A DNA stretch of 64,000 bases from Flavobacteria bacterium BBFL7 (GTDB taxonomy: Bacteria; Bacteroidota; Bacteroidia; Flavobacteriales; Flavobacteriaceae), in the NCBI GenBank assembly GCA_000153385.1, contig CH672374.1:2048544-2112543 (forward strand). Direction: 5' to 3'. Positions 1 to 64,000 of this stretch are shown here, piece after piece (position 1 is the first letter of the stretch; each line of letters begins with the position of its first letter). Under the pieces are notes generated by a model. The model made no database searches, had not been told where the DNA came from, and saw only the letters and a program-made list of their open reading frames with translations. The translations under genes were made by a program, and so were the position numbers.

Positions 1-1072
1 ATACAATTACACCACCATTTTCTCTTTCGATAAGATGCGTAATGCGATAAAACGGTTTTAAGTCTTTACCTTTTTTTGCACGTCTTTCACCTATTAATTT
101 AGTTTTAGTTTCAACACTGAATTCGTTAAATGTCTCTTTTACAACACTGTTGTTGCTAGTTTCTAAGGCTACATCAAAAATCCCTTCTAGTCTCCAGTCT
201 GCTCTACCACTTTTTCTAAGATTAGAATAGAATCCTATTAATTGTAATCTACCATCTGCTGTATTAATGACATTACAGTTAAGTACTTTTTTACCCTTTA
301 AGTCAATGTCTATATCTTCTTTAGCATATCCTTTAGAAGCATAGTAAGCGTGTACAGTTAAGTTGGTTTCGGTTGTTTTCTTTGCTTTATTACGGTAACT
401 ATCGCTAACTACAACAAATATGTCTCCTTTGTCATTTACTTCAAAATCATCAAGACTAAACTCTAAATCTTTACGATCTTTAAATTGTAAGTCTACAGCT
501 TCATTATGTACCGCAGCAAGCGTCTTATCTAATAATGCGATTTCATACCTTAGTTTTTCATCTCTTTCAAAAATCCCTACGTGCATGACTAGATAATTAA
601 CACCATCATACGAAGGTTCAAAAAAGAAAGCTCCTTTTTGAGATCTTTTAGGAACATTAACAGCAAGAACAGTTTTAGGTTTCCCTACGACCAGCTTCTC
701 ATCAATGGAGTATGCTGCAAAAACACTTTTCTTTGCTTTTTTGTCATAATATGATCCGAAAAGAAATACCTCGCCATCTATAATTGCCAGATCTTCTATA
801 GTTACTTTGTTCCCATTTATTTTATCAAACTTAATTTGTTTACTTTTAAGAAACTTATTTGAGCCAGATTCAAATGTTTGTACATAAAACATCTTCTTTT
901 GTCTGGCTAGTGTGTAAATAATGTTGTTTTTTTCTCCTGCGATGTATGTGACTTCACCTTTTTTGGCCGTAATCTTTGGACCAAAATCTAATGTCACATT
1001 TCCGACTTGCATTTGAGCTTGAGCTTGTAAACTAATCACGGTGATTAGTAGAGTAATAAATAGTTTTTTCAT
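1..1072 (-). CDS. Secreted protein of unknown function, C-terminus beyond window
   Basis: An open frame runs from an ATG at 1072 to the window edge (at least 357 residues). The first ~19 residues (MKKLFITLLITVISLQAQA) form a typical signal peptide ending in AQA, so the product is probably periplasmic or outer-membrane. After it come repeated short beta-strand-like stretches rich in K, D and aromatic residues (for example around IIYTLARQKKMFYVQTF), which suggests a beta-propeller-like fold. This is inference; I recognise no named family. It stands alone behind the terminator of the neighbouring dehydrogenase gene and should be transcribed separately. No RBS or strong promoter box was evident. 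Confidence 0.75.
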   Translation of the reverse strand, partial: MKKLFITLLITVISLQAQAQMQVGNVTLDFGPKITAKKGEVTYIAGEKNNIIYTLARQKKMFYVQTFESGSNKFLKSKQIKFDKINGNKVTIEDLAIIDGEVFLFGSYYDKKAKKSVFAAYSIDEKLVVGKPKTVLAVNVPKRSQKGAFFFEPSYDGVNYLVMHVGIFERDEKLRYEIALLDKTLAAVHNEAVDLQFKDRKDLEFSLDDFEVNDKGDIFVVVSDSYRNKAKKTTETNLTVHAYYASKGYAKEDIDIDLKGKKVLNCNVINTADGRLQLIGFYSNLRKSGRADWRLEGIFDVALETSNNSVVKETFNEFSVETKTKLIGERRAKKGKDLKPFYRITHLIERENGGVIV

Positions 1073-1148
1073 TGGTTGGTTTTTATCAAGTTTGCAATAT
1101 AAGCACTTCTTGTATATATTTTCTTAGGTTAAATTTGGATCAAAAAAA

Positions 1149-1178
1149 ATCCCTTTAAGAACCGAATCTCAAAGGGAT
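1149..1178 (-). terminator. Rho-independent terminator of the ALDH/gpsA unit
   Basis: Perfect 8-bp stem ATCCCTTT/AAAGGGAT with a 14-base loop, flanked by an A run on the left and a T run on the right, so it can work in both directions. It lies just downstream of the dehydrogenase stop codon at 1196 on the minus strand. Confidence 0.85.
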
Positions 1179-1195
1179 TTTTTTTTAATTAAATT

Positions 1196-2749
1196 TTACA
1201 AATCAAATTTAATTCCTTGTGCCAGCGGCAATTCATCAGAGTAGTTGACTGTATTAGTCTGTCTTCTCATATATACTTTCCAGGCATCACTACCAGACTC
1301 GCGTCCACCACCAGTTTCTTTCTCTCCACCAAAGGCGCCACCTATCTCAGCTCCGCTAGTTCCAATGTTTACGTTTGCAATACCACAATCAGAACCTGCA
1401 AATGATAAGAATTTCTCTGCTTCTTTCATCTCATTAGTCATGATTGAAGAAGATAGTCCTTGTGCAACACCATTTTGTTTCTCAATAGCATTTTCTACTT
1501 CACCAGAATATTTCATTAGATATAGAACAGGAGCAAAGGTCTCATGCTGTACGATTTCAAAATGATTCTCTGCTTCAATGATAGCTGGTTTTACATAACA
1601 ACCACTTTCATATCCTTCACCTTCTAGAACACCACCATCGACTAATACATTTCCGCCTTCAGCTTTTGCTTTTTCAATAGCTGCTAGGTAAGTGTTTACA
1701 GAATCTTTATCAATTAAAGGTCCTATATGATTTTTTTCATCTAAAGGATTACCTATAGTTAACTGACCGTATGCACCTACAATAGCATCACGTACTTTAT
1801 CATAAACAGATTCATGGATAATCAATCTTCTTGTAGAAGTACAGCGCTGTCCACAAGTTCCTACAGCACCAAATACAGCACCTGGTACAACCACTTTTAA
1901 ATCTGCAGTAGGTGTGATGATAATAGCGTTATTACCACCTAATTCTAGTAAAGATTTTCCAAAACGTTGAGCAACAGTTGCTCCTACGATTCTTCCCATT
2001 CTAGTTGATCCTGTAGCAGAGATTAGAGGAATTCTAGAATCTGTAGTCATCATTTCACCTACCTTATAGTCTCCATTAATAATGGAAGAAATACCTTCTG
2101 GTAGATTATTATCTTTTAAAATTCCTGCAATGATATTTTGACAGGCTACAGAACATAATGGTGCTTTTTCACTTGCTTTCCATACACAAACATCGCCACA
2201 AATCCATGCTAGAGCTGTATTCCATGCCCATACAGCTACAGGGAAATTAAATGCAGATATGATCCCAACCACTCCTATAGGATGCCATTGTTCTCTCATC
2301 ACGTGTCCAGGTCTTTCTGAAGGGATAACTTGACCATTAAGTTGTCTGGATAAGCCTACCGCAAAATCGCAGATGTCAATCATTTCTTGAACTTCACCAT
2401 AGCCTTCCTGTAAAGATTTCCCCATTTCATAAGATACTAACTTACCTAATGGCTCTTTAAGGTCTCTCAACTTGTTACCAAATTGTCTTACAATCTCTCC
2501 TCTTTGTGGCGCTGGCATTTCCCTGAATGATAGGAACGCAGCTTGTGCCTTATCCATTACTACATCGTAATCTTCTTGTGTAGTAGTTGTTACTTTACCT
2601 ATAAGTTTACCATCAACTGGAGAGTATGAAGCTATTTCTTCTCCATTTCCAAAACAGTCACTTCCTGTAGAAGTACCATGGTTGATATCTTTAATACCTA
2701 GTTGTTTTAACGCTTCATCCATTCCGAAGCTATTTGCAATATTTGACAT
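1196..2749 (-). CDS. ALDH7-family aldehyde dehydrogenase (piperideine-6-carboxylate / aminoadipate semialdehyde dehydrogenase)
   Basis: A 517-residue NAD-dependent aldehyde dehydrogenase. The active-site Glu lies in SLLELGGNNA and the catalytic Cys in GTCGQRCTSTRR. The C-terminus (TGGGRESGSDAWKVYMRR and then LAQGIKF) matches the antiquitin/ALDH7A1 branch, which oxidises alpha-aminoadipic semialdehyde, in equilibrium with piperideine-6-carboxylate, in lysine degradation. The substrate is inferred from family. The frame stays open 30 codons further upstream, but that stretch overlaps gpsA; the ATG at 2749 gives a normal N-terminus (MSNIANSFGMDEAL). It follows gpsA by 13 bp and is probably cotranscribed, although the two share no obvious pathway. 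Confidence 0.9.
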   Translation of the reverse strand: MSNIANSFGMDEALKQLGIKDINHGTSTGSDCFGNGEEIASYSPVDGKLIGKVTTTTQEDYDVVMDKAQAAFLSFREMPAPQRGEIVRQFGNKLRDLKEPLGKLVSYEMGKSLQEGYGEVQEMIDICDFAVGLSRQLNGQVIPSERPGHVMREQWHPIGVVGIISAFNFPVAVWAWNTALAWICGDVCVWKASEKAPLCSVACQNIIAGILKDNNLPEGISSIINGDYKVGEMMTTDSRIPLISATGSTRMGRIVGATVAQRFGKSLLELGGNNAIIITPTADLKVVVPGAVFGAVGTCGQRCTSTRRLIIHESVYDKVRDAIVGAYGQLTIGNPLDEKNHIGPLIDKDSVNTYLAAIEKAKAEGGNVLVDGGVLEGEGYESGCYVKPAIIEAENHFEIVQHETFAPVLYLMKYSGEVENAIEKQNGVAQGLSSSIMTNEMKEAEKFLSFAGSDCGIANVNIGTSGAEIGGAFGGEKETGGGRESGSDAWKVYMRRQTNTVNYSDELPLAQGIKFDL

Positions 2750-2762
2750 ATCTGTTGTTAGT

Positions 2763-3758
2763 TTAGTCCAGCTTATCAGCCAGTTTTTTAAATACCTTTT
2801 TAGGGTTTTTATTATCGTATAGGATGCTGTATACAGCATCTAATATAGGAGTACGAGCTCCTTTTTCGCTGTTAATTTTATAAGCACTATTCGTGGCATA
2901 GTAACCTTCGGCAATCATACTCATTTCTAACTGTGCACTTCTTACCGTATAACCTTTACCTAGCATATTGCCAAAAAGTCTATTTCTGGAAAACACGGAA
3001 TATCCAGTTACCAGTAGATCACCTAAATAGGCACTATCGTTTATATTACGCTTCATTTTGTGTACTTTCTTAATGAATCGTTTCATTTCTCTGATAGAGT
3101 TACTCATCAATACACTTTGGAAGTTATCACCATAACCCAATCCATGAGCTATCCCGGCAGCAATAGCATAAATGTTTTTAAGTACAGCTGCATATTCAGT
3201 ACCTATTATATCGTCTGTAGTTTTACAGTTGATGTAATCACTGCTTAACTTTGAGGCAACATAGTTTGCTTTTTCTTCATCTGCACAGGCGATGGTTAAA
3301 TAGGATAGACGTTCTAAAGCAACTTCTTCAGCATGACATGGTCCAGTTAAAACTCCAATGTCTTCAAAAGGAATATTATAGTGCTCATTAAAGTGCTCTC
3401 CTACTATGAGACCTGTCTCTGGAACAATTCCTTTAATCGCACTAAAGATGATTTTACCTTTTAAATCTACCGTAAGGTTTTGTAATTCTGTATATAAAAA
3501 GGCGCTAGGAATTGCAAAGATGCATACATCGGCTTCTGCAACGATTTCGTTAATGTCGTTGGATAACTTCAATTGAGTCACATCAAACTCTACAGAGCTC
3601 AGGTAACTTGGGTTGTGATCGTTGCGTTTTATATGTTCAATAGCATATACACTGCGCATATACCATCCTACTTGGTCTAGATTTTCACAAAGCATTTTCA
3701 CGATGGCTGTAGCCCAGCTTCCGCCTCCTATTACCGCAAATTTTTTGTTCTTCTCCAT
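2763..3758 (-). CDS. gpsA: Glycerol-3-phosphate dehydrogenase [NAD(P)+]
   Basis: A 331-residue soluble enzyme that reduces dihydroxyacetone phosphate to sn-glycerol-3-phosphate for phospholipid synthesis. The N-terminal Rossmann motif GGGSWATAIVKML is at residues ~11-23. The C-terminal domain holds the conserved LKNIYAIAAGIAHGLGYGDN stretch with the catalytic Lys and the NSIREM helix. Length is normal for GpsA. It is the first gene of a two-gene minus-strand unit with the ALDH7 gene. An imperfect TAttTTTA box about 30 bp upstream could be its promoter, but this is weak. Confidence 0.95.
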   Translation of the reverse strand: MEKNKKFAVIGGGSWATAIVKMLCENLDQVGWYMRSVYAIEHIKRNDHNPSYLSSVEFDVTQLKLSNDINEIVAEADVCIFAIPSAFLYTELQNLTVDLKGKIIFSAIKGIVPETGLIVGEHFNEHYNIPFEDIGVLTGPCHAEEVALERLSYLTIACADEEKANYVASKLSSDYINCKTTDDIIGTEYAAVLKNIYAIAAGIAHGLGYGDNFQSVLMSNSIREMKRFIKKVHKMKRNINDSAYLGDLLVTGYSVFSRNRLFGNMLGKGYTVRSAQLEMSMIAEGYYATNSAYKINSEKGARTPILDAVYSILYDNKNPKKVFKKLADKLD

Positions 3759-3872
3759 AAGTTAATCTTGGATGGTAAAAATACCATTTTTAAGTGGATG
3801 ACTCAACCCAACAGCACAGCAGTTGTTCACTTATTGGATATGATTCACAGGTTTGAGTGTCGTTTGTGGTTA

Positions 3873-3888
3873 CGCTTTCGCGAAAGCG
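3873..3888. repeat. 16-bp palindrome copy 1 (intergenic)
   Basis: Exact CGCTTTCGCGAAAGCG, self-complementary, in the divergent intergenic region between gpsA and the 3981 lipoprotein gene. Confidence 0.95.
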
Positions 3889-3980
3889 AATTTGAAACAA
3901 TTTATTTTACTTTAAATGAGTAAGTTAACAAAATGGCACGCTTTTCGCAAACGTTGTAGTAACTATTAAATATTACGATT

Positions 3981-4877
3981 ATGAAAACATTTTACAAAAT
4001 TTTAGGAAGCCTGTTGATTGCGGTGACTATCGCAAGTTGTGATACAGAAGTGGTGATAGGAGATGGTTTTGATAATCGTCCTACACTTAATGAAATCTTG
4101 AGTAATCAAGAGGTGTGGTATGTTGATTTGAACAATACACAAGGAAATCCAGATATTCCATTTATGACTAAAGCCTTTACAGTAAGCTTTGACTTTGGAA
4201 CCTTATATGCAAATAATAATCTAGTTGGAGTAGGTAGTGCTGGTGCTGGTCTAGGGCTAGATGTAGGTAGCTATCAGGTATTAAATAATCAAGTTTCTAT
4301 ACTACATGATATAGATGGATTGCATGATTTTACTGTTGTGGTATTAAATTATAACAGGATTAAAATGATAGATATGCATCGTGGAACGGTATATTATCTT
4401 GATGGTTATAACCGTAACAACTTTGACTATGATCAATTATTCTATGATAATATTCAATATTTCTTACAAGAGTATAAGGCATGGGAAAAAGTGTATACTA
4501 GTAATGTAGGCGCCCTTAATGATTTTGATCAGGAGAATTATTTGCAATTCACTCCAGGTTATAGTGGCGATGAATTTAAAAGTTCTACTGATCGTACAGG
4601 ACTTAATTACAGTAGTTTGTACTGGGATTATACAGGAGAGTATTGGGTGGAAGATGAGACGCCTGGATCAATTAACAAGCATTTAACTATGGATTATGAT
4701 TTTATAGGCAATGATTATTTCGATCTTTACGTTATCAATGATAATACGATTGAATTGTATCATTCTGCATCAGGAACGACATACGAGTTTAAAGGTCGTG
4801 GATACATTCAATTAAAAAATACTACTGAAAAATCTAGGTTAATAGATGCCGGTAGAGTAATTGAAAAAGAAAAGTAA
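3981..4877 (+). CDS. Lipoprotein of unknown function
   Basis: A 298-residue protein. Residues 1-20 form a lipoprotein signal peptide with lipobox TIASC (Cys20), so it should be anchored in a membrane facing the periplasm or the cell surface. The mature part is rich in D, N, Y and G and looks all-beta. Aromatic stretches such as LYWDYTGEYWVED recur, with no catalytic motif that I recognise. Proteins like this beside nadD in flavobacteria have sometimes inherited the nadD product name; nothing here supports an adenylyltransferase role. Monocistronic, with its own terminator downstream. Confidence 0.85.
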   Translation: MKTFYKILGSLLIAVTIASCDTEVVIGDGFDNRPTLNEILSNQEVWYVDLNNTQGNPDIPFMTKAFTVSFDFGTLYANNNLVGVGSAGAGLGLDVGSYQVLNNQVSILHDIDGLHDFTVVVLNYNRIKMIDMHRGTVYYLDGYNRNNFDYDQLFYDNIQYFLQEYKAWEKVYTSNVGALNDFDQENYLQFTPGYSGDEFKSSTDRTGLNYSSLYWDYTGEYWVEDETPGSINKHLTMDYDFIGNDYFDLYVINDNTIELYHSASGTTYEFKGRGYIQLKNTTEKSRLIDAGRVIEKEK

Positions 4878-4893
4878 AAAAATTGGTTGGTTG

Positions 4894-4933
4894 AAAACCG
4901 TCTGTGGATCTCTCAAGATTGCAGGCGGTTTTT
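4894..4933 (+). terminator. Terminator of the 3981 lipoprotein gene
   Basis: Stem AAACCGTCTG/CAGGCGGTTT (one G-U pair) with a ~17-base loop and a T-rich 3' end, 17 bp after the stop codon. It sits between convergent genes and may also serve nadD. Confidence 0.8.
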
Positions 4934-4996
4934 GTTGTTAAAAAGATTATGAAATTATATTATAAAAGTAATTGAGCTAGATAGATATGCTCTTAT

Positions 4997-5584
4997 CTAT
5001 TTATAAAAATTCATTTCTTCAATATACTCTTGTACTTTATGATGCATGAAATAGCGTAGATCTTTACCTTCTTTAATCCCTTTACGTATCATAGTAGAAG
5101 ATATTTCCATAATAGGAGCTTCAATTCTAGTAACACTTTGATGATTAAGTAATTCTTCTGGTATAGTACCGTTTGAAATCCTAGGATAAACGATGATGTG
5201 ATAATCATCTAATATCACTTGATAGTTTTTCCATTTATGAAGACTCTTCAGGTTATCCTCACCCATGATGAGTGTAAAGTTATTATTGGGATATTTTTCA
5301 GATAAGTGAGCTAATGTATTTACTGTATAATTGGGTTGAGGTAGACTGAACTCTGCATTGCTAGCTTTAATTTTTAAGTAATCTTCTGTAGCAATATATA
5401 CCATATGTAAACGCTGATAGTCGTCTAGTAATGTTGATTTTTTTTTATGAGGATTGTGTGGTGTGACCACCATCCATATTTCATCGAGATCACTATTTTC
5501 AATCAGGTAGTTTGCGATAGCAAGATGTCCTATGTGAACAGGATTAAATGTACCAAAGTATAGCCCAATATTACTCTTCTTCAT
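4997..5584 (-). CDS. nadD: Nicotinate-nucleotide adenylyltransferase
   Basis: A 195-residue enzyme that adenylates nicotinate mononucleotide to deamido-NAD in NAD synthesis. The nucleotidyltransferase signature GTFNPVHIGH is at residues ~10-19 and the C-terminal ISSTMIRKGI motif (ISSTxxR) binds phosphate. The frame is open further upstream inside gmk, but ATG 5584 gives the family's usual N-terminus (MKKSNIGLYFGTF) and length. It overlaps the gmk 3' end by 14 bp. Last gene of yicC-gmk-nadD. Confidence 0.95.
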   Translation of the reverse strand: MKKSNIGLYFGTFNPVHIGHLAIANYLIENSDLDEIWMVVTPHNPHKKKSTLLDDYQRLHMVYIATEDYLKIKASNAEFSLPQPNYTVNTLAHLSEKYPNNNFTLIMGEDNLKSLHKWKNYQVILDDYHIIVYPRISNGTIPEELLNHQSVTRIEAPIMEISSTMIRKGIKEGKDLRYFMHHKVQEYIEEMNFYK

Positions 5585-6170
5585 CAGGTCCAACTTTTTT
5601 ATGAATAAAGTTTCTAACGATTTCTTCAGCTTGATGTTTTGCAAGGTTGAGATCTTCATTTTTAATGATAACATCAAACTGTGGCGCAGTAGCCATTTCA
5701 GTACTAGCTTTTGCGACTCTCATTGCTATTTTTTCTTCAGACTCTGTTTTACGATTTTTTAGTCGTTTTTGAAGTTCGTTTATAGATGGTGGTTTAACAA
5801 AGATAGAAATACAGCGCTCTGGAAATTTATTTTTTAATCGCAGACCACCTACAACATCAATGTCAAAGATGACATTTTTACCTTGTGCCCATAATCGCTC
5901 AACTTCACTTTTTAAAGTACCGTAAAATTGATCTTTATACACCTCTTCAAATTCGATAAAATCATTTGCTCTTATCCTATTTTTGAATTCTGGAATTCCC
6001 AAAAAGTAGTAGTGAACACCGTCAATCTCTCCTTCTCTTGCCTCTCGAGAAGCTGCAGAGATTGAAAAGGCTAAGTTTAGATCTTCTATTTTTAATAGAT
6101 GTCTTACTAGTGTCGTTTTTCCAGCGCCCGATGGTGCACTGAAAACAATAAGTTTAGGTTGCGCAGTCAT
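5571..6170 (-). CDS. gmk: Guanylate kinase
   Basis: A 199-residue cytosolic kinase that converts GMP to GDP. The Walker A loop SAPSGAGKTT is at residues 11-20, followed by the GMP-binding SREAREGEIDGVHYYF region and the FDIDVVGGLRLK segment. Length is typical. The start forms a TAATG overlap with the yicC stop, implying translational coupling, and its 3' end overlaps nadD. Confidence 0.96.
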   Translation of the reverse strand: MTAQPKLIVFSAPSGAGKTTLVRHLLKIEDLNLAFSISAASREAREGEIDGVHYYFLGIPEFKNRIRANDFIEFEEVYKDQFYGTLKSEVERLWAQGKNVIFDIDVVGGLRLKNKFPERCISIFVKPPSINELQKRLKNRKTESEEKIAMRVAKASTEMATAPQFDVIIKNEDLNLAKHQAEEIVRNFIHKKVGPDEEE

Positions 6171-7045
6171 TACAATACGTTCAACATTTGTTCTTTTACT
6201 TTCTCCAGCTCATCTTTCATTTGCACCACTAATTGTTGCATGGTGGCATGATTTGCTTTACTACCTATGGTATTAATCTCACGACCTATCTCCTGACTTA
6301 TAAAGCCTAGCTTTTTACCTTGGGATATCTCGTTATCTAGAGTTTCTTGAAAGTAGTCCAAATGATTTTTTAAACGCACTTTCTCTTCAGTAATGTCGTA
6401 TTTCTCTAGATAGAAAATCAGTTCTTGTTCAAATCGATTGCCATCAACTTTTTCTTTAAGATCGCTTACCGCTTTTTCCAATCTGATACGTATATCTGCA
6501 AGACGTGTTTCATCAACTTCTTTTATTTGTTCTAAAAGCTGACTGATGTTATTAATTCTTAAGATAAACTCTTCTTTGAGACCTTTTCCTTCATCTTTTC
6601 TGTATTGATTAACCGCGTTCAAAGCTTCAATAGATGTTTTTTCAATAGCGTTAAATTCCTCTTGAGAAACTTCTTCTATTTGAGTTGCAAAAACATCAGG
6701 AAACTTGGTCGCAATTTGTAATAAGCGACTGTCATCAGTACTATCATTAAGGCTGATGCCTTGAACAGTTTTTAATTGCTGGATATAAGATTCTAATACC
6801 TGTGTATTTAAAACAGCGGTGTTATCAACTCCGGTCTTTTCTACATGGATAGCAAAATCTACTTTACCACGAGACAGTTCACTTGCAGCAAGTTGACGTA
6901 ATGGTAATTCTTTTTCTTTATATGCATTAGATAAACGCATATTAAGATCAAGATTCTTACTATTAAGTGTTCTTATCTCTACAGTGATTTTTTTCTGGGA
7001 CAGTTGGGTAACGCTTTTACCGTATCCAGTCATGGACAGTATCAT
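6170..7045 (-). CDS. yicC: YicC family endoribonuclease
   Basis: A 291-residue protein with the diagnostic N-terminus MILSMTGYGKS and the C-terminal stretch GREINTIGSKANHATM, typical of YicC (DUF1732). The E. coli homologue is reported as an endoribonuclease that influences small-RNA decay; the function here is by homology. First gene of yicC-gmk-nadD, the usual flavobacterial order, with a perfect -7 box upstream (7068-7075). Confidence 0.93.
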   Translation of the reverse strand: MILSMTGYGKSVTQLSQKKITVEIRTLNSKNLDLNMRLSNAYKEKELPLRQLAASELSRGKVDFAIHVEKTGVDNTAVLNTQVLESYIQQLKTVQGISLNDSTDDSRLLQIATKFPDVFATQIEEVSQEEFNAIEKTSIEALNAVNQYRKDEGKGLKEEFILRINNISQLLEQIKEVDETRLADIRIRLEKAVSDLKEKVDGNRFEQELIFYLEKYDITEEKVRLKNHLDYFQETLDNEISQGKKLGFISQEIGREINTIGSKANHATMQQLVVQMKDELEKVKEQMLNVL

Positions 7046-7067
7046 ACTATTCTATCATTTAGAACAG

Positions 7068-7075
7068 CAAAGATA
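7068..7075 (-). promoter_or_regulatory. -7 promoter box of yicC-gmk-nadD
   Basis: TATCTTTG on the minus strand matches the Bacteroidota TAnnTTTG element; 22 bp separate it from the yicC ATG. Confidence 0.6.
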
Positions 7076-7101
7076 AGTTAATATCAAATCAAGGTTAAAG
7101 C

Positions 7102-7683
7102 TTAATCCTCAATTTTACTGCGCAGTCTGCTTAGAGATTGTTGTCTTATTCCTAAAAATGAAGCAATCTCTTTTAAAGGTAGTCGATCGACAATTGCTGG
7201 ATAAAGCTCAATAAATTTAAGATACCTACTGGTAGCATCTCTACTTATCATTCTAGCCTTTTCATCTAACAAACCATGATACCTGCGCAACATGATTTTA
7301 TGAAATGCAGCAGCTAGACCAGGATAAAGCTTGCTCATGTATTGAAAATCTTCATATTTAAAACACAAGATCTCCGCATCTTCAACACAGTCTATTTGTA
7401 TATTAGAAGGTTGTTGTTCAATGTAACTAACCATAGAGGTGACAGCATCGTTGTCTGCAACAAATCTGGTAGTGTGCAAATTGCCACTATCATCCATTAT
7501 GCTGCATTTTAAAATTCCCTTCTTTACAAAGTAAATTTTTGTCGCAGTGTCTCCTAAATATAAAATGGTTTCTTTCTTTCGTACTTTTCTAACTTCCAAA
7601 AGATTAAAAACTTCCTGTGCGTATTCTAGGCTAGGCGTGTTTTCATCTTCAGTAAGTTCGTAAAGGAACGCTGGTAATTCCAT
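7102..7683 (-). CDS. Crp/Fnr family transcriptional regulator
   Basis: A 193-residue protein. An N-terminal cyclic-nucleotide-binding-like beta-barrel (residues ~25-115, with YLGDTATKIYFVKKGILK) is followed by a dimerisation helix and a C-terminal helix-turn-helix (LKEIASFLGIRQQSLSRLRS, ~167-186). No Cys cluster of the Fnr type is present, so it is unlikely to be an Fe-S oxygen sensor; the ligand is unknown. Monocistronic and divergent from the heme operon, with 319 bp between them, so regulation of the hem genes is possible but unproven. Confidence 0.88.
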   Translation of the reverse strand: MELPAFLYELTEDENTPSLEYAQEVFNLLEVRKVRKKETILYLGDTATKIYFVKKGILKCSIMDDSGNLHTTRFVADNDAVTSMVSYIEQQPSNIQIDCVEDAEILCFKYEDFQYMSKLYPGLAAAFHKIMLRRYHGLLDEKARMISRDATSRYLKFIELYPAIVDRLPLKEIASFLGIRQQSLSRLRSKIED

Positions 7684-8002
7684 AATAACTCAAATTTTAC
7701 TCTTTTCAAGGATAAAGATGCTGCAAATAAATTAACTGACCTACTTGTTATGTAAACTTTAATATTGTATTATGATGTTAACTGCTTTATGAACAGAAGG
7801 TTAATGAATTAAATTATTTGAAATTAAATTTAAAACATACGACCGATGAAATGCACCTCTTTTACTAGTTGATTTAAGGTTTAGGAAAATTCTGATTCTT
7901 TTTGAAACCCATCCTACATTTCCACTATATCAACTTTACAATAATTACTAACTATATTTATGGTCTGTATTATTTTGAATTTGTAAAATTTAAATCATTT
8001 TA
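7684..8002. other. Intergenic region between crp-like gene and hemD, no gene seen
   Basis: 319 bp of very AT-rich DNA. I find no convincing ORF, RNA gene or long hairpin. It must contain the divergent promoters of the Crp-like gene and the hem operon. A near-match to the -7 element (TAttaTTTTG, one base too long) lies ~20 bp before the hemD start. Confidence 0.6.
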
Positions 8003-8665
8003 TTGAATATTAATAAACGCATAATCAGTACTAAAAAATTAATTAGCTCACAGCAGGAACTGTTAATGTCAGCAGGATTATCTGTAGTTAATTACGATAT
8101 TTTAAAAATTCAAAAACTTAAATTTGAATATCCTAGTAGTTTTTATAATGCTATTATCATTACCAGTATTAATGCAATAGATCCATTATGGAATAGAGTA
8201 GATGGTTCTAAAAAAATATTTGTTGTAGGTGATAAAACAGAAGCAGCATTACTAGAGAAAGGATGGCACGTAGAGGTGAAAGCAAATAATGCGTCAGAGT
8301 TAGCAAAAATCATAATTGCTAATTATGATCATTTAAAATTTGTGTACTTCTGTGGTTTGCATCGCCGCGATGAATTACCTAAAGCCCTTCTGTCGACACA
8401 AATAAATTGTGTAGAGGTAAAAGTGTATGATTCTGTAGCGATAGAAAAGTCATTTGATTGTATTTTTGATGCTGTAATGTTCTTCAGTCCTCGTGGTGTT
8501 CACGCTTTCGCGAAAGCGAACCCTGAAAATATTCATCTAGCGATATGTATAGGGGAAACTACAGCAGCAGCTGCAAGAATATATACTCAAAATGTGAGAG
8601 TGGCACATAAAACCACTGTAGAAAATACGATAGTCACCGCTGTAAAAGCATTACAAAATGATTAA
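8003..8665 (+). CDS. hemD: Uroporphyrinogen-III synthase, TTG start
   Basis: A 220-residue enzyme that closes and isomerises hydroxymethylbilane to uroporphyrinogen III in heme synthesis. Sequence is weakly conserved, as usual for HemD. The first strand IISTKKL, the AIIITSINA segment and the late [10 protein letters not shown] motif fit the family, and position before hemE supports it. The start is TTG at 8003; the first in-frame ATG (8066) would remove the first strand. A 16-bp palindrome lies inside the gene and encodes AFAKA near residue 170. The 3' end overlaps hemE by 8 bp. Confidence 0.85.
8503..8518. repeat. 16-bp palindrome copy 2 (inside hemD)
   Basis: Exact CGCTTTCGCGAAAGCG, read in frame as part of HAFAKAN. 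Confidence 0.95.
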
Positions 8666-9677
8666 AAACGATTTATTTTTAAGAGCACTTAAAGGAGAAA
8701 CTGTTGATAGACCACCCGTATGGATGATGCGTCAGGCAGGAAGATATCTACCAGATTTTATGAAGCTTAAAGAGAAGTATGATTTCTTTACACGCTGTCA
8801 GACTCCAGAGTTAGCTACAGAAATTACTGTAATGCCTATCAAACAAATAGGAACAGATGCAGCAATTCTTTTTTCTGATATTCTTGTGATTCCACAAGCT
8901 ATGAATATCGATGTGGAAATGAAGAATGGTGTAGGGCCATGGTTGCCTAATCCCATAAGAACAGCCGAAGATTTAAATCGAGTTGTTGTGCCAGATGTGG
9001 CTGATTCATTAAGCTATGTCATGGAAGCCATAGATCTAACGAAACAAGAACTTAACGATGAGGTTCCCTTAATAGGTTTTGCAGGATCTCCATGGACTAT
9101 ATTGTGTTACTGTGTTCAAGGTCAAGGTAGTAAGAATTTTGATAAAGCAAAAGAGTTTTGTTTTACTCAACCAGAAGCGGCGCACGAATTATTACAACGC
9201 ATCACAGATACTACCATCGCTTACTTAAAATTAAAAGTAAAACATGGAGTAAATGCTGTGCAGGTATTTGATTCTTGGGGTGGTATGCTATCACCAGTGG
9301 ATTATCAAGAGTTCTCTTGGAAATATATCCAACAAATTGTGGACGCTTTAAAACCGCATACCGAGGTGATTGTTTTTGGAAAAGGATGTTGGTTTGCACT
9401 AGGAGATATGGCAAAAAGTGGTGCGGCAGCTCTAGGTGTAGATTGGACATGTAGTGCGCGCAATGCTCGCTATCTTTCTGGTGGTAATATTACATTGCAG
9501 GGTAATTTTGATCCTTCAAGACTATTCTCGCCACCGGCAACTATTAAGAAAATGGTGAAACAAATGATAGACGAATTCGGTAAAGATAAATTTGTTGCAA
9601 ATCTAGGTCATGGTATTTTACCTAATATACCAGTGCCTAATGCGCAAGCATTTGTGGATGCAGTAAAAGAGTATTAA
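8658..9677 (+). CDS. hemE: Uroporphyrinogen decarboxylase
   Basis: A 339-residue cytosolic enzyme that decarboxylates the four acetate side chains of uroporphyrinogen III to give coproporphyrinogen III. The N-terminal signature [15 protein letters not shown] is at residues ~18-32, and [16 protein letters not shown] and [10 protein letters not shown] follow. Length is normal. Second gene of the hem operon; ATG 8658 lies within the last codons of hemD. Confidence 0.97.
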
Positions 9678-9680
9678 AAA

Positions 9681-10469
9681 GTGTTTAGGAATATCATAAA
9701 AGGATTAAAAGCATATGCTGACGGGTTTTCACTCATCGGTAAGTTAAAGCTTTGGCAATTCTTTTTAGTTCCTATGGCTATTAGCCTTATTATTGCTGGT
9801 CTAGTAGGTCTGGCAGCTTATGGCCTATCAGATAACCTGGCAAATCTTATCTCGAAATTATGGATTTGGGAATGGGGAAAAGAAGGTTTTTATACTGTTG
9901 CAGAATGGATAAGTGGTTTAAGTATTATCTTATTAGGGTTTATACTTTATAAACACTTAGTAATGGCTTTAAGTGCGCCATTTATGTCACCAGTGTCAGA
10001 GCGTATAGAAAAACATTTTTATCCACATGCTCGTCACCATGTACAACATCGAGATACCAGTAATATGCAACAATTATGGCGAGGTTTGCGTATTAACTTG
10101 CGTAATATCGCTTATGAATTTGCAATCACTATTCCTTTATTATTATTGAGTTTTATTCCTGTTGTTGGTATAGTGTTTACAATATTAGCTTTTATAGTTC
10201 AAGCTTATTATGCCGGTTTTGGAAATATCGATTATACGTTAGAAAGACATTTTACCTATCGTGATAGTGTCCTTTTTGTAAAACGCCATAGAGGAATTGC
10301 GATAGGAATAGGGATTGTGTTTATGGGAATGCTTTTTATACCTATAATAGGTGTTATACTAGTATTGCCATTTTCTGTAACTGCAGCTACTCGAGTCACT
10401 TTAGAACAAATGATTATTGAAGAAAATCTGGAATTACCAGATGCTCAAAAGCCTCAAATCAACGCTTAA
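9681..10469 (+). CDS. EI24 domain (CysZ-like) membrane protein in the heme operon
   Basis: A 262-residue integral membrane protein. Hydrophobic segments at ~25-50, 72-100, 148-182 and 206-236 and the LSAPFMSPVSERIE motif are typical of the EI24/CysZ family. The E. coli member CysZ takes up sulfate; the role of this one is unknown. It starts with GTG 3 bp after the hemE stop and its TAA overlaps the hemF ATG, so it is firmly embedded in the hem operon. A link to porphyrin or membrane handling is inference from context only. Confidence 0.85.
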   Translation: MFRNIIKGLKAYADGFSLIGKLKLWQFFLVPMAISLIIAGLVGLAAYGLSDNLANLISKLWIWEWGKEGFYTVAEWISGLSIILLGFILYKHLVMALSAPFMSPVSERIEKHFYPHARHHVQHRDTSNMQQLWRGLRINLRNIAYEFAITIPLLLLSFIPVVGIVFTILAFIVQAYYAGFGNIDYTLERHFTYRDSVLFVKRHRGIAIGIGIVFMGMLFIPIIGVILVLPFSVTAATRVTLEQMIIEENLELPDAQKPQINA

Positions 10470-11374
10470 TGATTAAGACACAATTTTATAATTTTATAAA
10501 AGAACTTCAAGACACTATAACTAGTCGTCTTGAACAAATTGACGGTAAGGCTGTTTTTCAAGAAGACCAATGGCATCGAGAAGAAGGTGGCGGTGGTTTT
10601 ACAAGAGTTATTGAGAACGGGACCGTTTTTGAAAAAGGTGGAGTGAATATTAGTGAGGTTCATGGTCCACTGCCTGTTGCCATGCAGTCTTATTTCAATG
10701 TAGGAGATGTTGATTTTTATGCCACAGGATTAAGTCTAGTTATTCACCCAGTAAATCCTCATGTTCCTACAGTTCATGCAAATTTTAGATACTTTGAAAT
10801 GTATGATAAAGAAAGCGTTATAGTAGATTCATGGTTCGGTGGTGGACTGGATTTAACGCCTTATTATCTTTATGATGAAGATGCTTCTCATTTTCATCAG
10901 GTTTGTAAGACTGTTTGTGATCGTCATAGCGTTGCAGATTATTCCTTATTTAAAGAGAAGTGTGATACCTATTTTCATAATTCCCATCGTGGAGAAGGAC
11001 GTGGTATAGGTGGTCTATTCTATGATTATTGTAAGGCTAATAAAGAATACACTATGGAAGAGTGGCTAGCATTTCAAAAGGATATAGCTTCCCACTTTCT
11101 AGATGCTTATGCACCTATAGCAACTAAACGTAAGGATTTAAAGTATACTAGTGACCAACGTGACTGGCAAGAAATACGTCGCGGTCGCTATGTAGAATTT
11201 AATTTAGTTCATGACAAGGGCACATTATTTGGATTAAAAACTAATGGACGTATTGAAAGTATATTGATGAGTTTGCCACCACATGTACAATGGCGTTACG
11301 ATTATCATCCAGAACCTAATACTCCAGAAGCTGATCTTATAGAGGTACTGAAGAGTCCTAAGGATTGGGTCTAA
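10469..11374 (+). CDS. hemF: Oxygen-dependent coproporphyrinogen-III oxidase
   Basis: A 301-residue enzyme that uses O2 to convert coproporphyrinogen III to protoporphyrinogen IX. Conserved segments include GGGGFTRV, VHANFRYFE, WFGGGLDLTPYYL, HRGEGRGIGGLFYDY and the C-terminal SLPPHVQWRYDY. Presence of hemF indicates aerobic heme synthesis. Translationally coupled to the EI24 gene by TAATG; last gene of the operon before a strong terminator. Confidence 0.97.
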   Translation: MIKTQFYNFIKELQDTITSRLEQIDGKAVFQEDQWHREEGGGGFTRVIENGTVFEKGGVNISEVHGPLPVAMQSYFNVGDVDFYATGLSLVIHPVNPHVPTVHANFRYFEMYDKESVIVDSWFGGGLDLTPYYLYDEDASHFHQVCKTVCDRHSVADYSLFKEKCDTYFHNSHRGEGRGIGGLFYDYCKANKEYTMEEWLAFQKDIASHFLDAYAPIATKRKDLKYTSDQRDWQEIRRGRYVEFNLVHDKGTLFGLKTNGRIESILMSLPPHVQWRYDYHPEPNTPEADLIEVLKSPKDWV

Positions 11375-11396
11375 CATTTTATTAAATGCTTAAAAA

Positions 11397-11422
11397 AACC
11401 TCACCTTTTAATAGGTGAGGTT
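11397..11422 (+). terminator. Terminator of the heme operon
   Basis: Perfect 9-bp stem AACCTCACC/GGTGAGGTT with an 8-base loop, then eight T in all, 23 bp after the hemF stop. Confidence 0.9.
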
Positions 11423-11457
11423 TTTTTTGATAATATATTCCGACTTACGGTATTGAG

Positions 11458-11910
11458 TTATAATTGATCACTCGCATGCCATTCTGCATAGCTCGTTTCA
11501 GTCTCGCGCAGTCTTAATGAGAACAATTCAATATTTTCAGGTAGCCTGCTTTTGATTTTATTTGCAAAATCTAGAATCATCATCTCGCTAGTAGGTTGAT
11601 AATCTGCTAGGATGACTTCATGACCACGTTCTCTAAGTTCTTGAGCCAGTTCTACGTGAGGTGTATTTTTATTAAAAACGGTCGCATGGTCAAATGGGTC
11701 TACAATTTCTTCTTTTACAATCTTTTTAAGATCTGTAAAGTCTATTACCATACCGTGCTTTACATTGCTGGTATCGTTTATAGGAGTTCCTATTACTGTC
11801 ACTGCTAGTTTATAACTATGTCCATGGACGTTACGACACTTACCATCGTAACCGTATAGAGCATGACCAGTTTCAAAAGTGAATTCTTTAGTAATTCTTA
11901 CTTTTTTCAT
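11458..11910 (-). CDS. queD: 6-carboxytetrahydropterin synthase (QueD/PTPS family)
   Basis: A 150-residue enzyme that converts 7,8-dihydroneopterin triphosphate into 6-carboxytetrahydropterin in queuosine synthesis. The catalytic Cys and zinc-ligand His residues are visible in GKCRNVHGHSYKL with the earlier His in FETGHALY; the catalytic HATVF region follows. An ATG five codons earlier is in frame, but ATG 11910 forms an ATGA overlap with the stop of the 39-residue membrane protein, which supports it as the start. No other queuosine gene is adjacent. Confidence 0.9.
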   Translation of the reverse strand: MKKVRITKEFTFETGHALYGYDGKCRNVHGHSYKLAVTVIGTPINDTSNVKHGMVIDFTDLKKIVKEEIVDPFDHATVFNKNTPHVELAQELRERGHEVILADYQPTSEMMILDFANKIKSRLPENIELFSLRLRETETSYAEWHASDQL

Positions 11911-12026
11911 CTTCGAGATTTCCATTTGTTATATCCTACTACGACTAGTAAGATTATTGCTATTACTAAGAAAATTCCAGATCCACCCATAAATTGAGAG
12001 ATTTTGATAAACCAGTTATCTTCCAT
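11907..12026 (-). CDS. Small single-pass membrane protein (39 aa) coupled to queD
   Basis: Short ORF with ATG 12026. The product begins MEDNWFIKISQFMGG, has one hydrophobic helix (IFLVIAIILLVVVGY, residues ~19-33) and ends in the basic tail NKWKSRR, giving N-out/C-in topology by the positive-inside rule. Its TGA overlaps the queD ATG (ATGA), which argues that it is translated. The frame is open for a further 61 codons upstream, but those run through a palindrome and the MATE gene's 3' end and look non-coding. Function unknown. Confidence 0.6.
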   Translation of the reverse strand: MEDNWFIKISQFMGGSGIFLVIAIILLVVVGYNKWKSRR

Positions 12027-12091
12027 AATTATATTGATATTTACGTTTAGTAGCGACAAAGATATTAGAATTATTAAGCATTCTATGTGTA

Positions 12092-12107
12092 AGCTTTCGC
12101 GAAAGCG
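12092..12107. repeat. 16-bp palindrome copy 3 (intergenic)
   Basis: AGCTTTCGCGAAAGCG, one outer base different from the consensus, between the MATE gene and the small membrane protein. Confidence 0.93.
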
Positions 12108-12121
12108 AAATATAATAACCT

Positions 12122-13459
12122 CTATATCTCCATTGTTTTTATTCTTAGATGGAACTTGTAAGCCAGAATAGCCGCCCTGCCTAGCATCCATAAACCAAAT
12201 GCTGTCCAAATAGCGTATAATTTAAATTCAAAATAATCCAAAATAAGTAGGGTAGGAATGAATACGAAAGCTGTAAGCACAAATAATAAGTTACGTAAAT
12301 ATGAAGCCTCGCCCCAGCCCTTAAATATTCCATCAAAAACAAAAGCAACCGCATTAATAGGTTGCATTAGTAAAACCACCCAAAAGGTGCTAGTAAATAG
12401 TTCAAATACCAGATTGCTCTCAGTAAACTGATGACCTATGAATTGATAAAATATACCACAAATTATAACTAACATAACGGCTACTATGATTCCATAAATT
12501 GCAGTTGTTTTACCTAAATATAGAAGTCCTCGCGCGTTTTTAGATCCTAATAGTTTACCACCTATAGCGTTACCTGCACTGGCAAACCCGTCTATAAAAA
12601 AGGAGAAGAAGAGCCAGATATTCATTAAAATAGCATGTGTGGCACCATATTCTTCACCATAACCTGATGCATATCGATAGGATAAAAATATTGCCACATT
12701 TATGGCGGCTGTACGTAAGAAAAAATTTGTGGTGAGTGCTATATGCTGCTTGAGTTTAGGGTGTGGATTCCAAGTTAAAAGGTGAGGTTTAAATGGAGTT
12801 TTTTTATAGAGAAAAAACAAGGCTATAACGAGCATTACAACCTGTGCCACAAGACTTGCATAGGCGGCGCCCATAACCCCATAGGCTGGTATGTAACTAG
12901 GAATACCATAAACTAATAGATAATCTAAAATAACATTTACAGCAGCACCAGATAGGCTTGCAATCATTGCCCATGATGTGTTTTGAATACCTCTAAAAAT
13001 ACCGAATATGGCAAAAGCACTTAAGGTTAAAGGGAACCCGATTGCTCTAACTTGGTAATAGGAAATGGAAAACTCTAAAGCGGTTCCTTTTGCATTGTAT
13101 AAAGTAAATATCCAAGATGAAAGTGGTGCTATAATTGCATAAATGACTAGTCCTAATGCAATATTGATCCAAATGACCTGTGGTATAAGTGAATTGATTT
13201 TATCTATTTGATGACTGCCTAATGCGTTTGATACAATACTGGAAATTGACGTTTTAGTTTGGGCAAGAGTCCAGATTATAGCACTCAAAAAAGAACCGAC
13301 CAGCCCTACAGCAAGTAATCCTTCTACAGCATTTTTGTCCATGTTACCTATTACCGCTACGTCTGTTAAACTGATTAGTGGCTCTGCAATTCCGGCTATT
13401 ATAGCTGGAATAGCTAGGCTTAAAATATTCTTAGGTGTTATAGTATTTATTGCAGCCAT
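12122..13459 (-). CDS. MATE family efflux transporter (DinF-like)
   Basis: A 445-residue polytopic inner-membrane protein with about 12 hydrophobic segments in two related halves. The first helix region has AIPAIIAGIAEPLISLTDVAVIG, typical of DinF-type MATE exporters that expel cations or drugs in exchange for Na+ or H+. The substrate cannot be predicted. A GTG five codons upstream is possible, but ATG 13459 after an A-rich stretch gives the better N-terminus (MAAINTITPKN). Confidence 0.9.
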   Translation of the reverse strand: MAAINTITPKNILSLAIPAIIAGIAEPLISLTDVAVIGNMDKNAVEGLLAVGLVGSFLSAIIWTLAQTKTSISSIVSNALGSHQIDKINSLIPQVIWINIALGLVIYAIIAPLSSWIFTLYNAKGTALEFSISYYQVRAIGFPLTLSAFAIFGIFRGIQNTSWAMIASLSGAAVNVILDYLLVYGIPSYIPAYGVMGAAYASLVAQVVMLVIALFFLYKKTPFKPHLLTWNPHPKLKQHIALTTNFFLRTAAINVAIFLSYRYASGYGEEYGATHAILMNIWLFFSFFIDGFASAGNAIGGKLLGSKNARGLLYLGKTTAIYGIIVAVMLVIICGIFYQFIGHQFTESNLVFELFTSTFWVVLLMQPINAVAFVFDGIFKGWGEASYLRNLLFVLTAFVFIPTLLILDYFEFKLYAIWTAFGLWMLGRAAILAYKFHLRIKTMEI

Positions 13460-13506
13460 TTTAAAATTTAGCACATGGTATGCTTTATATTTGAGATGAT
13501 ATTTTT

Positions 13507-13580
13507 GGGGGATTAGCTCATTTGGCTAGAGCGCTTGCCTGGCAGGCAAGAGGTGACCGGTTCGAATCCGGTATTCTCCA
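13507..13580 (+). tRNA. tRNA-Ala (anticodon GGC)
   Basis: A complete cloverleaf: acceptor GGGGGAT/ATTCTCC with the G3-U70 pair that identifies tRNA-Ala, D stem GCTC/GAGC, anticodon stem CTTGC/GCAAG with loop CTGGCAG (anticodon GGC, reading GCC), T arm ACCGG-TTCGAAT-CCGGT and discriminator A. The CCA end is not encoded. It stands alone between two minus-strand genes. Confidence 0.95.
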
Positions 13581-13590
13581 CAATGTTTAT

Positions 13591-14427
13591 TTAGTTTTTA
13601 TAAAAATTGATGCAGCACTGTACTGCTTGTCTTAAGTGATTCGGAAGATATGCTGATTTCCATGGATGCACAGCTCCAAATGTATGGTTTGCTTCTCTAA
13701 GAATTAGTAATTCAGATTTTTTACTCCATTGATGTAATTGACGTCCTTCATGAATCATAACCGTTTCGTCGCTGGCTCCATGAATAATTAAATGTGGTAT
13801 CTTAAGTTTAAATGCAGCTCTCTTAATAGATAGTTTTTCTTCATTCTGAATGTAATCCTCAAAGAATTGATAATAGTGAGGCATTTCTTGCTGAGTTCGT
13901 CCATTTTTAACATAGAAAACATCATCGTTTTTCCATTTGAGTAATGCTTCTCCATTAGGGAATCTACTTTTGTAATCACTGACCGATGCAAGAGTGACTA
14001 ACTTCCTTATATTATTATTTTGAGACGCTACAATTGTCGTAATTCCACCAGCTCGAGAATGACCTAATAAATTAATATTATCTGGATCTATCACATCTAA
14101 AAGATGATCTACAGACCAGTTGATAACATCATTTAAATCTTGTACCTCTTTACTATAGTTATTGTAGCCAAAAGCTTCTAAATCTGGAAAGTCTATGGGG
14201 TTGTCCATAGTTCCACCATTGTGAGAAAAATTGAATTTAATAAAGCAAAAACCAGCATTTGCAAAAGCACGTCCCATTAAGTCCCAAGCACCCCAATCTT
14301 TAAATCCTTTGTAACCGTGAGCAAAAATTACAACTGGTACCTTATTATCAGATGGTATATAATAATGATCTAACAGTATGGGTTTATTGTGATTTCTATC
14401 GATGATCTTATTTAAAACTATTTGCAT
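13591..14427 (-). CDS. Alpha/beta hydrolase (dienelactone-hydrolase-like)
   Basis: A 278-residue protein without a signal peptide. It has the oxyanion segment VIFAHGYKGFKDWG (~33-46), the nucleophile elbow GHSRAGG (catalytic Ser, ~120-126), a late acid in HGASDETV and the catalytic His in REANHTFG, a complete Ser-Asp-His triad. The substrate is unknown; similar proteins are annotated as prolyl-oligopeptidase-like or acyl esterases. It follows the AddB-like gene after only 1 bp and is probably cotranscribed. Confidence 0.85.
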   Translation of the reverse strand: MQIVLNKIIDRNHNKPILLDHYYIPSDNKVPVVIFAHGYKGFKDWGAWDLMGRAFANAGFCFIKFNFSHNGGTMDNPIDFPDLEAFGYNNYSKEVQDLNDVINWSVDHLLDVIDPDNINLLGHSRAGGITTIVASQNNNIRKLVTLASVSDYKSRFPNGEALLKWKNDDVFYVKNGRTQQEMPHYYQFFEDYIQNEEKLSIKRAAFKLKIPHLIIHGASDETVMIHEGRQLHQWSKKSELLILREANHTFGAVHPWKSAYLPNHLRQAVQCCINFYKN

Positions 14428-14428
14428 T

Positions 14429-17170
14429 TTAATGATCCTTTTCGGTTAAATTAATGTCGTTATTATAAAGCTCTAATATGATTTGTATTAATTGTTCCTC
14501 AAACTTATTTAATTCTTCAATATCAATAGGTTGTGCTTGAAAAGATCTGCCTATTTTTACAGAGAAAGGGATGAAACCATCCTTAAAATTTTTGAAACTT
14601 ATAATCCCTGCTGTACATTCTGTAAATGGATTGTTTTTAGAATATAAATATGCATACATTAAAACCTGAAAAGCTTTAGACTTATCATAGCCATCTATTA
14701 GTGCCTCATAATTGTCTGGATCGAGTCCTACATTTGATTTATTTACCATGCCTGACTTATAATCTATAATTCTAGTCCTGCCATTAAGCTCATCTATACG
14801 GTCTACTTCACCATGTAGTTTTATATTTCCTATGGTATCGATAGTTAATGATGTTGAATATCGAGCTTCCAATTTTTTAATGATTAACGTATTACCGCTG
14901 TTGACTAGATTTTGATCATATGCAATCATTTTTTTTACATAATGTTGAGCTACCTCGTACATTATAATATTTTTTCCTTGAGGATCTTGTGCAGTGTGAT
15001 AACTATCTAGATAAGCATTATGGATTGTTTTATTTATTCTAGATCGTATTTCTTTGAAATGCTTTTCGTCTAATATTTGATTTATATAGGGTAGATATAA
15101 CGCTTCAAGGGTTTTGTGAATCATCGTTCCCATAGTATTTGCAGCCATATCTTCTTCTACTTCTTCTACGTCGTTAATCTTTAGGATTTTAGATCGATAA
15201 AAGTCGATAGGGTCATAAATATAGCTAGTAATACTGGACGGTGAAAAACCGGATATCGCTATTTGCTGAAGTCGTTTAAAATAAAAATCGTCTTTCTTTA
15301 TAGAAAGCCCATTCACTGTTTCTGTAGTAATTTTATTGGCATATAGGCGGTGGTTTATCTTATGATTTGCGATATTATTAGTTTCTAATTGCATTAAAAA
15401 CCTACTTTTCTCTCCACCACCTAAACTGCCTGGTTCAGAATTGTAAATAAAGTCAGCATTTTTACATCGCTGTAACAACCTATAAAAGTGGTATGCATAT
15501 ACACTGTCTTTATCAGTGTACGTAGGTAAACCAAATTTAATTTTCATATCATAAGGAATGTATGATGCTGTGGATTTTCCGGCTGGTAAAACGCCTTCAT
15601 TTACGGATAACATAATGATGTGCTCATAGTCTAAGGCTCTAGTCTCAAGTAGCCCCATGACCTGTAACCCTTTAACAGGTTCACCTATAAAGTCTAATTT
15701 TTTTTGAGGTAAAAACTGTTTAAATAAGTATTGAACAGTCCTTAAATCAGTGATGCTAGTTTGAGTGGTTAAGATGGATTTGATTTGTTCAATAACACTG
15801 TTTATTCCTAATAACTGTTCAAGTTCTAGTCGTTTGTTCTCATCATCAATTAGTTTAGACTGCAACGCATTACATATATGACTCAGCTCTTCAATTAAGT
15901 TAGTAGTAGTGTTTGTTTTGAACCTTAATACATTTGTGTAAGCTGTATGAACATTGTGATGGGTATCGATGGAAGGGATGTAAACTAAATTCTCTCTATT
16001 AATAGTCTGAATCAATTCTTTTACAGCAGGTCCATCAAGTAATGTGCTGAAATGTGATTCCAAAACGGCAATAATATTTTTATAATAAAACCCTTGATCT
16101 ACAGCTTCTACTTTTAATCTTATAAGATGATTAAAAAAACTAGCAAGCGGTGTTTTATCTAATGTCAATCCCATGGTGATGTTAAGATGCTTAATATCAT
16201 TAGGAATAGCACTTAACAAGGGTAATAATAATGCTTCATCTGCAAGGACGATAGCCGTTTTGTCTAAATCTGTAGCCTGAATATCAAAGTCGCTAATTAA
16301 TTTTCCGGCAACTTGACACATACCTATAGGACCTGATGTACCTATGATGTTTATGTTTTTTAGGGTGTTGAAATTTGAACTGGTAATGTTGAATTTCTCT
16401 TTATTGAAATACTTCCATTCATTCTTATAACGTCTTATAAATCGGCCAGCTTCATGGTATTCATTTTCTTGAAAATATTGATCGCTATCATAGAAAATTG
16501 TAGCATTTTCACTTTCGAGAAAGATTTTAATAATCTCTTCTTCGGCTTTATTTAGGGCGTTTAGACCTAGAAAAACGATAGGTGTTTCTTTGTTATATTG
16601 TTTGGATTGTTGTTCCGCTTTCGCGAAAGCGAGTCTGTAAGCAAGACCTTGATAAACAATACCTTTTGAAGTACAGTCTTCTGTAAATTGATTATAATAC
16701 AATTCTAACCGTTTCCAGAAATGTAGATATTTTTCTATCATCTCTGTCTTAGGTTCTAAAATAGACCAGTGACCTTGTTCGAGCTCTTTTAAATTGCCTA
16801 AGTAATTGAAAAAGTCAGTAGGTGGTACGAGAAATCGATCGATTTCATTAAAGTCTTTTAGTATAGTTGGAGCCCAAGTAATAAATTCATCAAGGGAATC
16901 TGCGGTATTATTATTTTCTATTTTAAGATAGCTGTTGTAAAAGTCAAATAGTAAATCTACATCACTAGCTATTTCTACTTGTGCGGTATGACTTATAAAA
17001 TCTTCAACACTATAAATAATAGGTTCAAAAATAGGTTGGTCTAAATAGGTCGCAATGGTTTTATTAAGGAATGTTGCGACTCTTCTACTGGGAACGACAT
17101 ATGTGAGTTTGCTAAGGTTGAAGCCTTGGTTTTGCAAGGTCCCGATAACGTCTTGTAGGAATGTATTCAT
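14429..17170 (-). CDS. AddB-like PD-(D/E)XK nuclease / inactivated helicase subunit
   Basis: A 913-residue protein resembling the AddB subunit of the AddAB recombination nuclease, which works with the AddA-like protein (19995-23174) at double-strand breaks. The N-terminal half is a degenerate UvrD-type helicase domain. The C-terminal RecB-type nuclease motif is LHGEVDRIDELN followed by RIIDYKSG (~790-815), with catalytic D, E and K present. I do not see the four-Cys Fe-S cluster of Bacillus AddB. In contrast to typical addBA operons, kbl and ompA separate it from the AddA-like gene. A palindrome inside encodes AFAKA. Confidence 0.82.
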   Translation of the reverse strand: MNTFLQDVIGTLQNQGFNLSKLTYVVPSRRVATFLNKTIATYLDQPIFEPIIYSVEDFISHTAQVEIASDVDLLFDFYNSYLKIENNNTADSLDEFITWAPTILKDFNEIDRFLVPPTDFFNYLGNLKELEQGHWSILEPKTEMIEKYLHFWKRLELYYNQFTEDCTSKGIVYQGLAYRLAFAKAEQQSKQYNKETPIVFLGLNALNKAEEEIIKIFLESENATIFYDSDQYFQENEYHEAGRFIRRYKNEWKYFNKEKFNITSSNFNTLKNINIIGTSGPIGMCQVAGKLISDFDIQATDLDKTAIVLADEALLLPLLSAIPNDIKHLNITMGLTLDKTPLASFFNHLIRLKVEAVDQGFYYKNIIAVLESHFSTLLDGPAVKELIQTINRENLVYIPSIDTHHNVHTAYTNVLRFKTNTTTNLIEELSHICNALQSKLIDDENKRLELEQLLGINSVIEQIKSILTTQTSITDLRTVQYLFKQFLPQKKLDFIGEPVKGLQVMGLLETRALDYEHIIMLSVNEGVLPAGKSTASYIPYDMKIKFGLPTYTDKDSVYAYHFYRLLQRCKNADFIYNSEPGSLGGGEKSRFLMQLETNNIANHKINHRLYANKITTETVNGLSIKKDDFYFKRLQQIAISGFSPSSITSYIYDPIDFYRSKILKINDVEEVEEDMAANTMGTMIHKTLEALYLPYINQILDEKHFKEIRSRINKTIHNAYLDSYHTAQDPQGKNIIMYEVAQHYVKKMIAYDQNLVNSGNTLIIKKLEARYSTSLTIDTIGNIKLHGEVDRIDELNGRTRIIDYKSGMVNKSNVGLDPDNYEALIDGYDKSKAFQVLMYAYLYSKNNPFTECTAGIISFKNFKDGFIPFSVKIGRSFQAQPIDIEELNKFEEQLIQIILELYNNDINLTEKDH
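16616..16631. repeat. 16-bp palindrome copy 4 (inside AddB-like gene)
   Basis: Exact CGCTTTCGCGAAAGCG, read in frame as LAFAKAE on the minus strand. Confidence 0.95.
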
Positions 17171-17220
17171 AAGTACAAGATATCGATAAACTATGACGTC
17201 TTAAAAAATAACGCATAAAA

Positions 17221-17247
17221 AAAGCGCCACTTTTAAGTGGCGCTTTT
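17221..17247 (-). terminator. Terminator of the OmpA-family gene
   Basis: Perfect 11-bp stem AAAGCGCCACT/AGTGGCGCTTT with a 4-base loop. It is preceded by an A run, which becomes the T tail on the minus strand, and is 20 bp past the ompA stop. Confidence 0.9.
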
Positions 17248-17266
17248 ACTATACTTTAAAAATCAA

Positions 17267-18640
17267 TTAGTTTACTAAGTTGATTTCAACACGTCTGTTT
17301 TGAGCACGACCTGTTTTAGTTTTGTTATCAGCAACTGGACGAGCCTCTCCATAACCTACAGAAGAAAGTCTGAATTCATCAATTCCGTTTGCAACTAAGT
17401 AGTTCTTCACTTCGTTAGCACGAGAATCAGATAATCTCTGGTTCAATTTAGCAGATCCAACACTATCAGTGTGACCATCTATAGAGAATTTAGCAGTTGG
17501 GTATTTCTTAAGTATTGCAGTGATATCACTCAATACTTTAGCAGATTCAGCTTTGATAGTAGCTTTACCAGTATCAAATAAGATTGTTTTTGCATATTGG
17601 TTTAATTGCTCTTGCTCTTCAACTGTTGGCGCAGCTGGCTTAGGACAACCTGCTAAAGATGCAATACCTGGAGTATCAGGACACTTATCATCAGCATCAA
17701 TTACACCATCGTTATCTCTATCTGCAGGACAACCATTGTTAGAAGCAGGACCTTTAACTGTTTTACAGTTGTCTTTACTATCTACAACACCATCACCATC
17801 TGTGTCAGGATCTGGGCAACCATTGTTATAAGCTGGACCAGCTTCATTAACACAGTTGTCATCTTTATCTAAAGTACCGTCACCATCTGTATCAGGACAT
17901 CCCATAGACTCAGCAGGACCTGCTGCATTAGGACAATTATCTTTACTGTCTTCAATACCATCGCCATCAGAATCAGGACATCCCATGAATTGCTCTAAAC
18001 CAGCAACTGATGGACATGCATCTTTATCATCATAGATTCCGTCACCATCAGTGTCAGTACCACCCCAAGAGAATTTCAATCCAGCTGTGTGTTGGAAGTG
18101 TTTTGGGTTAGCGTCTTCAAAAGCATGCTTGTATGTAGTTTGAAGGTTGAATGCAATGTTTTCTGAAATATAAAAATCAATACCAGCAGTACCATTAAAA
18201 GTACCAAATCCATTATCATCTAACCATACATAACCACCACCAACTCCAACGAAAGGTGCAACAACTCCATCTTTCTTAATCATGTTGCGGAAATTATACT
18301 CCAATCCACCATCTAATGAGTAGTAAGATAAATCATCTATAGAGTTTTCTCCAACTTTATTAATACTATTGATTGAAAATGCTCCAGTAGCAACAATTCC
18401 ATCACCTACGTAGTAACCTAATTGAAAACGGCTAGGTGCAGCTAGAATATTGTAGTGATCAGTATCAAAGAAATCTTCAAAATAGTCACCTAATCCTTGG
18501 TCAGCTTCTCCTACAGGATATAGGTCGATAGCATTTATACCTACAGAAATAGCCCATCTATTACCTTCGTCTTGTGCTTGAGCAGATGAAGCTCCTAAAA
18601 GAACAGCACATGCTACTAAAATTTTAAATATGTTTTTCAT
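17267..18640 (-). CDS. OmpA family outer-membrane protein with thrombospondin type 3 repeats
   Basis: A 457-residue protein. Signal peptide (1-22, ending SSAQAQ), an N-terminal ~170-residue beta-barrel, five calcium-binding thrombospondin type 3 repeats of the D-x-D-x-DG-(I/V)-x-D-x-x-D-x-C type (~198-330), then a C-terminal OmpA peptidoglycan-binding domain (~345-457) with the conserved [11 protein letters not shown] and NRRVEINL. It probably links the outer membrane to the cell wall and is an abundant surface protein. Strong promoter elements (CTTG-19 bp-TAATTTTG) and a strong terminator fit high, monocistronic expression. Confidence 0.93.
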
Positions 18641-18667
18641 GTTGGGGTTTTTTATTAATCAACAAAA

Positions 18668-18698
18668 CAAAATTACTCTGTTATTGTGCATTCACAAG
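18668..18698 (-). promoter_or_regulatory. Promoter of the OmpA-family gene (-33/-7)
   Basis: On the minus strand CTTG (18698-18695) precedes TAATTTTG (18675-18668) by 19 bp, close to the Bacteroidota TTTG/TAnnTTTG arrangement; the -7 box is 27 bp before the ATG. Confidence 0.65.
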
Positions 18699-18753
18699 AG
18701 TTTAACCTATAAATTTTCGTAAAAATGTCGATTTATTGTTAATTTCTCTTAAA

Positions 18754-19950
18754 TTATGAGATTACTCCTAGTTCTAGTCCTACTTTTTTAAAGGCATTAA
18801 TAGCTTTATCTAGATGTTGTTTGTCGTGTGCAGCACTAAGTTGTACTCTTATTCTTGCTTTTTCTTTAGGGACAACTGGATAAAAGAAGCCAATGACATA
18901 AATTCCTTCTTCTAAAAGAGCATCTGCCATTTGTTGTGATAGTTTTGCATCATAAAGCATTACAGGTACAATTGCACTCTCACCATCTACAAAGTCAAAT
19001 CCTAGTTCCCTCATTCCTTTTTTAAAGTAAGCTGTATTAGCTTGTACTTTATCGATAAGGTCGGTACTAGAGTCTATAAGTTCTAACGCTTTTATGGATG
19101 CACCTACAATTGAAGGTGCTAGCGAATTGCTGAATAAATAAGGTCTAGAACGTTGTCTAAGGATGTCAATAATTTCTTTTTTTGCTACAGTGTAGCCACC
19201 CATAGCACCACCTAAGGCTTTTCCTAATGTACCAGTAATAATGTCAATTCTACCTAATACACCTTTTGCTTCTAAAGATCCTCTTCCTGTATCACCTAAA
19301 AATCCAGCGGCATGACATTCATCTACCATTACTAGAGCATCATATTTATCTGCTAGGTCACAAATTTTATCAAGCGGTGCTAATATACCATCCATAGAGA
19401 ACACACCATCAGTTACAATCACTTTAAATCTTGCTCCATCTTGGTTTGCTTGAATCAGCTGTTTTTCTAAATCAGCCATATCTGCACTTGCATATCTATA
19501 TCTCGCTGCTTTACATAAGCGTACACCATCAATGATTGAAGCATGATTTAACGAGTCAGAAATAATGGCGTCTTCTTTACCTAGTAAAGGTTCAAACACA
19601 CCACCATTTGCATCAAAACATGCTGCATATAAGATTGTGTCTTCACAACCATAAAAATCTGCAAGCTTTTGTTCTAACTCTTTGTGTATGTCTTGTGTTC
19701 CACAAATAAACCTTACAGAACTCATTCCAAATCCATGAGAGTCTAAAGTATCTTTTGCTGCTTGTATGACTTCGGGATGTGATGATAAACCCAGATAATT
19801 ATTTGCACAAAAGTTAATTACCTCACTACCATCATCAAGCGTGATAACAGCGTCCTGTGGAGATGTTATGATACGTTCTTTTTTATATAATCCTTGCTCT
19901 TTAATTTCTTCAATTTCTTTTTGAAGATACTCTTTCATACTACCGTACAT
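18754..19950 (-). CDS. kbl: Glycine C-acetyltransferase (2-amino-3-ketobutyrate CoA ligase)
   Basis: A 398-residue PLP enzyme of the alpha-oxoamine synthase family that converts 2-amino-3-oxobutyrate and CoA into glycine and acetyl-CoA in threonine breakdown. The N-terminus ([26 protein letters not shown]) is characteristic of Kbl. [15 protein letters not shown] and the PLP-lysine motif [13 protein letters not shown] are present. It has its own -7 box in the short gap after the AddA-like gene. No threonine dehydrogenase is adjacent. Confidence 0.95.
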
Positions 19951-19970
19951 AGTTGCGTTTTTTTGTGTTT

Positions 19971-19978
19971 CAAAGGTA
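19971..19978 (-). promoter_or_regulatory. -7 promoter box of kbl
   Basis: TACCTTTG on the minus strand, 20 bp before the kbl ATG and inside the 44-bp gap behind the AddA-like gene, so kbl need not depend on readthrough. Confidence 0.55.
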
Positions 19979-19994
19979 AGAAACTATAGTTATT

Positions 19995-22900
19995 TTAATT
20001 CCAGATCAGTTCTTTAAGCTCATCAGTATAAATCAATACCTTTTCCTTTATTTTATAATTCATCTGTTGTAATAGAGCTGCATAATAATCTAATTGATCT
20101 CTGTGCTTCTCTAGCTGTGCTCCTGTTTTATAATCTATTATAGTCACCTGCTGATCTTCAATGATAAGTCTGTCTGGAATAAACTTTTTACCTTCAGGAG
20201 TTAAAATTCCTCGTTCGTTTAAAATATTCAAATTAGATCTAAAATATTTTTCAAAATATAATGGACTAATGATTAAACGTAGCGTTTCAATTAACTCTGT
20301 CTTTAGTAATGAAGATATGTAATCATCTCTTTCTATTTTTAGGATTACATCGGGCATATCATCTATAGACTCAATCTGTGCCATGTAATCATGCAATAAA
20401 TTACCTTTATTAATAGCTTCCTGTACACCGCTAGCCCATAATAAACCGCGACGAGTAGAAAAATTTGCTCTTGAAGAGTTAGATTGAGTTTCATAATTGC
20501 CTAATGTAAAAGTAGGCATGCTAGACGTGTTAGGTGATAATTTAACTTTAGTTCCTTTTTGAAATGAGCTAACTTGATCATTTTCAGTTTTTTCCCAAGA
20601 TGTAGTGTTGTTATCTAAATAACGCTTTAATAATTGTCCATGTCGCAACGAGGTTTCTTTTTGGCTTTTAGATTCGGGTTTTTCAATACTACAAATGTAT
20701 AATTGTTCTACCGCTCGAGTAAAAGCAACGTATAGTCCATTTATATGATCCATTTGTGTATTATGAAGGTGTGTGTTGTACACCTGTCTAGCTTGATCTG
20801 GATAAAATTCTGAATCCTTTGATAAAGACATATATAAGTGTTCAAACCCTTCATAAGCCTCTGGATTTACAGAAACCCAATTAGTAGGCTTTAAAGAATG
20901 ATTAATACTAGTGTCACAATAAGGGACGATCACGACTGGGAATTCTAGGCCTTTAGATTTATGAATTGTCATAATCTGCACCGCTTTGGGATCAGGCGTT
21001 GCCGGAACACTTAACTTTTCTTTCTTTTTATCCCAGTGTTCTAAAAATCTTGATAAGGAAACATCTTGACCGTTTGAAAATTCAAATACCAATTCTAGAA
21101 AAGATTGCAACCTTAGATCTTGGTGTTGAAACAATCCTAAAGCTTGTGCTGTTTGTTCTGTTGCCTTAAATAAGGGCGCTTTCGCGAAAGCGGACTCCAT
21201 AAAAGTTGAATTGCTTTCAAAAAGCTTTTCAGTCATTTCATGAATAGATAAATTAACATGTTGTGTTATAAAAGAGTTTTTTTGATCAATCTGATGATAC
21301 TGAACATACTCGAGTAAAAATCCTAATTTAAGAGCTTGCTGATCTGGTTGATGAGCCATTTTCATAAACTCAATCAATAAACGCACACGTGGAGAGGCCT
21401 CAACGAGTAGACTGTCTCCAGAGACAACTGTTATTTCTTGTTTTACTAAATATTGTGCAAGTTCATGGCCTTGTGTGTGTTTGCGCACTAGTATGCATAT
21501 GTCGCCTAGTTCATAGCCTTGCTCTAAAATGTTTTCAATTAGACTATGGACGTGTGGAGGATATGGAGTGTTTAAATCATCATCATCGTCATAACTAAAG
21601 TTTGTATTATCTAAAAAATCGATTTGAGTATAACCTCCTTTTTTATGAGTCGTTTTTTGATGTAGGTAATTCTGATATAAATTTTTGTAGGTATCGTTGT
21701 TTAGGTAATCGCCGTAGAATTTAAAAAACTCGTTGTTAAATTCTATGACATTATGATAGCTGCGCCAGTTAAATTCTAGTGTCTGATTACTTTTTTCTAA
21801 TTCAAATAAATAGTCTTCTTCTAATAATCCTAAAAATTGATTTGCATCACTACCACGCCATCTGTAAATGGATTGTTTTGCGTCTCCTACTAACATTAAT
21901 GTACCGCTATTGCCATTATCATCAATACTTTGCACAGCATTACTTATTAATGGGATCATGTTTTCCCATTGCATGCGTGATGTGTCTTGAAATTCATCAA
22001 TAAAATAATGGCGGTATTTTTCTCCTAACCTTTCATAAATAAACGGTGCAGGCTGATCTTTTATCTGATTTCTTAAAATGCTGTTGAACTCATATATAGG
22101 GACAATTTGCTCTTCTTTTTTAATGACATTAATCTCATTTAATAGTTCATTGAGTAGTGATAATGGGACAATACTTTTAATGATGTTTTCATGAAACTTA
22201 ATATATCCGTAGGTGGATTTATAGGCATCACCAAATTCTAATATGTCAGCACGTAGAACATCTATACAGTCTTTGATATGTTGTTTTTGAGTTTTTGCGT
22301 ATAAATTTCCTGCAATTAGGTCTTTCACAGATCCTGAATCTGGGCTTACAGTAAAAATATCATTTGAGACTTTTACTATTGTATTGAAAATACTGTTAGA
22401 ACCGCCTTTAAAATCCTTAGGCTCTAATCCTTGTTGCTTCGACTTTTCATTAAGTCCTATTGCTAGTTCAATTAAATGTGTCTTTAGGTCTTTGTTTTTA
22501 AGTTTTAGATTTTGAGAAAGCCTATCAAAATCTTCACTAGTCTTTTCTTCTAAAGATTTTAGATATTTAAAATGGTTTTCATTTTTTATCAATGCAGATA
22601 TTTGCATCAGATCGTAAGCGACATCCCAACTTTTATTATTATCAATTTTGGAAAGTGAAAAGCTTACTAGTTTTTTAGTAAGTTCCTTATCCCTACCTGC
22701 ACGAGCGAGTAAATTTTGAATTGCCTTATTAATTAAAGAATCTGTATCTAACTCTACTTCAAATCCAGCTGGCAAATCAATGTCTTTGGCAAAAGTGCGC
22801 AAGATGCGGTGATTAAATGCATCAATTGTAACGATGTCAAAAGCAGAGTAGTCATGTAATAAACGTTGATGGATTTTAATTGCTTTTGTTGAGAGCTGTT

Positions 22901-23174
22901 GTTCACTAAGTCCAGTCAACTTTTTAATATGATTAAATATTCCTAAACTTTCATTAGGTACAGGTTGTTTTCCAAAATTGTACAGATGCTCTAGTACGCG
23001 TTCTTTCATCTCTGCAACAGCCTTATTAGTAAAGGTTACGGCAAGAATCTTACGATAATGATTGTTGAATTGTGATTGAAATAGTAAGGCGAGATAATCT
23101 CTCGCTAGTGTATAAGTTTTACCGGATCCAGCACTGGCGCTATAAAATGTAGTAGGAGATAAGGTCATACTCAA
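19995..23174 (-). CDS. AddA-like UvrD/RecB-type helicase-nuclease
   Basis: A 1059-residue superfamily 1 helicase: Walker A SASAGSGKT (~13-21), Walker B DEFQDTSRMQW, motif III GDAKQSIYRWRGSDA, motif IV EFNWRS, motif V TIHKSKGLEFPVVIV and motif VI YVAFTRA. A C-terminal PD-(D/E)XK nuclease follows (IPDRLII ... IIDYKTG), so it has the AddA/RecB domain order. It is expected to resect double-strand breaks with the AddB-like protein. The start could be either of two near Met codons (23174 or 23168). A palindrome inside encodes AFAKA. Confidence 0.9.
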   Translation of the reverse strand: MSMTLSPTTFYSASAGSGKTYTLARDYLALLFQSQFNNHYRKILAVTFTNKAVAEMKERVLEHLYNFGKQPVPNESLGIFNHIKKLTGLSEQQLSTKAIKIHQRLLHDYSAFDIVTIDAFNHRILRTFAKDIDLPAGFEVELDTDSLINKAIQNLLARAGRDKELTKKLVSFSLSKIDNNKSWDVAYDLMQISALIKNENHFKYLKSLEEKTSEDFDRLSQNLKLKNKDLKTHLIELAIGLNEKSKQQGLEPKDFKGGSNSIFNTIVKVSNDIFTVSPDSGSVKDLIAGNLYAKTQKQHIKDCIDVLRADILEFGDAYKSTYGYIKFHENIIKSIVPLSLLNELLNEINVIKKEEQIVPIYEFNSILRNQIKDQPAPFIYERLGEKYRHYFIDEFQDTSRMQWENMIPLISNAVQSIDDNGNSGTLMLVGDAKQSIYRWRGSDANQFLGLLEEDYLFELEKSNQTLEFNWRSYHNVIEFNNEFFKFYGDYLNNDTYKNLYQNYLHQKTTHKKGGYTQIDFLDNTNFSYDDDDDLNTPYPPHVHSLIENILEQGYELGDICILVRKHTQGHELAQYLVKQEITVVSGDSLLVEASPRVRLLIEFMKMAHQPDQQALKLGFLLEYVQYHQIDQKNSFITQHVNLSIHEMTEKLFESNSTFMESAFAKAPLFKATEQTAQALGLFQHQDLRLQSFLELVFEFSNGQDVSLSRFLEHWDKKKEKLSVPATPDPKAVQIMTIHKSKGLEFPVVIVPYCDTSINHSLKPTNWVSVNPEAYEGFEHLYMSLSKDSEFYPDQARQVYNTHLHNTQMDHINGLYVAFTRAVEQLYICSIEKPESKSQKETSLRHGQLLKRYLDNNTTSWEKTENDQVSSFQKGTKVKLSPNTSSMPTFTLGNYETQSNSSRANFSTRRGLLWASGVQEAINKGNLLHDYMAQIESIDDMPDVILKIERDDYISSLLKTELIETLRLIISPLYFEKYFRSNLNILNERGILTPEGKKFIPDRLIIEDQQVTIIDYKTGAQLEKHRDQLDYYAALLQQMNYKIKEKVLIYTDELKELIWN
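21177..21192. repeat. 16-bp palindrome copy 5 (inside AddA-like gene)
   Basis: Exact CGCTTTCGCGAAAGCG, read in frame as SAFAKAP. Confidence 0.95.
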
Positions 23175-23416
23175 AGGTATGATGAAAAACTGAAAAGCAA
23201 TTATTCTTAATCTTGAATTTGCGCTGCAATTTTAAGGTGATAATCATTTAGTTGGGTATTATAATATTTAATATCATAGCTTGTATAAATATGTTCAAAT
23301 ACTTGATTAAAAGTATTTTATAAGATTAAGTATATTATAACATCATAAATTTTAACATATCGTCGTTTGTGTTTAAATTTATACTTTATAAATAAAACAA
23401 TTAAAACCAATATATC

Positions 23417-24022
23417 ATGGCTTTTGAATTACCTAAATTAAACTATGCGTATGATGCGCTAGAACCACATATTGATGCAAGAACAATGGAGATTCACCAT
23501 TCAAAACATCACAATGGTTATACTACTAAATTAAATAATGCCATTGAAGGTACTGACCTAGAAGGAAAGTCTATTGAAGACATTCTTGCAAATCTAGACA
23601 TGGACAATAAGGCGGTAAGAAATAATGGTGGTGGATTTTATAACCACAGATTATTCTGGGAAGTAATGTCACCTAATGGAGGTGGAAAACCTACTGGAGA
23701 TCTTGCTGCTGCAATTGATAGTGCTTTTGGTTCATATGATGCATTTCAAGATAAATTTGCTACAGCTGCAAAAACACAATTCGGTTCAGGATGGGCCTTT
23801 TTATGTGTTAAAGATGGTGCTCTAGAAGTGTGTGGAACTCCTAATCAAGATAATCCATTAATGCCAGGTGTAGGTTGTGGTGGAACACCTATCCTAGGAT
23901 TAGATGTATGGGAACACGCATATTACTTAAATTATCAAAACCGCAGACCAGATTATGTAAGTGCATTTTTTAATGTAATTGATTGGGATGCTGTATCAGA
24001 GAAATACAACGCTGCTAAGTAA
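23417..24022 (+). CDS. sodB: Superoxide dismutase (Fe/Mn)
   Basis: A 201-residue cytosolic enzyme that dismutes superoxide. Metal ligands are visible as His in [12 protein letters not shown] (~26-37), His in [13 protein letters not shown], and Asp/His in [10 protein letters not shown] (~165-174). Whether it uses Fe or Mn cannot be read reliably by eye; the symbol follows the usual flavobacterial annotation. Monocistronic, divergent from the AddA-like gene (242 bp gap with no other feature seen), with its own terminator. Confidence 0.93.
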
Positions 24023-24060
24023 TCCTGAATTAATGGTTATCAGGTAACGTAATAAAGTAA

Positions 24061-24096
24061 AAGCCTCAAATTTATTTAAATTTGAGGCTTTTTTAT
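24061..24096 (+). terminator. Terminator of sodB
   Basis: Perfect 14-bp stem AAGCCTCAAATTTA/TAAATTTGAGGCTT with a tight loop, followed by six T in a row. Confidence 0.9.
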
Positions 24097-24221
24097 ACTT
24101 TGAAGTATAGCAGGTTGAATTTCAACTTTAAATCTTCAAAAATTCTAAAAATAGATTCTCCAAGAAAAGATTATTCTACGGCGAGGTATTAATAGCGAAG
24201 ATGTGAATGTAGTTTGTGGGC

Positions 24222-24521
24222 TTATATTCTTTCTGTCTTTTGAATTAATATCCACTTAACTTGAATTTCTCTAGATTGATATAATGAATGAGTAATATTC
24301 AAATTATACTTAATTAAAGTATCAAATTTATACTCTAATTCTCCATATTCATCAGTATAGGCAATAGCAAGAATTTGATTATTACTATTGGTAACTAAAA
24401 CTTTAGCTTGGTTTATAGCTGTTGTATTTTGACTAATAAAACGAATGGTTTGCCCACAACTGAACAAACCATTTATTAATAAGAATATTACTAAGGAAAT
24501 TAATAACCTGTAAGGAGTCAT
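24222..24521 (-). CDS. Small lipoprotein with carboxypeptidase-regulatory-like fold
   Basis: A 99-residue product. Signal peptide with lipobox GLFSC (Cys ~22), then a short beta-sandwich-like domain (INQAKVLVTNSNNQIL, followed by AYTDEYGELEYKF) resembling the carboxypeptidase regulatory-like domains at the N-terminus of TonB receptors. The start forms TAATG with the GLPGLI gene stop, so the two are cotranslated. Function unknown; it probably partners the GLPGLI protein in the envelope. Confidence 0.7.
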   Translation of the reverse strand: MTPYRLLISLVIFLLINGLFSCGQTIRFISQNTTAINQAKVLVTNSNNQILAIAYTDEYGELEYKFDTLIKYNLNITHSLYQSREIQVKWILIQKTERI

Positions 24522-25300
24522 TATCGGTGATTATCTACATAGTAGGGAAGATAGATTTCAAAATTTCTATATGGTATAGAAATATCGCTCATTGGATCTT
24601 CTGCTCTAATTTTTGCTTTTACTTTTTCTCTCCATGTTGATCGTCTGTCAACAAATTGAGAATAAATTTGCTGAGGTCTATCTCTCCACTCTAAAGGTTC
24701 TTCAACAACTTGCAATTTAGTTGAAAACTCTATATATTTTGCTTTCATAACAACTGCTCCTGTAAAGCTTGTAACTTCTAAAATCAAACCAGGCGCGCCC
24801 ATGAATTTCCAAGGACCATCTTTGTATGATTCTAAATCTGGAGAATAATAAATTTCATAATCTCGTCCTCTAAAGGATACAAAAAGTTGTTTACATTCAT
24901 ATCCAAGAATTAATTTTGTCGTCTTTCCTTCAATAAAGTTAAATTCAGGAAAATCCGTTATTCTTCCAGATTGCCTAAATGAAAAAGCCGCTCCATAAAT
25001 CACTTTATTTTTTTTGTAATTTTTAAAAAAATTCGGTTTGTCTATTGAGTCTGAAGTGAAGACGTGAGGATAACCTTGCTTGTCATATAGAGTAGTGTCG
25101 ATATAGCTTATTAAATTTTGATAGCTTCTGTACCCATCAGATATTAATCGATATTTTAGCGCATAGTTATAGCTTTCAACATCTGTCGTGTCATTTAGCA
25201 CTAAATCATAATCTACCTGAATAACGGGAAGAGTGCTTTCTTGTTGAGCTTTAACAGAAATTGACAATAACAAAAGGAGAATAAAAAAGCGGAACATCAT
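24521..25300 (-). CDS. GLPGLI family secreted protein
   Basis: A 259-residue protein with a signal peptide (FFILLLLLSISVKAQQ). The family's name motif appears as GAPGLILEV (Leu replaced by Ala) around residue 170, preceded by the conserved FWPL-like YSPDLESYKDGPWKF region. GLPGLI proteins are common in Bacteroidota, often in many paralogues, and their function is not known. Two adjacent Met codons (25300 and 25297) are possible starts. Coupled to the small lipoprotein by TAATG. Confidence 0.85.
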   Translation of the reverse strand: MMFRFFILLLLLSISVKAQQESTLPVIQVDYDLVLNDTTDVESYNYALKYRLISDGYRSYQNLISYIDTTLYDKQGYPHVFTSDSIDKPNFFKNYKKNKVIYGAAFSFRQSGRITDFPEFNFIEGKTTKLILGYECKQLFVSFRGRDYEIYYSPDLESYKDGPWKFMGAPGLILEVTSFTGAVVMKAKYIEFSTKLQVVEEPLEWRDRPQQIYSQFVDRRSTWREKVKAKIRAEDPMSDISIPYRNFEIYLPYYVDNHR

Positions 25301-25383
25301 ACTAAATATAATTAGAGTTACTATTCTAACGCTAGATAAGATTCTTAAATTGTAACCATTAACAAATAACAGATAACTAATTA

Positions 25384-27282
25384 CTAATAAGCTCGCTCAT
25401 CATTCTTTTCAAAGAAGTTGATGTAAGCACGATTTACAACACGATTACCACCATTAGTAGGGTAATCACCTGTAAAGTACCAGTCACCTAAGTTTTTAGG
25501 GCAAGCTTTATGTAAATTATCTACGGTTTGATAAACGATTTTTACTTCTGCATTTAAATCATCGTCTGAGAGTAACTCACCTATCTTGTTGGACACTTCT
25601 TGATCTGTAAACGGTGCATAGAGTTCCTTTACATAGTTGATCACATCCTTATCTTTAAAGTCGACTTGTGACTTACATTTTTTATAAATCTGTTCTACAG
25701 TGTCATAGGTGCCACGATCTTCATGTAAAGCAAGTGCTGCTCTAAAAGCAACTAGTCCTTCAAGTCGTGCCATATCTATACCATAACAATCAGGATATCT
25801 TATTTGTGGTGCACTAGAAACAACTACAATTTTCTTAGGCTTTAAACGATCCATCATCTTAAGAATGGATTTTTTAAGAGTGGTTCCTCGTACGATAGAA
25901 TCATCAATGATTACCAAGTTGTCATTTTCTTTTACCACTCCATAGGTTACATCGTAAACGTGTGCCACTAAATCGTCTCGAGAAGAATCCTCTGTGATAA
26001 AGGTTCTCAACTTTGCATCTTTAATCGCAATCTTTTCAGTTCGCAGCTTTCGCGAAAGCGTGTCCTCAACCTCTTGAGCGGTTAGTTTACCTTCGCCGGC
26101 TAGAATAGCATTCCTTTTTTCTACATCTAGTGCCGCATGTGCCGCTTCTACCATACCATAGAAGGAAGTCTCTGCCGTATTAGGGATGTATGAGAAAACG
26201 GTATTATCTATATCATGGTCAATAAACTCCATGATTTTAGGAAACAATAGATGTCCTAATTTTTTACGCTCTTGATAAATCTCGGCATCGCTACCACGAG
26301 AGAAATAAATACGTTCAAAAGAACAGGCTTTACGTTCTAGTGGTTTCAGTATTTGTTCAATACTTACTTTACCATTCTTTTTAATGATAATAGCTTTACC
26401 TGGGTCTAGTTCTTTTACTTCTTCAAACGGTGCATTAAACGCAGTTTGAATTACAGGTCGTTCACTAGCAACAACAACTACTTCATCATCTTGATAGTAG
26501 TATGCTGGTCTAATACCAGATGGATCTCTTAATAGGAAAGCGTCTCCATGTCCCATAAGTCCACCCATGGCATAACCACCATCCCAGTCTTTTGCACTTT
26601 TCTTTAAAACTTTAGCAACGTTAAGTTGTTCAGCTATTTTAGGTGAGGATTCCATTTTAGAAAGTCCTTCAGCCTTGAATTTTTTATATAATTTTGAAAC
26701 CTCACGATCTTGAAAATGACCTACCTTTTCCATAACAGTTACGGTGTCTGCCATGTCTTTAGGATGCTGTCCTAGTTCTACTAGTTTGTCAAATAACTCA
26801 AACACGTTAGTCATGTTAAAATTACCAGCCATGATTAAGTTGCGATGCATCCAGTTGTTCTGACGTAAAAACGGATGTACTGATTCAATACTGTTTTTAC
26901 CGAAGGTGCCATAGCGCACGTGTCCCATCATCAACTCACCTATGTAAGGGATTTGAGCTTTTTGAGCAGCGACATCATCCTTGATTTCTGGATGTTCTTC
27001 TAACTCTGTATTAATGCGCTCATTAATTTGAGCAAATATATCCTGTATAGGTTGTGCCTCATTACTGCGCACACGAGAGATGTATCGTTGTCCAGGTTTT
27101 ACATCTAATTTTATACTTGCAAATCCAGCACCATCCTGACCGCGATTGTGCTGTTTTTCCATCATTAGGTACATTTTATTGATACCATAAAATGCCGTAC
27201 CATATTTCTCTTTATAATATTCAAGAGGTTTAAGAAGTCTAATAAGTGCTATACCACACTCGTGTTTTAATGGATCGCTCAT
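25384..27282 (-). CDS. purF: Amidophosphoribosyltransferase
   Basis: A 632-residue enzyme for the first committed step of purine synthesis (PRPP + glutamine to phosphoribosylamine). The N-terminal nucleophile hydrolase domain has its Cys in HECGIALI at residue 9, implying removal of a short propeptide. The phosphoribosyltransferase domain has VIIDDSIVRGTTLKKS. It is longer than E. coli PurF (505 aa), as in other Bacteroidota, with an extra segment before the PRPP loop. Within that segment a 16-bp palindrome encodes TLSRK. It has its own promoter box behind the pfkB terminator. Confidence 0.95.
   Translation of the reverse strand: MSDPLKHECGIALIRLLKPLEYYKEKYGTAFYGINKMYLMMEKQHNRGQDGAGFASIKLDVKPGQRYISRVRSNEAQPIQDIFAQINERINTELEEHPEIKDDVAAQKAQIPYIGELMMGHVRYGTFGKNSIESVHPFLRQNNWMHRNLIMAGNFNMTNVFELFDKLVELGQHPKDMADTVTVMEKVGHFQDREVSKLYKKFKAEGLSKMESSPKIAEQLNVAKVLKKSAKDWDGGYAMGGLMGHGDAFLLRDPSGIRPAYYYQDDEVVVVASERPVIQTAFNAPFEEVKELDPGKAIIIKKNGKVSIEQILKPLERKACSFERIYFSRGSDAEIYQERKKLGHLLFPKIMEFIDHDIDNTVFSYIPNTAETSFYGMVEAAHAALDVEKRNAILAGEGKLTAQEVEDTLSRKLRTEKIAIKDAKLRTFITEDSSRDDLVAHVYDVTYGVVKENDNLVIIDDSIVRGTTLKKSILKMMDRLKPKKIVVVSSAPQIRYPDCYGIDMARLEGLVAFRAALALHEDRGTYDTVEQIYKKCKSQVDFKDKDVINYVKELYAPFTDQEVSNKIGELLSDDDLNAEVKIVYQTVDNLHKACPKNLGDWYFTGDYPTNGGNRVVNRAYINFFEKNDERAY
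26045..26060. repeat. 16-bp palindrome copy 6 (inside purF)
   Basis: AGCTTTCGCGAAAGCG, one outer base different. On the minus strand it is read in frame as TLSRK, a different frame from the AFAKA copies. Confidence 0.93.
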
Positions 27283-27298
27283 GCTGAATTCTAAAAGT

Positions 27299-27306
27299 CA
27301 AAAGTA
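27299..27306 (-). promoter_or_regulatory. -7 promoter box of purF
   Basis: TACTTTTG on the minus strand, 16 bp before the purF ATG and just downstream of the pfkB terminator. Confidence 0.6.
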
Positions 27307-27313
27307 AATAAAA

Positions 27314-27336
27314 AGCCCTCAAATTTTTTGAGGGCT
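27314..27336 (-). terminator. Terminator of the PfkB kinase gene
   Basis: Perfect 9-bp stem AGCCCTCAA/TTGAGGGCT with a 5-base loop; T-rich on the minus-strand 3' side. It separates pfkB from purF. Confidence 0.85.
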
Positions 27337-27349
27337 CGATCATTTTTTA

Positions 27350-28270
27350 TTATGCGTTTATTTCAAATTTGGTGAGCGCTTTAAATTGCTCTAAACGTGT
27401 GTTGATTTCTTCAGGTGTGATAGTTTGCATACGTTCTGTTCCGAATTTTTCTACACAGAAAGAAGCAAAGTTAGAACCATAAATAATAGCTCGCTTCATA
27501 TTGTCAAAACTGTAATCCTCACTTGATGCTAGAAAACCTGCAAATCCTCCAGCAAATGTATCTCCGGCTCCAGTCGGGTCAAAAACTTCTTCTAGTGGTA
27601 AGGCTGGTGCAAAGAAAATTTGTTCTTCATGGAATAATAAAGCGCCATGTTCTCCTTTTTTGATGACAACATACTTAGGACCCATAGTATGAATCTTGCG
27701 TGCTGCAGCAACTAGTGAGTATTCACCAGATAATTGTCTAGCTTCTTCATCATTTATTGTAATGACATCAACCTTTGCGATGACCTCATGTAACATATCT
27801 AATGCACTATCCATCCAAAAGTTCATGGTGTCTAGGATGATTAGCTTTGCTGCAGGCGTTTGTTCAATAACACCTAATTGTACTGCAGGATGTAGGTTTC
27901 CTAGCATGACAACCTCTGCATCTTTAAAAGATTCTGGCACAACTGGATTAAAGTCAGCGAGAACATTTAATTCTGTAGCAAGAGTGTCGCGAGTATTCAT
28001 ATCGTTATGATACTTACCAGACCAGAAAAATGTTTTACCATCTTTTACAATCTCGATACCTTCTATATTCATACCTCTATTAGAAAGCATGTCTAGATAT
28101 TCTTGTGGAAAATCTCCACCTACTACACTTACTAATCCAACTTCTGTGTTGAAGTGTGAAGCACTTAGGCCTATAAAAGTGGCTGCACCACCTAATATTT
28201 TATCTGTTTTTCCAAAAGGTGTTTCGATAGCATCAAAAGCTACTGTACCTACAACTACGAGTTTGCTCAT
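27350..28270 (-). CDS. PfkB family sugar/nucleoside kinase
   Basis: A 306-residue kinase of the ribokinase superfamily. N-terminal GGAATFIGLSASHF (~26-39) is the substrate-side glycine motif, and the C-terminal signature DPTGAGDTFAGGFAGF (~232-247) holds the catalytic Asp and anion hole. The substrate is not clear from sequence. Its position immediately before purF would fit a nucleoside such as adenosine or inosine, but that is inference. Own promoter and terminator. Confidence 0.9.
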   Translation of the reverse strand: MSKLVVVGTVAFDAIETPFGKTDKILGGAATFIGLSASHFNTEVGLVSVVGGDFPQEYLDMLSNRGMNIEGIEIVKDGKTFFWSGKYHNDMNTRDTLATELNVLADFNPVVPESFKDAEVVMLGNLHPAVQLGVIEQTPAAKLIILDTMNFWMDSALDMLHEVIAKVDVITINDEEARQLSGEYSLVAAARKIHTMGPKYVVIKKGEHGALLFHEEQIFFAPALPLEEVFDPTGAGDTFAGGFAGFLASSEDYSFDNMKRAIIYGSNFASFCVEKFGTERMQTITPEEINTRLEQFKALTKFEINA

Positions 28271-28288
28271 TCTTGATATTTTTTTGCA

Positions 28289-28296
28289 AAAGTACG
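28289..28296 (-). promoter_or_regulatory. -7 promoter box of the PfkB gene
   Basis: TACTTTTG on the minus strand, 18 bp before the ATG. Confidence 0.6.
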
Positions 28297-28475
28297 GAAT
28301 TAGTCAGTCCTTAAAGAACAATATACTCGAGTTAATTGCGCTATGAGATCTAATGGTAGTTTAAGTAGTTTAAAGAGATTTAACATTCTTTCATCGTATA
28401 GTTGGTTCTTAGCTAGGGAGAATAATATTTAGGTGATACTTTGCTAACTTATTATTTATGATAAGTAGGGATTTC

Positions 28476-29099
28476 ATGAAGAATTTATATTTAGTGTTTG
28501 TACTATTGAATATTAGTCAATGGGTGCAAAGTCAAGTTGGGATTAATACCGTTTCACCAACTGCAGAATTAGAAATAGCTGCGAGCACAGCTAATTTACC
28601 AGCACTCGAACTAGAGCCGCAAGCTGTACCTATAGGTACGGCAACTGGACAAATGGCAGTAATTGGTAATCAATTATTTATATACGATGCATCTCGTGGT
28701 AAATGGTTAAGCGTTTCTGCAACTCCGCTTGTGTTTTCACGTGGTGGTGACGTAGGTAGTCAAAGTTTAAGAATGGCTGGTAATTTAACTAATGCAAACT
28801 CTGGTGTGTTACTTCCTTATGATGGGACCATCATCGCTATTACATCAAATTCTAACACAGTAAGTGGAGTAAGCACAAATAATCTTGCTGCACCTTTTAA
28901 TGTAAGAGTTCGAGAAGGTAATGCTACTGTAGCTGGTGGTAATATAAGTTTTAACCTACTTGGAGGTACTTATAATGATACTACTGCAAATATTGATTTT
29001 AATGCTGGAAATCATATTCATGTAAGAGCCCAAAATACAGGAACGGATACTATAAGTAACCCGACTGTCACAATTTGGATAAAATGGCGAGCAAATTAA
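28476..29099 (+). CDS. Secreted protein with QVGINT N-terminal motif
   Basis: A 207-residue protein. ATG 28476 is preferred over ATG 28458 because it starts a clean signal peptide (MKNLYLVFVLLN ... VQSQ). The mature N-terminus QVGINTVSPTAELEI resembles the start of many Bacteroidota fibre-like surface proteins and of the protein at 52845-54161. The rest is N, T, G-rich beta structure ending in VTIWIKWRAN, like a trimeric or jelly-roll head domain (inference). No type IX sorting domain seen. Function unknown. Confidence 0.72.
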   Translation: MKNLYLVFVLLNISQWVQSQVGINTVSPTAELEIAASTANLPALELEPQAVPIGTATGQMAVIGNQLFIYDASRGKWLSVSATPLVFSRGGDVGSQSLRMAGNLTNANSGVLLPYDGTIIAITSNSNTVSGVSTNNLAAPFNVRVREGNATVAGGNISFNLLGGTYNDTTANIDFNAGNHIHVRAQNTGTDTISNPTVTIWIKWRAN

Positions 29100-29100
29100 T

Positions 29101-29580
29101 TTAAAAAAGCCCTTTCTCAGTAGCTTCAAAACCTTCATCTATAAGATGATTGCTTTTATTTAAAGCAGCGCCTACAGCCAGTGCATCGCAGCGTTCATTA
29201 ATAGGGTGATCGTTATGACCTTTTACCCATTGCATTTTAGGTTGTGTGCGATTAAATGATTTAATAAAGCGCTTCCATAAGTCTGGGTTCTTTACATTTT
29301 TCCACTTGCGTTTAATCCAGCCAGCAATCCAGTTTTTATTAACGGCATCACTTACATATTTACTGTCAGTAAAAACAGTAATTTGTACATCAGTCATTTT
29401 AATTTTTTCTAAAGCCTCGATTACAGCTAGCAATTCCATTCGGTTATTAGTAGTACGTCTATAGCCTTGAGAAAATTCTTTTTTATAATTTTTTCCTACC
29501 CATATCATTACAATACCATAACCGCCAGGACCTGGATTACCACGTGATGAACCATCTGTATATATGTGTACTTGTTCCAT
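29101..29580 (-). CDS. rnhA: Ribonuclease HI
   Basis: A 159-residue nuclease that cuts the RNA strand of RNA-DNA hybrids. Catalytic acids are visible: Asp in YTDGSSRGNPGPGG (~8-21), Glu in RMELLAVIEAL, Asp in FTDSKYVSDAV and Asp in NERCDALA. Its ATG overlaps the purN stop (TAATG), so the pair is cotranslated. It ends 1 bp from the convergent 28476 gene, with no terminator between. Confidence 0.96.
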   Translation of the reverse strand: MEQVHIYTDGSSRGNPGPGGYGIVMIWVGKNYKKEFSQGYRRTTNNRMELLAVIEALEKIKMTDVQITVFTDSKYVSDAVNKNWIAGWIKRKWKNVKNPDLWKRFIKSFNRTQPKMQWVKGHNDHPINERCDALAVGAALNKSNHLIDEGFEATEKGLF

Positions 29581-30143
29581 TAGGCAAGTAATTCTTCGAT
29601 GATCATAGGAAAATGTAAGTGTTCTAACTCATGTATGCGTGCGGCTAGATCATCTGCTGTATCATTTTTATAAACTGGGCACGTAAACTGCTCTATAATG
29701 GCACCTTCGTCATAATGTTCGTTCACATAATGAATAGTAATACCACTTTTTTCTTCTTTATTTTCAATAATAGCTCGATGTACATTCATGCCATACATGC
29801 CTTTTCCGCCATAATTTGGCAATAAAGCAGGATGAATGTTAATTATTTTTTTTGGAAATAATTTTACAAGATTTTCTGGTATTTTCCATAAAAAGCCCGC
29901 CAGTACTATTAAATCTGGGTTTTCAGCCTTTAATAGAGTTTCTACTTTTCCCGCTTTCGCGAAAGCGAATTTATTAAAACTCATCGCCGGAATATTATTT
30001 TTTTGAGCTCTTTCCAGCACATAGGCTTGCGGTTTATTAGATAAAACTAAAGATATTTCTACAGTTTTTTTATTGCTAAAATGGTCTATAATTGCCTGAG
30101 CGTTAGTACCATTACCAGAAGCTAGTATTACAATTTTTTTCAT
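29580..30143 (-). CDS. purN: Phosphoribosylglycinamide formyltransferase
   Basis: A 187-residue enzyme that transfers formyl from 10-formyl-THF to GAR in purine synthesis. Phosphate loop ASGNGTNAQAI (~8-18), catalytic region INIHPALLPNYGGKGMYG (Asn and His) and a late Asp in EHYDEGAIIEQ. A 16-bp palindrome encodes FAFAKAG around residue 60. First gene of purN-rnhA, divergent from acpP. Confidence 0.95.
   Translation of the reverse strand: MKKIVILASGNGTNAQAIIDHFSNKKTVEISLVLSNKPQAYVLERAQKNNIPAMSFNKFAFAKAGKVETLLKAENPDLIVLAGFLWKIPENLVKLFPKKIINIHPALLPNYGGKGMYGMNVHRAIIENKEEKSGITIHYVNEHYDEGAIIEQFTCPVYKNDTADDLAARIHELEHLHFPMIIEELLA
29952..29967. repeat. 16-bp palindrome copy 7 (inside purN)
   Basis: Exact CGCTTTCGCGAAAGCG, read in frame as FAFAKAG on the minus strand. 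Confidence 0.95.
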
Positions 30144-30260
30144 ATTTTTTTATGGCAAGCTTGTTGTAAACCACCTGATAGAGTTGAGTAAAATAACATT
30201 ATCAAATGCGATGGCAAGTTAACTCAAATAACTAAAAAGTGGTTTTATCACAAAGTTTGT

Positions 30261-30268
30261 TATTTTTG
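30261..30268 (+). promoter_or_regulatory. -7 promoter box of acpP-fabF
   Basis: TATTTTTG, a perfect TAnnTTTG, 30 bp before the acpP ATG. Confidence 0.65.
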
Positions 30269-30298
30269 CCATTCATTTAAAATTAAAATTAGAAAATT

Positions 30299-30535
30299 AT
30301 GTCAGACATTGCATCAAGAGTAAAAGCGATAATCGTTGACAAATTAGGTGTTGACGAGAATGAAGTTGTAACAGAAGCAAGTTTCACAAACGACTTAGGC
30401 GCAGACTCACTAGATACAGTTGAGTTGATCATGGAATTCGAAAAAGAATTTGATATCCAGATACCAGATGATCAAGCAGAAAACATTGCGACTGTAGGTC
30501 AAGCTGTTTCATACATAGAAGAAGCAAAAGCTTAA
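30299..30535 (+). CDS. acpP: Acyl carrier protein
   Basis: A 78-residue acidic protein that carries growing acyl chains on 4'-phosphopantetheine. The attachment Ser is in [15 protein letters not shown] (~36-50). Followed after 10 bp by fabF; acpP-fabF-rnc is a common bacterial order. Confidence 0.98.
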
Positions 30536-30545
30536 TTTACTTCAC

Positions 30546-31793
30546 ATGGAATTAAAGCGAGTAGTCATAACAGGAATGGGAGCCCTTACACCGATAGGTA
30601 ATAATCTAACGGAGTATTGGGATGCGTTAAAAGCAGGTAAGAGTGGTTGCGCTCCTATCACATATTTTGATACAGAACATTTCAAGACTAAGTTCGCTTG
30701 TGAAATCAAGAACTTTAATGTGACTGATTTCATAGACCGCAAGGAAGCTAGACGCATGGATCGCTTTGCCCAGTATGCACTGGTAGCAGGTGATGAGGCG
30801 ATAGCAGACTCAGGATTAGATATCGACTCTATAGATAAATATAGAGTCGGTGTTATCTGGGGCGCAGGAATTGGTGGTCTTGAAACATTTCAGGAAGAGG
30901 TTAAATCATTTGCTGCTGGTAACGGTACGCCTCGATTTAATCCTTTCTTTATACCTAAGATGATTGCTGATATAGCTCCGGCACATATTTCTATTAAATA
31001 TGGATTTATGGGTCCTAACTATACGACAGTATCTGCTTGTGCTTCTAGCGCAAATGCAATGCTGGATGCAGTAAATTATATTAGATTAGGACATTGTGAT
31101 GTGATTGTTACTGGTGGCTCTGAGGCTGCTGTAGCACAAGCTGGAATGGGTGGTTTTAATGCCATGCATGCCTTATCAACACGTAATGAAAGTCCAGAAA
31201 CCGCAAGTCGCCCTTTTGACGCGACACGTGATGGTTTTGTTCTAGGAGAAGGCGCTGGTGCGCTGGTTCTAGAAGATTATGAGTATGCAAAAGCTCGCGG
31301 AGCAAAAATCTATGCCGAAGTTATAGGTGGTGGTTTCTCTAGTGATGCATACCACATTACTGCGCCAGATCCTGAAGGACGTGGTGTAATTGCAGTAATG
31401 AAAAACACTCTACAAAATGCAGGTATTAATCCTGAGGATGTAGACCACATTAACACTCATGGTACTTCTACTCCATTAGGTGATGTTGCAGAATTAAAGG
31501 CTATTAAAGCAGTATTTGGCGATCATGCACCTAGTATAAGTATCAATTCTACTAAATCTATGACTGGTCACCTTTTAGGTGCTGCTGGTGCAATAGAGTC
31601 TATTGCAAGTGTTATGGCAATTAATGAAGGGATTATTCCTCCTACTATTAACCATACTACGGTAGATGAAAATATAGACCCATCATTAAGATTAGTATTG
31701 AATAAACCTGAGAAACGAGAGGTAAATGTAGCCTTGAGTAACACATTCGGTTTTGGTGGTCATAACTGCTGTATCGCATTCAGAAAACTATAA
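30546..31793 (+). CDS. fabF: Beta-ketoacyl-[ACP] synthase II
   Basis: A 415-residue condensing enzyme that elongates acyl-ACP with malonyl-ACP. Catalytic Cys in VSACASSANAM (~163), first His in NTHGTSTPLGD (~304) and second His in KSMTGHLLGAAG (~340). Length fits FabF. Second gene of acpP-fabF-rnc. Confidence 0.97.
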   Translation: MELKRVVITGMGALTPIGNNLTEYWDALKAGKSGCAPITYFDTEHFKTKFACEIKNFNVTDFIDRKEARRMDRFAQYALVAGDEAIADSGLDIDSIDKYRVGVIWGAGIGGLETFQEEVKSFAAGNGTPRFNPFFIPKMIADIAPAHISIKYGFMGPNYTTVSACASSANAMLDAVNYIRLGHCDVIVTGGSEAAVAQAGMGGFNAMHALSTRNESPETASRPFDATRDGFVLGEGAGALVLEDYEYAKARGAKIYAEVIGGGFSSDAYHITAPDPEGRGVIAVMKNTLQNAGINPEDVDHINTHGTSTPLGDVAELKAIKAVFGDHAPSISINSTKSMTGHLLGAAGAIESIASVMAINEGIIPPTINHTTVDENIDPSLRLVLNKPEKREVNVALSNTFGFGGHNCCIAFRKL

Positions 31794-31808
31794 GCGATAC
31801 TCCTATAA

Positions 31809-32549
31809 ATGAATCGATTTAAAAAAATATTCTCTTCTCGCATCTCTACAGATGACGAGACATTATCTCGTGGAATAAAAAAAATTACTGGAATAACTCC
31901 TAAGAATATTGATATTTATCGCAAAGCTTTCACACACAAGTCTATGAGCCTGAAAGATGCTGATGGTAATCCTATAAGTTATGAACGATTAGAATTTTTA
32001 GGTGATGCCATTTTAGGAAGTGTTATTGCAGAGTATATTTATAATGAAGTGCCTCATGGAGATGAAGGTTATCTTACAAAAATGCGATCTAAAATTGTAA
32101 GTAGAGAACACCTTAATGAATTAGGTTTAGATTTTGGACTTATTGATTTTGCAAAAACACAAGTTCCTGAGCGCAACTTTGGAGCAAATGTTCATGGAAA
32201 TCTTTTTGAAGCGTTAGTAGGTGCTATTTATTTAGATAAAGGATATAAGCGCACGCAAAATTTTATAAGTCGACGTGTGATTGAACCTTATGTGGATATA
32301 GAAAAACTAGAAGGTAAGGTTATAAGTTATAAGAGTATTTTAATCGAGTGGTGTCAGAAGAATAAAAAGACTTTTAATTATCACACTTATGAAGATACCG
32401 GCGTAAATGAAATCCGCCATTTTTCGGTAAAGTTATCAATTGATGATAGAGTATTGGCAAAAGCAAGAGCTACATCAAAGAAAAAGGCTGAAGAAAAAGC
32501 AAGTAAAAGAGCTTATTTTGCTCTTCAAGATAAAATTAGCACTAAATAA
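31809..32549 (+). CDS. rnc: Ribonuclease III
   Basis: A 246-residue double-strand RNA endonuclease. The signature SYERLEFLGDAILGSVI (~59-75) and the second acidic site NLFEALVGAIYLD (~137-149) form the catalytic domain; a double-stranded RNA-binding domain (~170-240, with KKKAEEKASKRAYFAL) follows. It starts 15 bp after fabF. Confidence 0.96.
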   Translation: MNRFKKIFSSRISTDDETLSRGIKKITGITPKNIDIYRKAFTHKSMSLKDADGNPISYERLEFLGDAILGSVIAEYIYNEVPHGDEGYLTKMRSKIVSREHLNELGLDFGLIDFAKTQVPERNFGANVHGNLFEALVGAIYLDKGYKRTQNFISRRVIEPYVDIEKLEGKVISYKSILIEWCQKNKKTFNYHTYEDTGVNEIRHFSVKLSIDDRVLAKARATSKKKAEEKASKRAYFALQDKISTK

Positions 32550-32668
32550 TTCTTTTTTTCGTAGGGTATAGATTTCTTAATCCTACTAGAATACTGCAAC
32601 GATAACCATTTCGTAGAAAATAGCAATTTATTAAAGATTTTTAAAGACTAATTTGTAGTTTGTCTTCT

Positions 32669-32676
32669 TAAATTTG
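32669..32676 (+). promoter_or_regulatory. -7 promoter box of the 32693 gene and pyk
   Basis: TAAATTTG, 16 bp before the ATG at 32693; the 143-bp gap after rnc gives room for an internal promoter. Confidence 0.55.
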
Positions 32677-32692
32677 TTGAGAAAGTTGAATT

Positions 32693-33181
32693 ATGGCTAC
32701 TTACAAATTGGATGGATGGGATTGTGATGAAGAGCCATATACGCTTGTGGGAATACATTCTACTATAGAGCCTTATAGAATGGCATATATGGTAAATAAG
32801 TATTTAGGATTATCTTTTAAGAGAACAGATGTTGATCAAGATGTGACCATGCCTAACTTTACTGTTCGATATCCAGTTTACAAATATGAAGATGTCGTTA
32901 ATTATAATACCTATTACTTAATTCCTAACAAATTTTGGACTACTCTTAATACTGTCACAAGTAGTGGTAGTCTTTTTGAAAGTCAAGAACAAACCGAAGT
33001 AAAAACAGTGTTAATTAAGGAGTATGCAAGAGTAGACTTCGTTATCAAAGTAGAAAAGGATCCTGAGTTTTTTCCTTTGAAAAAATTAATTAACGACTTA
33101 ACTAATATACCACATGTTATATCAGCTTATCAGCTAGATGAGCATGTAATCAAACAAAAAGATTATTTAATTTTTGAATAA
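32693..33181 (+). CDS. IPExxxVDY-like small protein coupled to pyruvate kinase
   Basis: A 162-residue soluble protein without signal peptide or catalytic motif that I recognise. Flavobacteria keep a small family of this kind (named IPExxxVDY) between rnc and pyk. The assignment rests mainly on that gene order, plus the general pattern (MVNKYLGLSFKR, YEDVVNYNTYYLIPNKFW, a late IPHVISAYQLDE). Its TAA overlaps the pyk ATG, so the two are cotranslated. Function unknown. Confidence 0.7.
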   Translation: MATYKLDGWDCDEEPYTLVGIHSTIEPYRMAYMVNKYLGLSFKRTDVDQDVTMPNFTVRYPVYKYEDVVNYNTYYLIPNKFWTTLNTVTSSGSLFESQEQTEVKTVLIKEYARVDFVIKVEKDPEFFPLKKLINDLTNIPHVISAYQLDEHVIKQKDYLIFE

Positions 33182-34611
33182 TGCCAAAAACAAAAAAGAC
33201 TAAAATCGTAGCTACATTAGGACCTGCAACTTCTTCAAAAGAAGTGTTGTTAGGTATGATGAAGGCTGGCGTGAATGTATTTAGAATTAATTTTTCACAT
33301 GCAGATCATGAGGATGTAAAAGAACGTGTTCAAATGATACGTGACCTTAATGAAGAACACGGATTTGCAACAGGTATATTAGGAGATTTACAAGGTCCTA
33401 AACTACGTGTTGGTGTCATGAAAGAAGAAGTGGTTGTAAATCCTGGCGATATTATTACTATTTCTACTGGAGAGCCATTTAAAGGTACTGCAGAACGTGT
33501 ATACATGAATTACGAGCATTTCCCTAGAGATGTAAAAGCTGGGGAACGTATTTTACTAGATGATGGTAAATTAATGTTTGAAGTAGTTTCTACTGATGGT
33601 GTTAAAGATGTAGTTACTAAAGTGATTCAAGGTGGACCACTACGTTCTAAAAAAGGAGTCAATCTACCGCAAACAGATATTTCTTTACCAGCCCTTACTG
33701 AAAAAGATGTGGTAGACGCCATATTTGCATGCGAGTTACAAGTAGACTGGATGGCACTTTCATTTGTACGTCATAGTCGTGATTTGATGGAATTACAAGA
33801 TTTAATTAAGGAACACTCAGAGCATAAAATTCCTATTATCGCTAAAATAGAAAAGCCTGAAGCAGTCACTAACATCGATAAAATTGTAGCTTATTGTGAC
33901 GGTTTAATGGTGGCTCGTGGTGATTTAGGTGTAGAGGTGCCTGCACATGAAGTACCTCTTATTCAAAAACAATTAGTTCTTAAGGCAAAACAAGCGCGTA
34001 TTCCTGTTATCATCGCTACACAAATGATGGAAACAATGATTACTAGCCTTACACCTACACGTGCTGAGGTTAATGATGTGGCAAACTCTGTAATGGATGG
34101 TGCAGATGCTGTAATGTTATCTGGTGAAACATCAGTAGGTCAGTATCCTATTCAAGTAATAGAAAAAATGACCAGCATTTGTTTATCTGTTGAAAACAGT
34201 GACTTGATTAACGTACCACATAGTGCGCCGCATATTAAAACAAAGAGATATATCACTAAATCGATATGTTATCATGCTGCAAAAATGGCTGACGAGATTG
34301 ATGCAAAAGCCATCACGACAATGACCAATAGTGGTTATACAGCGTTTCAAATAAGCGCCTGGAGACCAGATGCACATATCTTAACTTTTACTAGTAATAA
34401 GCGTATCCTTACTCAATTAAGTCTCTTATGGGGCGTTAAAGCCTTTTTATACGACCGTTTTGTAAGTACTGATGAAACTATTGAAGATGTGAATCAGTTT
34501 GCAAAAGACAAGAAATTCGTTAGAAAAGGAGATTTCTTAATCAATCTTGCAGCAATGCCAGTTACCGATAAAGGAATGGTAAATACACTAAGAGTTACTG
34601 AGATAGAATAG
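33181..34611 (+). CDS. pyk: Pyruvate kinase
   Basis: A 476-residue glycolytic enzyme (PEP + ADP to pyruvate + ATP). KIVATLGPATSS at the N-terminus, NFSHADHED, the active-site Lys in IPIIAKIEKPEAV (~220), MVARGDLGVEVP and the TQMMETMI segment are all present. A short C-terminal regulatory domain follows. Translationally coupled to the small upstream protein. Its stop codon directly abuts the stop of the convergent PAS gene. Confidence 0.97.
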   Translation: MPKTKKTKIVATLGPATSSKEVLLGMMKAGVNVFRINFSHADHEDVKERVQMIRDLNEEHGFATGILGDLQGPKLRVGVMKEEVVVNPGDIITISTGEPFKGTAERVYMNYEHFPRDVKAGERILLDDGKLMFEVVSTDGVKDVVTKVIQGGPLRSKKGVNLPQTDISLPALTEKDVVDAIFACELQVDWMALSFVRHSRDLMELQDLIKEHSEHKIPIIAKIEKPEAVTNIDKIVAYCDGLMVARGDLGVEVPAHEVPLIQKQLVLKAKQARIPVIIATQMMETMITSLTPTRAEVNDVANSVMDGADAVMLSGETSVGQYPIQVIEKMTSICLSVENSDLINVPHSAPHIKTKRYITKSICYHAAKMADEIDAKAITTMTNSGYTAFQISAWRPDAHILTFTSNKRILTQLSLLWGVKAFLYDRFVSTDETIEDVNQFAKDKKFVRKGDFLINLAAMPVTDKGMVNTLRVTEIE

Positions 34612-35115
34612 CTAAACAAAATATTCTTTTTCAAAAGCAATGAAATGAGAGACCTCAAAATTGCCATTGAAAATAGGAAAAGAGATTATCTCACAACCAT
34701 ATAAATCGCCGTTTTTGCGATAATTTACTAAGCGAGTATTAAAAGGCAACTCATCTTGAGTTGCTTTTTTTATGAGCCTTTTTGAATTACAATCCGTTTT
34801 TTCACCTTGTAATAAAGAAGGCGTGTGGTTTATTAACTCTTCAGATTTATATCCAGTCATTTTAAAAATGTTTTCAGAACAGCACTGGATTTTAAAATTA
34901 TGATCTGTAATGACTATAGAATAACCTTTATAGTGCGTATAACTATCTAAAAAATAATTAAAATGCCAGTCATATTCTTGAGCTAGGCGATTCATATGCT
35001 CTAATATATCTTTGTCTAGATCCCATAAAAGCTTCTTAATCAATTCCCAGGATAACATGGGCAGCGAGTTCACGTGGCTATTGATAACAGTATATTGGGA
35101 GTTTTCTAAAGTCAT
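34612..35115 (-). CDS. Single PAS-domain protein
   Basis: A 167-residue soluble protein. A helical N-terminal region (~20-60) precedes one PAS domain (~63-165) with the usual TDHNFKIQCCSENIFKMTGY start. The segment SLLQGEKTD resembles the LOV-domain RFLQG, but the photoactive Cys (NCRFLQG) is replaced (HTPSLLQG), so flavin photochemistry is unlikely. No kinase, HTH or cyclase domain is attached; it probably senses through partner proteins. A -7 box lies only 7 bp before the ATG. Confidence 0.8.
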   Translation of the reverse strand: MTLENSQYTVINSHVNSLPMLSWELIKKLLWDLDKDILEHMNRLAQEYDWHFNYFLDSYTHYKGYSIVITDHNFKIQCCSENIFKMTGYKSEELINHTPSLLQGEKTDCNSKRLIKKATQDELPFNTRLVNYRKNGDLYGCEIISFPIFNGNFEVSHFIAFEKEYFV

Positions 35116-35122
35116 ATACTAA

Positions 35123-35130
35123 CAAAGCTA
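35123..35130 (-). promoter_or_regulatory. -7 promoter box of the PAS gene, very close to ATG
   Basis: TAGCTTTG on the minus strand, 7 bp from the ATG at 35115; predicts a leader of only a few bases. Confidence 0.5.
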
Positions 35131-35172
35131 TGAGAAATACGACTTTTATTCCTACAACTACTAGTTAATATT

Positions 35173-36258
35173 TTAGAACATAAATTTTAATTGAACTTCA
35201 ACAAAATCAGCTTCCTCAACATCAGTATTGAGATTAGATAGCGTGATACCTAGTAAGCGCACACTTTCACGGAAACCTTCTTGTTCCATTAATTCAATCG
35301 CAGTAGCCAGTATTAAATCTTTAGTTCTTATAAAATGAGGTAGGGTTTTGCTACGTGTTTGCGTTTTAAAATCGCTGTATTTTATTTTTAAAGTAACCGT
35401 TTTACCAGCGACATCATTTTTTGCGAGTCGTTTTTCAATTTCCTCAGCTATTTGAGTAAGACGTTCTTTCATAAAAATTTCACTCGATATATTTTCAGAA
35501 AAAGTACGCTCTGCGCCTAGGGATTTTCTAATACGATCTGGTTTTACCGGACTATGGTGTATACCTCGCACAATATTATAATAGTGAGCACCACTTTTAC
35601 CAAAATGCTCTTGTAAAAACTCTAGACTGCGTTCTTTTAAATGAGCTCCTGTAAATATGCCTTGCAAGTACATTTTCTCTGCAGTGACTTTTCCTATACC
35701 GTGAAATTTTCTAATCTCTAATTCTTCTAGAAATGGAATCACCTCTTCAGGTGTTATTGTTTTTTGTCCGTTAGGTTTGTTATAATCACTAGCAATTTTT
35801 GCAACAAATTTATTGATAGAAATCCCTGCGCTGGCAGTTAATCCAGTAGTTTCATAAATGCGTCTTCTTATATCATATGCAATAACAGTAGCACTAGGAT
35901 AGTTCAACTTATTCTCTGTGACATCTAGGTAAGCCTCATCGAGTGATAAAGGCTCTACGAGGTCTGTATAGTCTAAGAATATATCTCTAATTTGAGAAGA
36001 TACCTCTCGGTATTTATCAAATCTGTGTTTCACAAAAATCAGATCTGGACATAGTTTTTTGGCCGTGATACTAGGCATGGCACTACGCACACCATATTTG
36101 CGCGCTTCATAACTTGCCGCTGCTACTACACCGCGATTATTTCCACCACCTACGGCAATAGGTTTTCCTTTTAATTCTGGAAAATCACGTTGCTCTACGC
36201 TCGCATAAAATGCGTCCATGTCTACGTGTATAATTTTGCGATCATCCAATTCGTGCAT
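35173..36258 (-). CDS. dinB: DNA polymerase IV (Y family)
   Basis: A 361-residue translesion polymerase. Catalytic acids are in HVDMDAFYASVEQRD (~11-25) and PLSLDEAYLDVT (~103-114). A helix-hairpin-helix thumb (FHGIGKVTAEKMY) and a little-finger domain follow. The usual C-terminal beta-clamp motif is not obvious; the end is VEVQLKFMF. The start is fixed by the conserved N-terminus; the -7 box is only 4 bp upstream. Divergent from the NAD-binding gene with a 32-bp gap. Confidence 0.95.
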   Translation of the reverse strand: MHELDDRKIIHVDMDAFYASVEQRDFPELKGKPIAVGGGNNRGVVAAASYEARKYGVRSAMPSITAKKLCPDLIFVKHRFDKYREVSSQIRDIFLDYTDLVEPLSLDEAYLDVTENKLNYPSATVIAYDIRRRIYETTGLTASAGISINKFVAKIASDYNKPNGQKTITPEEVIPFLEELEIRKFHGIGKVTAEKMYLQGIFTGAHLKERSLEFLQEHFGKSGAHYYNIVRGIHHSPVKPDRIRKSLGAERTFSENISSEIFMKERLTQIAEEIEKRLAKNDVAGKTVTLKIKYSDFKTQTRSKTLPHFIRTKDLILATAIELMEQEGFRESVRLLGITLSNLNTDVEEADFVEVQLKFMF

Positions 36259-36262
36259 GGTG

Positions 36263-36270
36263 CAAAATTA
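36263..36270 (-). promoter_or_regulatory. -7 promoter box of dinB, adjacent to ATG
   Basis: TAATTTTG on the minus strand with 4 bp to the dinB ATG, so transcription should start at or next to the A of ATG. Confidence 0.55.
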
Positions 36271-36290
36271 CTACCTTTAACTCTAGAAAT

Positions 36291-36956
36291 ATGTTAATGA
36301 AATATACAGCTGTTGTTATCGGTGCCACAGGACTTACGGGAAGTAGGTTAGTGGATTTATTATTTGATAATGATCAATATGAGCGTGTGATTACGCTTTC
36401 GCGAAAGCGCACTAAACTCAACCACCGCAAACACGAATCACATATCGTGGATTTATTTGATCCGGCCACTTATACTGATTTCTTAAAAGCTGATCACTTA
36501 TTTATTTGTACTGGAACGACCCAAGCCAAAACGCCAGATAAGGAGGAATACTATCGAATCGAACATGATTTACCAGTACAGGTTACCGAGGTCGCTTTGC
36601 ATAACGGCGTGCAAAAAGTCATTGCCATATCTGCACTAGGAGCAAATCCTGACAGTAAGTTTATGTACAACCGAGGCAAAGGAGAAATGGAACGTGATAT
36701 TGAGAAACTAGGTTTTAAAGAAGCATACTTTGTCCAGCCAGCATTAATAGGTGGCGAGCGAGAAGAGCAACGTAAATTTGAAAGTGCCTGGAAAAAATTT
36801 CAAAAGCTTATTGATCCTTTACTCATAGGTTTTCTTAAAAAATACCGTACTATAGAACCAGAAACAATTGCTCAATCTATGATTTATGTAGCCATTAATG
36901 GTTATGAAAAATCAAGAATAGAAAGTGATGAGTTGATTGAAATTGCTTCTCGATAG
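36291..36956 (+). CDS. NAD(P)-binding oxidoreductase (HTATIP2-like SDR)
   Basis: A 221-residue Rossmann protein. GATGLTGSRLVDLL (~12-25) is the dinucleotide-binding loop and HLFICTGTT precedes the substrate region; the family is the atypical short-chain dehydrogenases near HTATIP2/TIP30. The active-site Tyr is not clear, so it may be a binder rather than an enzyme. A 16-bp palindrome encodes TLSRKR right after the second strand, where NADP-binding basic residues usually sit. Start at 36291 or 36297. Confidence 0.82.
   Translation: MLMKYTAVVIGATGLTGSRLVDLLFDNDQYERVITLSRKRTKLNHRKHESHIVDLFDPATYTDFLKADHLFICTGTTQAKTPDKEEYYRIEHDLPVQVTEVALHNGVQKVIAISALGANPDSKFMYNRGKGEMERDIEKLGFKEAYFVQPALIGGEREEQRKFESAWKKFQKLIDPLLIGFLKKYRTIEPETIAQSMIYVAINGYEKSRIESDELIEIASR
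36394..36409. repeat. 16-bp palindrome copy 8 (inside SDR gene)
   Basis: Exact CGCTTTCGCGAAAGCG, read in frame as TLSRKR. Confidence 0.95.
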
Positions 36957-36981
36957 TATTTTTCTAATTCTTATCATACTC

Positions 36982-37025
36982 GCACATTGCGAATGAAGCT
37001 TGCGTAATGAAGCAATCTGCCAATT
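36982..37025 (+). repeat. Dispersed REP-like repeat (ATTGCGAA...GAAGCAATCTG type), copy A
   Basis: Contains CATTGCGAATGAAG and ends TGAAGCAATCTGCCAATTA. The core (TTGCGAA, then GAAGCAATCTG) recurs at 37479 and in variant form at 41426. Located just upstream of the GIY-YIG gene. Confidence 0.75.
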
Positions 37026-37077
37026 AATAAAACTCAATTCTTAATAATTGAATATCTTTCAGGCACAAGAGTTTAAA

Positions 37078-37380
37078 ATGAAACGAGGATTTGTCTATAT
37101 ACTAACCAACAAGAATAATACTACCTTGTATGTAGGTGAAACGTCCGATTTACAAGATCTTATTAAAAAACATATATCTAAATTTTATCCTAAATCGTTT
37201 TCAGCGAGGTATAATTTAAATAAGTTGGTGTATGTAGAAGCTTATCAAATGATAGGAGACGCAAAGCAGAGAGAGATCCAGCTGAAAGCAGGAAGTAGAG
37301 CTAAGAAAATTATACTTATTGAAAAAGAAAATCCAGATTGGAATGATATCTATCCAGAGATGATGAGTAAGTATTATTAG
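37078..37380 (+). CDS. GIY-YIG nuclease-family protein between dispersed repeats
   Basis: A 100-residue protein consisting of one GIY-YIG domain: VYILTNKNNTTLYVG (~5-19), then a YNLNKLVYVEAY strand and the metal-binding Glu in QREIQLKAG. The conserved Arg expected in the helix after YVG (usually LxxRxxxH) is absent (DLQDLIKKH), so catalysis may be impaired. ATG 37078 is chosen over a TTG at 37048. The gene is bracketed by REP-like repeats, a recurring pairing in Bacteroidota as I recall it. It may be a domesticated repeat-processing nuclease; this is inference. Confidence 0.82.
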   Translation: MKRGFVYILTNKNNTTLYVGETSDLQDLIKKHISKFYPKSFSARYNLNKLVYVEAYQMIGDAKQREIQLKAGSRAKKIILIEKENPDWNDIYPEMMSKYY

Positions 37381-37396
37381 TATAGTTTTTTAATAT

Positions 37397-37435
37397 CAGA
37401 TTACTTCGTCGCGCACTCCTCTTAATGTGCTGGTT
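37397..37435 (-). repeat. Dispersed REP-like repeat, inverted copy B
   Basis: Starts TCAGATTACTTCGTCGCGC, the reverse-complement form of GCGACGAAG(T/C)AATCTG, followed by ACTCCTCTTAATG. Faces copy C 44 bp downstream. Confidence 0.65.
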
Positions 37436-37478
37436 AGATTAATGCTGCATATTAGAACCGTTGCCTAACACACACAAC

Positions 37479-37520
37479 CGCATATTGCGAACCTAGCCTG
37501 CGCAGTGAAGCAATCTGTAA
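37479..37520 (+). repeat. Dispersed REP-like repeat, copy C
   Basis: CATATTGCGAACCTAGCCTG, then CGCAGTGAAGCAATCTG; same core as copy A and in direct orientation to it, so the GIY-YIG gene is flanked by direct copies. Confidence 0.75.
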
Positions 37521-37563
37521 GTGCGAAACTATTTAATCATTACTTTTACCTTTTATTAATTCC

Positions 37564-38028
37564 ATGCTCGAAATAGAACGCAAATTCCTCGTTAACAACA
37601 CCGACTTTTTAAAAGAAGTAAAAGGAAAACGTATCACACAAGGTTACCTTTCTACAGATCCTGCTAGAACTGTACGTGTGCGTATCAAGGGAACGCAAGG
37701 ATTTATCACCATAAAAGGACAATCTACAGACAGCGGTTTGACTCGATATGAATGGGAAAAAGAAATCACCATTGTAGAGGCAGAAGATTTATTAGAACTA
37801 GCACTACCAGGCGTGATTGATAAAACAAGATATGAAGTCATGGTTGAAAATCACACTTGGGAAGTAGACGTTTTTCACGCATCAAATAGCGGATTAATCC
37901 TAGCTGAAGTCGAACTTGAAACTGAAGATGAAACATTCTCAAAACCCGACTGGATTGCTCAAGAAGTTACAGGAGATGAACGTTATTATAATTCTTATTT
38001 ATGTGAACGGTCTTTTGGTGAGTGGTAA
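37564..38028 (+). CDS. CYTH domain protein (inorganic triphosphatase-like)
   Basis: A 154-residue protein. The metal-binding EIERKFLV motif (ExExK) is at residues 3-10. Alternating charged strands of the triphosphate tunnel follow (RTVRVRIKG, GFITIKGQ, RYEWEKEI, LAEVELETEDE). Bacterial short CYTH proteins hydrolyse tripolyphosphate, and some make cAMP; the short form suggests a triphosphatase. Ends in a hairpin shared with the convergent gene. Confidence 0.9.
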   Translation: MLEIERKFLVNNTDFLKEVKGKRITQGYLSTDPARTVRVRIKGTQGFITIKGQSTDSGLTRYEWEKEITIVEAEDLLELALPGVIDKTRYEVMVENHTWEVDVFHASNSGLILAEVELETEDETFSKPDWIAQEVTGDERYYNSYLCERSFGEW

Positions 38029-38035
38029 TAACTAA

Positions 38036-38069
38036 AATTTCCCTCGAAGTCTTAACAACGAGGGAAATT
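38036..38069. terminator. Bidirectional terminator between CYTH gene and outer-membrane gene
   Basis: 11-bp stem AATTTCCCTCG/CGAGGGAAATT with a 12-base loop between convergent genes. The T tail is weak on both sides, better on the minus strand. Confidence 0.65.
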
Positions 38070-38088
38070 AAATATAATGAAATAACTT

Positions 38089-38806
38089 TTAGAAACTATA
38101 TTTCAAAACAGGTGCGATAGAAATGGTTTCTAAATCTGGACCATAACTTATGATTGAATAGATTTGAGATTCTACACCTAGTTGAAAATTACCACTTTGG
38201 AAAAAATAATATTGAAAACCTAATGATGAGCCTAGCTCCTCATTGTTAGAGTTATTAGAATTATTTTCTTCAATGAGAATAAAATCAGCTGTGGGATTAA
38301 TGTCAATTGTTGACATTTCAAATTGCATATATGAAATTCCTATATTGAGAAATATTTTATTTGACTTCCCTAAAGCTCTTTTAAATCTTATAGTGTAAAA
38401 TGTGTTTTTTTGATTTAGTTCAAACTCATTAATCAGAATTCTAGTACCAGAATCGGTGACAGTTGTGCCATCGTACACGCCTGAATTTCTAGTTCTTTCA
38501 AAAGCCATCTCTAAATGATTTCTATTACCTAATCGAACTGAGCCTCGAAAAGATGCATAAGTTCCAACGAATCGCTTCTGGTAAAAAGTTAACTCTCCAA
38601 AATCATCAAAATATGGGGTAATAAAACCATTTCTCAATTCTAAATCTCTATCATAGTCCACAAAGAAATTTCCCTGTAAGCCTTGAGCTATACTCACTTC
38701 AATAACTGAGGTTTTATAGACTTGATTTTCATTATTATCTTGTGCGTTTGTAAAAAAAAGCAGCGAGTAAAATTACACTCAGAAAAATAAAATTGTTCAT
38801 ATACAT
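38089..38806 (-). pseudogene. Outer-membrane beta-barrel protein with frameshift in an 8-A/T tract
   Basis: From ATG 38806 (or 38800) the frame encodes a signal peptide (MNNFIFLSVILLAAFF) and then stops within six codons. Removing one base from the 8-base A run at 38752-38759 (T run on the coding strand) restores FFTNAQDNNENQVYKT and joins the long open frame below without another stop (~236 residues). The body has alternating beta strands ending in APVLKYSF, an outer-membrane barrel pattern. Without the correction only a signal-less 202-residue product from a GTG at 38697 is possible. A sequencing error, a real null allele or phase variation would all look like this. Confidence 0.75.
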
Positions 38807-38873
38807 AACTATGGTCAAATAAAACTAAGATAAATATTTGAAATAAAATCCTACTAAATATAGATAATTGAAT

Positions 38874-41237
38874 TTATTGGAACGTCAGTTTCATCTTCAC
38901 ATCATTCCCGTCTTCATCTACAGCGGTAATTATATGTTTTCCTTGAGCGGCACTTAGTGCTATTTCATGAAAATCTTTAGTGCTCGTTATATAGTCTACG
39001 TCGAGATACCAATAGACTGTTGTATTAGGAATTTTGTGGGCTAGTTCAAAAACAGTCTCGTTTGTTTTTCCTTCTATGTTTTTAGTAAGCGTAATGGTTG
39101 TTCCAGTGTTAGGTCTTATAAAAGTCATGACATTTTCTACAAGTGATTCACAATCTGCTCGATAGGGTGGAAGTGGTTCATAATCGGGATGTGTTCTACG
39201 GTAGTACCAGGCCATTACTGGTGGTAAGGTGAAATAGGATTTGGTGACCATTTGGGAAACTGGTTCACAATCTGCGTTTACCTGATAGGATTGTGTAGCA
39301 TCGAGTTGCACGAGTTGATGATAAGGACAGGAATCATAACGTTCTCCTACGGCAGGAATCCATTGTTGCTCTGCTTCACAATCTGGTGTAGCGAGATAAC
39401 CTGACTTTTTACAGATATCTATTTCAACCATATCATCATACGGCGGCGCAAACCATTCTTCTTGTGGTAATCGGTTGAATAAGTCAAATAATACTGGTGC
39501 AGCACTTTTGATTCCGGTCATTTCGGCACGTCCTTCACCATCGGCATTTCCAGTCCATACTCCTATGACATATCGTGGCGTGACTCCTATTGCCCAGGCA
39601 TCTCTATTTCCATAGCTGGTTCCTGTTTTCCAAGCCATGTTGTGATTAGGATTAAAAAAGTGCCAGATCTCTTCGCCTTCTGGTCGGTTGACATCTTTCA
39701 TGGCTTCAAAGGTGTGGTAAATACTTCCTGCACCGTAAATATTAGGTGTTGTTTTTAAGTCCGCTTTCCCTTCGACAAGCTCAGGACGGCGCGCGGTCGC
39801 GTCTCCATCATTAATCACATAATGCAATCCATCCATGACGTTGTGATTGTATTCACTACTAGTTTGAGTGTAGTCTTTTAAAATGGTTGCCATAGATAGA
39901 TAAGCATGGCTCATGTCCCATAAACTGCTCTCGCCGCCACCTATGATAAGGCTGAGCCCATAAGTTCCCGCACCACGATTGATATGTGATTGACCTAAGT
40001 CTTGTAATTTATCATAGAACCGTGTTACACCATGATCGCGCAACATGCGCACCGCAGGTACATTGAGTGATCGCGATAAGGCTTGTGAAGCCGGAACAGC
40101 ACCGCTATAATTCTTGTCAAAGTTTTGTGTGTTATAACCGTTAATAACCGTAGGTATATCTTTTACCAGACTGTGCGGTAACAGTTCGCCATTATCCAGC
40201 ATGGTGGCATATAAAAAGGGTTTCAAGACGCTGCCAGTACTACGTGGAGCGGTAATAATGTCCACATCTTTCTGGTGCTCTCTGGTAGTAGGAGCATTTC
40301 CCACATAAGCAGATACCGATTGGTTTTCAATGTCTAGAACTAACATGGCGAGGTTGTTAATACCGTTTTGCTTCAGAATATGATGATGATTTTGTACGAT
40401 GCGGTTGACTGTTTCTTGCATTTGATAATCAATCGTGGTTCTGATTTTTTGAGTGCCGTATTGCTTATTTGCTCTATTCAATAAATGAGGTGCCAGTTGC
40501 GGTACTCTAAAATCTCGAGTAGGAACAGATTCTGAAACAGCCAGTTCATAATCCATATCATCAATGATGTTTTCCTGTTTTAACTTGAGCAGTAATGCAT
40601 CTCGTTTTTCTCTAAGCTGACTTTCTCTTTTACCAGGATAAATTAAACCTGGTGCATTAGGCAAAACAGCCAGCGTGGCACTTTCTGCCCAGCTGAGTTC
40701 GTGTGGTTTTCTTCCAAAATACCGCCACGACGCCATATCGAGTCCTATCACATTACCACCATAAGGCGCATGAGAAGCATAGAGTTCTAAAATTTCTTCT
40801 TTAGATAATCTCAACTCAAGCCTTGTCGCCCAGATAAGTTCTATAAATTTCTCGTAATATTTTCTATCCTTTTTTCGCGCAAGCCTAATCACTTGCTGTG
40901 TAATTGTACTACCACCACGCACGACTTTGCCAGCGTTTATGTTTTCTTTAAAAGCCTTAACAATAGAAACTGGATTGAATCCTGGATGCGCGTAAAAATG
41001 CGCATCTTCATATTGCAACAAACACTTTTTATATTTATAGGGAACACTATCTACCGCAGGAAATCGCCACTGATCATCGCTGGCGATATGTGCGTCGAGC
41101 AAGCGACCATCACTACTTTCTATAACTGTCGAGTAGGGAACATCAAATAATTGCTTTGGCAAGCACAACGTATACCACACGAGTAGTATAAAAACGATGC
41201 TTAATTTGAATTTATGTTTGAACAGGAATTTTTTCAC
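38874..41237 (-). CDS. pbpC: Penicillin-binding protein 1C
   Basis: A 787-residue bifunctional peptidoglycan synthase with one N-terminal membrane helix (~12-28). The glycosyltransferase GT51 domain has Glu in LQYEDAHFYAHPG, RGGSTITQQV and the later ELYASHAPYGGNVIG. The transpeptidase has STGSVLKP (Ser-x-x-Lys), SRSLN and KTGTS. The C-terminal region (~690-787) matches the PBP1C beta domain. Within the transpeptidase region an in-frame insertion reads ARRPELVEGK and coincides with a dispersed DNA repeat. No alpha-2-macroglobulin gene, its common partner, is adjacent. Confidence 0.93.
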   Translation of the reverse strand: MKKFLFKHKFKLSIVFILLVWYTLCLPKQLFDVPYSTVIESSDGRLLDAHIASDDQWRFPAVDSVPYKYKKCLLQYEDAHFYAHPGFNPVSIVKAFKENINAGKVVRGGSTITQQVIRLARKKDRKYYEKFIELIWATRLELRLSKEEILELYASHAPYGGNVIGLDMASWRYFGRKPHELSWAESATLAVLPNAPGLIYPGKRESQLREKRDALLLKLKQENIIDDMDYELAVSESVPTRDFRVPQLAPHLLNRANKQYGTQKIRTTIDYQMQETVNRIVQNHHHILKQNGINNLAMLVLDIENQSVSAYVGNAPTTREHQKDVDIITAPRSTGSVLKPFLYATMLDNGELLPHSLVKDIPTVINGYNTQNFDKNYSGAVPASQALSRSLNVPAVRMLRDHGVTRFYDKLQDLGQSHINRGAGTYGLSLIIGGGESSLWDMSHAYLSMATILKDYTQTSSEYNHNVMDGLHYVINDGDATARRPELVEGKADLKTTPNIYGAGSIYHTFEAMKDVNRPEGEEIWHFFNPNHNMAWKTGTSYGNRDAWAIGVTPRYVIGVWTGNADGEGRAEMTGIKSAAPVLFDLFNRLPQEEWFAPPYDDMVEIDICKKSGYLATPDCEAEQQWIPAVGERYDSCPYHQLVQLDATQSYQVNADCEPVSQMVTKSYFTLPPVMAWYYRRTHPDYEPLPPYRADCESLVENVMTFIRPNTGTTITLTKNIEGKTNETVFELAHKIPNTTVYWYLDVDYITSTKDFHEIALSAAQGKHIITAVDEDGNDVKMKLTFQ
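39768..39805 (-). repeat. Dispersed repeat inserted in pbpC (encodes PELVEG)
   Basis: CCCTTCGACAAGCTCAGGAC followed by GC-rich GGCGCGCGGTCGCG, unusually GC-rich for this genome. The minus-strand core CCTGAGCTTGTCGAAGG is a widely seen bacterial dispersed repeat and is translated in frame as PELVEG. Confidence 0.7.
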
Positions 41238-41295
41238 TGTTGAAAGCTAAGAATAGTTTTATAAATATGTTGACCGCTCTTTATCAATTTGCAAT

Positions 41296-41327
41296 TGTCA
41301 TTCTGAATTTATTTCAGAATCTGCCCG
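41296..41327. repeat. Dispersed inverted repeat (ATTCTGAA/TTCAGAAT)
   Basis: GTCATTCTGAATTTATTTCAGAATCTG: 8-bp arms around a short loop, resembling another common dispersed repeat type. Located upstream of pbpC. Confidence 0.6.
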
Positions 41328-41425
41328 TGATCGAAATCGATGATGGTTTTATCAAAATATTTGTAAAGTTTCCGTTCCCCAGCCCTAAAGGGTGCGGAAA
41401 CCGATGGCTTTAATACTTTTTAACC

Positions 41426-41470
41426 TGTCATTACGAGTAGCGACAGCAACGAAACAATCTGCAATTAATA
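41426..41470 (+). repeat. Dispersed REP-like repeat, copy D
   Basis: TGTCATTACGAGTAGCGACA, then GCAACGAAACAATCTGCAATTAATA; a variant of copies A and C, between pbpC and the SDR gene. Confidence 0.65.
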
Positions 41471-41476
41471 GAAAAC

Positions 41477-42250
41477 CTAACGGTATAAGGACTCCATCTT
41501 TTTTCCAACCGATTTACCATTTTCAGCAAACTGTGGTGGTACTACACCAAATTCTTTGGCTTTTTGTGAATAGTAACTTTTTCTAGATTCATGTGGTTCA
41601 CTAATTGCGTGAACTATAGAAGTTTTTAATTCTTCAGTTATGAGCTTCTTTACTATATCAATTACATGTTGTCTATGAACAAGGTTTATGGGTGCATCTG
41701 GATTTGAAACGCCCTTACGACCAGCGAGCATTTTTATAGGATGTCTATCTCCACCTATGAGTCCGCATGGTCTTAAAATCGTCGAGTTGGCAAAGAAATC
41801 TTGAACTAGCAACTCTGCTGCATAGATTTTTTTGCCATTACTACTGGTGCTGTTAGGTCTGCTGTTTTCATCATAAACTGGAATGTCCTGCGCATCTTCA
41901 AAAACAGAAGTGCTCGATACAAAAATGACATATTCAACAGTTGCCGTATTTACAAATGTCATGAGCAATTTCATGCGCTGTGCAAAATCACTTTCGGGAT
42001 TTTTACGCAATCCCGGCGGAATGTTGATGAATAGGATATCTATATTTCTTAGAAAATCGGCTACATCTCCGTAGAGTTTATCATCTTTTAAATCAAGGAT
42101 ATAACCATCTATTTCAACTTCTTTTAAGTTGGCTAGTTTATCTTTATGACGTACGGTTCCTTTTACGGGAAATCCTTCTGAAATAAGTTGTTTTCCTAAC
42201 TCTAGACCGAGCCATCCACAACCTAAGATACCGATTGTTTTCTTATTCAT
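41477..42250 (-). CDS. NAD(P)-dependent epimerase/reductase-like SDR protein
   Basis: A 257-residue Rossmann-fold protein. GILGCGWLGLELGKQL (~7-22) binds the dinucleotide; VIFVSSTSVFEDAQDIPVYD holds the extended-SDR Ser region, but the usual YxxxK appears only loosely (KKIYAAELLVQ). Related proteins are annotated as YeeZ-like or NAD-dependent epimerases without known substrate. Its ATG overlaps the last 8 bases of the upstream M28 peptidase gene (ATGAATAA), so the two form an operon. Confidence 0.82.
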   Translation of the reverse strand: MNKKTIGILGCGWLGLELGKQLISEGFPVKGTVRHKDKLANLKEVEIDGYILDLKDDKLYGDVADFLRNIDILFINIPPGLRKNPESDFAQRMKLLMTFVNTATVEYVIFVSSTSVFEDAQDIPVYDENSRPNSTSSNGKKIYAAELLVQDFFANSTILRPCGLIGGDRHPIKMLAGRKGVSNPDAPINLVHRQHVIDIVKKLITEELKTSIVHAISEPHESRKSYYSQKAKEFGVVPPQFAENGKSVGKKMESLYR

Positions 42251-44648
42251 TTGACGGGATTGAATCGGTCACTATGGTAGGCCTATTAAGTGTTATATAG
42301 CGTTTTCTTAAAATAGCATCGTTAAGAACAAACGGCATACTCATTTGCTCTAATGGTCTAGGTTTTACATCTAATGCCTTGGTTTTAAGTAAGTCAAATG
42401 ACGCTGCATAGAACTGAAATTCTGGCTCCACATCAGCTTTAAAAGTAAGTTCTAATTCTAATGGTTCATTGTTAGTTACATAGTAGCTCAACATGCGATT
42501 TCCCCATCGATTAGGTAAAGCCTTTTTAGAGACTTTGGCCTTATAAACTTCTCTACCGTTTACTTTTCCGTCTTCAAATACATAAGTCGTATCGCAAAAC
42601 ACTTCTAGACGCTGGATGACAGATTCACTGTAGATTTTCATTTTTACTGTTCTTAAATCTGCGTGTAAACTATCAATTAATGTTTCTACCATTACAGGAG
42701 CTAATTCTTTATAAGGTGCTGTGGCTGCATAGCTGAAACCGGTACCGTATTTTGAATCGATAGTGTTTTTATTAAGCTCGCTGGCTGCTGCTGGCGATTC
42801 TCCCAGTTTTGCTTTGGTCCAGTCTGTCAGGACTTCGTCATATGTGGCCCATTGTGCGGTCTGGTCGTCTTGGTTTTGTATGTAGACTAGACTGGTTGAT
42901 TGTGGTTGTGATGGTGTGAATTCCGCTTTCGCGAAAGCGTATCCCACACAAACTAACGTTGCTATCAATCCTATGAAGGATAGTAGGTCTTTCCTGCGAT
43001 AATGTCCAATAATAGGAATTAATAAACCAATCAATAGTGTGGTAAGAATAGCGGCTACAAATAAAATTCCCATACCTAGTGCCACTGGAAATGCTTTGAC
43101 AAACGGTGTGAAAATGAACAAGGCAGGTACCGCGAGAATAACGAGTAAAATGTAACTAGGTCTGCGCTGGTTAATATTGAGCCATACCATAAGCAATCCT
43201 GCTATGAGCGGTACTAGAAAGAATCCGGCACCTGGTAAAAATACACCTGGTATTAAACCACCATCATCTACAGGGAATGCTATTAATAAACAAACCAGCC
43301 ACAAAATAAATAATGGCGCGATACTTAAACTAGCTACATTATCCTTCTTATAATATTTATGATACAAAAAGAAACACAAGGTTGCTGCTGTCATTGCCGC
43401 TGCTGCGATAAGCCAATAACCGTTGTATGGAAAACCATGTTGCTGATCGACATAAAAAGAGCCACTTTTGATTCCTACCCAACCATAGTTACTTAATAAA
43501 TACCCTATGATTAAACTACCTAAAAACGGGACAAATCCTGCCAAAATCTGACCAAAGGAAATGCGTCTTTTTCTAATACCATAAACAATGAGTACTACTA
43601 ATAATAAACCGCTACCTATAATTAAAAATGGCAGCCATTTAAAGGGAAAACTCACCATTTTAATGATGGGCATAGGGAAATAAACGTAATCATCACCTTC
43701 AGGAACTTTGAGCTCATCACTAAGGTCGATGTTTGATAAATGATTCATCAATGGCATTAAATAGGCGCCTTGATGAGCTAGTGTATTGCGATCTAAGCGC
43801 TCATAGTTATCTAATTCTGTATGGTAGTCATAATGATCACCTATGAAGGCAAAATTAAGTCCATTGATATCGCCATCTTTTCTAAAAACGGTGAGGTCAG
43901 TATCATTAGGAATCATTTTATATATACTGTAGGCAAGTGAGTTGGCCACTGGATATTCTACTCCAGCATTTGAAAATTCTTTAATAATCTTGCGGTTACC
44001 ACCATTAGTTTCTACAAGCATATAACTAGGTCCACCGCTACCACGAGCTTCAAAGTTAAGAACCATCGCAACGTCTTGTGCCCATGGATGTTCATTCACA
44101 AAAAGTTCTGCACCGTTAAGCCCTAGTTCTTCAGCATCAGTAATACAAATTATAATGTCATTAAGAGGTTGTTTATTTTGAGCAAGAAACGTGCGCACAC
44201 CTTCTAAAATGGTAGCGACACCACTAGCAGCATCGCTGGCACCTTTACTAGAATGTGGATCGCTGTCATAGTGACTTAATAATAAAAGAGCTTTACTGTT
44301 TTCTTGAGAACCTTTAATACGTGCCAGAATATTTTCTGGATTTGCCAGGTTTCCCCATGGATCCATGGTGTAGCCTTTTTGGGTAGTAACTTGCAATCCC
44401 ATTGATTGCAGTTGAGTAACAATATAGTCTCTTACATCATCATGGGCTGCACTACCTACATGGTGAGGTTGTACAGACATCGCCTTAACGTGTTCTAACG
44501 CTCTTGCCGTAGACCATTCAGTGGCTGGTAAATTATCTTCTACTGTAGCAGATGGAGTCTCACTATAAAATACATACCATATGATTGCAACAATTGTTAG
44601 AAACGATAATGCTGATGATAAATGGGATTTAGGTTTAAAGGATCTCAT
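42243..44648 (-). CDS. M28 family membrane metallopeptidase
   Basis: An 801-residue membrane protein with one N-terminal helix (~14-28). An M28 aminopeptidase domain (~45-305) follows with zinc ligands His in LLSHYDSDPHS, Asp in GASDAASG, the Glu pair in DAEELGLNGA and His in GDHYDYHTE. About eight transmembrane helices (~330-590) and a C-terminal beta domain end the protein. This layout recalls eukaryotic ERMP1/Pff1-type peptidases. The catalytic domain should face the periplasm. A palindrome lies in the last helix as YAFAKAE. Cotranscribed with the SDR gene. Confidence 0.9.
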   Translation of the reverse strand: MRSFKPKSHLSSALSFLTIVAIIWYVFYSETPSATVEDNLPATEWSTARALEHVKAMSVQPHHVGSAAHDDVRDYIVTQLQSMGLQVTTQKGYTMDPWGNLANPENILARIKGSQENSKALLLLSHYDSDPHSSKGASDAASGVATILEGVRTFLAQNKQPLNDIIICITDAEELGLNGAELFVNEHPWAQDVAMVLNFEARGSGGPSYMLVETNGGNRKIIKEFSNAGVEYPVANSLAYSIYKMIPNDTDLTVFRKDGDINGLNFAFIGDHYDYHTELDNYERLDRNTLAHQGAYLMPLMNHLSNIDLSDELKVPEGDDYVYFPMPIIKMVSFPFKWLPFLIIGSGLLLVVLIVYGIRKRRISFGQILAGFVPFLGSLIIGYLLSNYGWVGIKSGSFYVDQQHGFPYNGYWLIAAAAMTAATLCFFLYHKYYKKDNVASLSIAPLFILWLVCLLIAFPVDDGGLIPGVFLPGAGFFLVPLIAGLLMVWLNINQRRPSYILLVILAVPALFIFTPFVKAFPVALGMGILFVAAILTTLLIGLLIPIIGHYRRKDLLSFIGLIATLVCVGYAFAKAEFTPSQPQSTSLVYIQNQDDQTAQWATYDEVLTDWTKAKLGESPAAASELNKNTIDSKYGTGFSYAATAPYKELAPVMVETLIDSLHADLRTVKMKIYSESVIQRLEVFCDTTYVFEDGKVNGREVYKAKVSKKALPNRWGNRMLSYYVTNNEPLELELTFKADVEPEFQFYAASFDLLKTKALDVKPRPLEQMSMPFVLNDAILRKRYITLNRPTIVTDSIPSNE
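42924..42939. repeat. 16-bp palindrome copy 9 (inside M28 peptidase gene)
   Basis: Exact CGCTTTCGCGAAAGCG, read in frame as YAFAKAE on the minus strand. Confidence 0.95.
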
Positions 44649-44770
44649 TTTTTTGAATTTGGTGGTTTGTTGTATCTCACACTTTAAAAAGATTATGGAT
44701 AAAGATACTTATATGGGTTTTTATTTAAGTCAGCAAGATGTATGCTTTACTTTGGTATGCGTTAATTAAA

Positions 44771-45127
44771 TTAAGTTTCTCTTTTGACAATTAAATAGGA
44801 ATCATCATCCATAGGTAAGTAACCTTGATCATAAACAAAGTAATACACCGTACCTTTCTTTGTGGTGTAAATACTGGTGAATAAGGTGAAATCAAAACCG
44901 TTTGCTAGTAACTTGTTACGTGTAGTTTTAGTCTTGTCTTTAGGGTTAAGCTCACTAAGGATTCGCCAATTTTTACGCAGTCTGTTGTTAATATTGCGCA
45001 TGAGTGCATTACTGTCTCTGTTGAGTTTATTGTTTGCCACGTTGCGGCAATAATCGCTGCAAAAGCGCTTGTCTGCACGACCTCTAATCTCTTCATCGCA
45101 TTCAGGACACTTTCTTTGAGATGTCAT
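44771..45127 (-). CDS. Zinc-ribbon protein
   Basis: A 118-residue basic protein. N-terminal CPECDEEIRGR and CSDYCRN form a four-Cys zinc ribbon (Cys at ~8, 11, 23, 27); a helical basic middle (NNRLRKNWRIL) and a C-terminal beta part (VYYFVYDQGYLPMDDDSYLIVKR) follow. This resembles DUF2116-type proteins, whose function is not known; nucleic-acid binding is plausible. Confidence 0.8.
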   Translation of the reverse strand: MTSQRKCPECDEEIRGRADKRFCSDYCRNVANNKLNRDSNALMRNINNRLRKNWRILSELNPKDKTKTTRNKLLANGFDFTLFTSIYTTKKGTVYYFVYDQGYLPMDDDSYLIVKRET

Positions 45128-45276
45128 AAAATTGGTTTTGTTAAAGGTACTAAATGTTTACAAATGGCTAATTCTAAAATGATTAATAAGTGATAAGAAG
45201 AGCTTACTATCAATATCCTTTATTTTATTATTTGAATTAGGTAATTATCTAAAAGGTTTACCGACTATAAAACTTC

Positions 45277-45284
45277 TATTTTTG
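45277..45284 (+). promoter_or_regulatory. -7 promoter box of hemH
   Basis: TATTTTTG, a perfect TAnnTTTG, 14 bp before the hemH ATG. Confidence 0.62.
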
Positions 45285-45298
45285 CACAAAGCAGTACT

Positions 45299-46330
45299 AT
45301 GAAAAAAGGAGTTTTAATGGTTAATCTGGGATCACCAGATAGTCCTAGCCCTAAAGACGTTAAAAAATATCTAGATGAGTTCTTAATGGATGAGCGTGTT
45401 ATAGATCTACCATATATTTTAAGAGCCATACTAGTAAAAGGAATTATATTAAATACTCGACCTAAAAAAAGTGCTGAGGCTTATGGCAAGATATGGTGGG
45501 ATGAAGGAAGTCCATTAATTGTACTTTCAGAAAGGTTACAAGAAAAGATAGACGAGTTTACCAGTGTGCCTATTGCTTTAGGTATGCGCTATGGATCTAT
45601 GTCTATAGAAAAAGGTTTGAAAGAGTTGAATGATAAAGGTGTGGATGAGGTTTTGATTATTCCATTATATCCTCAATTTGCTATGGCCACCACAGAAACA
45701 ATACTGGTACTTGCCGAAGAATTGCGTAAGGAACATTTTCCTCACATGTCTTTTACGACTATGCCACCTTTCTACAATCATCCAGATTATATAAGAGTAC
45801 TGTCTGAATCTATCAAAGAATCATTAGAAGGAAAGGATTATGAGCATTTATTGTTCTCATATCATGGTGTTCCTAAAAGACATATCAGAAAAAGCGACAT
45901 TACAAAAAGCCATTGTAAAATGGATGGTAAATGTTGTTCAACTCCTTCACCAGCCCATCAATATTGCTATAGCCATCAATGTAAAGAAGTCACTCGATTA
46001 GTAGGTGAGTATCTAGGAATGGAAGATGGAACATATTCTACTAGTTTTCAATCGCGTTTAGGTTTTGATCCATGGTTGACACCTTATACAGACCGAACTA
46101 TTGAAAAAATGGGTCTGGGCGGAACTAAAAAAATGGCTATTGTAACTCCAGCTTTTGTAAGTGATTGTCTTGAAACATTAGAAGAAATTGCTATGGAAGG
46201 TGAGGAGATTTTTCACGAGGTAAATGGAGAACAATTTCACGTTATCCCATGTTTGAACACGAGAGAAGATTGGGTTAAAGTGTTATCGCGATGGATCGAT
46301 GAATGGGCGATGAGTGAAGCAATTGTGTAA
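45299..46330 (+). CDS. hemH: Ferrochelatase
   Basis: A 343-residue enzyme that inserts Fe2+ into protoporphyrin IX, the last step of heme synthesis. N-terminal MVNLGSPDSP, the catalytic His in LLFSYHGVPKRHI (~185-197) and the Glu side in CLETLEEI (~270) are present. A four-Cys stretch (HCKMDGKCCSTPSPAHQYC) may bind a cluster, as in some ferrochelatases. It is 34 kb from the hemDEF cluster and next to a putative iron-uptake locus. Confidence 0.95.
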   Translation: MKKGVLMVNLGSPDSPSPKDVKKYLDEFLMDERVIDLPYILRAILVKGIILNTRPKKSAEAYGKIWWDEGSPLIVLSERLQEKIDEFTSVPIALGMRYGSMSIEKGLKELNDKGVDEVLIIPLYPQFAMATTETILVLAEELRKEHFPHMSFTTMPPFYNHPDYIRVLSESIKESLEGKDYEHLLFSYHGVPKRHIRKSDITKSHCKMDGKCCSTPSPAHQYCYSHQCKEVTRLVGEYLGMEDGTYSTSFQSRLGFDPWLTPYTDRTIEKMGLGGTKKMAIVTPAFVSDCLETLEEIAMEGEEIFHEVNGEQFHVIPCLNTREDWVKVLSRWIDEWAMSEAIV

Positions 46331-46410
46331 CTTCAAGAAAACAAACTCCTTTATTTTAGAAACTTGCTATATAGCTCAATGTGGTTTACGGATCATATTA
46401 CTTATTATCC

Positions 46411-47391
46411 TTAATCTTTTATCAATTGGCTAGGTAGATAGCCTAGTTTCTTTTTAAAGGCAACAGTAAAATGTTGTGGGTTTTTATAACCTACTTCATA
46501 AGAGGCTTCAGATATAGAATAGTCATTTTTTGAGATGAGTTCAATTGCCTCTTCTATTCTTAAGTGAGTGATGTATTTAAAAACCGGCTTTCCATAAAGT
46601 TCTTTAAATAAGGTTTTAAATTTTGAGGTATTAAAACCTGCTTGTTGAGATAGTTTTTCAATATTTAACTCTTCATTTAAATGTGATTTTATATAGTCTT
46701 CAATCATAATTAAAGACTCTTTATCTTCTTTTTTTAAATTACTAGGTTGTGATTGTGGTGTGTTCAAGGCTATAAGAATCAACTCAGTAAGTTTAGATTC
46801 AAAATAAGTTTTTTTAATAATCCCATTAAAGGAACAATTCAGAAACTCGTAAACAATATTTCTCAATCTTACATTTAGATGCATTCCCTGATGAAAGAAT
46901 GAGAAAATTTTCTTTTCTTTTTTAGCGTTCAGAAAATCTGGGTTATTATCTAGAAAATATGATCCCATTTTTTCTTTTAAATAAGACTCAGTAAAGTAAA
47001 TATTTAAAATCTCTTTTTTTTGATCACGATACGTGAATAGATGATTTGATGCAGGTACATAAAAGAGATTGTATTTATGTTTTTTTAAAGAGTAGACATT
47101 ATCTGTATCCTTATCTAAGGAAATAGAAAAGTCTCCTTGAAAAACAAATTGTAACAAAAAGACGGGTTCATTTTGAACAACATGTAATGTATGATTATTG
47201 ATCGTTGAAGTTACATAGTTCTGAAAAATAACGAAGACTTTATTGATATGCGTTTCTTTAACACTACCTATGACTCCTTTTTTAAAGTCTAAGTATTCCT
47301 CTTCAGAAAGGTCTGTTGTTTCGAAATCATTTTTAAATGATTTAATTAATTCCTCTCCATCATATTCAGAGCTTTTAAATCTAAATTCCAT
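46411..47391 (-). CDS. AraC family transcriptional regulator (PchR-like)
   Basis: A 326-residue protein. The N-terminal ~200 residues are a ligand-sensing cupin-like domain; the C-terminal AraC domain (~225-325) has two helix-turn-helix units (LNIEKLSQQAGFNTSKFKTL and SISEASYEVGYKNPQHFTVA). The layout matches PchR-type regulators, which often sense ferric siderophores in Bacteroidota. It is divergent from the TonB receptor operon, and two 13-bp direct repeats (47400-47433) in the shared region are its likely sites; they start 9 bp before its own ATG, so autoregulation is possible. Confidence 0.9.
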   Translation of the reverse strand: MEFRFKSSEYDGEELIKSFKNDFETTDLSEEEYLDFKKGVIGSVKETHINKVFVIFQNYVTSTINNHTLHVVQNEPVFLLQFVFQGDFSISLDKDTDNVYSLKKHKYNLFYVPASNHLFTYRDQKKEILNIYFTESYLKEKMGSYFLDNNPDFLNAKKEKKIFSFFHQGMHLNVRLRNIVYEFLNCSFNGIIKKTYFESKLTELILIALNTPQSQPSNLKKEDKESLIMIEDYIKSHLNEELNIEKLSQQAGFNTSKFKTLFKELYGKPVFKYITHLRIEEAIELISKNDYSISEASYEVGYKNPQHFTVAFKKKLGYLPSQLIKD

Positions 47392-47399
47392 TAATTCCT

Positions 47400-47433
47400 T
47401 TTACGTTATTAAAAGTCCCATTTACGTTATTAA
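47400..47433. promoter_or_regulatory. Tandem 13-bp direct repeats, candidate AraC operator
   Basis: TTTACGTTATTAA occurs exactly at 47400-47412 and 47421-47433, repeat unit 21 bp (two helical turns), the spacing of AraC half-sites. The second repeat reaches the position of the receptor gene's -33 element. Confidence 0.7.
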
Positions 47434-47451
47434 GAATAATTCTAAACAGTA

Positions 47452-47459
47452 TACTTTTG
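47452..47459 (+). promoter_or_regulatory. -7 promoter box of the TonB receptor operon
   Basis: TACTTTTG, 33 bp before the receptor ATG and 18 bp after the second direct repeat. There is no TTTG at -33, as expected for an activator-dependent promoter. Confidence 0.65.
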
Positions 47460-47492
47460 CAAATATAAATTGTTTTTATTAAGTCTAAATAA

Positions 47493-49919
47493 ATGAGATT
47501 ATTTTTATCAATAATGTTCTCTTTTTTCTCTATCAACCTTTATGCACAAAGTGATCAATATATCATTACTGGTAAGGTTGTAGATGAGTTTAATGAACCA
47601 ATATTAGGTGCGGTTGTCGCCGTTGTAAATAGTGAAATTGTAACAACTACTAATGAAAACGGTATATATGTACTTACTAAAGTTTCACTAGGTCTACATA
47701 CATTACAGGTGTCCTACACAGGTTATAAGTCCCTTCAACAAGAAGTCGATATTAACGATGCGATAATAGAGAAGAAAGTCCAAGTAAATTTTTCATTACA
47801 AGATGATATAGAAAATTTACAGGAAGTACAATTGATTGGGAAGTCTCACAAACGTGAAATTGAAGAACAAGGTTTCGCAGTGAATCTTATCGAAACAAAG
47901 GAAGCAAGTTTAAGAAATATCCAAACCAATGAACTTTTAAATACTACAGTAGGTGTTAAAATACGACAAAATGGAGGTTTAGGATCTGATGTGAATTACA
48001 GTTTAAATGGGCTGTCAGGTAGTTCTATCAGAATTTTTATAGATGGTATTCCTATTTCAACATTTGGTTCATCTTTTAACCTGAATAGTATACCAGCTTC
48101 TTTAATTAAAAATATAGAAGTTTATAAAGGAGTTGTTCCAGGACATTTATCAGATGACGCATTAGGTGGAGCTATTAATATTGTGCTTCATAAATCTGCT
48201 GTGAATCATTTTAATGCCTCTATCTCTTACGGATCATTTAATACTATACAATCGAGCATAAATGGTCTATACCGTTTTGAGAATTCGGGTTTTACGGTTA
48301 AAGCCTCTGGGTTTCATAATTACTCTGATAATGATTATAAAGTATCAGGTAGGAGTGTTTTAGTAACTGGTTTAGGAGGTGAACAGACACCCATTACCGC
48401 TAGAAGATTTAACGACGCATACCGTTCTACCGGTGGAATGTTTCAAATAGGATATACAGATGTGAAATGGGCAGACCAATTTTTAATTGGTATCACGGCT
48501 TCTGATGATTATAAAGAAGTACAGCACGGTGCTTTTATGACGATCACTCCTTACAAGGATAGATTTCTCGAGTCAGATGTAGTCTTAGCAAATTTAATTT
48601 ATCAGAAAAAAGATGCTTTTATTGAAGGTTTAGACTTATCCGTAAATGCTTTATACGGAGAAAGAAATAGAGCTGTAAATGATACAGTTGCTTGGGCCTA
48701 TAGCTGGAATGGCGAGAGAGCAATAGACTTTAGAGGTGATGAATATGAGTATACATGGGGTTCTCAACAAGAAGGAGGACCAACTCTAGCTAAAATTAAT
48801 AGGAAAGTAGCATCAGTAAGAACCGGTTTGTCCTATCGTATTAATAGTCATCATAAATTGTTGGCAAATCACGTTTACAGTGGTATTGACAGAAAAGATA
48901 GTGATGCTTTAAAATCTGTTCTGGAGAATACTTTTCAAGGGTCTCGTGACCTAACTAAGAATATTTATTCTCTAACATATGAGCTGTCCTTATTCAATGA
49001 TAAATTAAAAACCAGTTTATTTGGTAAGCATTATCAACAAAAAACAGTCAGTGTTGATCCAGCGATTGTTCAAGATTCAAACGGAAATGATACTATCATT
49101 GATGAGATAGTCAGTAGTGAGAACAAATTTGCTGGTTATGGTTTTGCACTGTCGTATGCTTTAACTAAAGACCTTACGTTATTAACTTCTGCCGAAAAGG
49201 CTATTCGATTACCTAATGAAACAGAGGTATTTGGGAATGATGGAGATAATGTTATTGCAAATACAAGTATTAGACCTGAAATCAGTAATAATTTTAATGT
49301 CGGTTTTAGGTTCGGGAAGTTTAAATTAAATCATCATGAATTTACAATATCTACTAATTTCTTTGTAAGAAATATTAAGGATAGAATAGGCCTACCCATT
49401 GAAACATCTTTAAATATTAATGATGAATTGATATTATATGTTAATCAGGGGAATGCTAAATCTAAAGGTATTGATGCTCAAATTGATTATTCCTTTAAAA
49501 AGAATTTGGGGATTAATTTTAATATTTCTCGTTTTGACTTAACAACAGAAACAGCTACAGGGACAGAGTTTGATATACCCAATACACCATTTTTTACAAT
49601 GAATAGTGGATTGAGGTATTCGTTTAAAAATTTGATTCAAAAAAAATCACAATTAAATCTATTTTATACACTTTATTTCACTGACGATTTTTCTTATTTA
49701 ACTTCTCAAGGTGCCAACACCGTTGGTGATGAATTCTTTAAAGTGCCCCAGCAATTGGTGCAAAACATAGGCTTAAGTTATGCTTTTCCAAATAAATCTC
49801 TAGTAATGAGTTTTGATGTGAAAAATATCTTTGATAGGCCTGTATATGATAATCTTTCGGTGCAAAAACCAGGAAGAGCTTTCTACTTAAAACTCAATTA
49901 TTCCATAAATAACTTATAA
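47493..49919 (+). CDS. TonB-dependent outer-membrane receptor (iron-complex type)
   Basis: An 808-residue protein. Signal peptide (1-18, ending LYAQ), carboxypeptidase regulatory-like domain (~22-105, ITGKVVDEFNEPILGAVV), plug domain (~120-235, IRIFIDGIPISTFGSS and EVYKGVVPGHLSDDALGGAINI) and a 22-strand-type barrel ending in FYLKLNYSINNL. It imports a large ligand using TonB energy. No SusD-like partner is present, so sugar uptake is unlikely; size, the AraC regulator and the DUF4374-like lipoprotein point to a siderophore or heme ligand (inference). The next gene starts 11 bp after its stop. Confidence 0.92.
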   Translation: MRLFLSIMFSFFSINLYAQSDQYIITGKVVDEFNEPILGAVVAVVNSEIVTTTNENGIYVLTKVSLGLHTLQVSYTGYKSLQQEVDINDAIIEKKVQVNFSLQDDIENLQEVQLIGKSHKREIEEQGFAVNLIETKEASLRNIQTNELLNTTVGVKIRQNGGLGSDVNYSLNGLSGSSIRIFIDGIPISTFGSSFNLNSIPASLIKNIEVYKGVVPGHLSDDALGGAINIVLHKSAVNHFNASISYGSFNTIQSSINGLYRFENSGFTVKASGFHNYSDNDYKVSGRSVLVTGLGGEQTPITARRFNDAYRSTGGMFQIGYTDVKWADQFLIGITASDDYKEVQHGAFMTITPYKDRFLESDVVLANLIYQKKDAFIEGLDLSVNALYGERNRAVNDTVAWAYSWNGERAIDFRGDEYEYTWGSQQEGGPTLAKINRKVASVRTGLSYRINSHHKLLANHVYSGIDRKDSDALKSVLENTFQGSRDLTKNIYSLTYELSLFNDKLKTSLFGKHYQQKTVSVDPAIVQDSNGNDTIIDEIVSSENKFAGYGFALSYALTKDLTLLTSAEKAIRLPNETEVFGNDGDNVIANTSIRPEISNNFNVGFRFGKFKLNHHEFTISTNFFVRNIKDRIGLPIETSLNINDELILYVNQGNAKSKGIDAQIDYSFKKNLGINFNISRFDLTTETATGTEFDIPNTPFFTMNSGLRYSFKNLIQKKSQLNLFYTLYFTDDFSYLTSQGANTVGDEFFKVPQQLVQNIGLSYAFPNKSLVMSFDVKNIFDRPVYDNLSVQKPGRAFYLKLNYSINNL

Positions 49920-49930
49920 TAAATTATACT

Positions 49931-51268
49931 ATGAATTCTACATTTTTAAAACTTAAATACATTTTTGCCTTAGGAATCGTCCTAGGTTCATTTACCGCTT
50001 GTTCAACTGATGATGATAGTACTTCTTCAGGAACAGATGTTAATACAACATCTAGATGGATTACCGTTGCAGGTGCTAGGATGGGTGAAAACCCAGGAGA
50101 TGGTAATGGTGGAACATTACTATATTCTGTGAGTAAAGAAGATGCTCAGAACCCTAATTTTTCAATTGCTCCTTTTGATAATGGATTCATTGCTCCATCT
50201 AATAGAACTGCAAGATTACAATCTTCGGAAGATGGTAATACTATTTTTAATATAAGTTATGCTGGTGATACTGGTGGTAATTTTACGAAATATACTGTAG
50301 AAGGTGGCCAAAACTTTACACCAACAGGTTCTCAAATTAGTATTGCACCTTACGTAGGGACTGCACCTAGATGGATAAAATTATTTGATGGTGATCAAAC
50401 TGGTGCAGCTGTATATGTGTCTACAGAAAATGAATTTGATGCCAATGGAAATTATACGAGAACAGAAGCTACAATTGGTGTTGTGACACTAGACTTACAA
50501 AACTCATTAATCAATAATTTCCAAGAGCACAGTGTGCCTCTTAGTGCTCAAGAAGAAGCTTCTGGCTACTATATTTCTAGAATTGATATGCCTGTTTTAA
50601 ATGCTGCCGGAGATAAATTATATATCGGTGCACGTTTAAGTAAATTAAATCCAGCAACAGCCGAGAGTGACAGTAACTATCCTATCTTGGGATCTAAAAC
50701 CATCGTTTTAGACTATCCTTCATTATTGAACCCTTCAGTTATTAGTTCCACTGTTGGTCATGGTAATACAAATGGTTATCGTAGTATTAATGCATTTTTA
50801 TATAATGGAAGCGTTTACCAAGCAAATCAGAGTGATCCAGAAGGTTCTCATATATTAAAAATTGATTCAAATAATCAATATGATGATACTTATGATTTTA
50901 ACTTGGATGACGCTTTAGGAGTAACCGATGCATACATTCTTGCTTGGAGACCAGCTGGTAATGGTAAAGCGGTAATCGCTTATCGTCATGCAGGATCAGT
51001 GGAAGGTGCTGCTGGAGCTCAAGGGTTTTTTGCACTGGCAGATTTAAATACAAAAACGGCTCAGAAAATTGATGCAATACCTTATCATCAAGATTTTTAC
51101 CTGTTTCAATATCAAGGATTTGTGGTAGATGGAACAGATGTTTACGTAACTCAGGCTCCGGTAGGTCAAAACGGAAATATCTATATTATAGACACTGAGT
51201 CTGGAGTTGTTACAAAAGGAGCAGAATTAATTAATGTGGAAGGAAGTCACTTCATAGGAACTTTCTAA
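49931..51268 (+). CDS. DUF4374-like surface lipoprotein (XusB-like candidate)
   Basis: A 445-residue protein. Lipoprotein signal with lipobox FTAC (Cys24), followed at once by STDDDSTSS, an acidic stretch like the export signal that takes Bacteroidota lipoproteins to the cell surface. The mature part (~40-445) consists of repeating beta blades (TARLQSSEDGNTIFNISYAG, then APRWIKLFDGDQTGAAVYVS), a beta-propeller pattern that I match to DUF4374 from memory. In Bacteroides the DUF4374 lipoprotein XusB binds xenosiderophores for its receptor XusA. Same operon as the receptor; terminator downstream. Confidence 0.72.
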   Translation: MNSTFLKLKYIFALGIVLGSFTACSTDDDSTSSGTDVNTTSRWITVAGARMGENPGDGNGGTLLYSVSKEDAQNPNFSIAPFDNGFIAPSNRTARLQSSEDGNTIFNISYAGDTGGNFTKYTVEGGQNFTPTGSQISIAPYVGTAPRWIKLFDGDQTGAAVYVSTENEFDANGNYTRTEATIGVVTLDLQNSLINNFQEHSVPLSAQEEASGYYISRIDMPVLNAAGDKLYIGARLSKLNPATAESDSNYPILGSKTIVLDYPSLLNPSVISSTVGHGNTNGYRSINAFLYNGSVYQANQSDPEGSHILKIDSNNQYDDTYDFNLDDALGVTDAYILAWRPAGNGKAVIAYRHAGSVEGAAGAQGFFALADLNTKTAQKIDAIPYHQDFYLFQYQGFVVDGTDVYVTQAPVGQNGNIYIIDTESGVVTKGAELINVEGSHFIGTF

Positions 51269-51295
51269 TTAAAATAGAATACAATATTCTTCATA

Positions 51296-51326
51296 AAAAG
51301 GCTTTTCAAATTTTGAAAAGCCTTTT
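51296..51326 (+). terminator. Terminator of the TonB receptor/lipoprotein operon
   Basis: Nearly perfect 15-bp inverted repeat AAAGGCTTTTCAAA/TTTGAAAAGCCTTT followed by T-rich sequence; separates the operon from the MATE gene. Confidence 0.88.
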
Positions 51327-51370
51327 GTGTTTTATAGTTGTAATACCTTAGCAGAGTATTTTTATAACTT

Positions 51371-52723
51371 ATGTCTACAAAACCATCAAGTAAGTCTCAA
51401 ATATTAGGGACAGATTCTATACCAGCATTACTTATCCGTCAAGCGTTACCTGCTTCGATAGGGATATTAGTGATGTCGTTAAATATTTTAATAGATTCTA
51501 TTTTTGTTGGTAATTGGATAGGTTCGATAGCAATAGCAGCAATAAACGTTGTATTACCTGTTTCATTTTTTATAGCAGCTTTAGGTATGGCAATAGGGAT
51601 AGGTGGATCTAGTATTATTTCTAGAGCATTGGGAGCAAATAATTATGAAAAAGCTCGTAAAGTTTTTGGTAATCAGATATCAATCACCTTATTAATTACC
51701 ATACCGTGCGTTGTTTTTGGTCTTTGGTTCATGGACTCGTTAGTTTTTTCTTTTGGTGGAAAAGGAGCAATTTTTGAACCTGCTAAAATTTATTATCGAA
51801 TTGTGCTTTATGGTGTCCCAATATTAGCATTATGTATGATGGGTAATAATGTTATTCGAGCAGAAGGAGCTCCTGCACATGCAATGATAGCAATGTTGAT
51901 ACCATCAGTTGGAAATTTACTATTAGACTTTATACTTATTAATCAATTTAATTTAGGTATGGCCGGTGCAGCATGGGCTACAACGGTAAGTTATATATTG
52001 TGTTTTGCTTACATAGCATGGTTTTTCATATCTGGTAAAAGCGAATTGATTGGTAATATAAAAGATTTAATTCCAGAATTTAATATTTTAAAGGAGATAG
52101 GAGGATTAGGATTTGTAACACTGTCCAGACAAGCAATGAGTAGTGTTTTGTACCTAATTTTAAATAACGTACTATTTGAATTGGGAGGAGAGGAAAGCGT
52201 ATCAGTTTTTGGAATAGTAGGTCGTATGATGATGTTTGCATTATTCCCAGTAATGGGTATTACGCAAGGGTTTTTACCTATAGCTGGATATAATTATGGT
52301 GCTCTAAAATGGTCACGTGTGCGCGAGGTAATCTTTACATCAATTAAATATGCCTGTATTATGGGGATTTTCATATTTATGGGGCTATTCTTTTTTACCC
52401 GTGAAATAGCTGGTGTTTTTACAAAAAACGAAACAGTAATTGAGCAGGCATCATTTGCCTTGAAATTAGTTTTTATTGCTGTACCTATTATATCTATACA
52501 ATTGATTGGGGCAGCATATTATCAGGCCATAGGTAAAGTTATACCAGCATTATTATTAACCTTACTGCGTATGGGTTTTATTTTAATCCCATTAGTTTTA
52601 ATACTTCCTCAAATATATGGTGAGCTAGGTGTGTGGATAAGTTTTCCTATTGCTGATATTCTTTCCACAATCATTACTGCGTGGTATTTATGGATAGCAA
52701 TGAAAAAGCTTCATCGATCGTAA
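51371..52723 (+). CDS. MATE family efflux transporter
   Basis: A 450-residue inner-membrane exporter with about 12 helices in two halves. The first half has LIRQALPASIGILVMSLNIL and the second DIFVGN-like LIDSIFVGNWIG and GIGGSSIISRALGA, placing it in the NorM/YeeO-like MATE group and only distantly related to the copy at 12122. The substrate is unknown. It follows the iron-uptake operon on the same strand but behind a terminator, so coregulation is not supported. Confidence 0.9.
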   Translation: MSTKPSSKSQILGTDSIPALLIRQALPASIGILVMSLNILIDSIFVGNWIGSIAIAAINVVLPVSFFIAALGMAIGIGGSSIISRALGANNYEKARKVFGNQISITLLITIPCVVFGLWFMDSLVFSFGGKGAIFEPAKIYYRIVLYGVPILALCMMGNNVIRAEGAPAHAMIAMLIPSVGNLLLDFILINQFNLGMAGAAWATTVSYILCFAYIAWFFISGKSELIGNIKDLIPEFNILKEIGGLGFVTLSRQAMSSVLYLILNNVLFELGGEESVSVFGIVGRMMMFALFPVMGITQGFLPIAGYNYGALKWSRVREVIFTSIKYACIMGIFIFMGLFFFTREIAGVFTKNETVIEQASFALKLVFIAVPIISIQLIGAAYYQAIGKVIPALLLTLLRMGFILIPLVLILPQIYGELGVWISFPIADILSTIITAWYLWIAMKKLHRS

Positions 52724-52844
52724 AGCAACACATTATTAGTGAATTACGCTTTTCGTCGATAAATATTTTAATTTTTAATGAATTGTCCTTAGAATTTGCT
52801 ATTTGTTAATTATTCTTACTTTTTTTGCGCAAAATATCTCTCCA

Positions 52845-54161
52845 ATGTTTAGAATTTTATCTTGTTTAATTTTATTTTCTTTTATTACTACTGCTCAAGT
52901 TGGTTTAGAAACCGAAAATCCACAGGCGGCTTTAGACATTACTTCTACAGACGCTGGTTTATTGATACCGAGAGTAGAGTTAACGGACTCCACAGATATC
53001 CTTACGGTAACTAATCCTGATGGTAGTGCTTTAGTAAAATCAACGATTGTATATAATACGGTAACTAACAACGATGTCGTACCAGCCTTTTATTATTGGA
53101 ATGGTGTCGATAAATGGCTTAGATTATTAGTTGCAGATGATAATGAAGATATCTGGAAAGCAAATCCAGCAAATGGACGTGTAGAAATAGACAAATTAAG
53201 TGATGGAGTCACTGATCGCCCTAATAATAATGTATATATCACAGATGAGAGTCAGTTGATTATTGATCAGGTTACCACTAACACAGATAATGGTGGTTCT
53301 CGTAAAATACAAGTTTATAATGGTGATATCGCAAATTATTCAAATATTGATAATGGAGCTGCTTTTGGTTATTTAGGTCATAAATCTCGTGGCAGTATTG
53401 CCACACCTACCACAGTTCTACCATCTGACCATGTTACCGCTTATTACTCTTTACCTTACAATGGTACTTCTTATGCTTTATCATCATATTTTATGCAAGG
53501 TGTAGATCCTTCATGGAATGGAACTGATGCTACTATACCTGGTAATTTTCAATTTCATACTACATCTCCTGGTATAGCAGGAGAAAAAATGAGGCTAACA
53601 TCAAATGGATTATTAGGGATTAATACACCAACACCAGCCGAGGCTCTAGAAGTACACGGAAATGCAGGGAATAACTGGGATGGAGATTTTGATATTTATA
53701 GTTACAGCTCAAATATTACTTCTTTTCATGTTCGTAGTGCCAGTGGAAACCGCTTCTCTCCGGGAAGCATGTCTGGTAAAACAAATGCCAATATTTATAA
53801 TATGGAAGCACAAGGTTATAATGGTAGTAGTTATATAACTGCAAGTGCAATAAGATTAGGAGTTACTGCGACAACAAATGTTACAGCATCTTCCATGCCT
53901 GGAAGAATGGATTTTTTAACAACTGAACGCGGTACTAATAATTTGCAAAATAGAATGACTATAGATGACAATGGTAATATAGGAATTAACACTACAGCTG
54001 CTCTAACAGAGAAATTAGAGGTGAATGGTACCATTAAAGCGACAGATATAAATTTCACAGGATTACCTGTATTTGCTAGTGATGCAGATGCCACTGCAAA
54101 CGCTTCTTTAGAAGTAGGGTCTGTTTACATTGTAGGAAATACGTTGAAAATTAAAATGTAA
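52845..54161 (+). CDS. Secreted fibre-like protein with QVGLET N-terminus
   Basis: A 438-residue protein from ATG 52845; a TTG 42 bp upstream is in frame but would spoil the signal peptide (MFRILSCLILFSFITTAQ). The mature N-terminus QVGLETENPQAALDI parallels QVGINTVSPTAELEI in the protein at 28476. The body repeats short beta motifs (GLLGINTPTPAEALEVHG, then IGINTTAALTEKLEVNGT) like tail-fibre or spike proteins, ending in VYIVGNTLKIKM. No catalytic motif or type IX sorting domain seen. Probably a surface or matrix protein. Confidence 0.75.
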   Translation: MFRILSCLILFSFITTAQVGLETENPQAALDITSTDAGLLIPRVELTDSTDILTVTNPDGSALVKSTIVYNTVTNNDVVPAFYYWNGVDKWLRLLVADDNEDIWKANPANGRVEIDKLSDGVTDRPNNNVYITDESQLIIDQVTTNTDNGGSRKIQVYNGDIANYSNIDNGAAFGYLGHKSRGSIATPTTVLPSDHVTAYYSLPYNGTSYALSSYFMQGVDPSWNGTDATIPGNFQFHTTSPGIAGEKMRLTSNGLLGINTPTPAEALEVHGNAGNNWDGDFDIYSYSSNITSFHVRSASGNRFSPGSMSGKTNANIYNMEAQGYNGSSYITASAIRLGVTATTNVTASSMPGRMDFLTTERGTNNLQNRMTIDDNGNIGINTTAALTEKLEVNGTIKATDINFTGLPVFASDADATANASLEVGSVYIVGNTLKIKM

Positions 54162-54175
54162 AAGCTTTTAATATT

Positions 54176-54191
54176 CGCTTTCGCGAAAGCG
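54176..54191. repeat. 16-bp palindrome copy 10 (intergenic)
   Basis: Exact CGCTTTCGCGAAAGCG, 14 bp after the stop of the fibre-like gene. Confidence 0.95.
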
Positions 54192-54266
54192 AAATAATTA
54201 AAGTTTCTTTAAACTTATTTTTTACTATGCATGCATACAATATCTTTACTCTAAATTAAGATAGCA

Positions 54267-54740
54267 ATGTATACAAAGGAATTTGATGTGCGCTGGAGTG
54301 ATCTGGACGCAAACAGACATATGGCCAATAGCGCTTACCAAAATTTTATGAGTCATACACGAATGGCTTTTCTAATCGATAATGATTTTGGACAACGTGA
54401 AATGGCGCAATTTGAAACGGGTCCTGTTATTTTTAATGAAAACATTTATTATTTTAAAGAGATTCACCAAGGTAGACCCATTACCGTGAGCTGTGAAGTG
54501 ACAGGTATGAGTGAGGATGGTAGCCTTTTTAGTTTTAGACATAATTTTTATGATCATAAAGGTCGCAATGTCGCACGTGGTATCATGACAGGAGCCTGGA
54601 TGAATTTGAGAGAACGCAAGATTACATCCCTACATCCAGAATTGCATGAAAAAATCAAAAATTTCCCAATGGCTGCTGATTTTAAAACACTTAGTAAGTT
54701 AGATACTAGGGCACATGGGGAATTTCCACAAGATCGATAA
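54267..54740 (+). CDS. Acyl-CoA thioesterase (4HBT hotdog family)
   Basis: A 157-residue hotdog-fold protein. The N-terminal active-site region VRWSDLDANRHMANSAYQNF (~8-27) carries the Asp and His typical of 4-hydroxybenzoyl-CoA thioesterase-like enzymes. It should hydrolyse acyl-CoA or acyl-ACP; the substrate is unknown. Appears monocistronic. Confidence 0.87.
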   Translation: MYTKEFDVRWSDLDANRHMANSAYQNFMSHTRMAFLIDNDFGQREMAQFETGPVIFNENIYYFKEIHQGRPITVSCEVTGMSEDGSLFSFRHNFYDHKGRNVARGIMTGAWMNLRERKITSLHPELHEKIKNFPMAADFKTLSKLDTRAHGEFPQDR

Positions 54741-54854
54741 GCCTTTTTCTTATTAAAATAAGGTAGTCATATTGGTTTTATAGTAGATAGTCGATTTAAA
54801 AGAACTATTATTTAACTTAAATTCTAAGAGGATAAATATTTAGTATATTTAAAT

Positions 54855-55277
54855 ATGAATTCAATTAGGGAATCGGTATTCTATCCAGAGGTATTAAAAG
54901 AAATAAACTTGCATTATGGCAATTTTTATTTTTTTGATGGCTTTATTGTTTCAGAAGTTTTTAGAAATGTAGTTTTTGGTTGGGAAGAGGCAAAGCCTAT
55001 TATTAATGCTGCTGCCGCATTCTATAATACTGATGGTAGTCAATTAGTTTACATATCCAATAGAATAAATAAATACTCTGTAAAACCGGTGGATTGGTTT
55101 CACTTTGCAAATTACTCTTTTAAATTAATGGGTTATGGTGTAGTGAATTACACAAATCCGGGATTAATTAATTCTAAGTTAGAGTCTTTATTTGTCAAGT
55201 CTAAGTTTAAATCCTTCAATAATTTGATGGATGCATTACAATGGGCAGCTGCTTTAAAAAATACAATAAGAAATTAA
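54855..55277 (+). CDS. Conserved hypothetical protein, STAS-like fold
   Basis: A 140-residue soluble protein, no signal peptide. A strand-helix pattern (YFFDGFIVSEVF, WEEAKPIINAAAAFY, QLVYISNRINKYSVKPVDW, YGVVNYTNP) recalls STAS/SpoIIAA-like proteins common in flavobacteria without known function. The fold is my inference. Its 3' end overlaps the convergent DMT gene by 4 bp. Confidence 0.7.
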   Translation: MNSIRESVFYPEVLKEINLHYGNFYFFDGFIVSEVFRNVVFGWEEAKPIINAAAAFYNTDGSQLVYISNRINKYSVKPVDWFHFANYSFKLMGYGVVNYTNPGLINSKLESLFVKSKFKSFNNLMDALQWAAALKNTIRN

Positions 55278-56170
55278 CCAGCTTTTTTAGGGATACTAGT
55301 AATAAATACACCGGTAAATATAAGTCCTCCTGCAATTAACTTGTATAATGTGATTTCATCTTTATTAAGTCCCACAGCAATCAAAGTTGCTAGTAACGGT
55401 TGTAAATAAACAAATACGGCTACAACACTAGGCTTAAGTGTTCTAATAGCTATAATGTTAAGCATATAAGTTCCAAAAGTAGCAAAAAGCACTACGTAAC
55501 CTATATACCATAGTGTATCTGTATTTGCTGTGCTGAAATCAAACGAAAGACCTTCAGTTATCCCAAAAGGTGTAATAAATATAACTCCAAAAAGATACAA
55601 CCATTTCATTAATGTAAATACATGATATCGAGTGGTCAGTTTTTTGGCAAGTATGATATAAAACGAATAAGAAACCGCGTTAATAAACACTAAAAAATTA
55701 CCTAAGGCTGGATTTGTTGCATTTTCATTACTACCACTATTAGATAGGAAAATCAATAATGCTGCACCGCTAAATCCTATAAGAATTCCCAATATACGGC
55801 TAGCATACAATCGTTCTTTTAAGAAAATCGCACTCAATAATAATACAATAATAGGTGTCGTAACCATTAATACAGAAGCACTTATGGGTGCGGTAAGAGA
55901 CAGGCCTTTCATAAAGGTTACCATGTTAAAACCTACGCCACAAAAAGCAGCAAGAGCTAGCAATGGAAGTTCTTTGAGAGGAACTTTTTCTTTAGGGCCT
56001 ACTATCGTGGCGATTACCCAAAATATGACACATGTAATAACTACTCTATACCATGTGAGACCGTACGGTCCCACAAATTCTGGTGTAACCTCTTTTGCGG
56101 CAGTAAAATTATAAGCATAAAATAATGCTACTAAAAATCCACATATTATGGCAACGGCTCTTTTGCTCAT
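55274..56170 (-). CDS. EamA/DMT family transporter
   Basis: A 298-residue inner-membrane protein with ten hydrophobic helices arranged as two EamA repeats (~5-140 and ~155-295). The second repeat has the usual LQPLLATLIAVGLNKDE end. DMT carriers export metabolites such as amino acids or nucleosides; no specificity can be read. Its ATG forms TAATG with the ArsC-like gene stop. Confidence 0.88.
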   Translation of the reverse strand: MSKRAVAIICGFLVALFYAYNFTAAKEVTPEFVGPYGLTWYRVVITCVIFWVIATIVGPKEKVPLKELPLLALAAFCGVGFNMVTFMKGLSLTAPISASVLMVTTPIIVLLLSAIFLKERLYASRILGILIGFSGAALLIFLSNSGSNENATNPALGNFLVFINAVSYSFYIILAKKLTTRYHVFTLMKWLYLFGVIFITPFGITEGLSFDFSTANTDTLWYIGYVVLFATFGTYMLNIIAIRTLKPSVVAVFVYLQPLLATLIAVGLNKDEITLYKLIAGGLIFTGVFITSIPKKAG

Positions 56171-56523
56171 TATAAGATTGCCTCTTTTGCAGCGGCAACG
56201 ACTTTTTTAGAATTGCCTATAAATGCTTGACCATTATAAATTAAAATAGGTCTTTTAATAAAGGTATAATGATCCAGTAATAAGTCTCTGTAATCAGTTT
56301 CTGTTAGTTCTTTTTCATGTAAACCGCAACCACGATATAGTTGAGCGCGCCTGTTAAATAGGGCTTCGTAGGAACCAGCTTGTTCTTTTAGAAATTCAAT
56401 TTGATCTATAGTAACAGGTTCTTCCTTAGTGTTTTGAAGGTGTGTGTCTTGATGAAGTGCTAACTCACCTTTAATACGTTGACAAGTATTACAACTGTCT
56501 AAATAAATGAATAGATTTTTCAT
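56170..56523 (-). CDS. ArsC/Spx family thioredoxin-fold protein
   Basis: A 117-residue protein with an N-terminal CNTC redox motif (YLDSCNTCQRIKGEL, ~8-22) and the family's late KRPILIYNGQAFIGN segment. Flavobacterial members are usually called arsenate reductase (glutaredoxin-type), but no other arsenic gene is nearby, so a stress-regulatory or reductase role is equally likely. First gene of a coupled pair with the DMT exporter. Confidence 0.85.
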   Translation of the reverse strand: MKNLFIYLDSCNTCQRIKGELALHQDTHLQNTKEEPVTIDQIEFLKEQAGSYEALFNRRAQLYRGCGLHEKELTETDYRDLLLDHYTFIKRPILIYNGQAFIGNSKKVVAAAKEAIL

Positions 56524-56589
56524 TTTACAATATTACAATAGCTTTTTTGATAAGGAATATCTTTGAGGCGATAATTAAGAGACTTGTTT

Positions 56590-56606
56590 CGCTTTCGCCA
56601 AAAGCA
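56590..56606. repeat. Degenerate copy of the 16-bp palindrome
   Basis: CGCTTTCGCCAAAAGCA: the left half is intact and the right half has changed, between the ArsC-like and cystathionine genes. Probably a decayed copy. Confidence 0.6.
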
Positions 56607-56684
56607 AATTTAAAAAAGACCTTATTTTATTGAAACCCCTGAAAAATTATTTTAATTATCGCCGTACAGGTTTATCTTTATTTA

Positions 56685-57845
56685 ATGGAAAAAAAGCAAA
56701 TGAAATTTAATACTAAGGCTATTCATGGCGGTCAGGAAAATATAGATCCCGCATATAACTCTGTAATGCCACCTATTTATCAAACTACCACTTTTAAACA
56801 AAGTACACCACATGGTCATAAAGGGTTTGAGTACTCACGTAGTGGTAATCCAACACGCGATGCTTTAGAAAAATCAATGGCTAGTCTAGAGAACGGCGCT
56901 TATGGCATTGCATTTGGTTCTGGTCTCGCTGCTATCGATGCTGTACTTAAATTATTGAAGTCTGGTGATGAGGTGATATCTACCAGTGATTTATACGGCG
57001 GTTCTTATCGATTATTTACACAGATTTTTCAAGATTTTGGAATTAAGTTTCATTTTATAGGAATGGAAAATGCTGATAATATTGAAAAGCATATTAATAA
57101 AAATACAAAACTCCTTTGGGTAGAAACGCCTACTAATCCTATGATGAACATTATAGATATAGAGGCAATCTCAAAAATCTCTAATAAACATCAACTAATT
57201 CTAGCAGTAGATAACACATTTGCCACTCCTTATTTACAACAGCCTTTAGATTTAGGTGCAGATATTGTAATGCATAGTGCAACTAAATACTTAGGAGGTC
57301 ATAGCGACGTTGTTATGGGTTCTCTAGTCCTAAATAATGAAGCGCTAGCAAAGAGATTATACTTTATACAAAATGCAAGTGGTGCTGTTCCTGGACCGCA
57401 AGATTGCTTTTTAGTATTGCGAGGCATTAAAACGTTACATGTAAGAATGCAGCGTCATTGTGAAAATGGTAAAGCTGTTGCGCATGCGTTACGATCAAAT
57501 CCTTATGTGGATCAGGTTTACTGGCCAGGTTTTGAAAGTCATCCTAATCATGTAATTGCTAAAAAGCAAATGAAGGATTATGGTGGTATGGTTTCCTTTA
57601 GTACAAAAGCTGGTACTCTAGAAAGTGCAGTAAAAGTGGTCGAGAGTTTAAAGGTGTTTACTTTAGGAGAATCATTAGGTGGTGTGGAGTCTCTTGCAGG
57701 TCATCCCGCAAGTATGACACATGCTAGTATACCTAAAGAAGATCGTGAAAAAACAGGTGTTGTAGACTCATTAATCAGGTTGAGTGTTGGAATTGAAGAT
57801 GTTGATGATTTAATAACAGATCTAGAACAAGCATTATCAGTCTAA
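56685..57845 (+). CDS. Cystathionine gamma-synthase / gamma-lyase family PLP enzyme
   Basis: A 386-residue PLP enzyme of the Cys/Met metabolism family. N-terminal TKAIHGGQ (~10-17), the YSRSGNPTRDALE substrate loop, ETPTNPMMNI and the PLP-lysine motif HSATKYLGGHSDVVMGS (~195-211) are all present. Synthase and lyase cannot be told apart by eye. Start at 56685 or 56700. Monocistronic with a strong terminator. Confidence 0.92.
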   Translation: MEKKQMKFNTKAIHGGQENIDPAYNSVMPPIYQTTTFKQSTPHGHKGFEYSRSGNPTRDALEKSMASLENGAYGIAFGSGLAAIDAVLKLLKSGDEVISTSDLYGGSYRLFTQIFQDFGIKFHFIGMENADNIEKHINKNTKLLWVETPTNPMMNIIDIEAISKISNKHQLILAVDNTFATPYLQQPLDLGADIVMHSATKYLGGHSDVVMGSLVLNNEALAKRLYFIQNASGAVPGPQDCFLVLRGIKTLHVRMQRHCENGKAVAHALRSNPYVDQVYWPGFESHPNHVIAKKQMKDYGGMVSFSTKAGTLESAVKVVESLKVFTLGESLGGVESLAGHPASMTHASIPKEDREKTGVVDSLIRLSVGIEDVDDLITDLEQALSV

Positions 57846-57860
57846 AAGATATTATTACAA

Positions 57861-57891
57861 AAAAAAGGCAGCCTTATGGCTGCCTTTTTTT
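57861..57891 (+). terminator. Terminator of the cystathionine enzyme gene
   Basis: Perfect stem AAAAAAGGCAGCC/GGCTGCCTTTTTT with loop TTAT and T tail; likely also serves the convergent gene at 57905. Confidence 0.93.
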
Positions 57892-57904
57892 ATATGAAAA
57901 TAAT

Positions 57905-58675
57905 TTATAAGTAATAAATGTACCCGACATTAAACCACCATATAAAATCATAAGAACGATTGTTTACATTACGAGGACTTAAGCCATCGACATAATTACT
58001 GTCATAATAATGCCATGCACTAGAAACTAAAAGATCACTTAATTCACTAATCTTATATCTAAAACCTATATCTCCTACTAAAGCAAATGTGCTTCCTTGA
58101 GAAGTGTCTATTCTATCGATAAAAGTTGGGTACGTGGTGACAGGATTATTAAGAGGTCCTAATTCAGAGGTAGCTTCAGGTCTATAATTTACATAGTGAG
58201 CTCCTATTCCAAAATATGGGGCAAATTTAGGTTGGCCTTCTTGAAAGTCTCTAATGCTTAAAGGAAACCACTCTAGATGAGTTCCTATTTCAAAAACTTT
58301 GGCTTTACCAGTCATAGATCTTAACTGTAAACCAGCTAGACTAGGTCGATCAGCAAGTTCACTTAAATGATCTAAAGTGGTCACGTGATAAGCTAACTGA
58401 TTTCTTATCTTAAAGTGGTCATTCCAGTAAGTATCTTGAGTGTAACAATTACAGTCTGCACGGTAAGCAAAGTTGATATAATGTACTAAACCTATACCAG
58501 TACCTATATTACCTTTATTAGTAGACCAGTCATAACGCTCACCATAATCGGATTGAAAAGCCACAGGACCAGCAATTATTCCTACTTCATGAGAAATTCC
58601 TAGTTGTCCACTTGCCATATGTGCAGCACAAATTAAGGCAATAAAAAATCCAATAAAGCGTAAGGTCTTAATCAT
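57905..58675 (-). CDS. Outer-membrane protein, THC0290_0291-like
   Basis: A 256-residue protein. Signal peptide (1-23, ending MASGQ), then a beta-barrel-like body (GISHEVGIIAGPVAFQSDYG, APYFGIGAHYVNY) ending in FNVGYIYYL with a terminal hydrophobic residue, as in outer-membrane barrels. I recognise it as the flavobacterial family named THC0290_0291; function unknown. Monocistronic with its own -7 box. Confidence 0.78.
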   Translation of the reverse strand: MIKTLRFIGFFIALICAAHMASGQLGISHEVGIIAGPVAFQSDYGERYDWSTNKGNIGTGIGLVHYINFAYRADCNCYTQDTYWNDHFKIRNQLAYHVTTLDHLSELADRPSLAGLQLRSMTGKAKVFEIGTHLEWFPLSIRDFQEGQPKFAPYFGIGAHYVNYRPEATSELGPLNNPVTTYPTFIDRIDTSQGSTFALVGDIGFRYKISELSDLLVSSAWHYYDSNYVDGLSPRNVNNRSYDFIWWFNVGYIYYL

Positions 58676-58697
58676 GATTATGGTATTGGTAAAGCGA

Positions 58698-58705
58698 CAA
58701 ATATA
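58698..58705 (-). promoter_or_regulatory. -7 promoter box of the 57905 gene
   Basis: TATATTTG on the minus strand, 22 bp before the ATG at 58675. Confidence 0.58.
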
Positions 58706-58854
58706 ATAAAATGTAAAGGATACCTGTGATAGTATAAACTGTTTAAAATATGAAGTTTATGTCAAGTACACTTTACTATAACGTCATAAAGTCGCGACTA
58801 TTCTTTAACTCCTTAAATAAATGACAAAATTTATATCACTATGCTACATTAATA

Positions 58855-58862
58855 TATATTTG
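58855..58862 (+). promoter_or_regulatory. -7 promoter box of gdhA
   Basis: TATATTTG, 47 bp before the gdhA ATG, with a TTTA 21 bp upstream as a weak -33 candidate. Confidence 0.55.
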
Positions 58863-58909
58863 CAGTATCAACGAAAACGTTTTCTTTAAACGTAATTATT
58901 ATTATAATA

Positions 58910-60253
58910 ATGGAAAAAAACATAGAAAGTTTTATCGATTTGATAAAAAGTAAGAACCCTAATGAGCCAGAATTTATCCAGGCGGTTAGTGAAGTAGCAG
59001 AAGCTGTTATACCTTTTATCGAGAACAATCCTCAATACGCTAGTGATAAATTACTAGAACGCATGGCCGAGCCAGAACGCGTAACAATGTTCCGTGTACC
59101 TTGGACAGATGATAATGGAGAGGTTCAAGTAAATCGCGGTTACCGCATACAAATGAATAGTGCTATTGGTCCTTATAAAGGTGGATTAAGATTTCACCCA
59201 TCTGTTAATTTGAGTATCCTTAAGTTTCTAGCATTTGAGCAAGTTTTTAAAAATAGTTTGACAACTTTACCGATGGGTGGTGGTAAAGGTGGTGCTGACT
59301 TTAACCCAAAAGGAAAATCAGATCGTGAAGTAATGCGTTTTTGCCAATCATTTATGGTTGAATTACAACGTGTAATAGGTGCTGACACAGATGTTCCTGC
59401 AGGAGATATAGGAGTAGGTGGTCGTGAAATAGGCTATCTATTTGGTTATTATAAGAAATTAAGAAATGAATTTACGGGTATACTTACTGGTAAAGGACGT
59501 TCTTATGGTGGGTCTTTAATACGTCCAGAAGCAACAGGTTACGGTAACGTATACTTTGCAGAAAATATGTTGAAGACACGTGGTGAATCTATTACAGGTA
59601 AAACTACGGTTATTTCAGGATCTGGAAATGTAGCTCAATATGCTGCAGAAAAAATATTACAGTTAGGTGGTAAAGTAGTTACCATGTCTGATTCTGGTGG
59701 TTATATCCACGATGCAGATGGTATTGATGCAGATAAGCTTGCCTTTGTAATGGATCTTAAAAATAATAGACGTGGTCGTATATCAGAATATGTATCACAA
59801 TATCCTAGCGCAACCTATCATGAAGGTGAACGTCCATGGTCTGTTAAATGTGATATCGCATTGCCATGTGCTACTCAAAATGAGTTGAACGGTGATGAAG
59901 CAAAAACATTAGTTTCTAATGGTTGTATGTGTGTAAGTGAAGGTGCAAATATGCCTAGTACACCTGACGCTATAGAACATTTCATTGACAATAAAATTTT
60001 ATTTGCTCCAGGAAAAGCGTCTAACGCTGGTGGAGTAGCTACTTCTGGTCTGGAGATGTCTCAAAACTCTATGCGTTACAGCTGGACTGCCGAGGAAGTG
60101 GATAATAAACTTCATGGTATCATGAATGATATTCACGAGGCTTGTGTAGAATACGGAAAAGATAGTGATGGATTTGTAGACTATGTAAAAGGTGCAAATA
60201 TCGCTGGATTTGTTAAAGTAGCAGACGCTATGCTAGCACAAGGAATTGTTTAG
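58910..60253 (+). CDS. gdhA: NADP-specific glutamate dehydrogenase
   Basis: A 447-residue hexameric enzyme that aminates 2-oxoglutarate to glutamate. Catalytic Lys residues are in GPYKGGLRFHPSV and LPMGGGKGGADFNPKG (~112-128), GDIGVGGREIGYLFG follows, and the nucleotide-binding loop is VISGSGNVAQYAAEK (~231-245). Length and the Ser in the loop fit the NADP-type biosynthetic form. Monocistronic; a palindrome and a terminator lie just downstream. Confidence 0.96.
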   Translation: MEKNIESFIDLIKSKNPNEPEFIQAVSEVAEAVIPFIENNPQYASDKLLERMAEPERVTMFRVPWTDDNGEVQVNRGYRIQMNSAIGPYKGGLRFHPSVNLSILKFLAFEQVFKNSLTTLPMGGGKGGADFNPKGKSDREVMRFCQSFMVELQRVIGADTDVPAGDIGVGGREIGYLFGYYKKLRNEFTGILTGKGRSYGGSLIRPEATGYGNVYFAENMLKTRGESITGKTTVISGSGNVAQYAAEKILQLGGKVVTMSDSGGYIHDADGIDADKLAFVMDLKNNRRGRISEYVSQYPSATYHEGERPWSVKCDIALPCATQNELNGDEAKTLVSNGCMCVSEGANMPSTPDAIEHFIDNKILFAPGKASNAGGVATSGLEMSQNSMRYSWTAEEVDNKLHGIMNDIHEACVEYGKDSDGFVDYVKGANIAGFVKVADAMLAQGIV

Positions 60254-60256
60254 TAT

Positions 60257-60272
60257 CGCTTTCGCGAAAGCG
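60257..60272. repeat. 16-bp palindrome copy 11 (intergenic)
   Basis: Exact CGCTTTCGCGAAAGCG, 3 bp after the gdhA stop codon and before its terminator. Confidence 0.95.
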
Positions 60273-60287
60273 TAAACATAATCACAA

Positions 60288-60320
60288 AAACCTCTGAATT
60301 AGATTTCAGAGGTTTTTTTT
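60288..60320 (+). terminator. Terminator of gdhA
   Basis: Perfect 11-bp stem AAACCTCTGAA/TTCAGAGGTTT with a 6-base loop and a run of eight T. Confidence 0.93.
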
Positions 60321-60375
60321 ATGGCTCATTATTAAAGTTTATTTTTACCCTAATAGATATTATTCATAGTTAAAA

Positions 60376-60383
60376 TACGTTTG
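60376..60383 (+). promoter_or_regulatory. -7 promoter box of porZ-recO, very close to ATG
   Basis: TACGTTTG with 6 bp to the ATG at 60390; predicts a leader of about 2-3 bases. Confidence 0.52.
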
Positions 60384-60389
60384 CTTTTT

Positions 60390-62672
60390 ATGAAGCGATT
60401 ATTGTTATTATTAATAGTGCTGTCTCAATGGACAGTGGCTCAAGATTTCTCTAATGAATGGGAAGCGTTCTTCTCTTACTCCAATATTGTTGATTTAGAA
60501 CAAAATGGAAATTTGATTTATGCTGCCAGTGACAATTCTATTTTTGTTTATGATACAATTCTAGGTTCATTTGAGACGGTAACCACTGTAAATGGTTTGA
60601 GCGGTGAATCTATTTCTCAAATTCACTATAGTGAAGCAAAACAGTTACTAGTAGTTGCTTTTAATAATGGTTTGTTACAAATTGTTCCTGAAAGTGGAGA
60701 CGTTGTTAATGTAGTGTCTATAAGAGATAAACAAACTATTTCACCTGTAGATAAAGGAGTAAATGAGTTTTTAGAGCGAGGCGACTTGTTGTATATGGCA
60801 ACAGACTTTGGTATTGCTATATATAATCTAGAATTATTAGAATTTGATGATACATATTTCATTGGTGATAATGGGGCACAACTATCAGTAAATTCTATTG
60901 ATGTTTCTGCTGGATTTATCTATGCTGCGACTAGCGATGGTGGTATGAGAAGAGCAAGTATTTCAAATCCTTTTTTGCTAGATTTTATGAATTGGACACA
61001 GATTAATAATGATAGCTGGGATGAAGTAACCTCATTTAATAACAGTATTTATGCTGTTACTCAAGGAAGATTTGTAGGTACACCTAATGGGTCGGGTTCA
61101 TTTGCTGGAATAGGACTACAATTGCCAGCACGCTCTACAGATGCTCATGTTAATCAGGATTTAATAACCTATGCAACCACAGACTTTGTTCTAGTATATG
61201 ATACTAATTTTAATGAAGTTTTTAGGGTTGATGATATTAATGGAGAAAGTTTTAATTATACCAGTGCAATTTTATTTAACGATAATTTATTTATAGGAAC
61301 AGAAACTGCAGGAATGCTACGTGTTAATGTTTCTAATCCTATCGATTATGAATTTATAATTGCAGATGGACCGCAGTTAAATTCTATTTTTTCAGTTCAA
61401 ACCTTACCTAATGAATTATGGGTCACTTATGGCTCACATGACGTATTCTATACACCGGACAATGCGGTTAGAGGAATAAGTCACCTAATAGAAGAAGGAT
61501 GGATAAATTATTCAAGTGCAGAGGTTAGCAACCTGCGTAGTATTCCTACCGTGACCATCAATCCAGATAATCCCAATGATCTAGTTGTGCATTCTATGAA
61601 TAATGGATTAATAGACTTTGTAGATGGAGTAGCTGGAACGCAGTATGGTATTAATAATAGTACTTTAGAAAGTATCTTACCACCATCAGATTTTTTTGTT
61701 AGAATACCAGATGGAGCTTATGACTCGCAAGGAAATTTGTGGGTTATTCAATCTCAGGTAGATAATGCACTGCATAGACGAAGCTCTTCTGGACAGTGGA
61801 CTTCTTTTGATGTAGGATCAGTGTATGAAGAAGTTTCTAGTGGATCAAGTACGACTAAAATCCTTGTTACTAGTAATGATAAAATAGTTTTTGGTTCTAC
61901 TGATGGTGGACTTATAGGATATGATCCAGATTTAGATCAATATTCTAGGTTGACAGAAGGCATTCAGGAAGGTGACTTGATTAATAATTATATCAGTACT
62001 ATATCGATCGATCAGCGCAATCAATTATGGATAGGATCCAATCTGGGCTTAAGAGTCCTTTCAAGTGTAAGCAGTTTATTTTCTGATGACATTCAGGATG
62101 TTAGAGCTATTATCATTGAAGATGTAAATGATATCCCTAGCGAATTATTAAGGGATGAAGCGGTACTAGATATAGAAGTAGATGGAAATAACAATAAATG
62201 GGTCGCTACAGGTAGTTCTGGTGCCTTTCTTTTTAACCCTAGTGGTAGCGAAACCATCTATCAATTTACAAAAGATAATTCTCCTTTACCAGATAACGAA
62301 GTAAGAGACATTGCGATAGATGAGACTACAGGATTGATTTATTTTGCTACTAAAAATGGATTAGTAGCTTTTAAAGGAGATAGAGCTAGTAAACCTCAAG
62401 AAGACCTCGAGAATGTTTATGCTTTCCCTAATCCAGTGCGTCCAGGCTTTGATGGCAATGTGACTATAGATGGATTAACTAATCGAGCACGCATAAAAAT
62501 TACAGATATAGAAGGGAATTTAGTTTTTGAAAAAGTTTCTCAAGGAGGAAGTATACAATGGGATACACGCAGCTTCTCTGGAAATAAGGTTGCTAGTGGT
62601 GTGTATATGTTATTTATTTCTACTGATGATAATATAGAGACGACAGTTTCTAAATTAATGATTGTTAGATAA
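60390..62672 (+). CDS. porZ: Type IX secretion component PorZ-like protein
   Basis: A 760-residue protein. Signal peptide (1-18, ending TVAQ), then two beta-propeller-like regions built from two-component-regulator-type blades (IYAASDNSIFVYDT, then VNGLSGESISQIHYS, LWIGSNLGLRVLSS, IYFATKNGLVAFKGD), and a C-terminal beta-sandwich with the type IX sorting pattern (YAFPNPVRPGFDGNV to SKLMIVR). This order and length fit PorZ, the surface protein that works with the PorU sortase in delivering anionic LPS. A TTG three codons upstream is in frame but overlaps the promoter box. recO starts directly after its stop. Confidence 0.8.
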   Translation: MKRLLLLLIVLSQWTVAQDFSNEWEAFFSYSNIVDLEQNGNLIYAASDNSIFVYDTILGSFETVTTVNGLSGESISQIHYSEAKQLLVVAFNNGLLQIVPESGDVVNVVSIRDKQTISPVDKGVNEFLERGDLLYMATDFGIAIYNLELLEFDDTYFIGDNGAQLSVNSIDVSAGFIYAATSDGGMRRASISNPFLLDFMNWTQINNDSWDEVTSFNNSIYAVTQGRFVGTPNGSGSFAGIGLQLPARSTDAHVNQDLITYATTDFVLVYDTNFNEVFRVDDINGESFNYTSAILFNDNLFIGTETAGMLRVNVSNPIDYEFIIADGPQLNSIFSVQTLPNELWVTYGSHDVFYTPDNAVRGISHLIEEGWINYSSAEVSNLRSIPTVTINPDNPNDLVVHSMNNGLIDFVDGVAGTQYGINNSTLESILPPSDFFVRIPDGAYDSQGNLWVIQSQVDNALHRRSSSGQWTSFDVGSVYEEVSSGSSTTKILVTSNDKIVFGSTDGGLIGYDPDLDQYSRLTEGIQEGDLINNYISTISIDQRNQLWIGSNLGLRVLSSVSSLFSDDIQDVRAIIIEDVNDIPSELLRDEAVLDIEVDGNNNKWVATGSSGAFLFNPSGSETIYQFTKDNSPLPDNEVRDIAIDETTGLIYFATKNGLVAFKGDRASKPQEDLENVYAFPNPVRPGFDGNVTIDGLTNRARIKITDIEGNLVFEKVSQGGSIQWDTRSFSGNKVASGVYMLFISTDDNIETTVSKLMIVR

Positions 62673-63395
62673 ATGCTCACTCGCACACCTGCAATCGTAT
62701 TATCTACTATTAAATATGGAGAGGCAGATTTAATTGCTCGATTGTATACTAAAGAATTAGGGACACAATCATATATGCTCAAAGGAGTACGCAAATCACG
62801 TAAAGGTAAATTACGTGTTTCTTATTTTCAACCTCTAGTGCAATTAGAAATTGTCACGCATCATAAAGGAAAAGGGTCTTTAGAATATATTAAAGAGGCG
62901 CAAGTCACTCCAGCATATGATACCATCCATACAGATATTGTAAAAAGTAGTGTGGTAATGTTTTTTTCTGAAATACTAACCCAGCTATTGACAGAGCAGC
63001 AACCGGATTCAGAATTGTATGAATATCTATCCAGTATTTTTCAATTTCTAGATCAAATAGATGCGGTCGCAAACTTTTCTATTAAAACTTTAATCGATCT
63101 TACTTCATACATGGGTTTCCAGCCAGATTTGGAAACTGTTGATTTACCGTATTTTAATTTGTTAGATGGGACATTTGATACTAATGGGCTGTTACCACAT
63201 CATGCTACAATAGAAGAAAGTGTTTTAATTAAACAATTTCTGGGCACGAATTTTGCAGCAATACATCAAATTAAAATGAATCGAGAAGAGCGCAATAGCC
63301 TATTAAATTTGGTCATTGATTATTTTCAAATACATTTGCACGTCTTTAAAAAACCTACATCATTAACCATTCTAAAACAGCTATTCGATACGTGA
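62673..63395 (+). CDS. recO: DNA repair protein RecO
   Basis: A 240-residue recombination mediator that loads RecA with RecR/RecF. The N-terminal OB fold (AIVLSTIKYGEADLIARLYT, then GTQSYMLKGVRKSRKG) is typical. The Cys zinc site of some RecO proteins is missing. No spacer after porZ (stop 62672, ATG 62673), and its TGA overlaps the next gene's GTG. Confidence 0.92.
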   Translation: MLTRTPAIVLSTIKYGEADLIARLYTKELGTQSYMLKGVRKSRKGKLRVSYFQPLVQLEIVTHHKGKGSLEYIKEAQVTPAYDTIHTDIVKSSVVMFFSEILTQLLTEQQPDSELYEYLSSIFQFLDQIDAVANFSIKTLIDLTSYMGFQPDLETVDLPYFNLLDGTFDTNGLLPHHATIEESVLIKQFLGTNFAAIHQIKMNREERNSLLNLVIDYFQIHLHVFKKPTSLTILKQLFDT

Positions 63396-64000
63396 AAAAG
63401 CTACTATTATTAGTAGCGATGTTAACTGCTTTTTCTTCTATAGCACAAGTAGTTACGGTGGTGGATTTAGAGACTAATGAGCCATTAGTAAATGTCGCTG
63501 TTTATAACAAATCAAAGTCTAAATCTGCTGTTTCGGATATTGAAGGTCAGGTGGATTTAAAAACCTTTTCGGCTCAAGAAGTCATATATTTTCAGAGCAT
63601 CTCATATGCGACATTTAAGATTATAAAATCTAATATTTCAAAAGATAACTTTATAAAATTACAGCAGCAGTCTGATTATTTTAACCCTATAATCTTATCT
63701 GCTTCAAAATTTGAGCAAAGAGCGCAAGATATACCTCAAAAAATTATTGCCGTAAATAGAGAAGAGATTGCTTTTAACAATCCACAGACCAGTGCAGATT
63801 TACTACAACAATCTGGTCAGGTTTTTGTTCAAAAATCACAGCAAGGTGGCGGCAGTCCTATGATTAGAGGATTCTCTACAAATAGATTGTTAATTACCGT
63901 TGATGGTATCCGTATGAATACGGCGATTTTCCGTAGTGGTAATTTACAAAATGTTATTTCTATCGATCCTCTAAGTATTGACCGTAGTGAGGTGATTTTA
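63392..64000 (+). CDS. TonB-dependent receptor, N-terminal part (runs off window)
   Basis: GTG start at 63392 overlapping the recO stop (GTGA); 203 codons are visible with no stop. Signal peptide (MKKLLLLVAMLTAFSSIAQ), a short carboxypeptidase regulatory-like domain (~20-100, VVDLETNEPLVNVAVYNK), then a plug domain (~115 onwards: IPQKIIAVNREEI, SPMIRGFSTNRLLITVDGIR). The plug pattern resembles heme or siderophore receptors of the HmuR/BtuB type; the ligand cannot be fixed from this part. Cotranscribed with porZ-recO. Confidence 0.88.
   Translation, partial: MKKLLLLVAMLTAFSSIAQVVTVVDLETNEPLVNVAVYNKSKSKSAVSDIEGQVDLKTFSAQEVIYFQSISYATFKIIKSNISKDNFIKLQQQSDYFNPIILSASKFEQRAQDIPQKIIAVNREEIAFNNPQTSADLLQQSGQVFVQKSQQGGGSPMIRGFSTNRLLITVDGIRMNTAIFRSGNLQNVISIDPLSIDRSEVIL

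Follow-up and report, generated by a model that had tools for sequence, protein, structure and literature searches.

A dyad-symmetric palindrome, evenly spaced and conserved in position along Nonlabens chromosomes, is a putative protein-binding site

The window analysed here, a 64-kb stretch of a Nonlabens genome (Flavobacteriaceae), carries eleven copies of a short palindrome that recurs in great excess throughout that genome. The copies lie within a longer symmetric motif, are spaced more evenly than random and largely hold their positions between related species. We consider it highly probable that the palindrome is a site for a protein. Taken as a whole, our best explanation, a selected dyad-symmetric protein-binding site with an architectural role in the chromosome, stands somewhat short of an even chance.

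Palindrome copies in the window, the genome and the family

Exactly the eleven copies counted in an earlier note on this DNA were recovered from the window (Table 1), nine being perfect CGCTTTCGCGAAAGCG and two having A as first base. With up to three mismatches allowed, 0.08 matches are expected in the window, and none of 100 shuffles reaches 11. All eleven occurrences of the decamer TTTCGCGAAA are embedded in the full 14-mer. The decayed copy that the earlier note reported is genuine, as the aligned position in the relative G016 holds an intact palindrome, and a second lost copy that it did not list is indicated by palindromes in G016 and G011 that are interrupted in the window.

Table 1. 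Intact, decayed and lost palindrome copies in the 64-kb window, with their state in related genomes
Feature	Position	Context	State in relatives
Palindrome copy, exact	3873..3888	Intergenic, between divergent genes; motif includes ~17-bp arms on each side	14-mer kept in G016 and G011; single-base deletion in the G001 draft
Palindrome copy	8503..8518	Within 8003-8665 ORF, encodes AFAKA	Intact in G016, G001 and G011
Palindrome copy, first base A	12092..12107	Intergenic	14-mer intact in G016 and G011; one mismatch in G001
Palindrome copy	16616..16631	Within AddB-like gene (AFAKA)	
Palindrome copy	21177..21192	Within AddA/RecB-like gene (AFAKA)	
Palindrome copy, first base A	26045..26060	Within PurF-like gene (TLSRK)	
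Palindrome copy	29952..29967	Within purN (AFAKA)	In 4/4 aligned Nonlabens; no indel versus one outgroup
Palindrome copy	36394..36409	Within 36291-36956 ORF (TLSRK)	Kept in G016 and G011; single-base deletion in the G001 draft
Lost copy	39762..39801	Interrupted by sequence with CCTTCGACAAGCTCAGG (alignment)	Palindrome in G016 and G011
Palindrome copy	42924..42939	Within 42243-44648 ORF (AFAKA)	Intact in G016, G011 and G001
Palindrome copy	54176..54191	Intergenic, ~15 bp past stop codon	One mismatch in G016 and G001; intact in G011
Decayed copy CGCTTTCGCCAAAAGC	56590..56605		Aligned position intact in G016
Palindrome copy	60257..60272	Intergenic, ~4 bp past stop codon	14-mer kept in G016 and G011; single-base deletion in the G001 draft

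The window's genome holds 551 exact copies of GCTTTCGCGAAAGC and none of the reversed pattern that served as control; the near-random genome-wide count that could have reduced the earlier observation to a local cluster is not what was found. Near-misses are few and the 14-mer core is sharp, with 101 exact, 12 one-mismatch, 7 two-mismatch and 20 three-mismatch copies in 544 kb, the last being the control level. Across three species, 166 of 267 copies are coding.

All 22 other Nonlabens members searched carry the palindrome, with 288-857 copies each, as do two more Flavobacteriaceae genera with 408 and 857 copies. The remaining genera searched have zero or at most 19 copies, and most of the Flavobacteriaceae genera searched lack it; among those searched, the palindrome is confined to Nonlabens and the two other genera. 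In one stretch from each of 20 other genera (19 of 20 kb and one of 15.8 kb) palindromes of at least 10 bp never recurred as many as 3 times, while the same survey showed the motif in 5/5 Nonlabens stretches used as controls. Additionally, genome G063 has relic-like palindrome copies, and no alignment spanned the five sites there that were compared with Nonlabens. In open-licence PubMed Central the motif is described nowhere among the matches listed; the 12-, 14- and 16-mer do not occur in that text, and the 10-mer TTTCGCGAAA does, in 10 papers.

Extended arms, spacing and conservation of position

The conserved unit is longer than 16 bp, as symmetric A-rich, G-poor arms extend about 18 bp outward on each side. 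At 131 sites the frequency of G is 0.071 at positions +4 to +18 versus 0.163 farther out, and this G-poor pattern is repeated at 36 sites of 8 other Nonlabens and at 165 sites of G020 and G002. The arms recur in distant species and are absent around chance copies; at 93% of 296 sites the scores of both exceed the control mean, with a matrix built from the same sites. Base-by-base matching of left and right arms is no higher than in shuffled pairs, and their scores correlate weakly (0.11-0.12). Symmetric recognition of double-stranded DNA is therefore favoured over an RNA hairpin, and a hairpin or terminator is further disfavoured by most sites being coding and by the intergenic ones being distributed over gene orientations roughly as the available space. 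A phasing of base composition in the arms at ~10 bp is only suggestive. The motif of E. coli DNA gyrase is likewise long and dyad-symmetric with arms, and its ~10-bp phasing has been read as bending, but as described it is a degenerate 130 bp (PMC6379681) whereas the core here is near-invariant.

Along the chromosome the copies are spaced more evenly than random. The coefficient of variation of 140 inter-site gaps is 0.60, and one gap is shorter than 1 kb where 23 are expected. Fano factors of counts per 20 kb in three species are 0.33, 0.30 and 0.54; 8-mers of comparable count have medians of 1.0-1.2. The repulsion between sites is not absolute, as one pair in G002 lies 109 bp apart. None of 61 spread 20-kb samples from G000, G020 and G002 is free of sites, and in this coarse sampling, which a small zone could escape, neither a large region of exclusion nor a depletion near the terminus was seen. 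Three 20-kb stretches of G000 that were picked for gaps in the site listings do lack a site, which speaks against a strict need for one every 5 kb; in one of them (L239), the 3 ORFs scanned of its 12 larger ones gave metabolic-type matches.

Position is conserved to a far greater extent than ordinary sequence. The relatives G016 and G011, whose DNA identity to the window is 86-87%, keep 10 and 11 of the eleven window sites (21 of 22 combined), whereas only 21% and 26% of ordinary aligned 14-mers are intact; a third relative, the draft G001, keeps only 6. For example, the copy in the AddB-like gene is present in 5/5 aligned Nonlabens and in neither of two outgroups, with no indel at the site. 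The copy in the AddA/RecB-like gene occupies the same column and is exact in 10/12 Nonlabens (not G009 or G015), again in 0/2 outgroups. Both genes score under the curated NCBIfam cut-offs. That in the PurF-like gene is exact in 10/12 (not G006 or G013) and in 10/10 of a second alignment, and its 12-mer core is present also in G270 and G286.

At such coding sites homologous codons are replaced by the palindrome without an indel relative to outgroups, the residues dictated being AFAKA, RFRES and LSRK. Where its origin is visible, which was checked in coding sites only, the palindrome arose by substitution and not by insertion. No sign of mobile-element insertion was found, and no window site aligned to the three relatives shows a clean insertion with target duplication.

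A putative protein site and its possible readers

In the explanation that we favour, the palindrome would form the core of a dyad-symmetric DNA site of 50-70 bp. Its reader, acting on double-stranded DNA, would be a sequence-specific protein, homodimeric or of higher order, which may also bend or wrap the arms. Selection would hold about one site per 4-7 kb along carrier chromosomes, and the protein would mark regular chromosome segments, perhaps anchoring topology, loops or segregation. Prophages, integrated elements and other long-resident DNA of the chromosome would gain and keep sites. An architectural role is our favourite for the putative protein site, albeit a tentative one. The fullest form, a lattice in which one dedicated protein reads hundreds of long dyad-symmetric sites ~5 kb apart, at positions largely fixed in the genus and at the expense of protein sequence, with prophages and integrated elements acquiring sites too, may be true, though we would sooner doubt than assert it. 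Against this explanation stand the reader candidates examined, none of which fits, the imperfect repulsion, the loss of 5 of 11 window sites in G001, the site-free stretches of G000, the many genera of the family that do without the palindrome, and the expectation that uptake sequences too would be evenly spaced and conserved in position.

The parS and Noc-binding sites are palindromes of 14-16 bp bound by homodimers and are thus similar in form, but the Nonlabens palindrome has another sequence and hundreds of copies all round the chromosome. ParB_N matches once in 20 of the 23 Nonlabens genomes, as it does in most genomes outside the genus, with extra matches in 3 members only; a Noc or ParB paralogue was accordingly rejected as genus-wide reader, and no dedicated ParB-family reader was found. 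Stretch L229 of G019 has no match to a block of G033 and carries an ordinary 299-aa ParB, not one of 616 aa. The type II topoisomerase A-subunit family has two matches in most of 59 genomes with no carrier-specific paralogue, so that an extra enzyme of this type was also rejected, a further difference from the gyrase system. Of the roles raised in the earlier note, those in nucleoid organisation, in uptake and in repair are still live candidates.

Alternative explanations

The strongest alternative is that the palindrome is a self-DNA tag for natural transformation, as in Haemophilus and Neisseria, spread and preserved by uptake and recombination; we regard this as unlikely but worth serious attention. 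The uptake sequences known so far are oriented, and a palindrome offers no oriented, non-palindromic core. Like the USS of Pasteurellaceae and the DUS of Neisseriaceae, it is abundant, evenly spread and clade-specific, with AT-rich flanks about its core, and its clade restriction fits a tag. Haemophilus uptake sequences are described as numerous and fairly evenly distributed, their GC core being flanked by AT-rich tracts (PMC7811141), and Riemerella columbina is described as favouring its own DNA (PMC7965970). However, the palindrome is perfect with equal arms on both sides, unlike the oriented sequences described in PMC2346458, and its core is sharp, the 101 exact copies being accompanied by few one-mismatch neighbours and not by the many graded near-misses of uptake sequences. 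Its sites also avoid each other below 1 kb, whereas 23% of strong Haemophilus sites have another within 100 bp (PMC7811141). Unlike USS and DUS, the Nonlabens palindrome is present in some phage contigs too.

Less probable still is that the palindrome marks self DNA for an enzyme of DNA processing or defence, comparable to Chi for RecBCD or AddAB, so that site-bearing DNA is spared or repaired and the rest degraded. The density of about one per 5 kb is near that of E. coli Chi, and Chi too varies in sequence between clades. Three stretches of viral contigs in which phage structural genes occur (L159, L161 and L177) carry 2-3 copies per 12-15 kb, the multi-copy stretches as a set having Nonlabens-type arms, and mobile-element-like clusters are dense in copies, as if sites aid invading DNA. 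On the other hand, the 35.7 and 35.0 kb of two Nonlabens phages contain not a single copy, and homologues of AddA and AddB occur in two outgroups that show no exact site in the 17.7 and 23.1 kb examined. Chi sites are oriented sequences of 5-8 nt, whereas the palindrome is a double-stranded 14-16-mer, twice as long, with extended arms and no possible orientation.

That the palindrome is of the HIP1 type, owing its origin and upkeep to DNA methylation and mismatch repair according to the model of PMC4390886, appears very improbable. HIP1 as described there is also a short GC-rich palindrome with many copies and clade-dependent occurrence, and is said to propagate by nucleotide substitution (a reference title in PMC4390886). 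The likeness to highly iterated palindromes drawn in the earlier note holds in so far as the copies are genome-wide and far over expectation, lie within and between genes and arose by substitution, seen here in coding sites only. The Nonlabens palindrome differs from them or goes further in its exact 14-mer core, its symmetric arms, its excess evenness, its conservation of position, its confinement to three of the genera searched and its copies in some phage contigs and mobile-element-like clusters. Neither GCGATCGC nor an alternate octamer is present in the core, which is a 14-16-mer without GATC, as against 8 bp in HIP1, and the host belongs to the Bacteroidota. Cyanobacterial genomes with such palindromes are described as generally having matching methyltransferases (PMC4390886), a point in favour of a HIP1-type origin, but here PF00145 and PF01555 are each absent from 9/21 carriers searched (25 carriers are known), and G006, G007 and G009 lack both. 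C5 and PF01555 methyltransferases were consequently rejected as universal reader, and the methylation role suggested in the earlier note is weakened, neither family tested being in all 21 carriers. The HIP model also leaves the arms beyond 16 bp and the repulsion between sites unexplained.

Finally, a miniature REP-like mobile repeat spreading by insertion, which the many near-identical palindromic copies would fit, can practically be dismissed, as REP and REPIN elements are extragenic and insertion-spread while these copies are mostly coding, show no indel versus outgroups in proteins, and have flanks of graded base preferences whose left and right arms vary independently; an insertion element was rejected on the same lack of indels.

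What purpose is served by one short palindrome filling some bacterial chromosomes has been open since HIP1. Compared with the known cases, that of Nonlabens seems cleaner, given its near-exact core, symmetric arms, repulsion, conserved positions and sharp presence or absence between genera, which allow a reader to be sought by comparison of gene content and put to a direct test. If the lattice is true, it would represent a novel type of chromosome organiser in bacteria, both regular and sequence-coded; if the palindrome is an uptake tag, such a tag would have evolved independently in Bacteroidota. Both outcomes would constrain how a DNA-level code overrides protein sequence at hundreds of loci.

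Copy number and taxonomic range of the palindrome

All 11 palindromes that the earlier note had reported in the window were recovered in place, nine as perfect 16-mers and two with A as the first base, and its view that essentially none would occur by chance holds up, with 11 observed versus an expectation of 0.08 when up to three mismatches are allowed. A genome-wide count, which that note had asked for, gave 551 exact copies of the 14-mer core GCTTTCGCGAAAGC in the window genome (G000; 3.10 Mb in 7 contigs) and none of the backwards pattern. Allowing up to three mismatches raises the G000 total to 792 places, versus 154 for the control. A 544-kb sample of this genome contains 7 two-mismatch copies in addition to those in the table, with the three-mismatch count at control level.

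Palindrome copies, evenness and coding status in samples of G000 and two further genomes, G020 and G002 (Fano factors are for counts per 20 kb)
Genome	Exact copies	One-mismatch copies	20-kb stretches	Fano factor	Median Fano, 8-mers of similar count	8-mers with Fano as low	Coding sites	Coding fraction of DNA
G000	101	12	24	0.33	1.09	0 of 461	68/101	0.88
G020	78	12	17	0.30	1.21	0 of 64	45/78	0.89
G002	88	6	20	0.54	1.03	2.6% of 313	53/88	0.87

The window genome is placed in Nonlabens, family Flavobacteriaceae, on protein similarity, since its AddA-like protein has 82-83% identity to two records from named Nonlabens ulvanivorans strains. Our survey of 148 genomes covered Nonlabens (23, with the window genome among them), other genera of the family (66) and other families of the order (59). 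The palindrome is present in all 23 genus members at 288-857 copies each, the lowest count belonging to a 78% complete genome. It occurs at 1-17 copies in 11 of the 66 genomes from other genera, with none in the remaining 55, and is absent from all 59 genomes of other families. A wider draw of 397 genomes of the family revealed two more genera with hundreds of copies, represented by G270 (408) and G286 (857); counts are 1-19 in each of the other 74 matching genomes, and the reversed control is present in a single genome of this draw.

Even spacing and symmetric arms

Gaps between copies in G000 (n = 140, from three stretches) average 5.5 kb with a coefficient of variation of 0.60, and only one is shorter than 1 kb versus 23 by the exponential law. 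Among the matches listed, the coefficient is 0.67 in G270, 0.72 in G286, 0.42 in G002 and 0.46 in G016, a relative aligned to the window. Evenness is weakest in G286, where 0.9% of simulations are as low, and repulsion is not absolute, as one G002 pair lies 109 bp apart. None of the 61 20-kb stretches sampled from G000, G020 and G002 is empty. Three further G000 stretches, chosen for gaps in site listings, have zero palindromes; together they contain 31 ORFs of 200 aa or more, of which 10 were scanned. One (L240) gave a reverse transcriptase match, another (L238) an AAA protein just above the AAA_21 cut-off together with a beta-lactamase-family protein, and the third (L239) phosphoglucomutase, radical SAM and beta-lactamase-family matches. 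The gaps at L238 and L240 are possibly island DNA.

Flanking bases were read outward from the 14-mer to either side at 131 G000 sites. G occupies position +1 in 88%, and A occupies +3 and +4 in 60%. Between +4 and +18 G is scarce (0.071 versus 0.163 at +37 to +60); it recovers to normal levels over +19 to +22 and falls a second time over +23 to +29 (0.105). Eight other Nonlabens (36 sites), G020 (78) and G002 (87) show the same pattern; it is weaker in G270 and G286 (18 sites; G 0.122 versus 0.178), and it is present whether a site is coding or noncoding. The two arms of a site resemble each other no more than shuffled pairs do (0.339 versus 0.339), and their side scores correlate weakly (0.11-0.12). 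In 93% of 296 sites each arm scores higher than the mean of controls, by a matrix built from those very sites. The motif thus exceeds 16 bp. With respect to the axis, A-rich positions lie at about 10, 17, 20 and 31-35 bp, which hints at helical phasing.

By a simple ORF call, the palindrome favors noncoding DNA about four- to sixfold per base when its coding share is set against the much higher coding fraction of each genome (table). Gene orientation around intergenic sites roughly tracks the available space.

Origin, conservation and possible transfer of sites

Where sites within genes were aligned to outgroups, they are not insertions. In AddA, AddB, PurF and PurN, compared with one or two outgroup proteins each, the palindrome takes the place of homologous codons without an indel at the site, with single-residue gaps 5-8 residues away in two of these alignments. 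Depending on the reading frame it dictates AFAKA, RFRES or LSRK. Relatives of the window genome keep most positions: G011 (87% identity over aligned bases) retains 11 of 11 window sites intact versus 26% of all aligned 14-mers, and G016 (86%) retains 10 of 11 versus 21%. A third relative, G001, retains 6 of 11; three of its five lost sites lack a single base, in one case within a reading frame (L040-L043), probably through draft sequencing errors. At 39762-39801 of the window, the palindrome of relatives is broken by sequence holding CCTTCGACAAGCTCAGG, a 17-mer with a single copy in the window and a 14-base core with one occurrence in the other 480 kb of G000 sampled. One AddA site is kept exactly by 10 of 12 Nonlabens; some turnover of sites is indicated, since only 3 of 12 have a second one in this gene (RFRES).

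A phylogeny of PurF from 30 genomes recovers its 10 Nonlabens as one clade (support 100/100). G270 and G286 pair weakly (83/62) within a supported group (100/98) that includes G224, a genome with only 9 copies. The two carrier lineages are not sisters on this tree, with the separating joins lacking strong support (86/89 and 83/32). All 10 Nonlabens of the tree have the identical 14-mer at identical PurF codons; in a second set it is present in 10 of 12, and G006 and G013 keep the residues without the exact 14-mer. The 12-mer core CTTTCGCGAAAG occupies precisely these codons in G270 and G286, the next base outward being C or A because their isoleucine codon requires it. In the other 18 tree genomes the best match near this place has at least 5 mismatches. 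Because the same place in PurF is occupied in carriers that lie apart on the tree, this one gene suggests either that the palindrome system predates the split of the two lineages and was lost repeatedly, or that the same place was hit twice. In G063, 6 exact copies and 19 with one mismatch are spread across numerous contigs and are possibly relics left after loss of the system.

Among the matches listed, other low counts are clustered in G158 (4 in 11 kb), G167 (5 in 22 kb), G281 (4 in 33 kb), G042 (3 in 29 kb), G295 (4 in 16 kb plus 2 elsewhere) and G072 (12 in 38 kb on a single contig), and unclustered in G430 (3 on three contigs) and G429 (5 scattered). A pair exactly 933 bp apart is common to G181, G158, G295 and G167, which belong to four different genera, and G042 has a one-mismatch copy 933 bp from an exact one; this recurrence across genera points to one conserved mobile element. 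We infer that the clusters are mobile elements that went through carrier hosts, with contamination a possible alternative in drafts such as G072. A block of G033 matches ParB-bearing regions of two Nonlabens, at 93% over 3.5 kb in G014 and at 83% over 5.3 kb in G018, with which it has one palindrome site in common. These blocks, which carry palindromes and a 616-aa ParB frame and lie in stretches L218-L224 (G033 contig C18), L230 and L231, are probably an integrative element.

Viral contigs contribute at least 120 stretches with the palindrome, 11 multi-copy and 109 single-copy among the matches listed. The multi-copy stretches (18 distinct sites) have the arm signature, with outer G at 0.83 and G at 0.111 from +4 to +18. 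The single-copy stretches (84 sites) are without it (0.36 and 0.249), as chance copies would be, though some of these stretches come from contigs with more copies. Three of four multi-copy stretches tested (L159, L161 and L177) carry portal, head, tail or terminase genes; in the fourth, L127, the one protein scanned gave no match. The cultured phages P12024L and P12024S (Persicivirga host, listed as Nonlabens phages) have zero palindromes. Neither (L196, L197) contains a TCGCGA hexamer in about 35 kb each, which is possibly avoidance and, as the two are related, counts as one observation.

Candidate readers and the role of the palindrome

Equal arms that vary independently around a strict two-fold core, as here, are the trace expected from a symmetric protein complex bound to double-stranded DNA. 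Their width is reminiscent of the indirect readout through DNA bending that has been described for the E. coli gyrase motif of 130 bp (PMC6379681), though that motif is degenerate. Among candidate readers, no genus-wide ParB paralogue and no carrier-specific extra type II topoisomerase was found, and neither of two methyltransferase families tested occurs in all 21 carriers searched. The likeness to highly iterated palindromes drawn in the earlier note is upheld in broad traits, and not for HIP1 itself or for a methyltransferase link in these two families; arms, repulsion and positions held genus-wide are absent from the portion of the HIP account in PMC4390886 that was consulted. The palindrome was not described in the literature searched (open-licence papers, among the matches listed).

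The strongest rival to a structural function is drift of an uptake sequence, which also accounts for evenness and conservation. A Chi-like mark on the DNA would account for sites on some invading DNA. In our judgement, an architectural role is the best fit to even spacing, repulsion, cover of the whole chromosome and the sites in resident mobile DNA.
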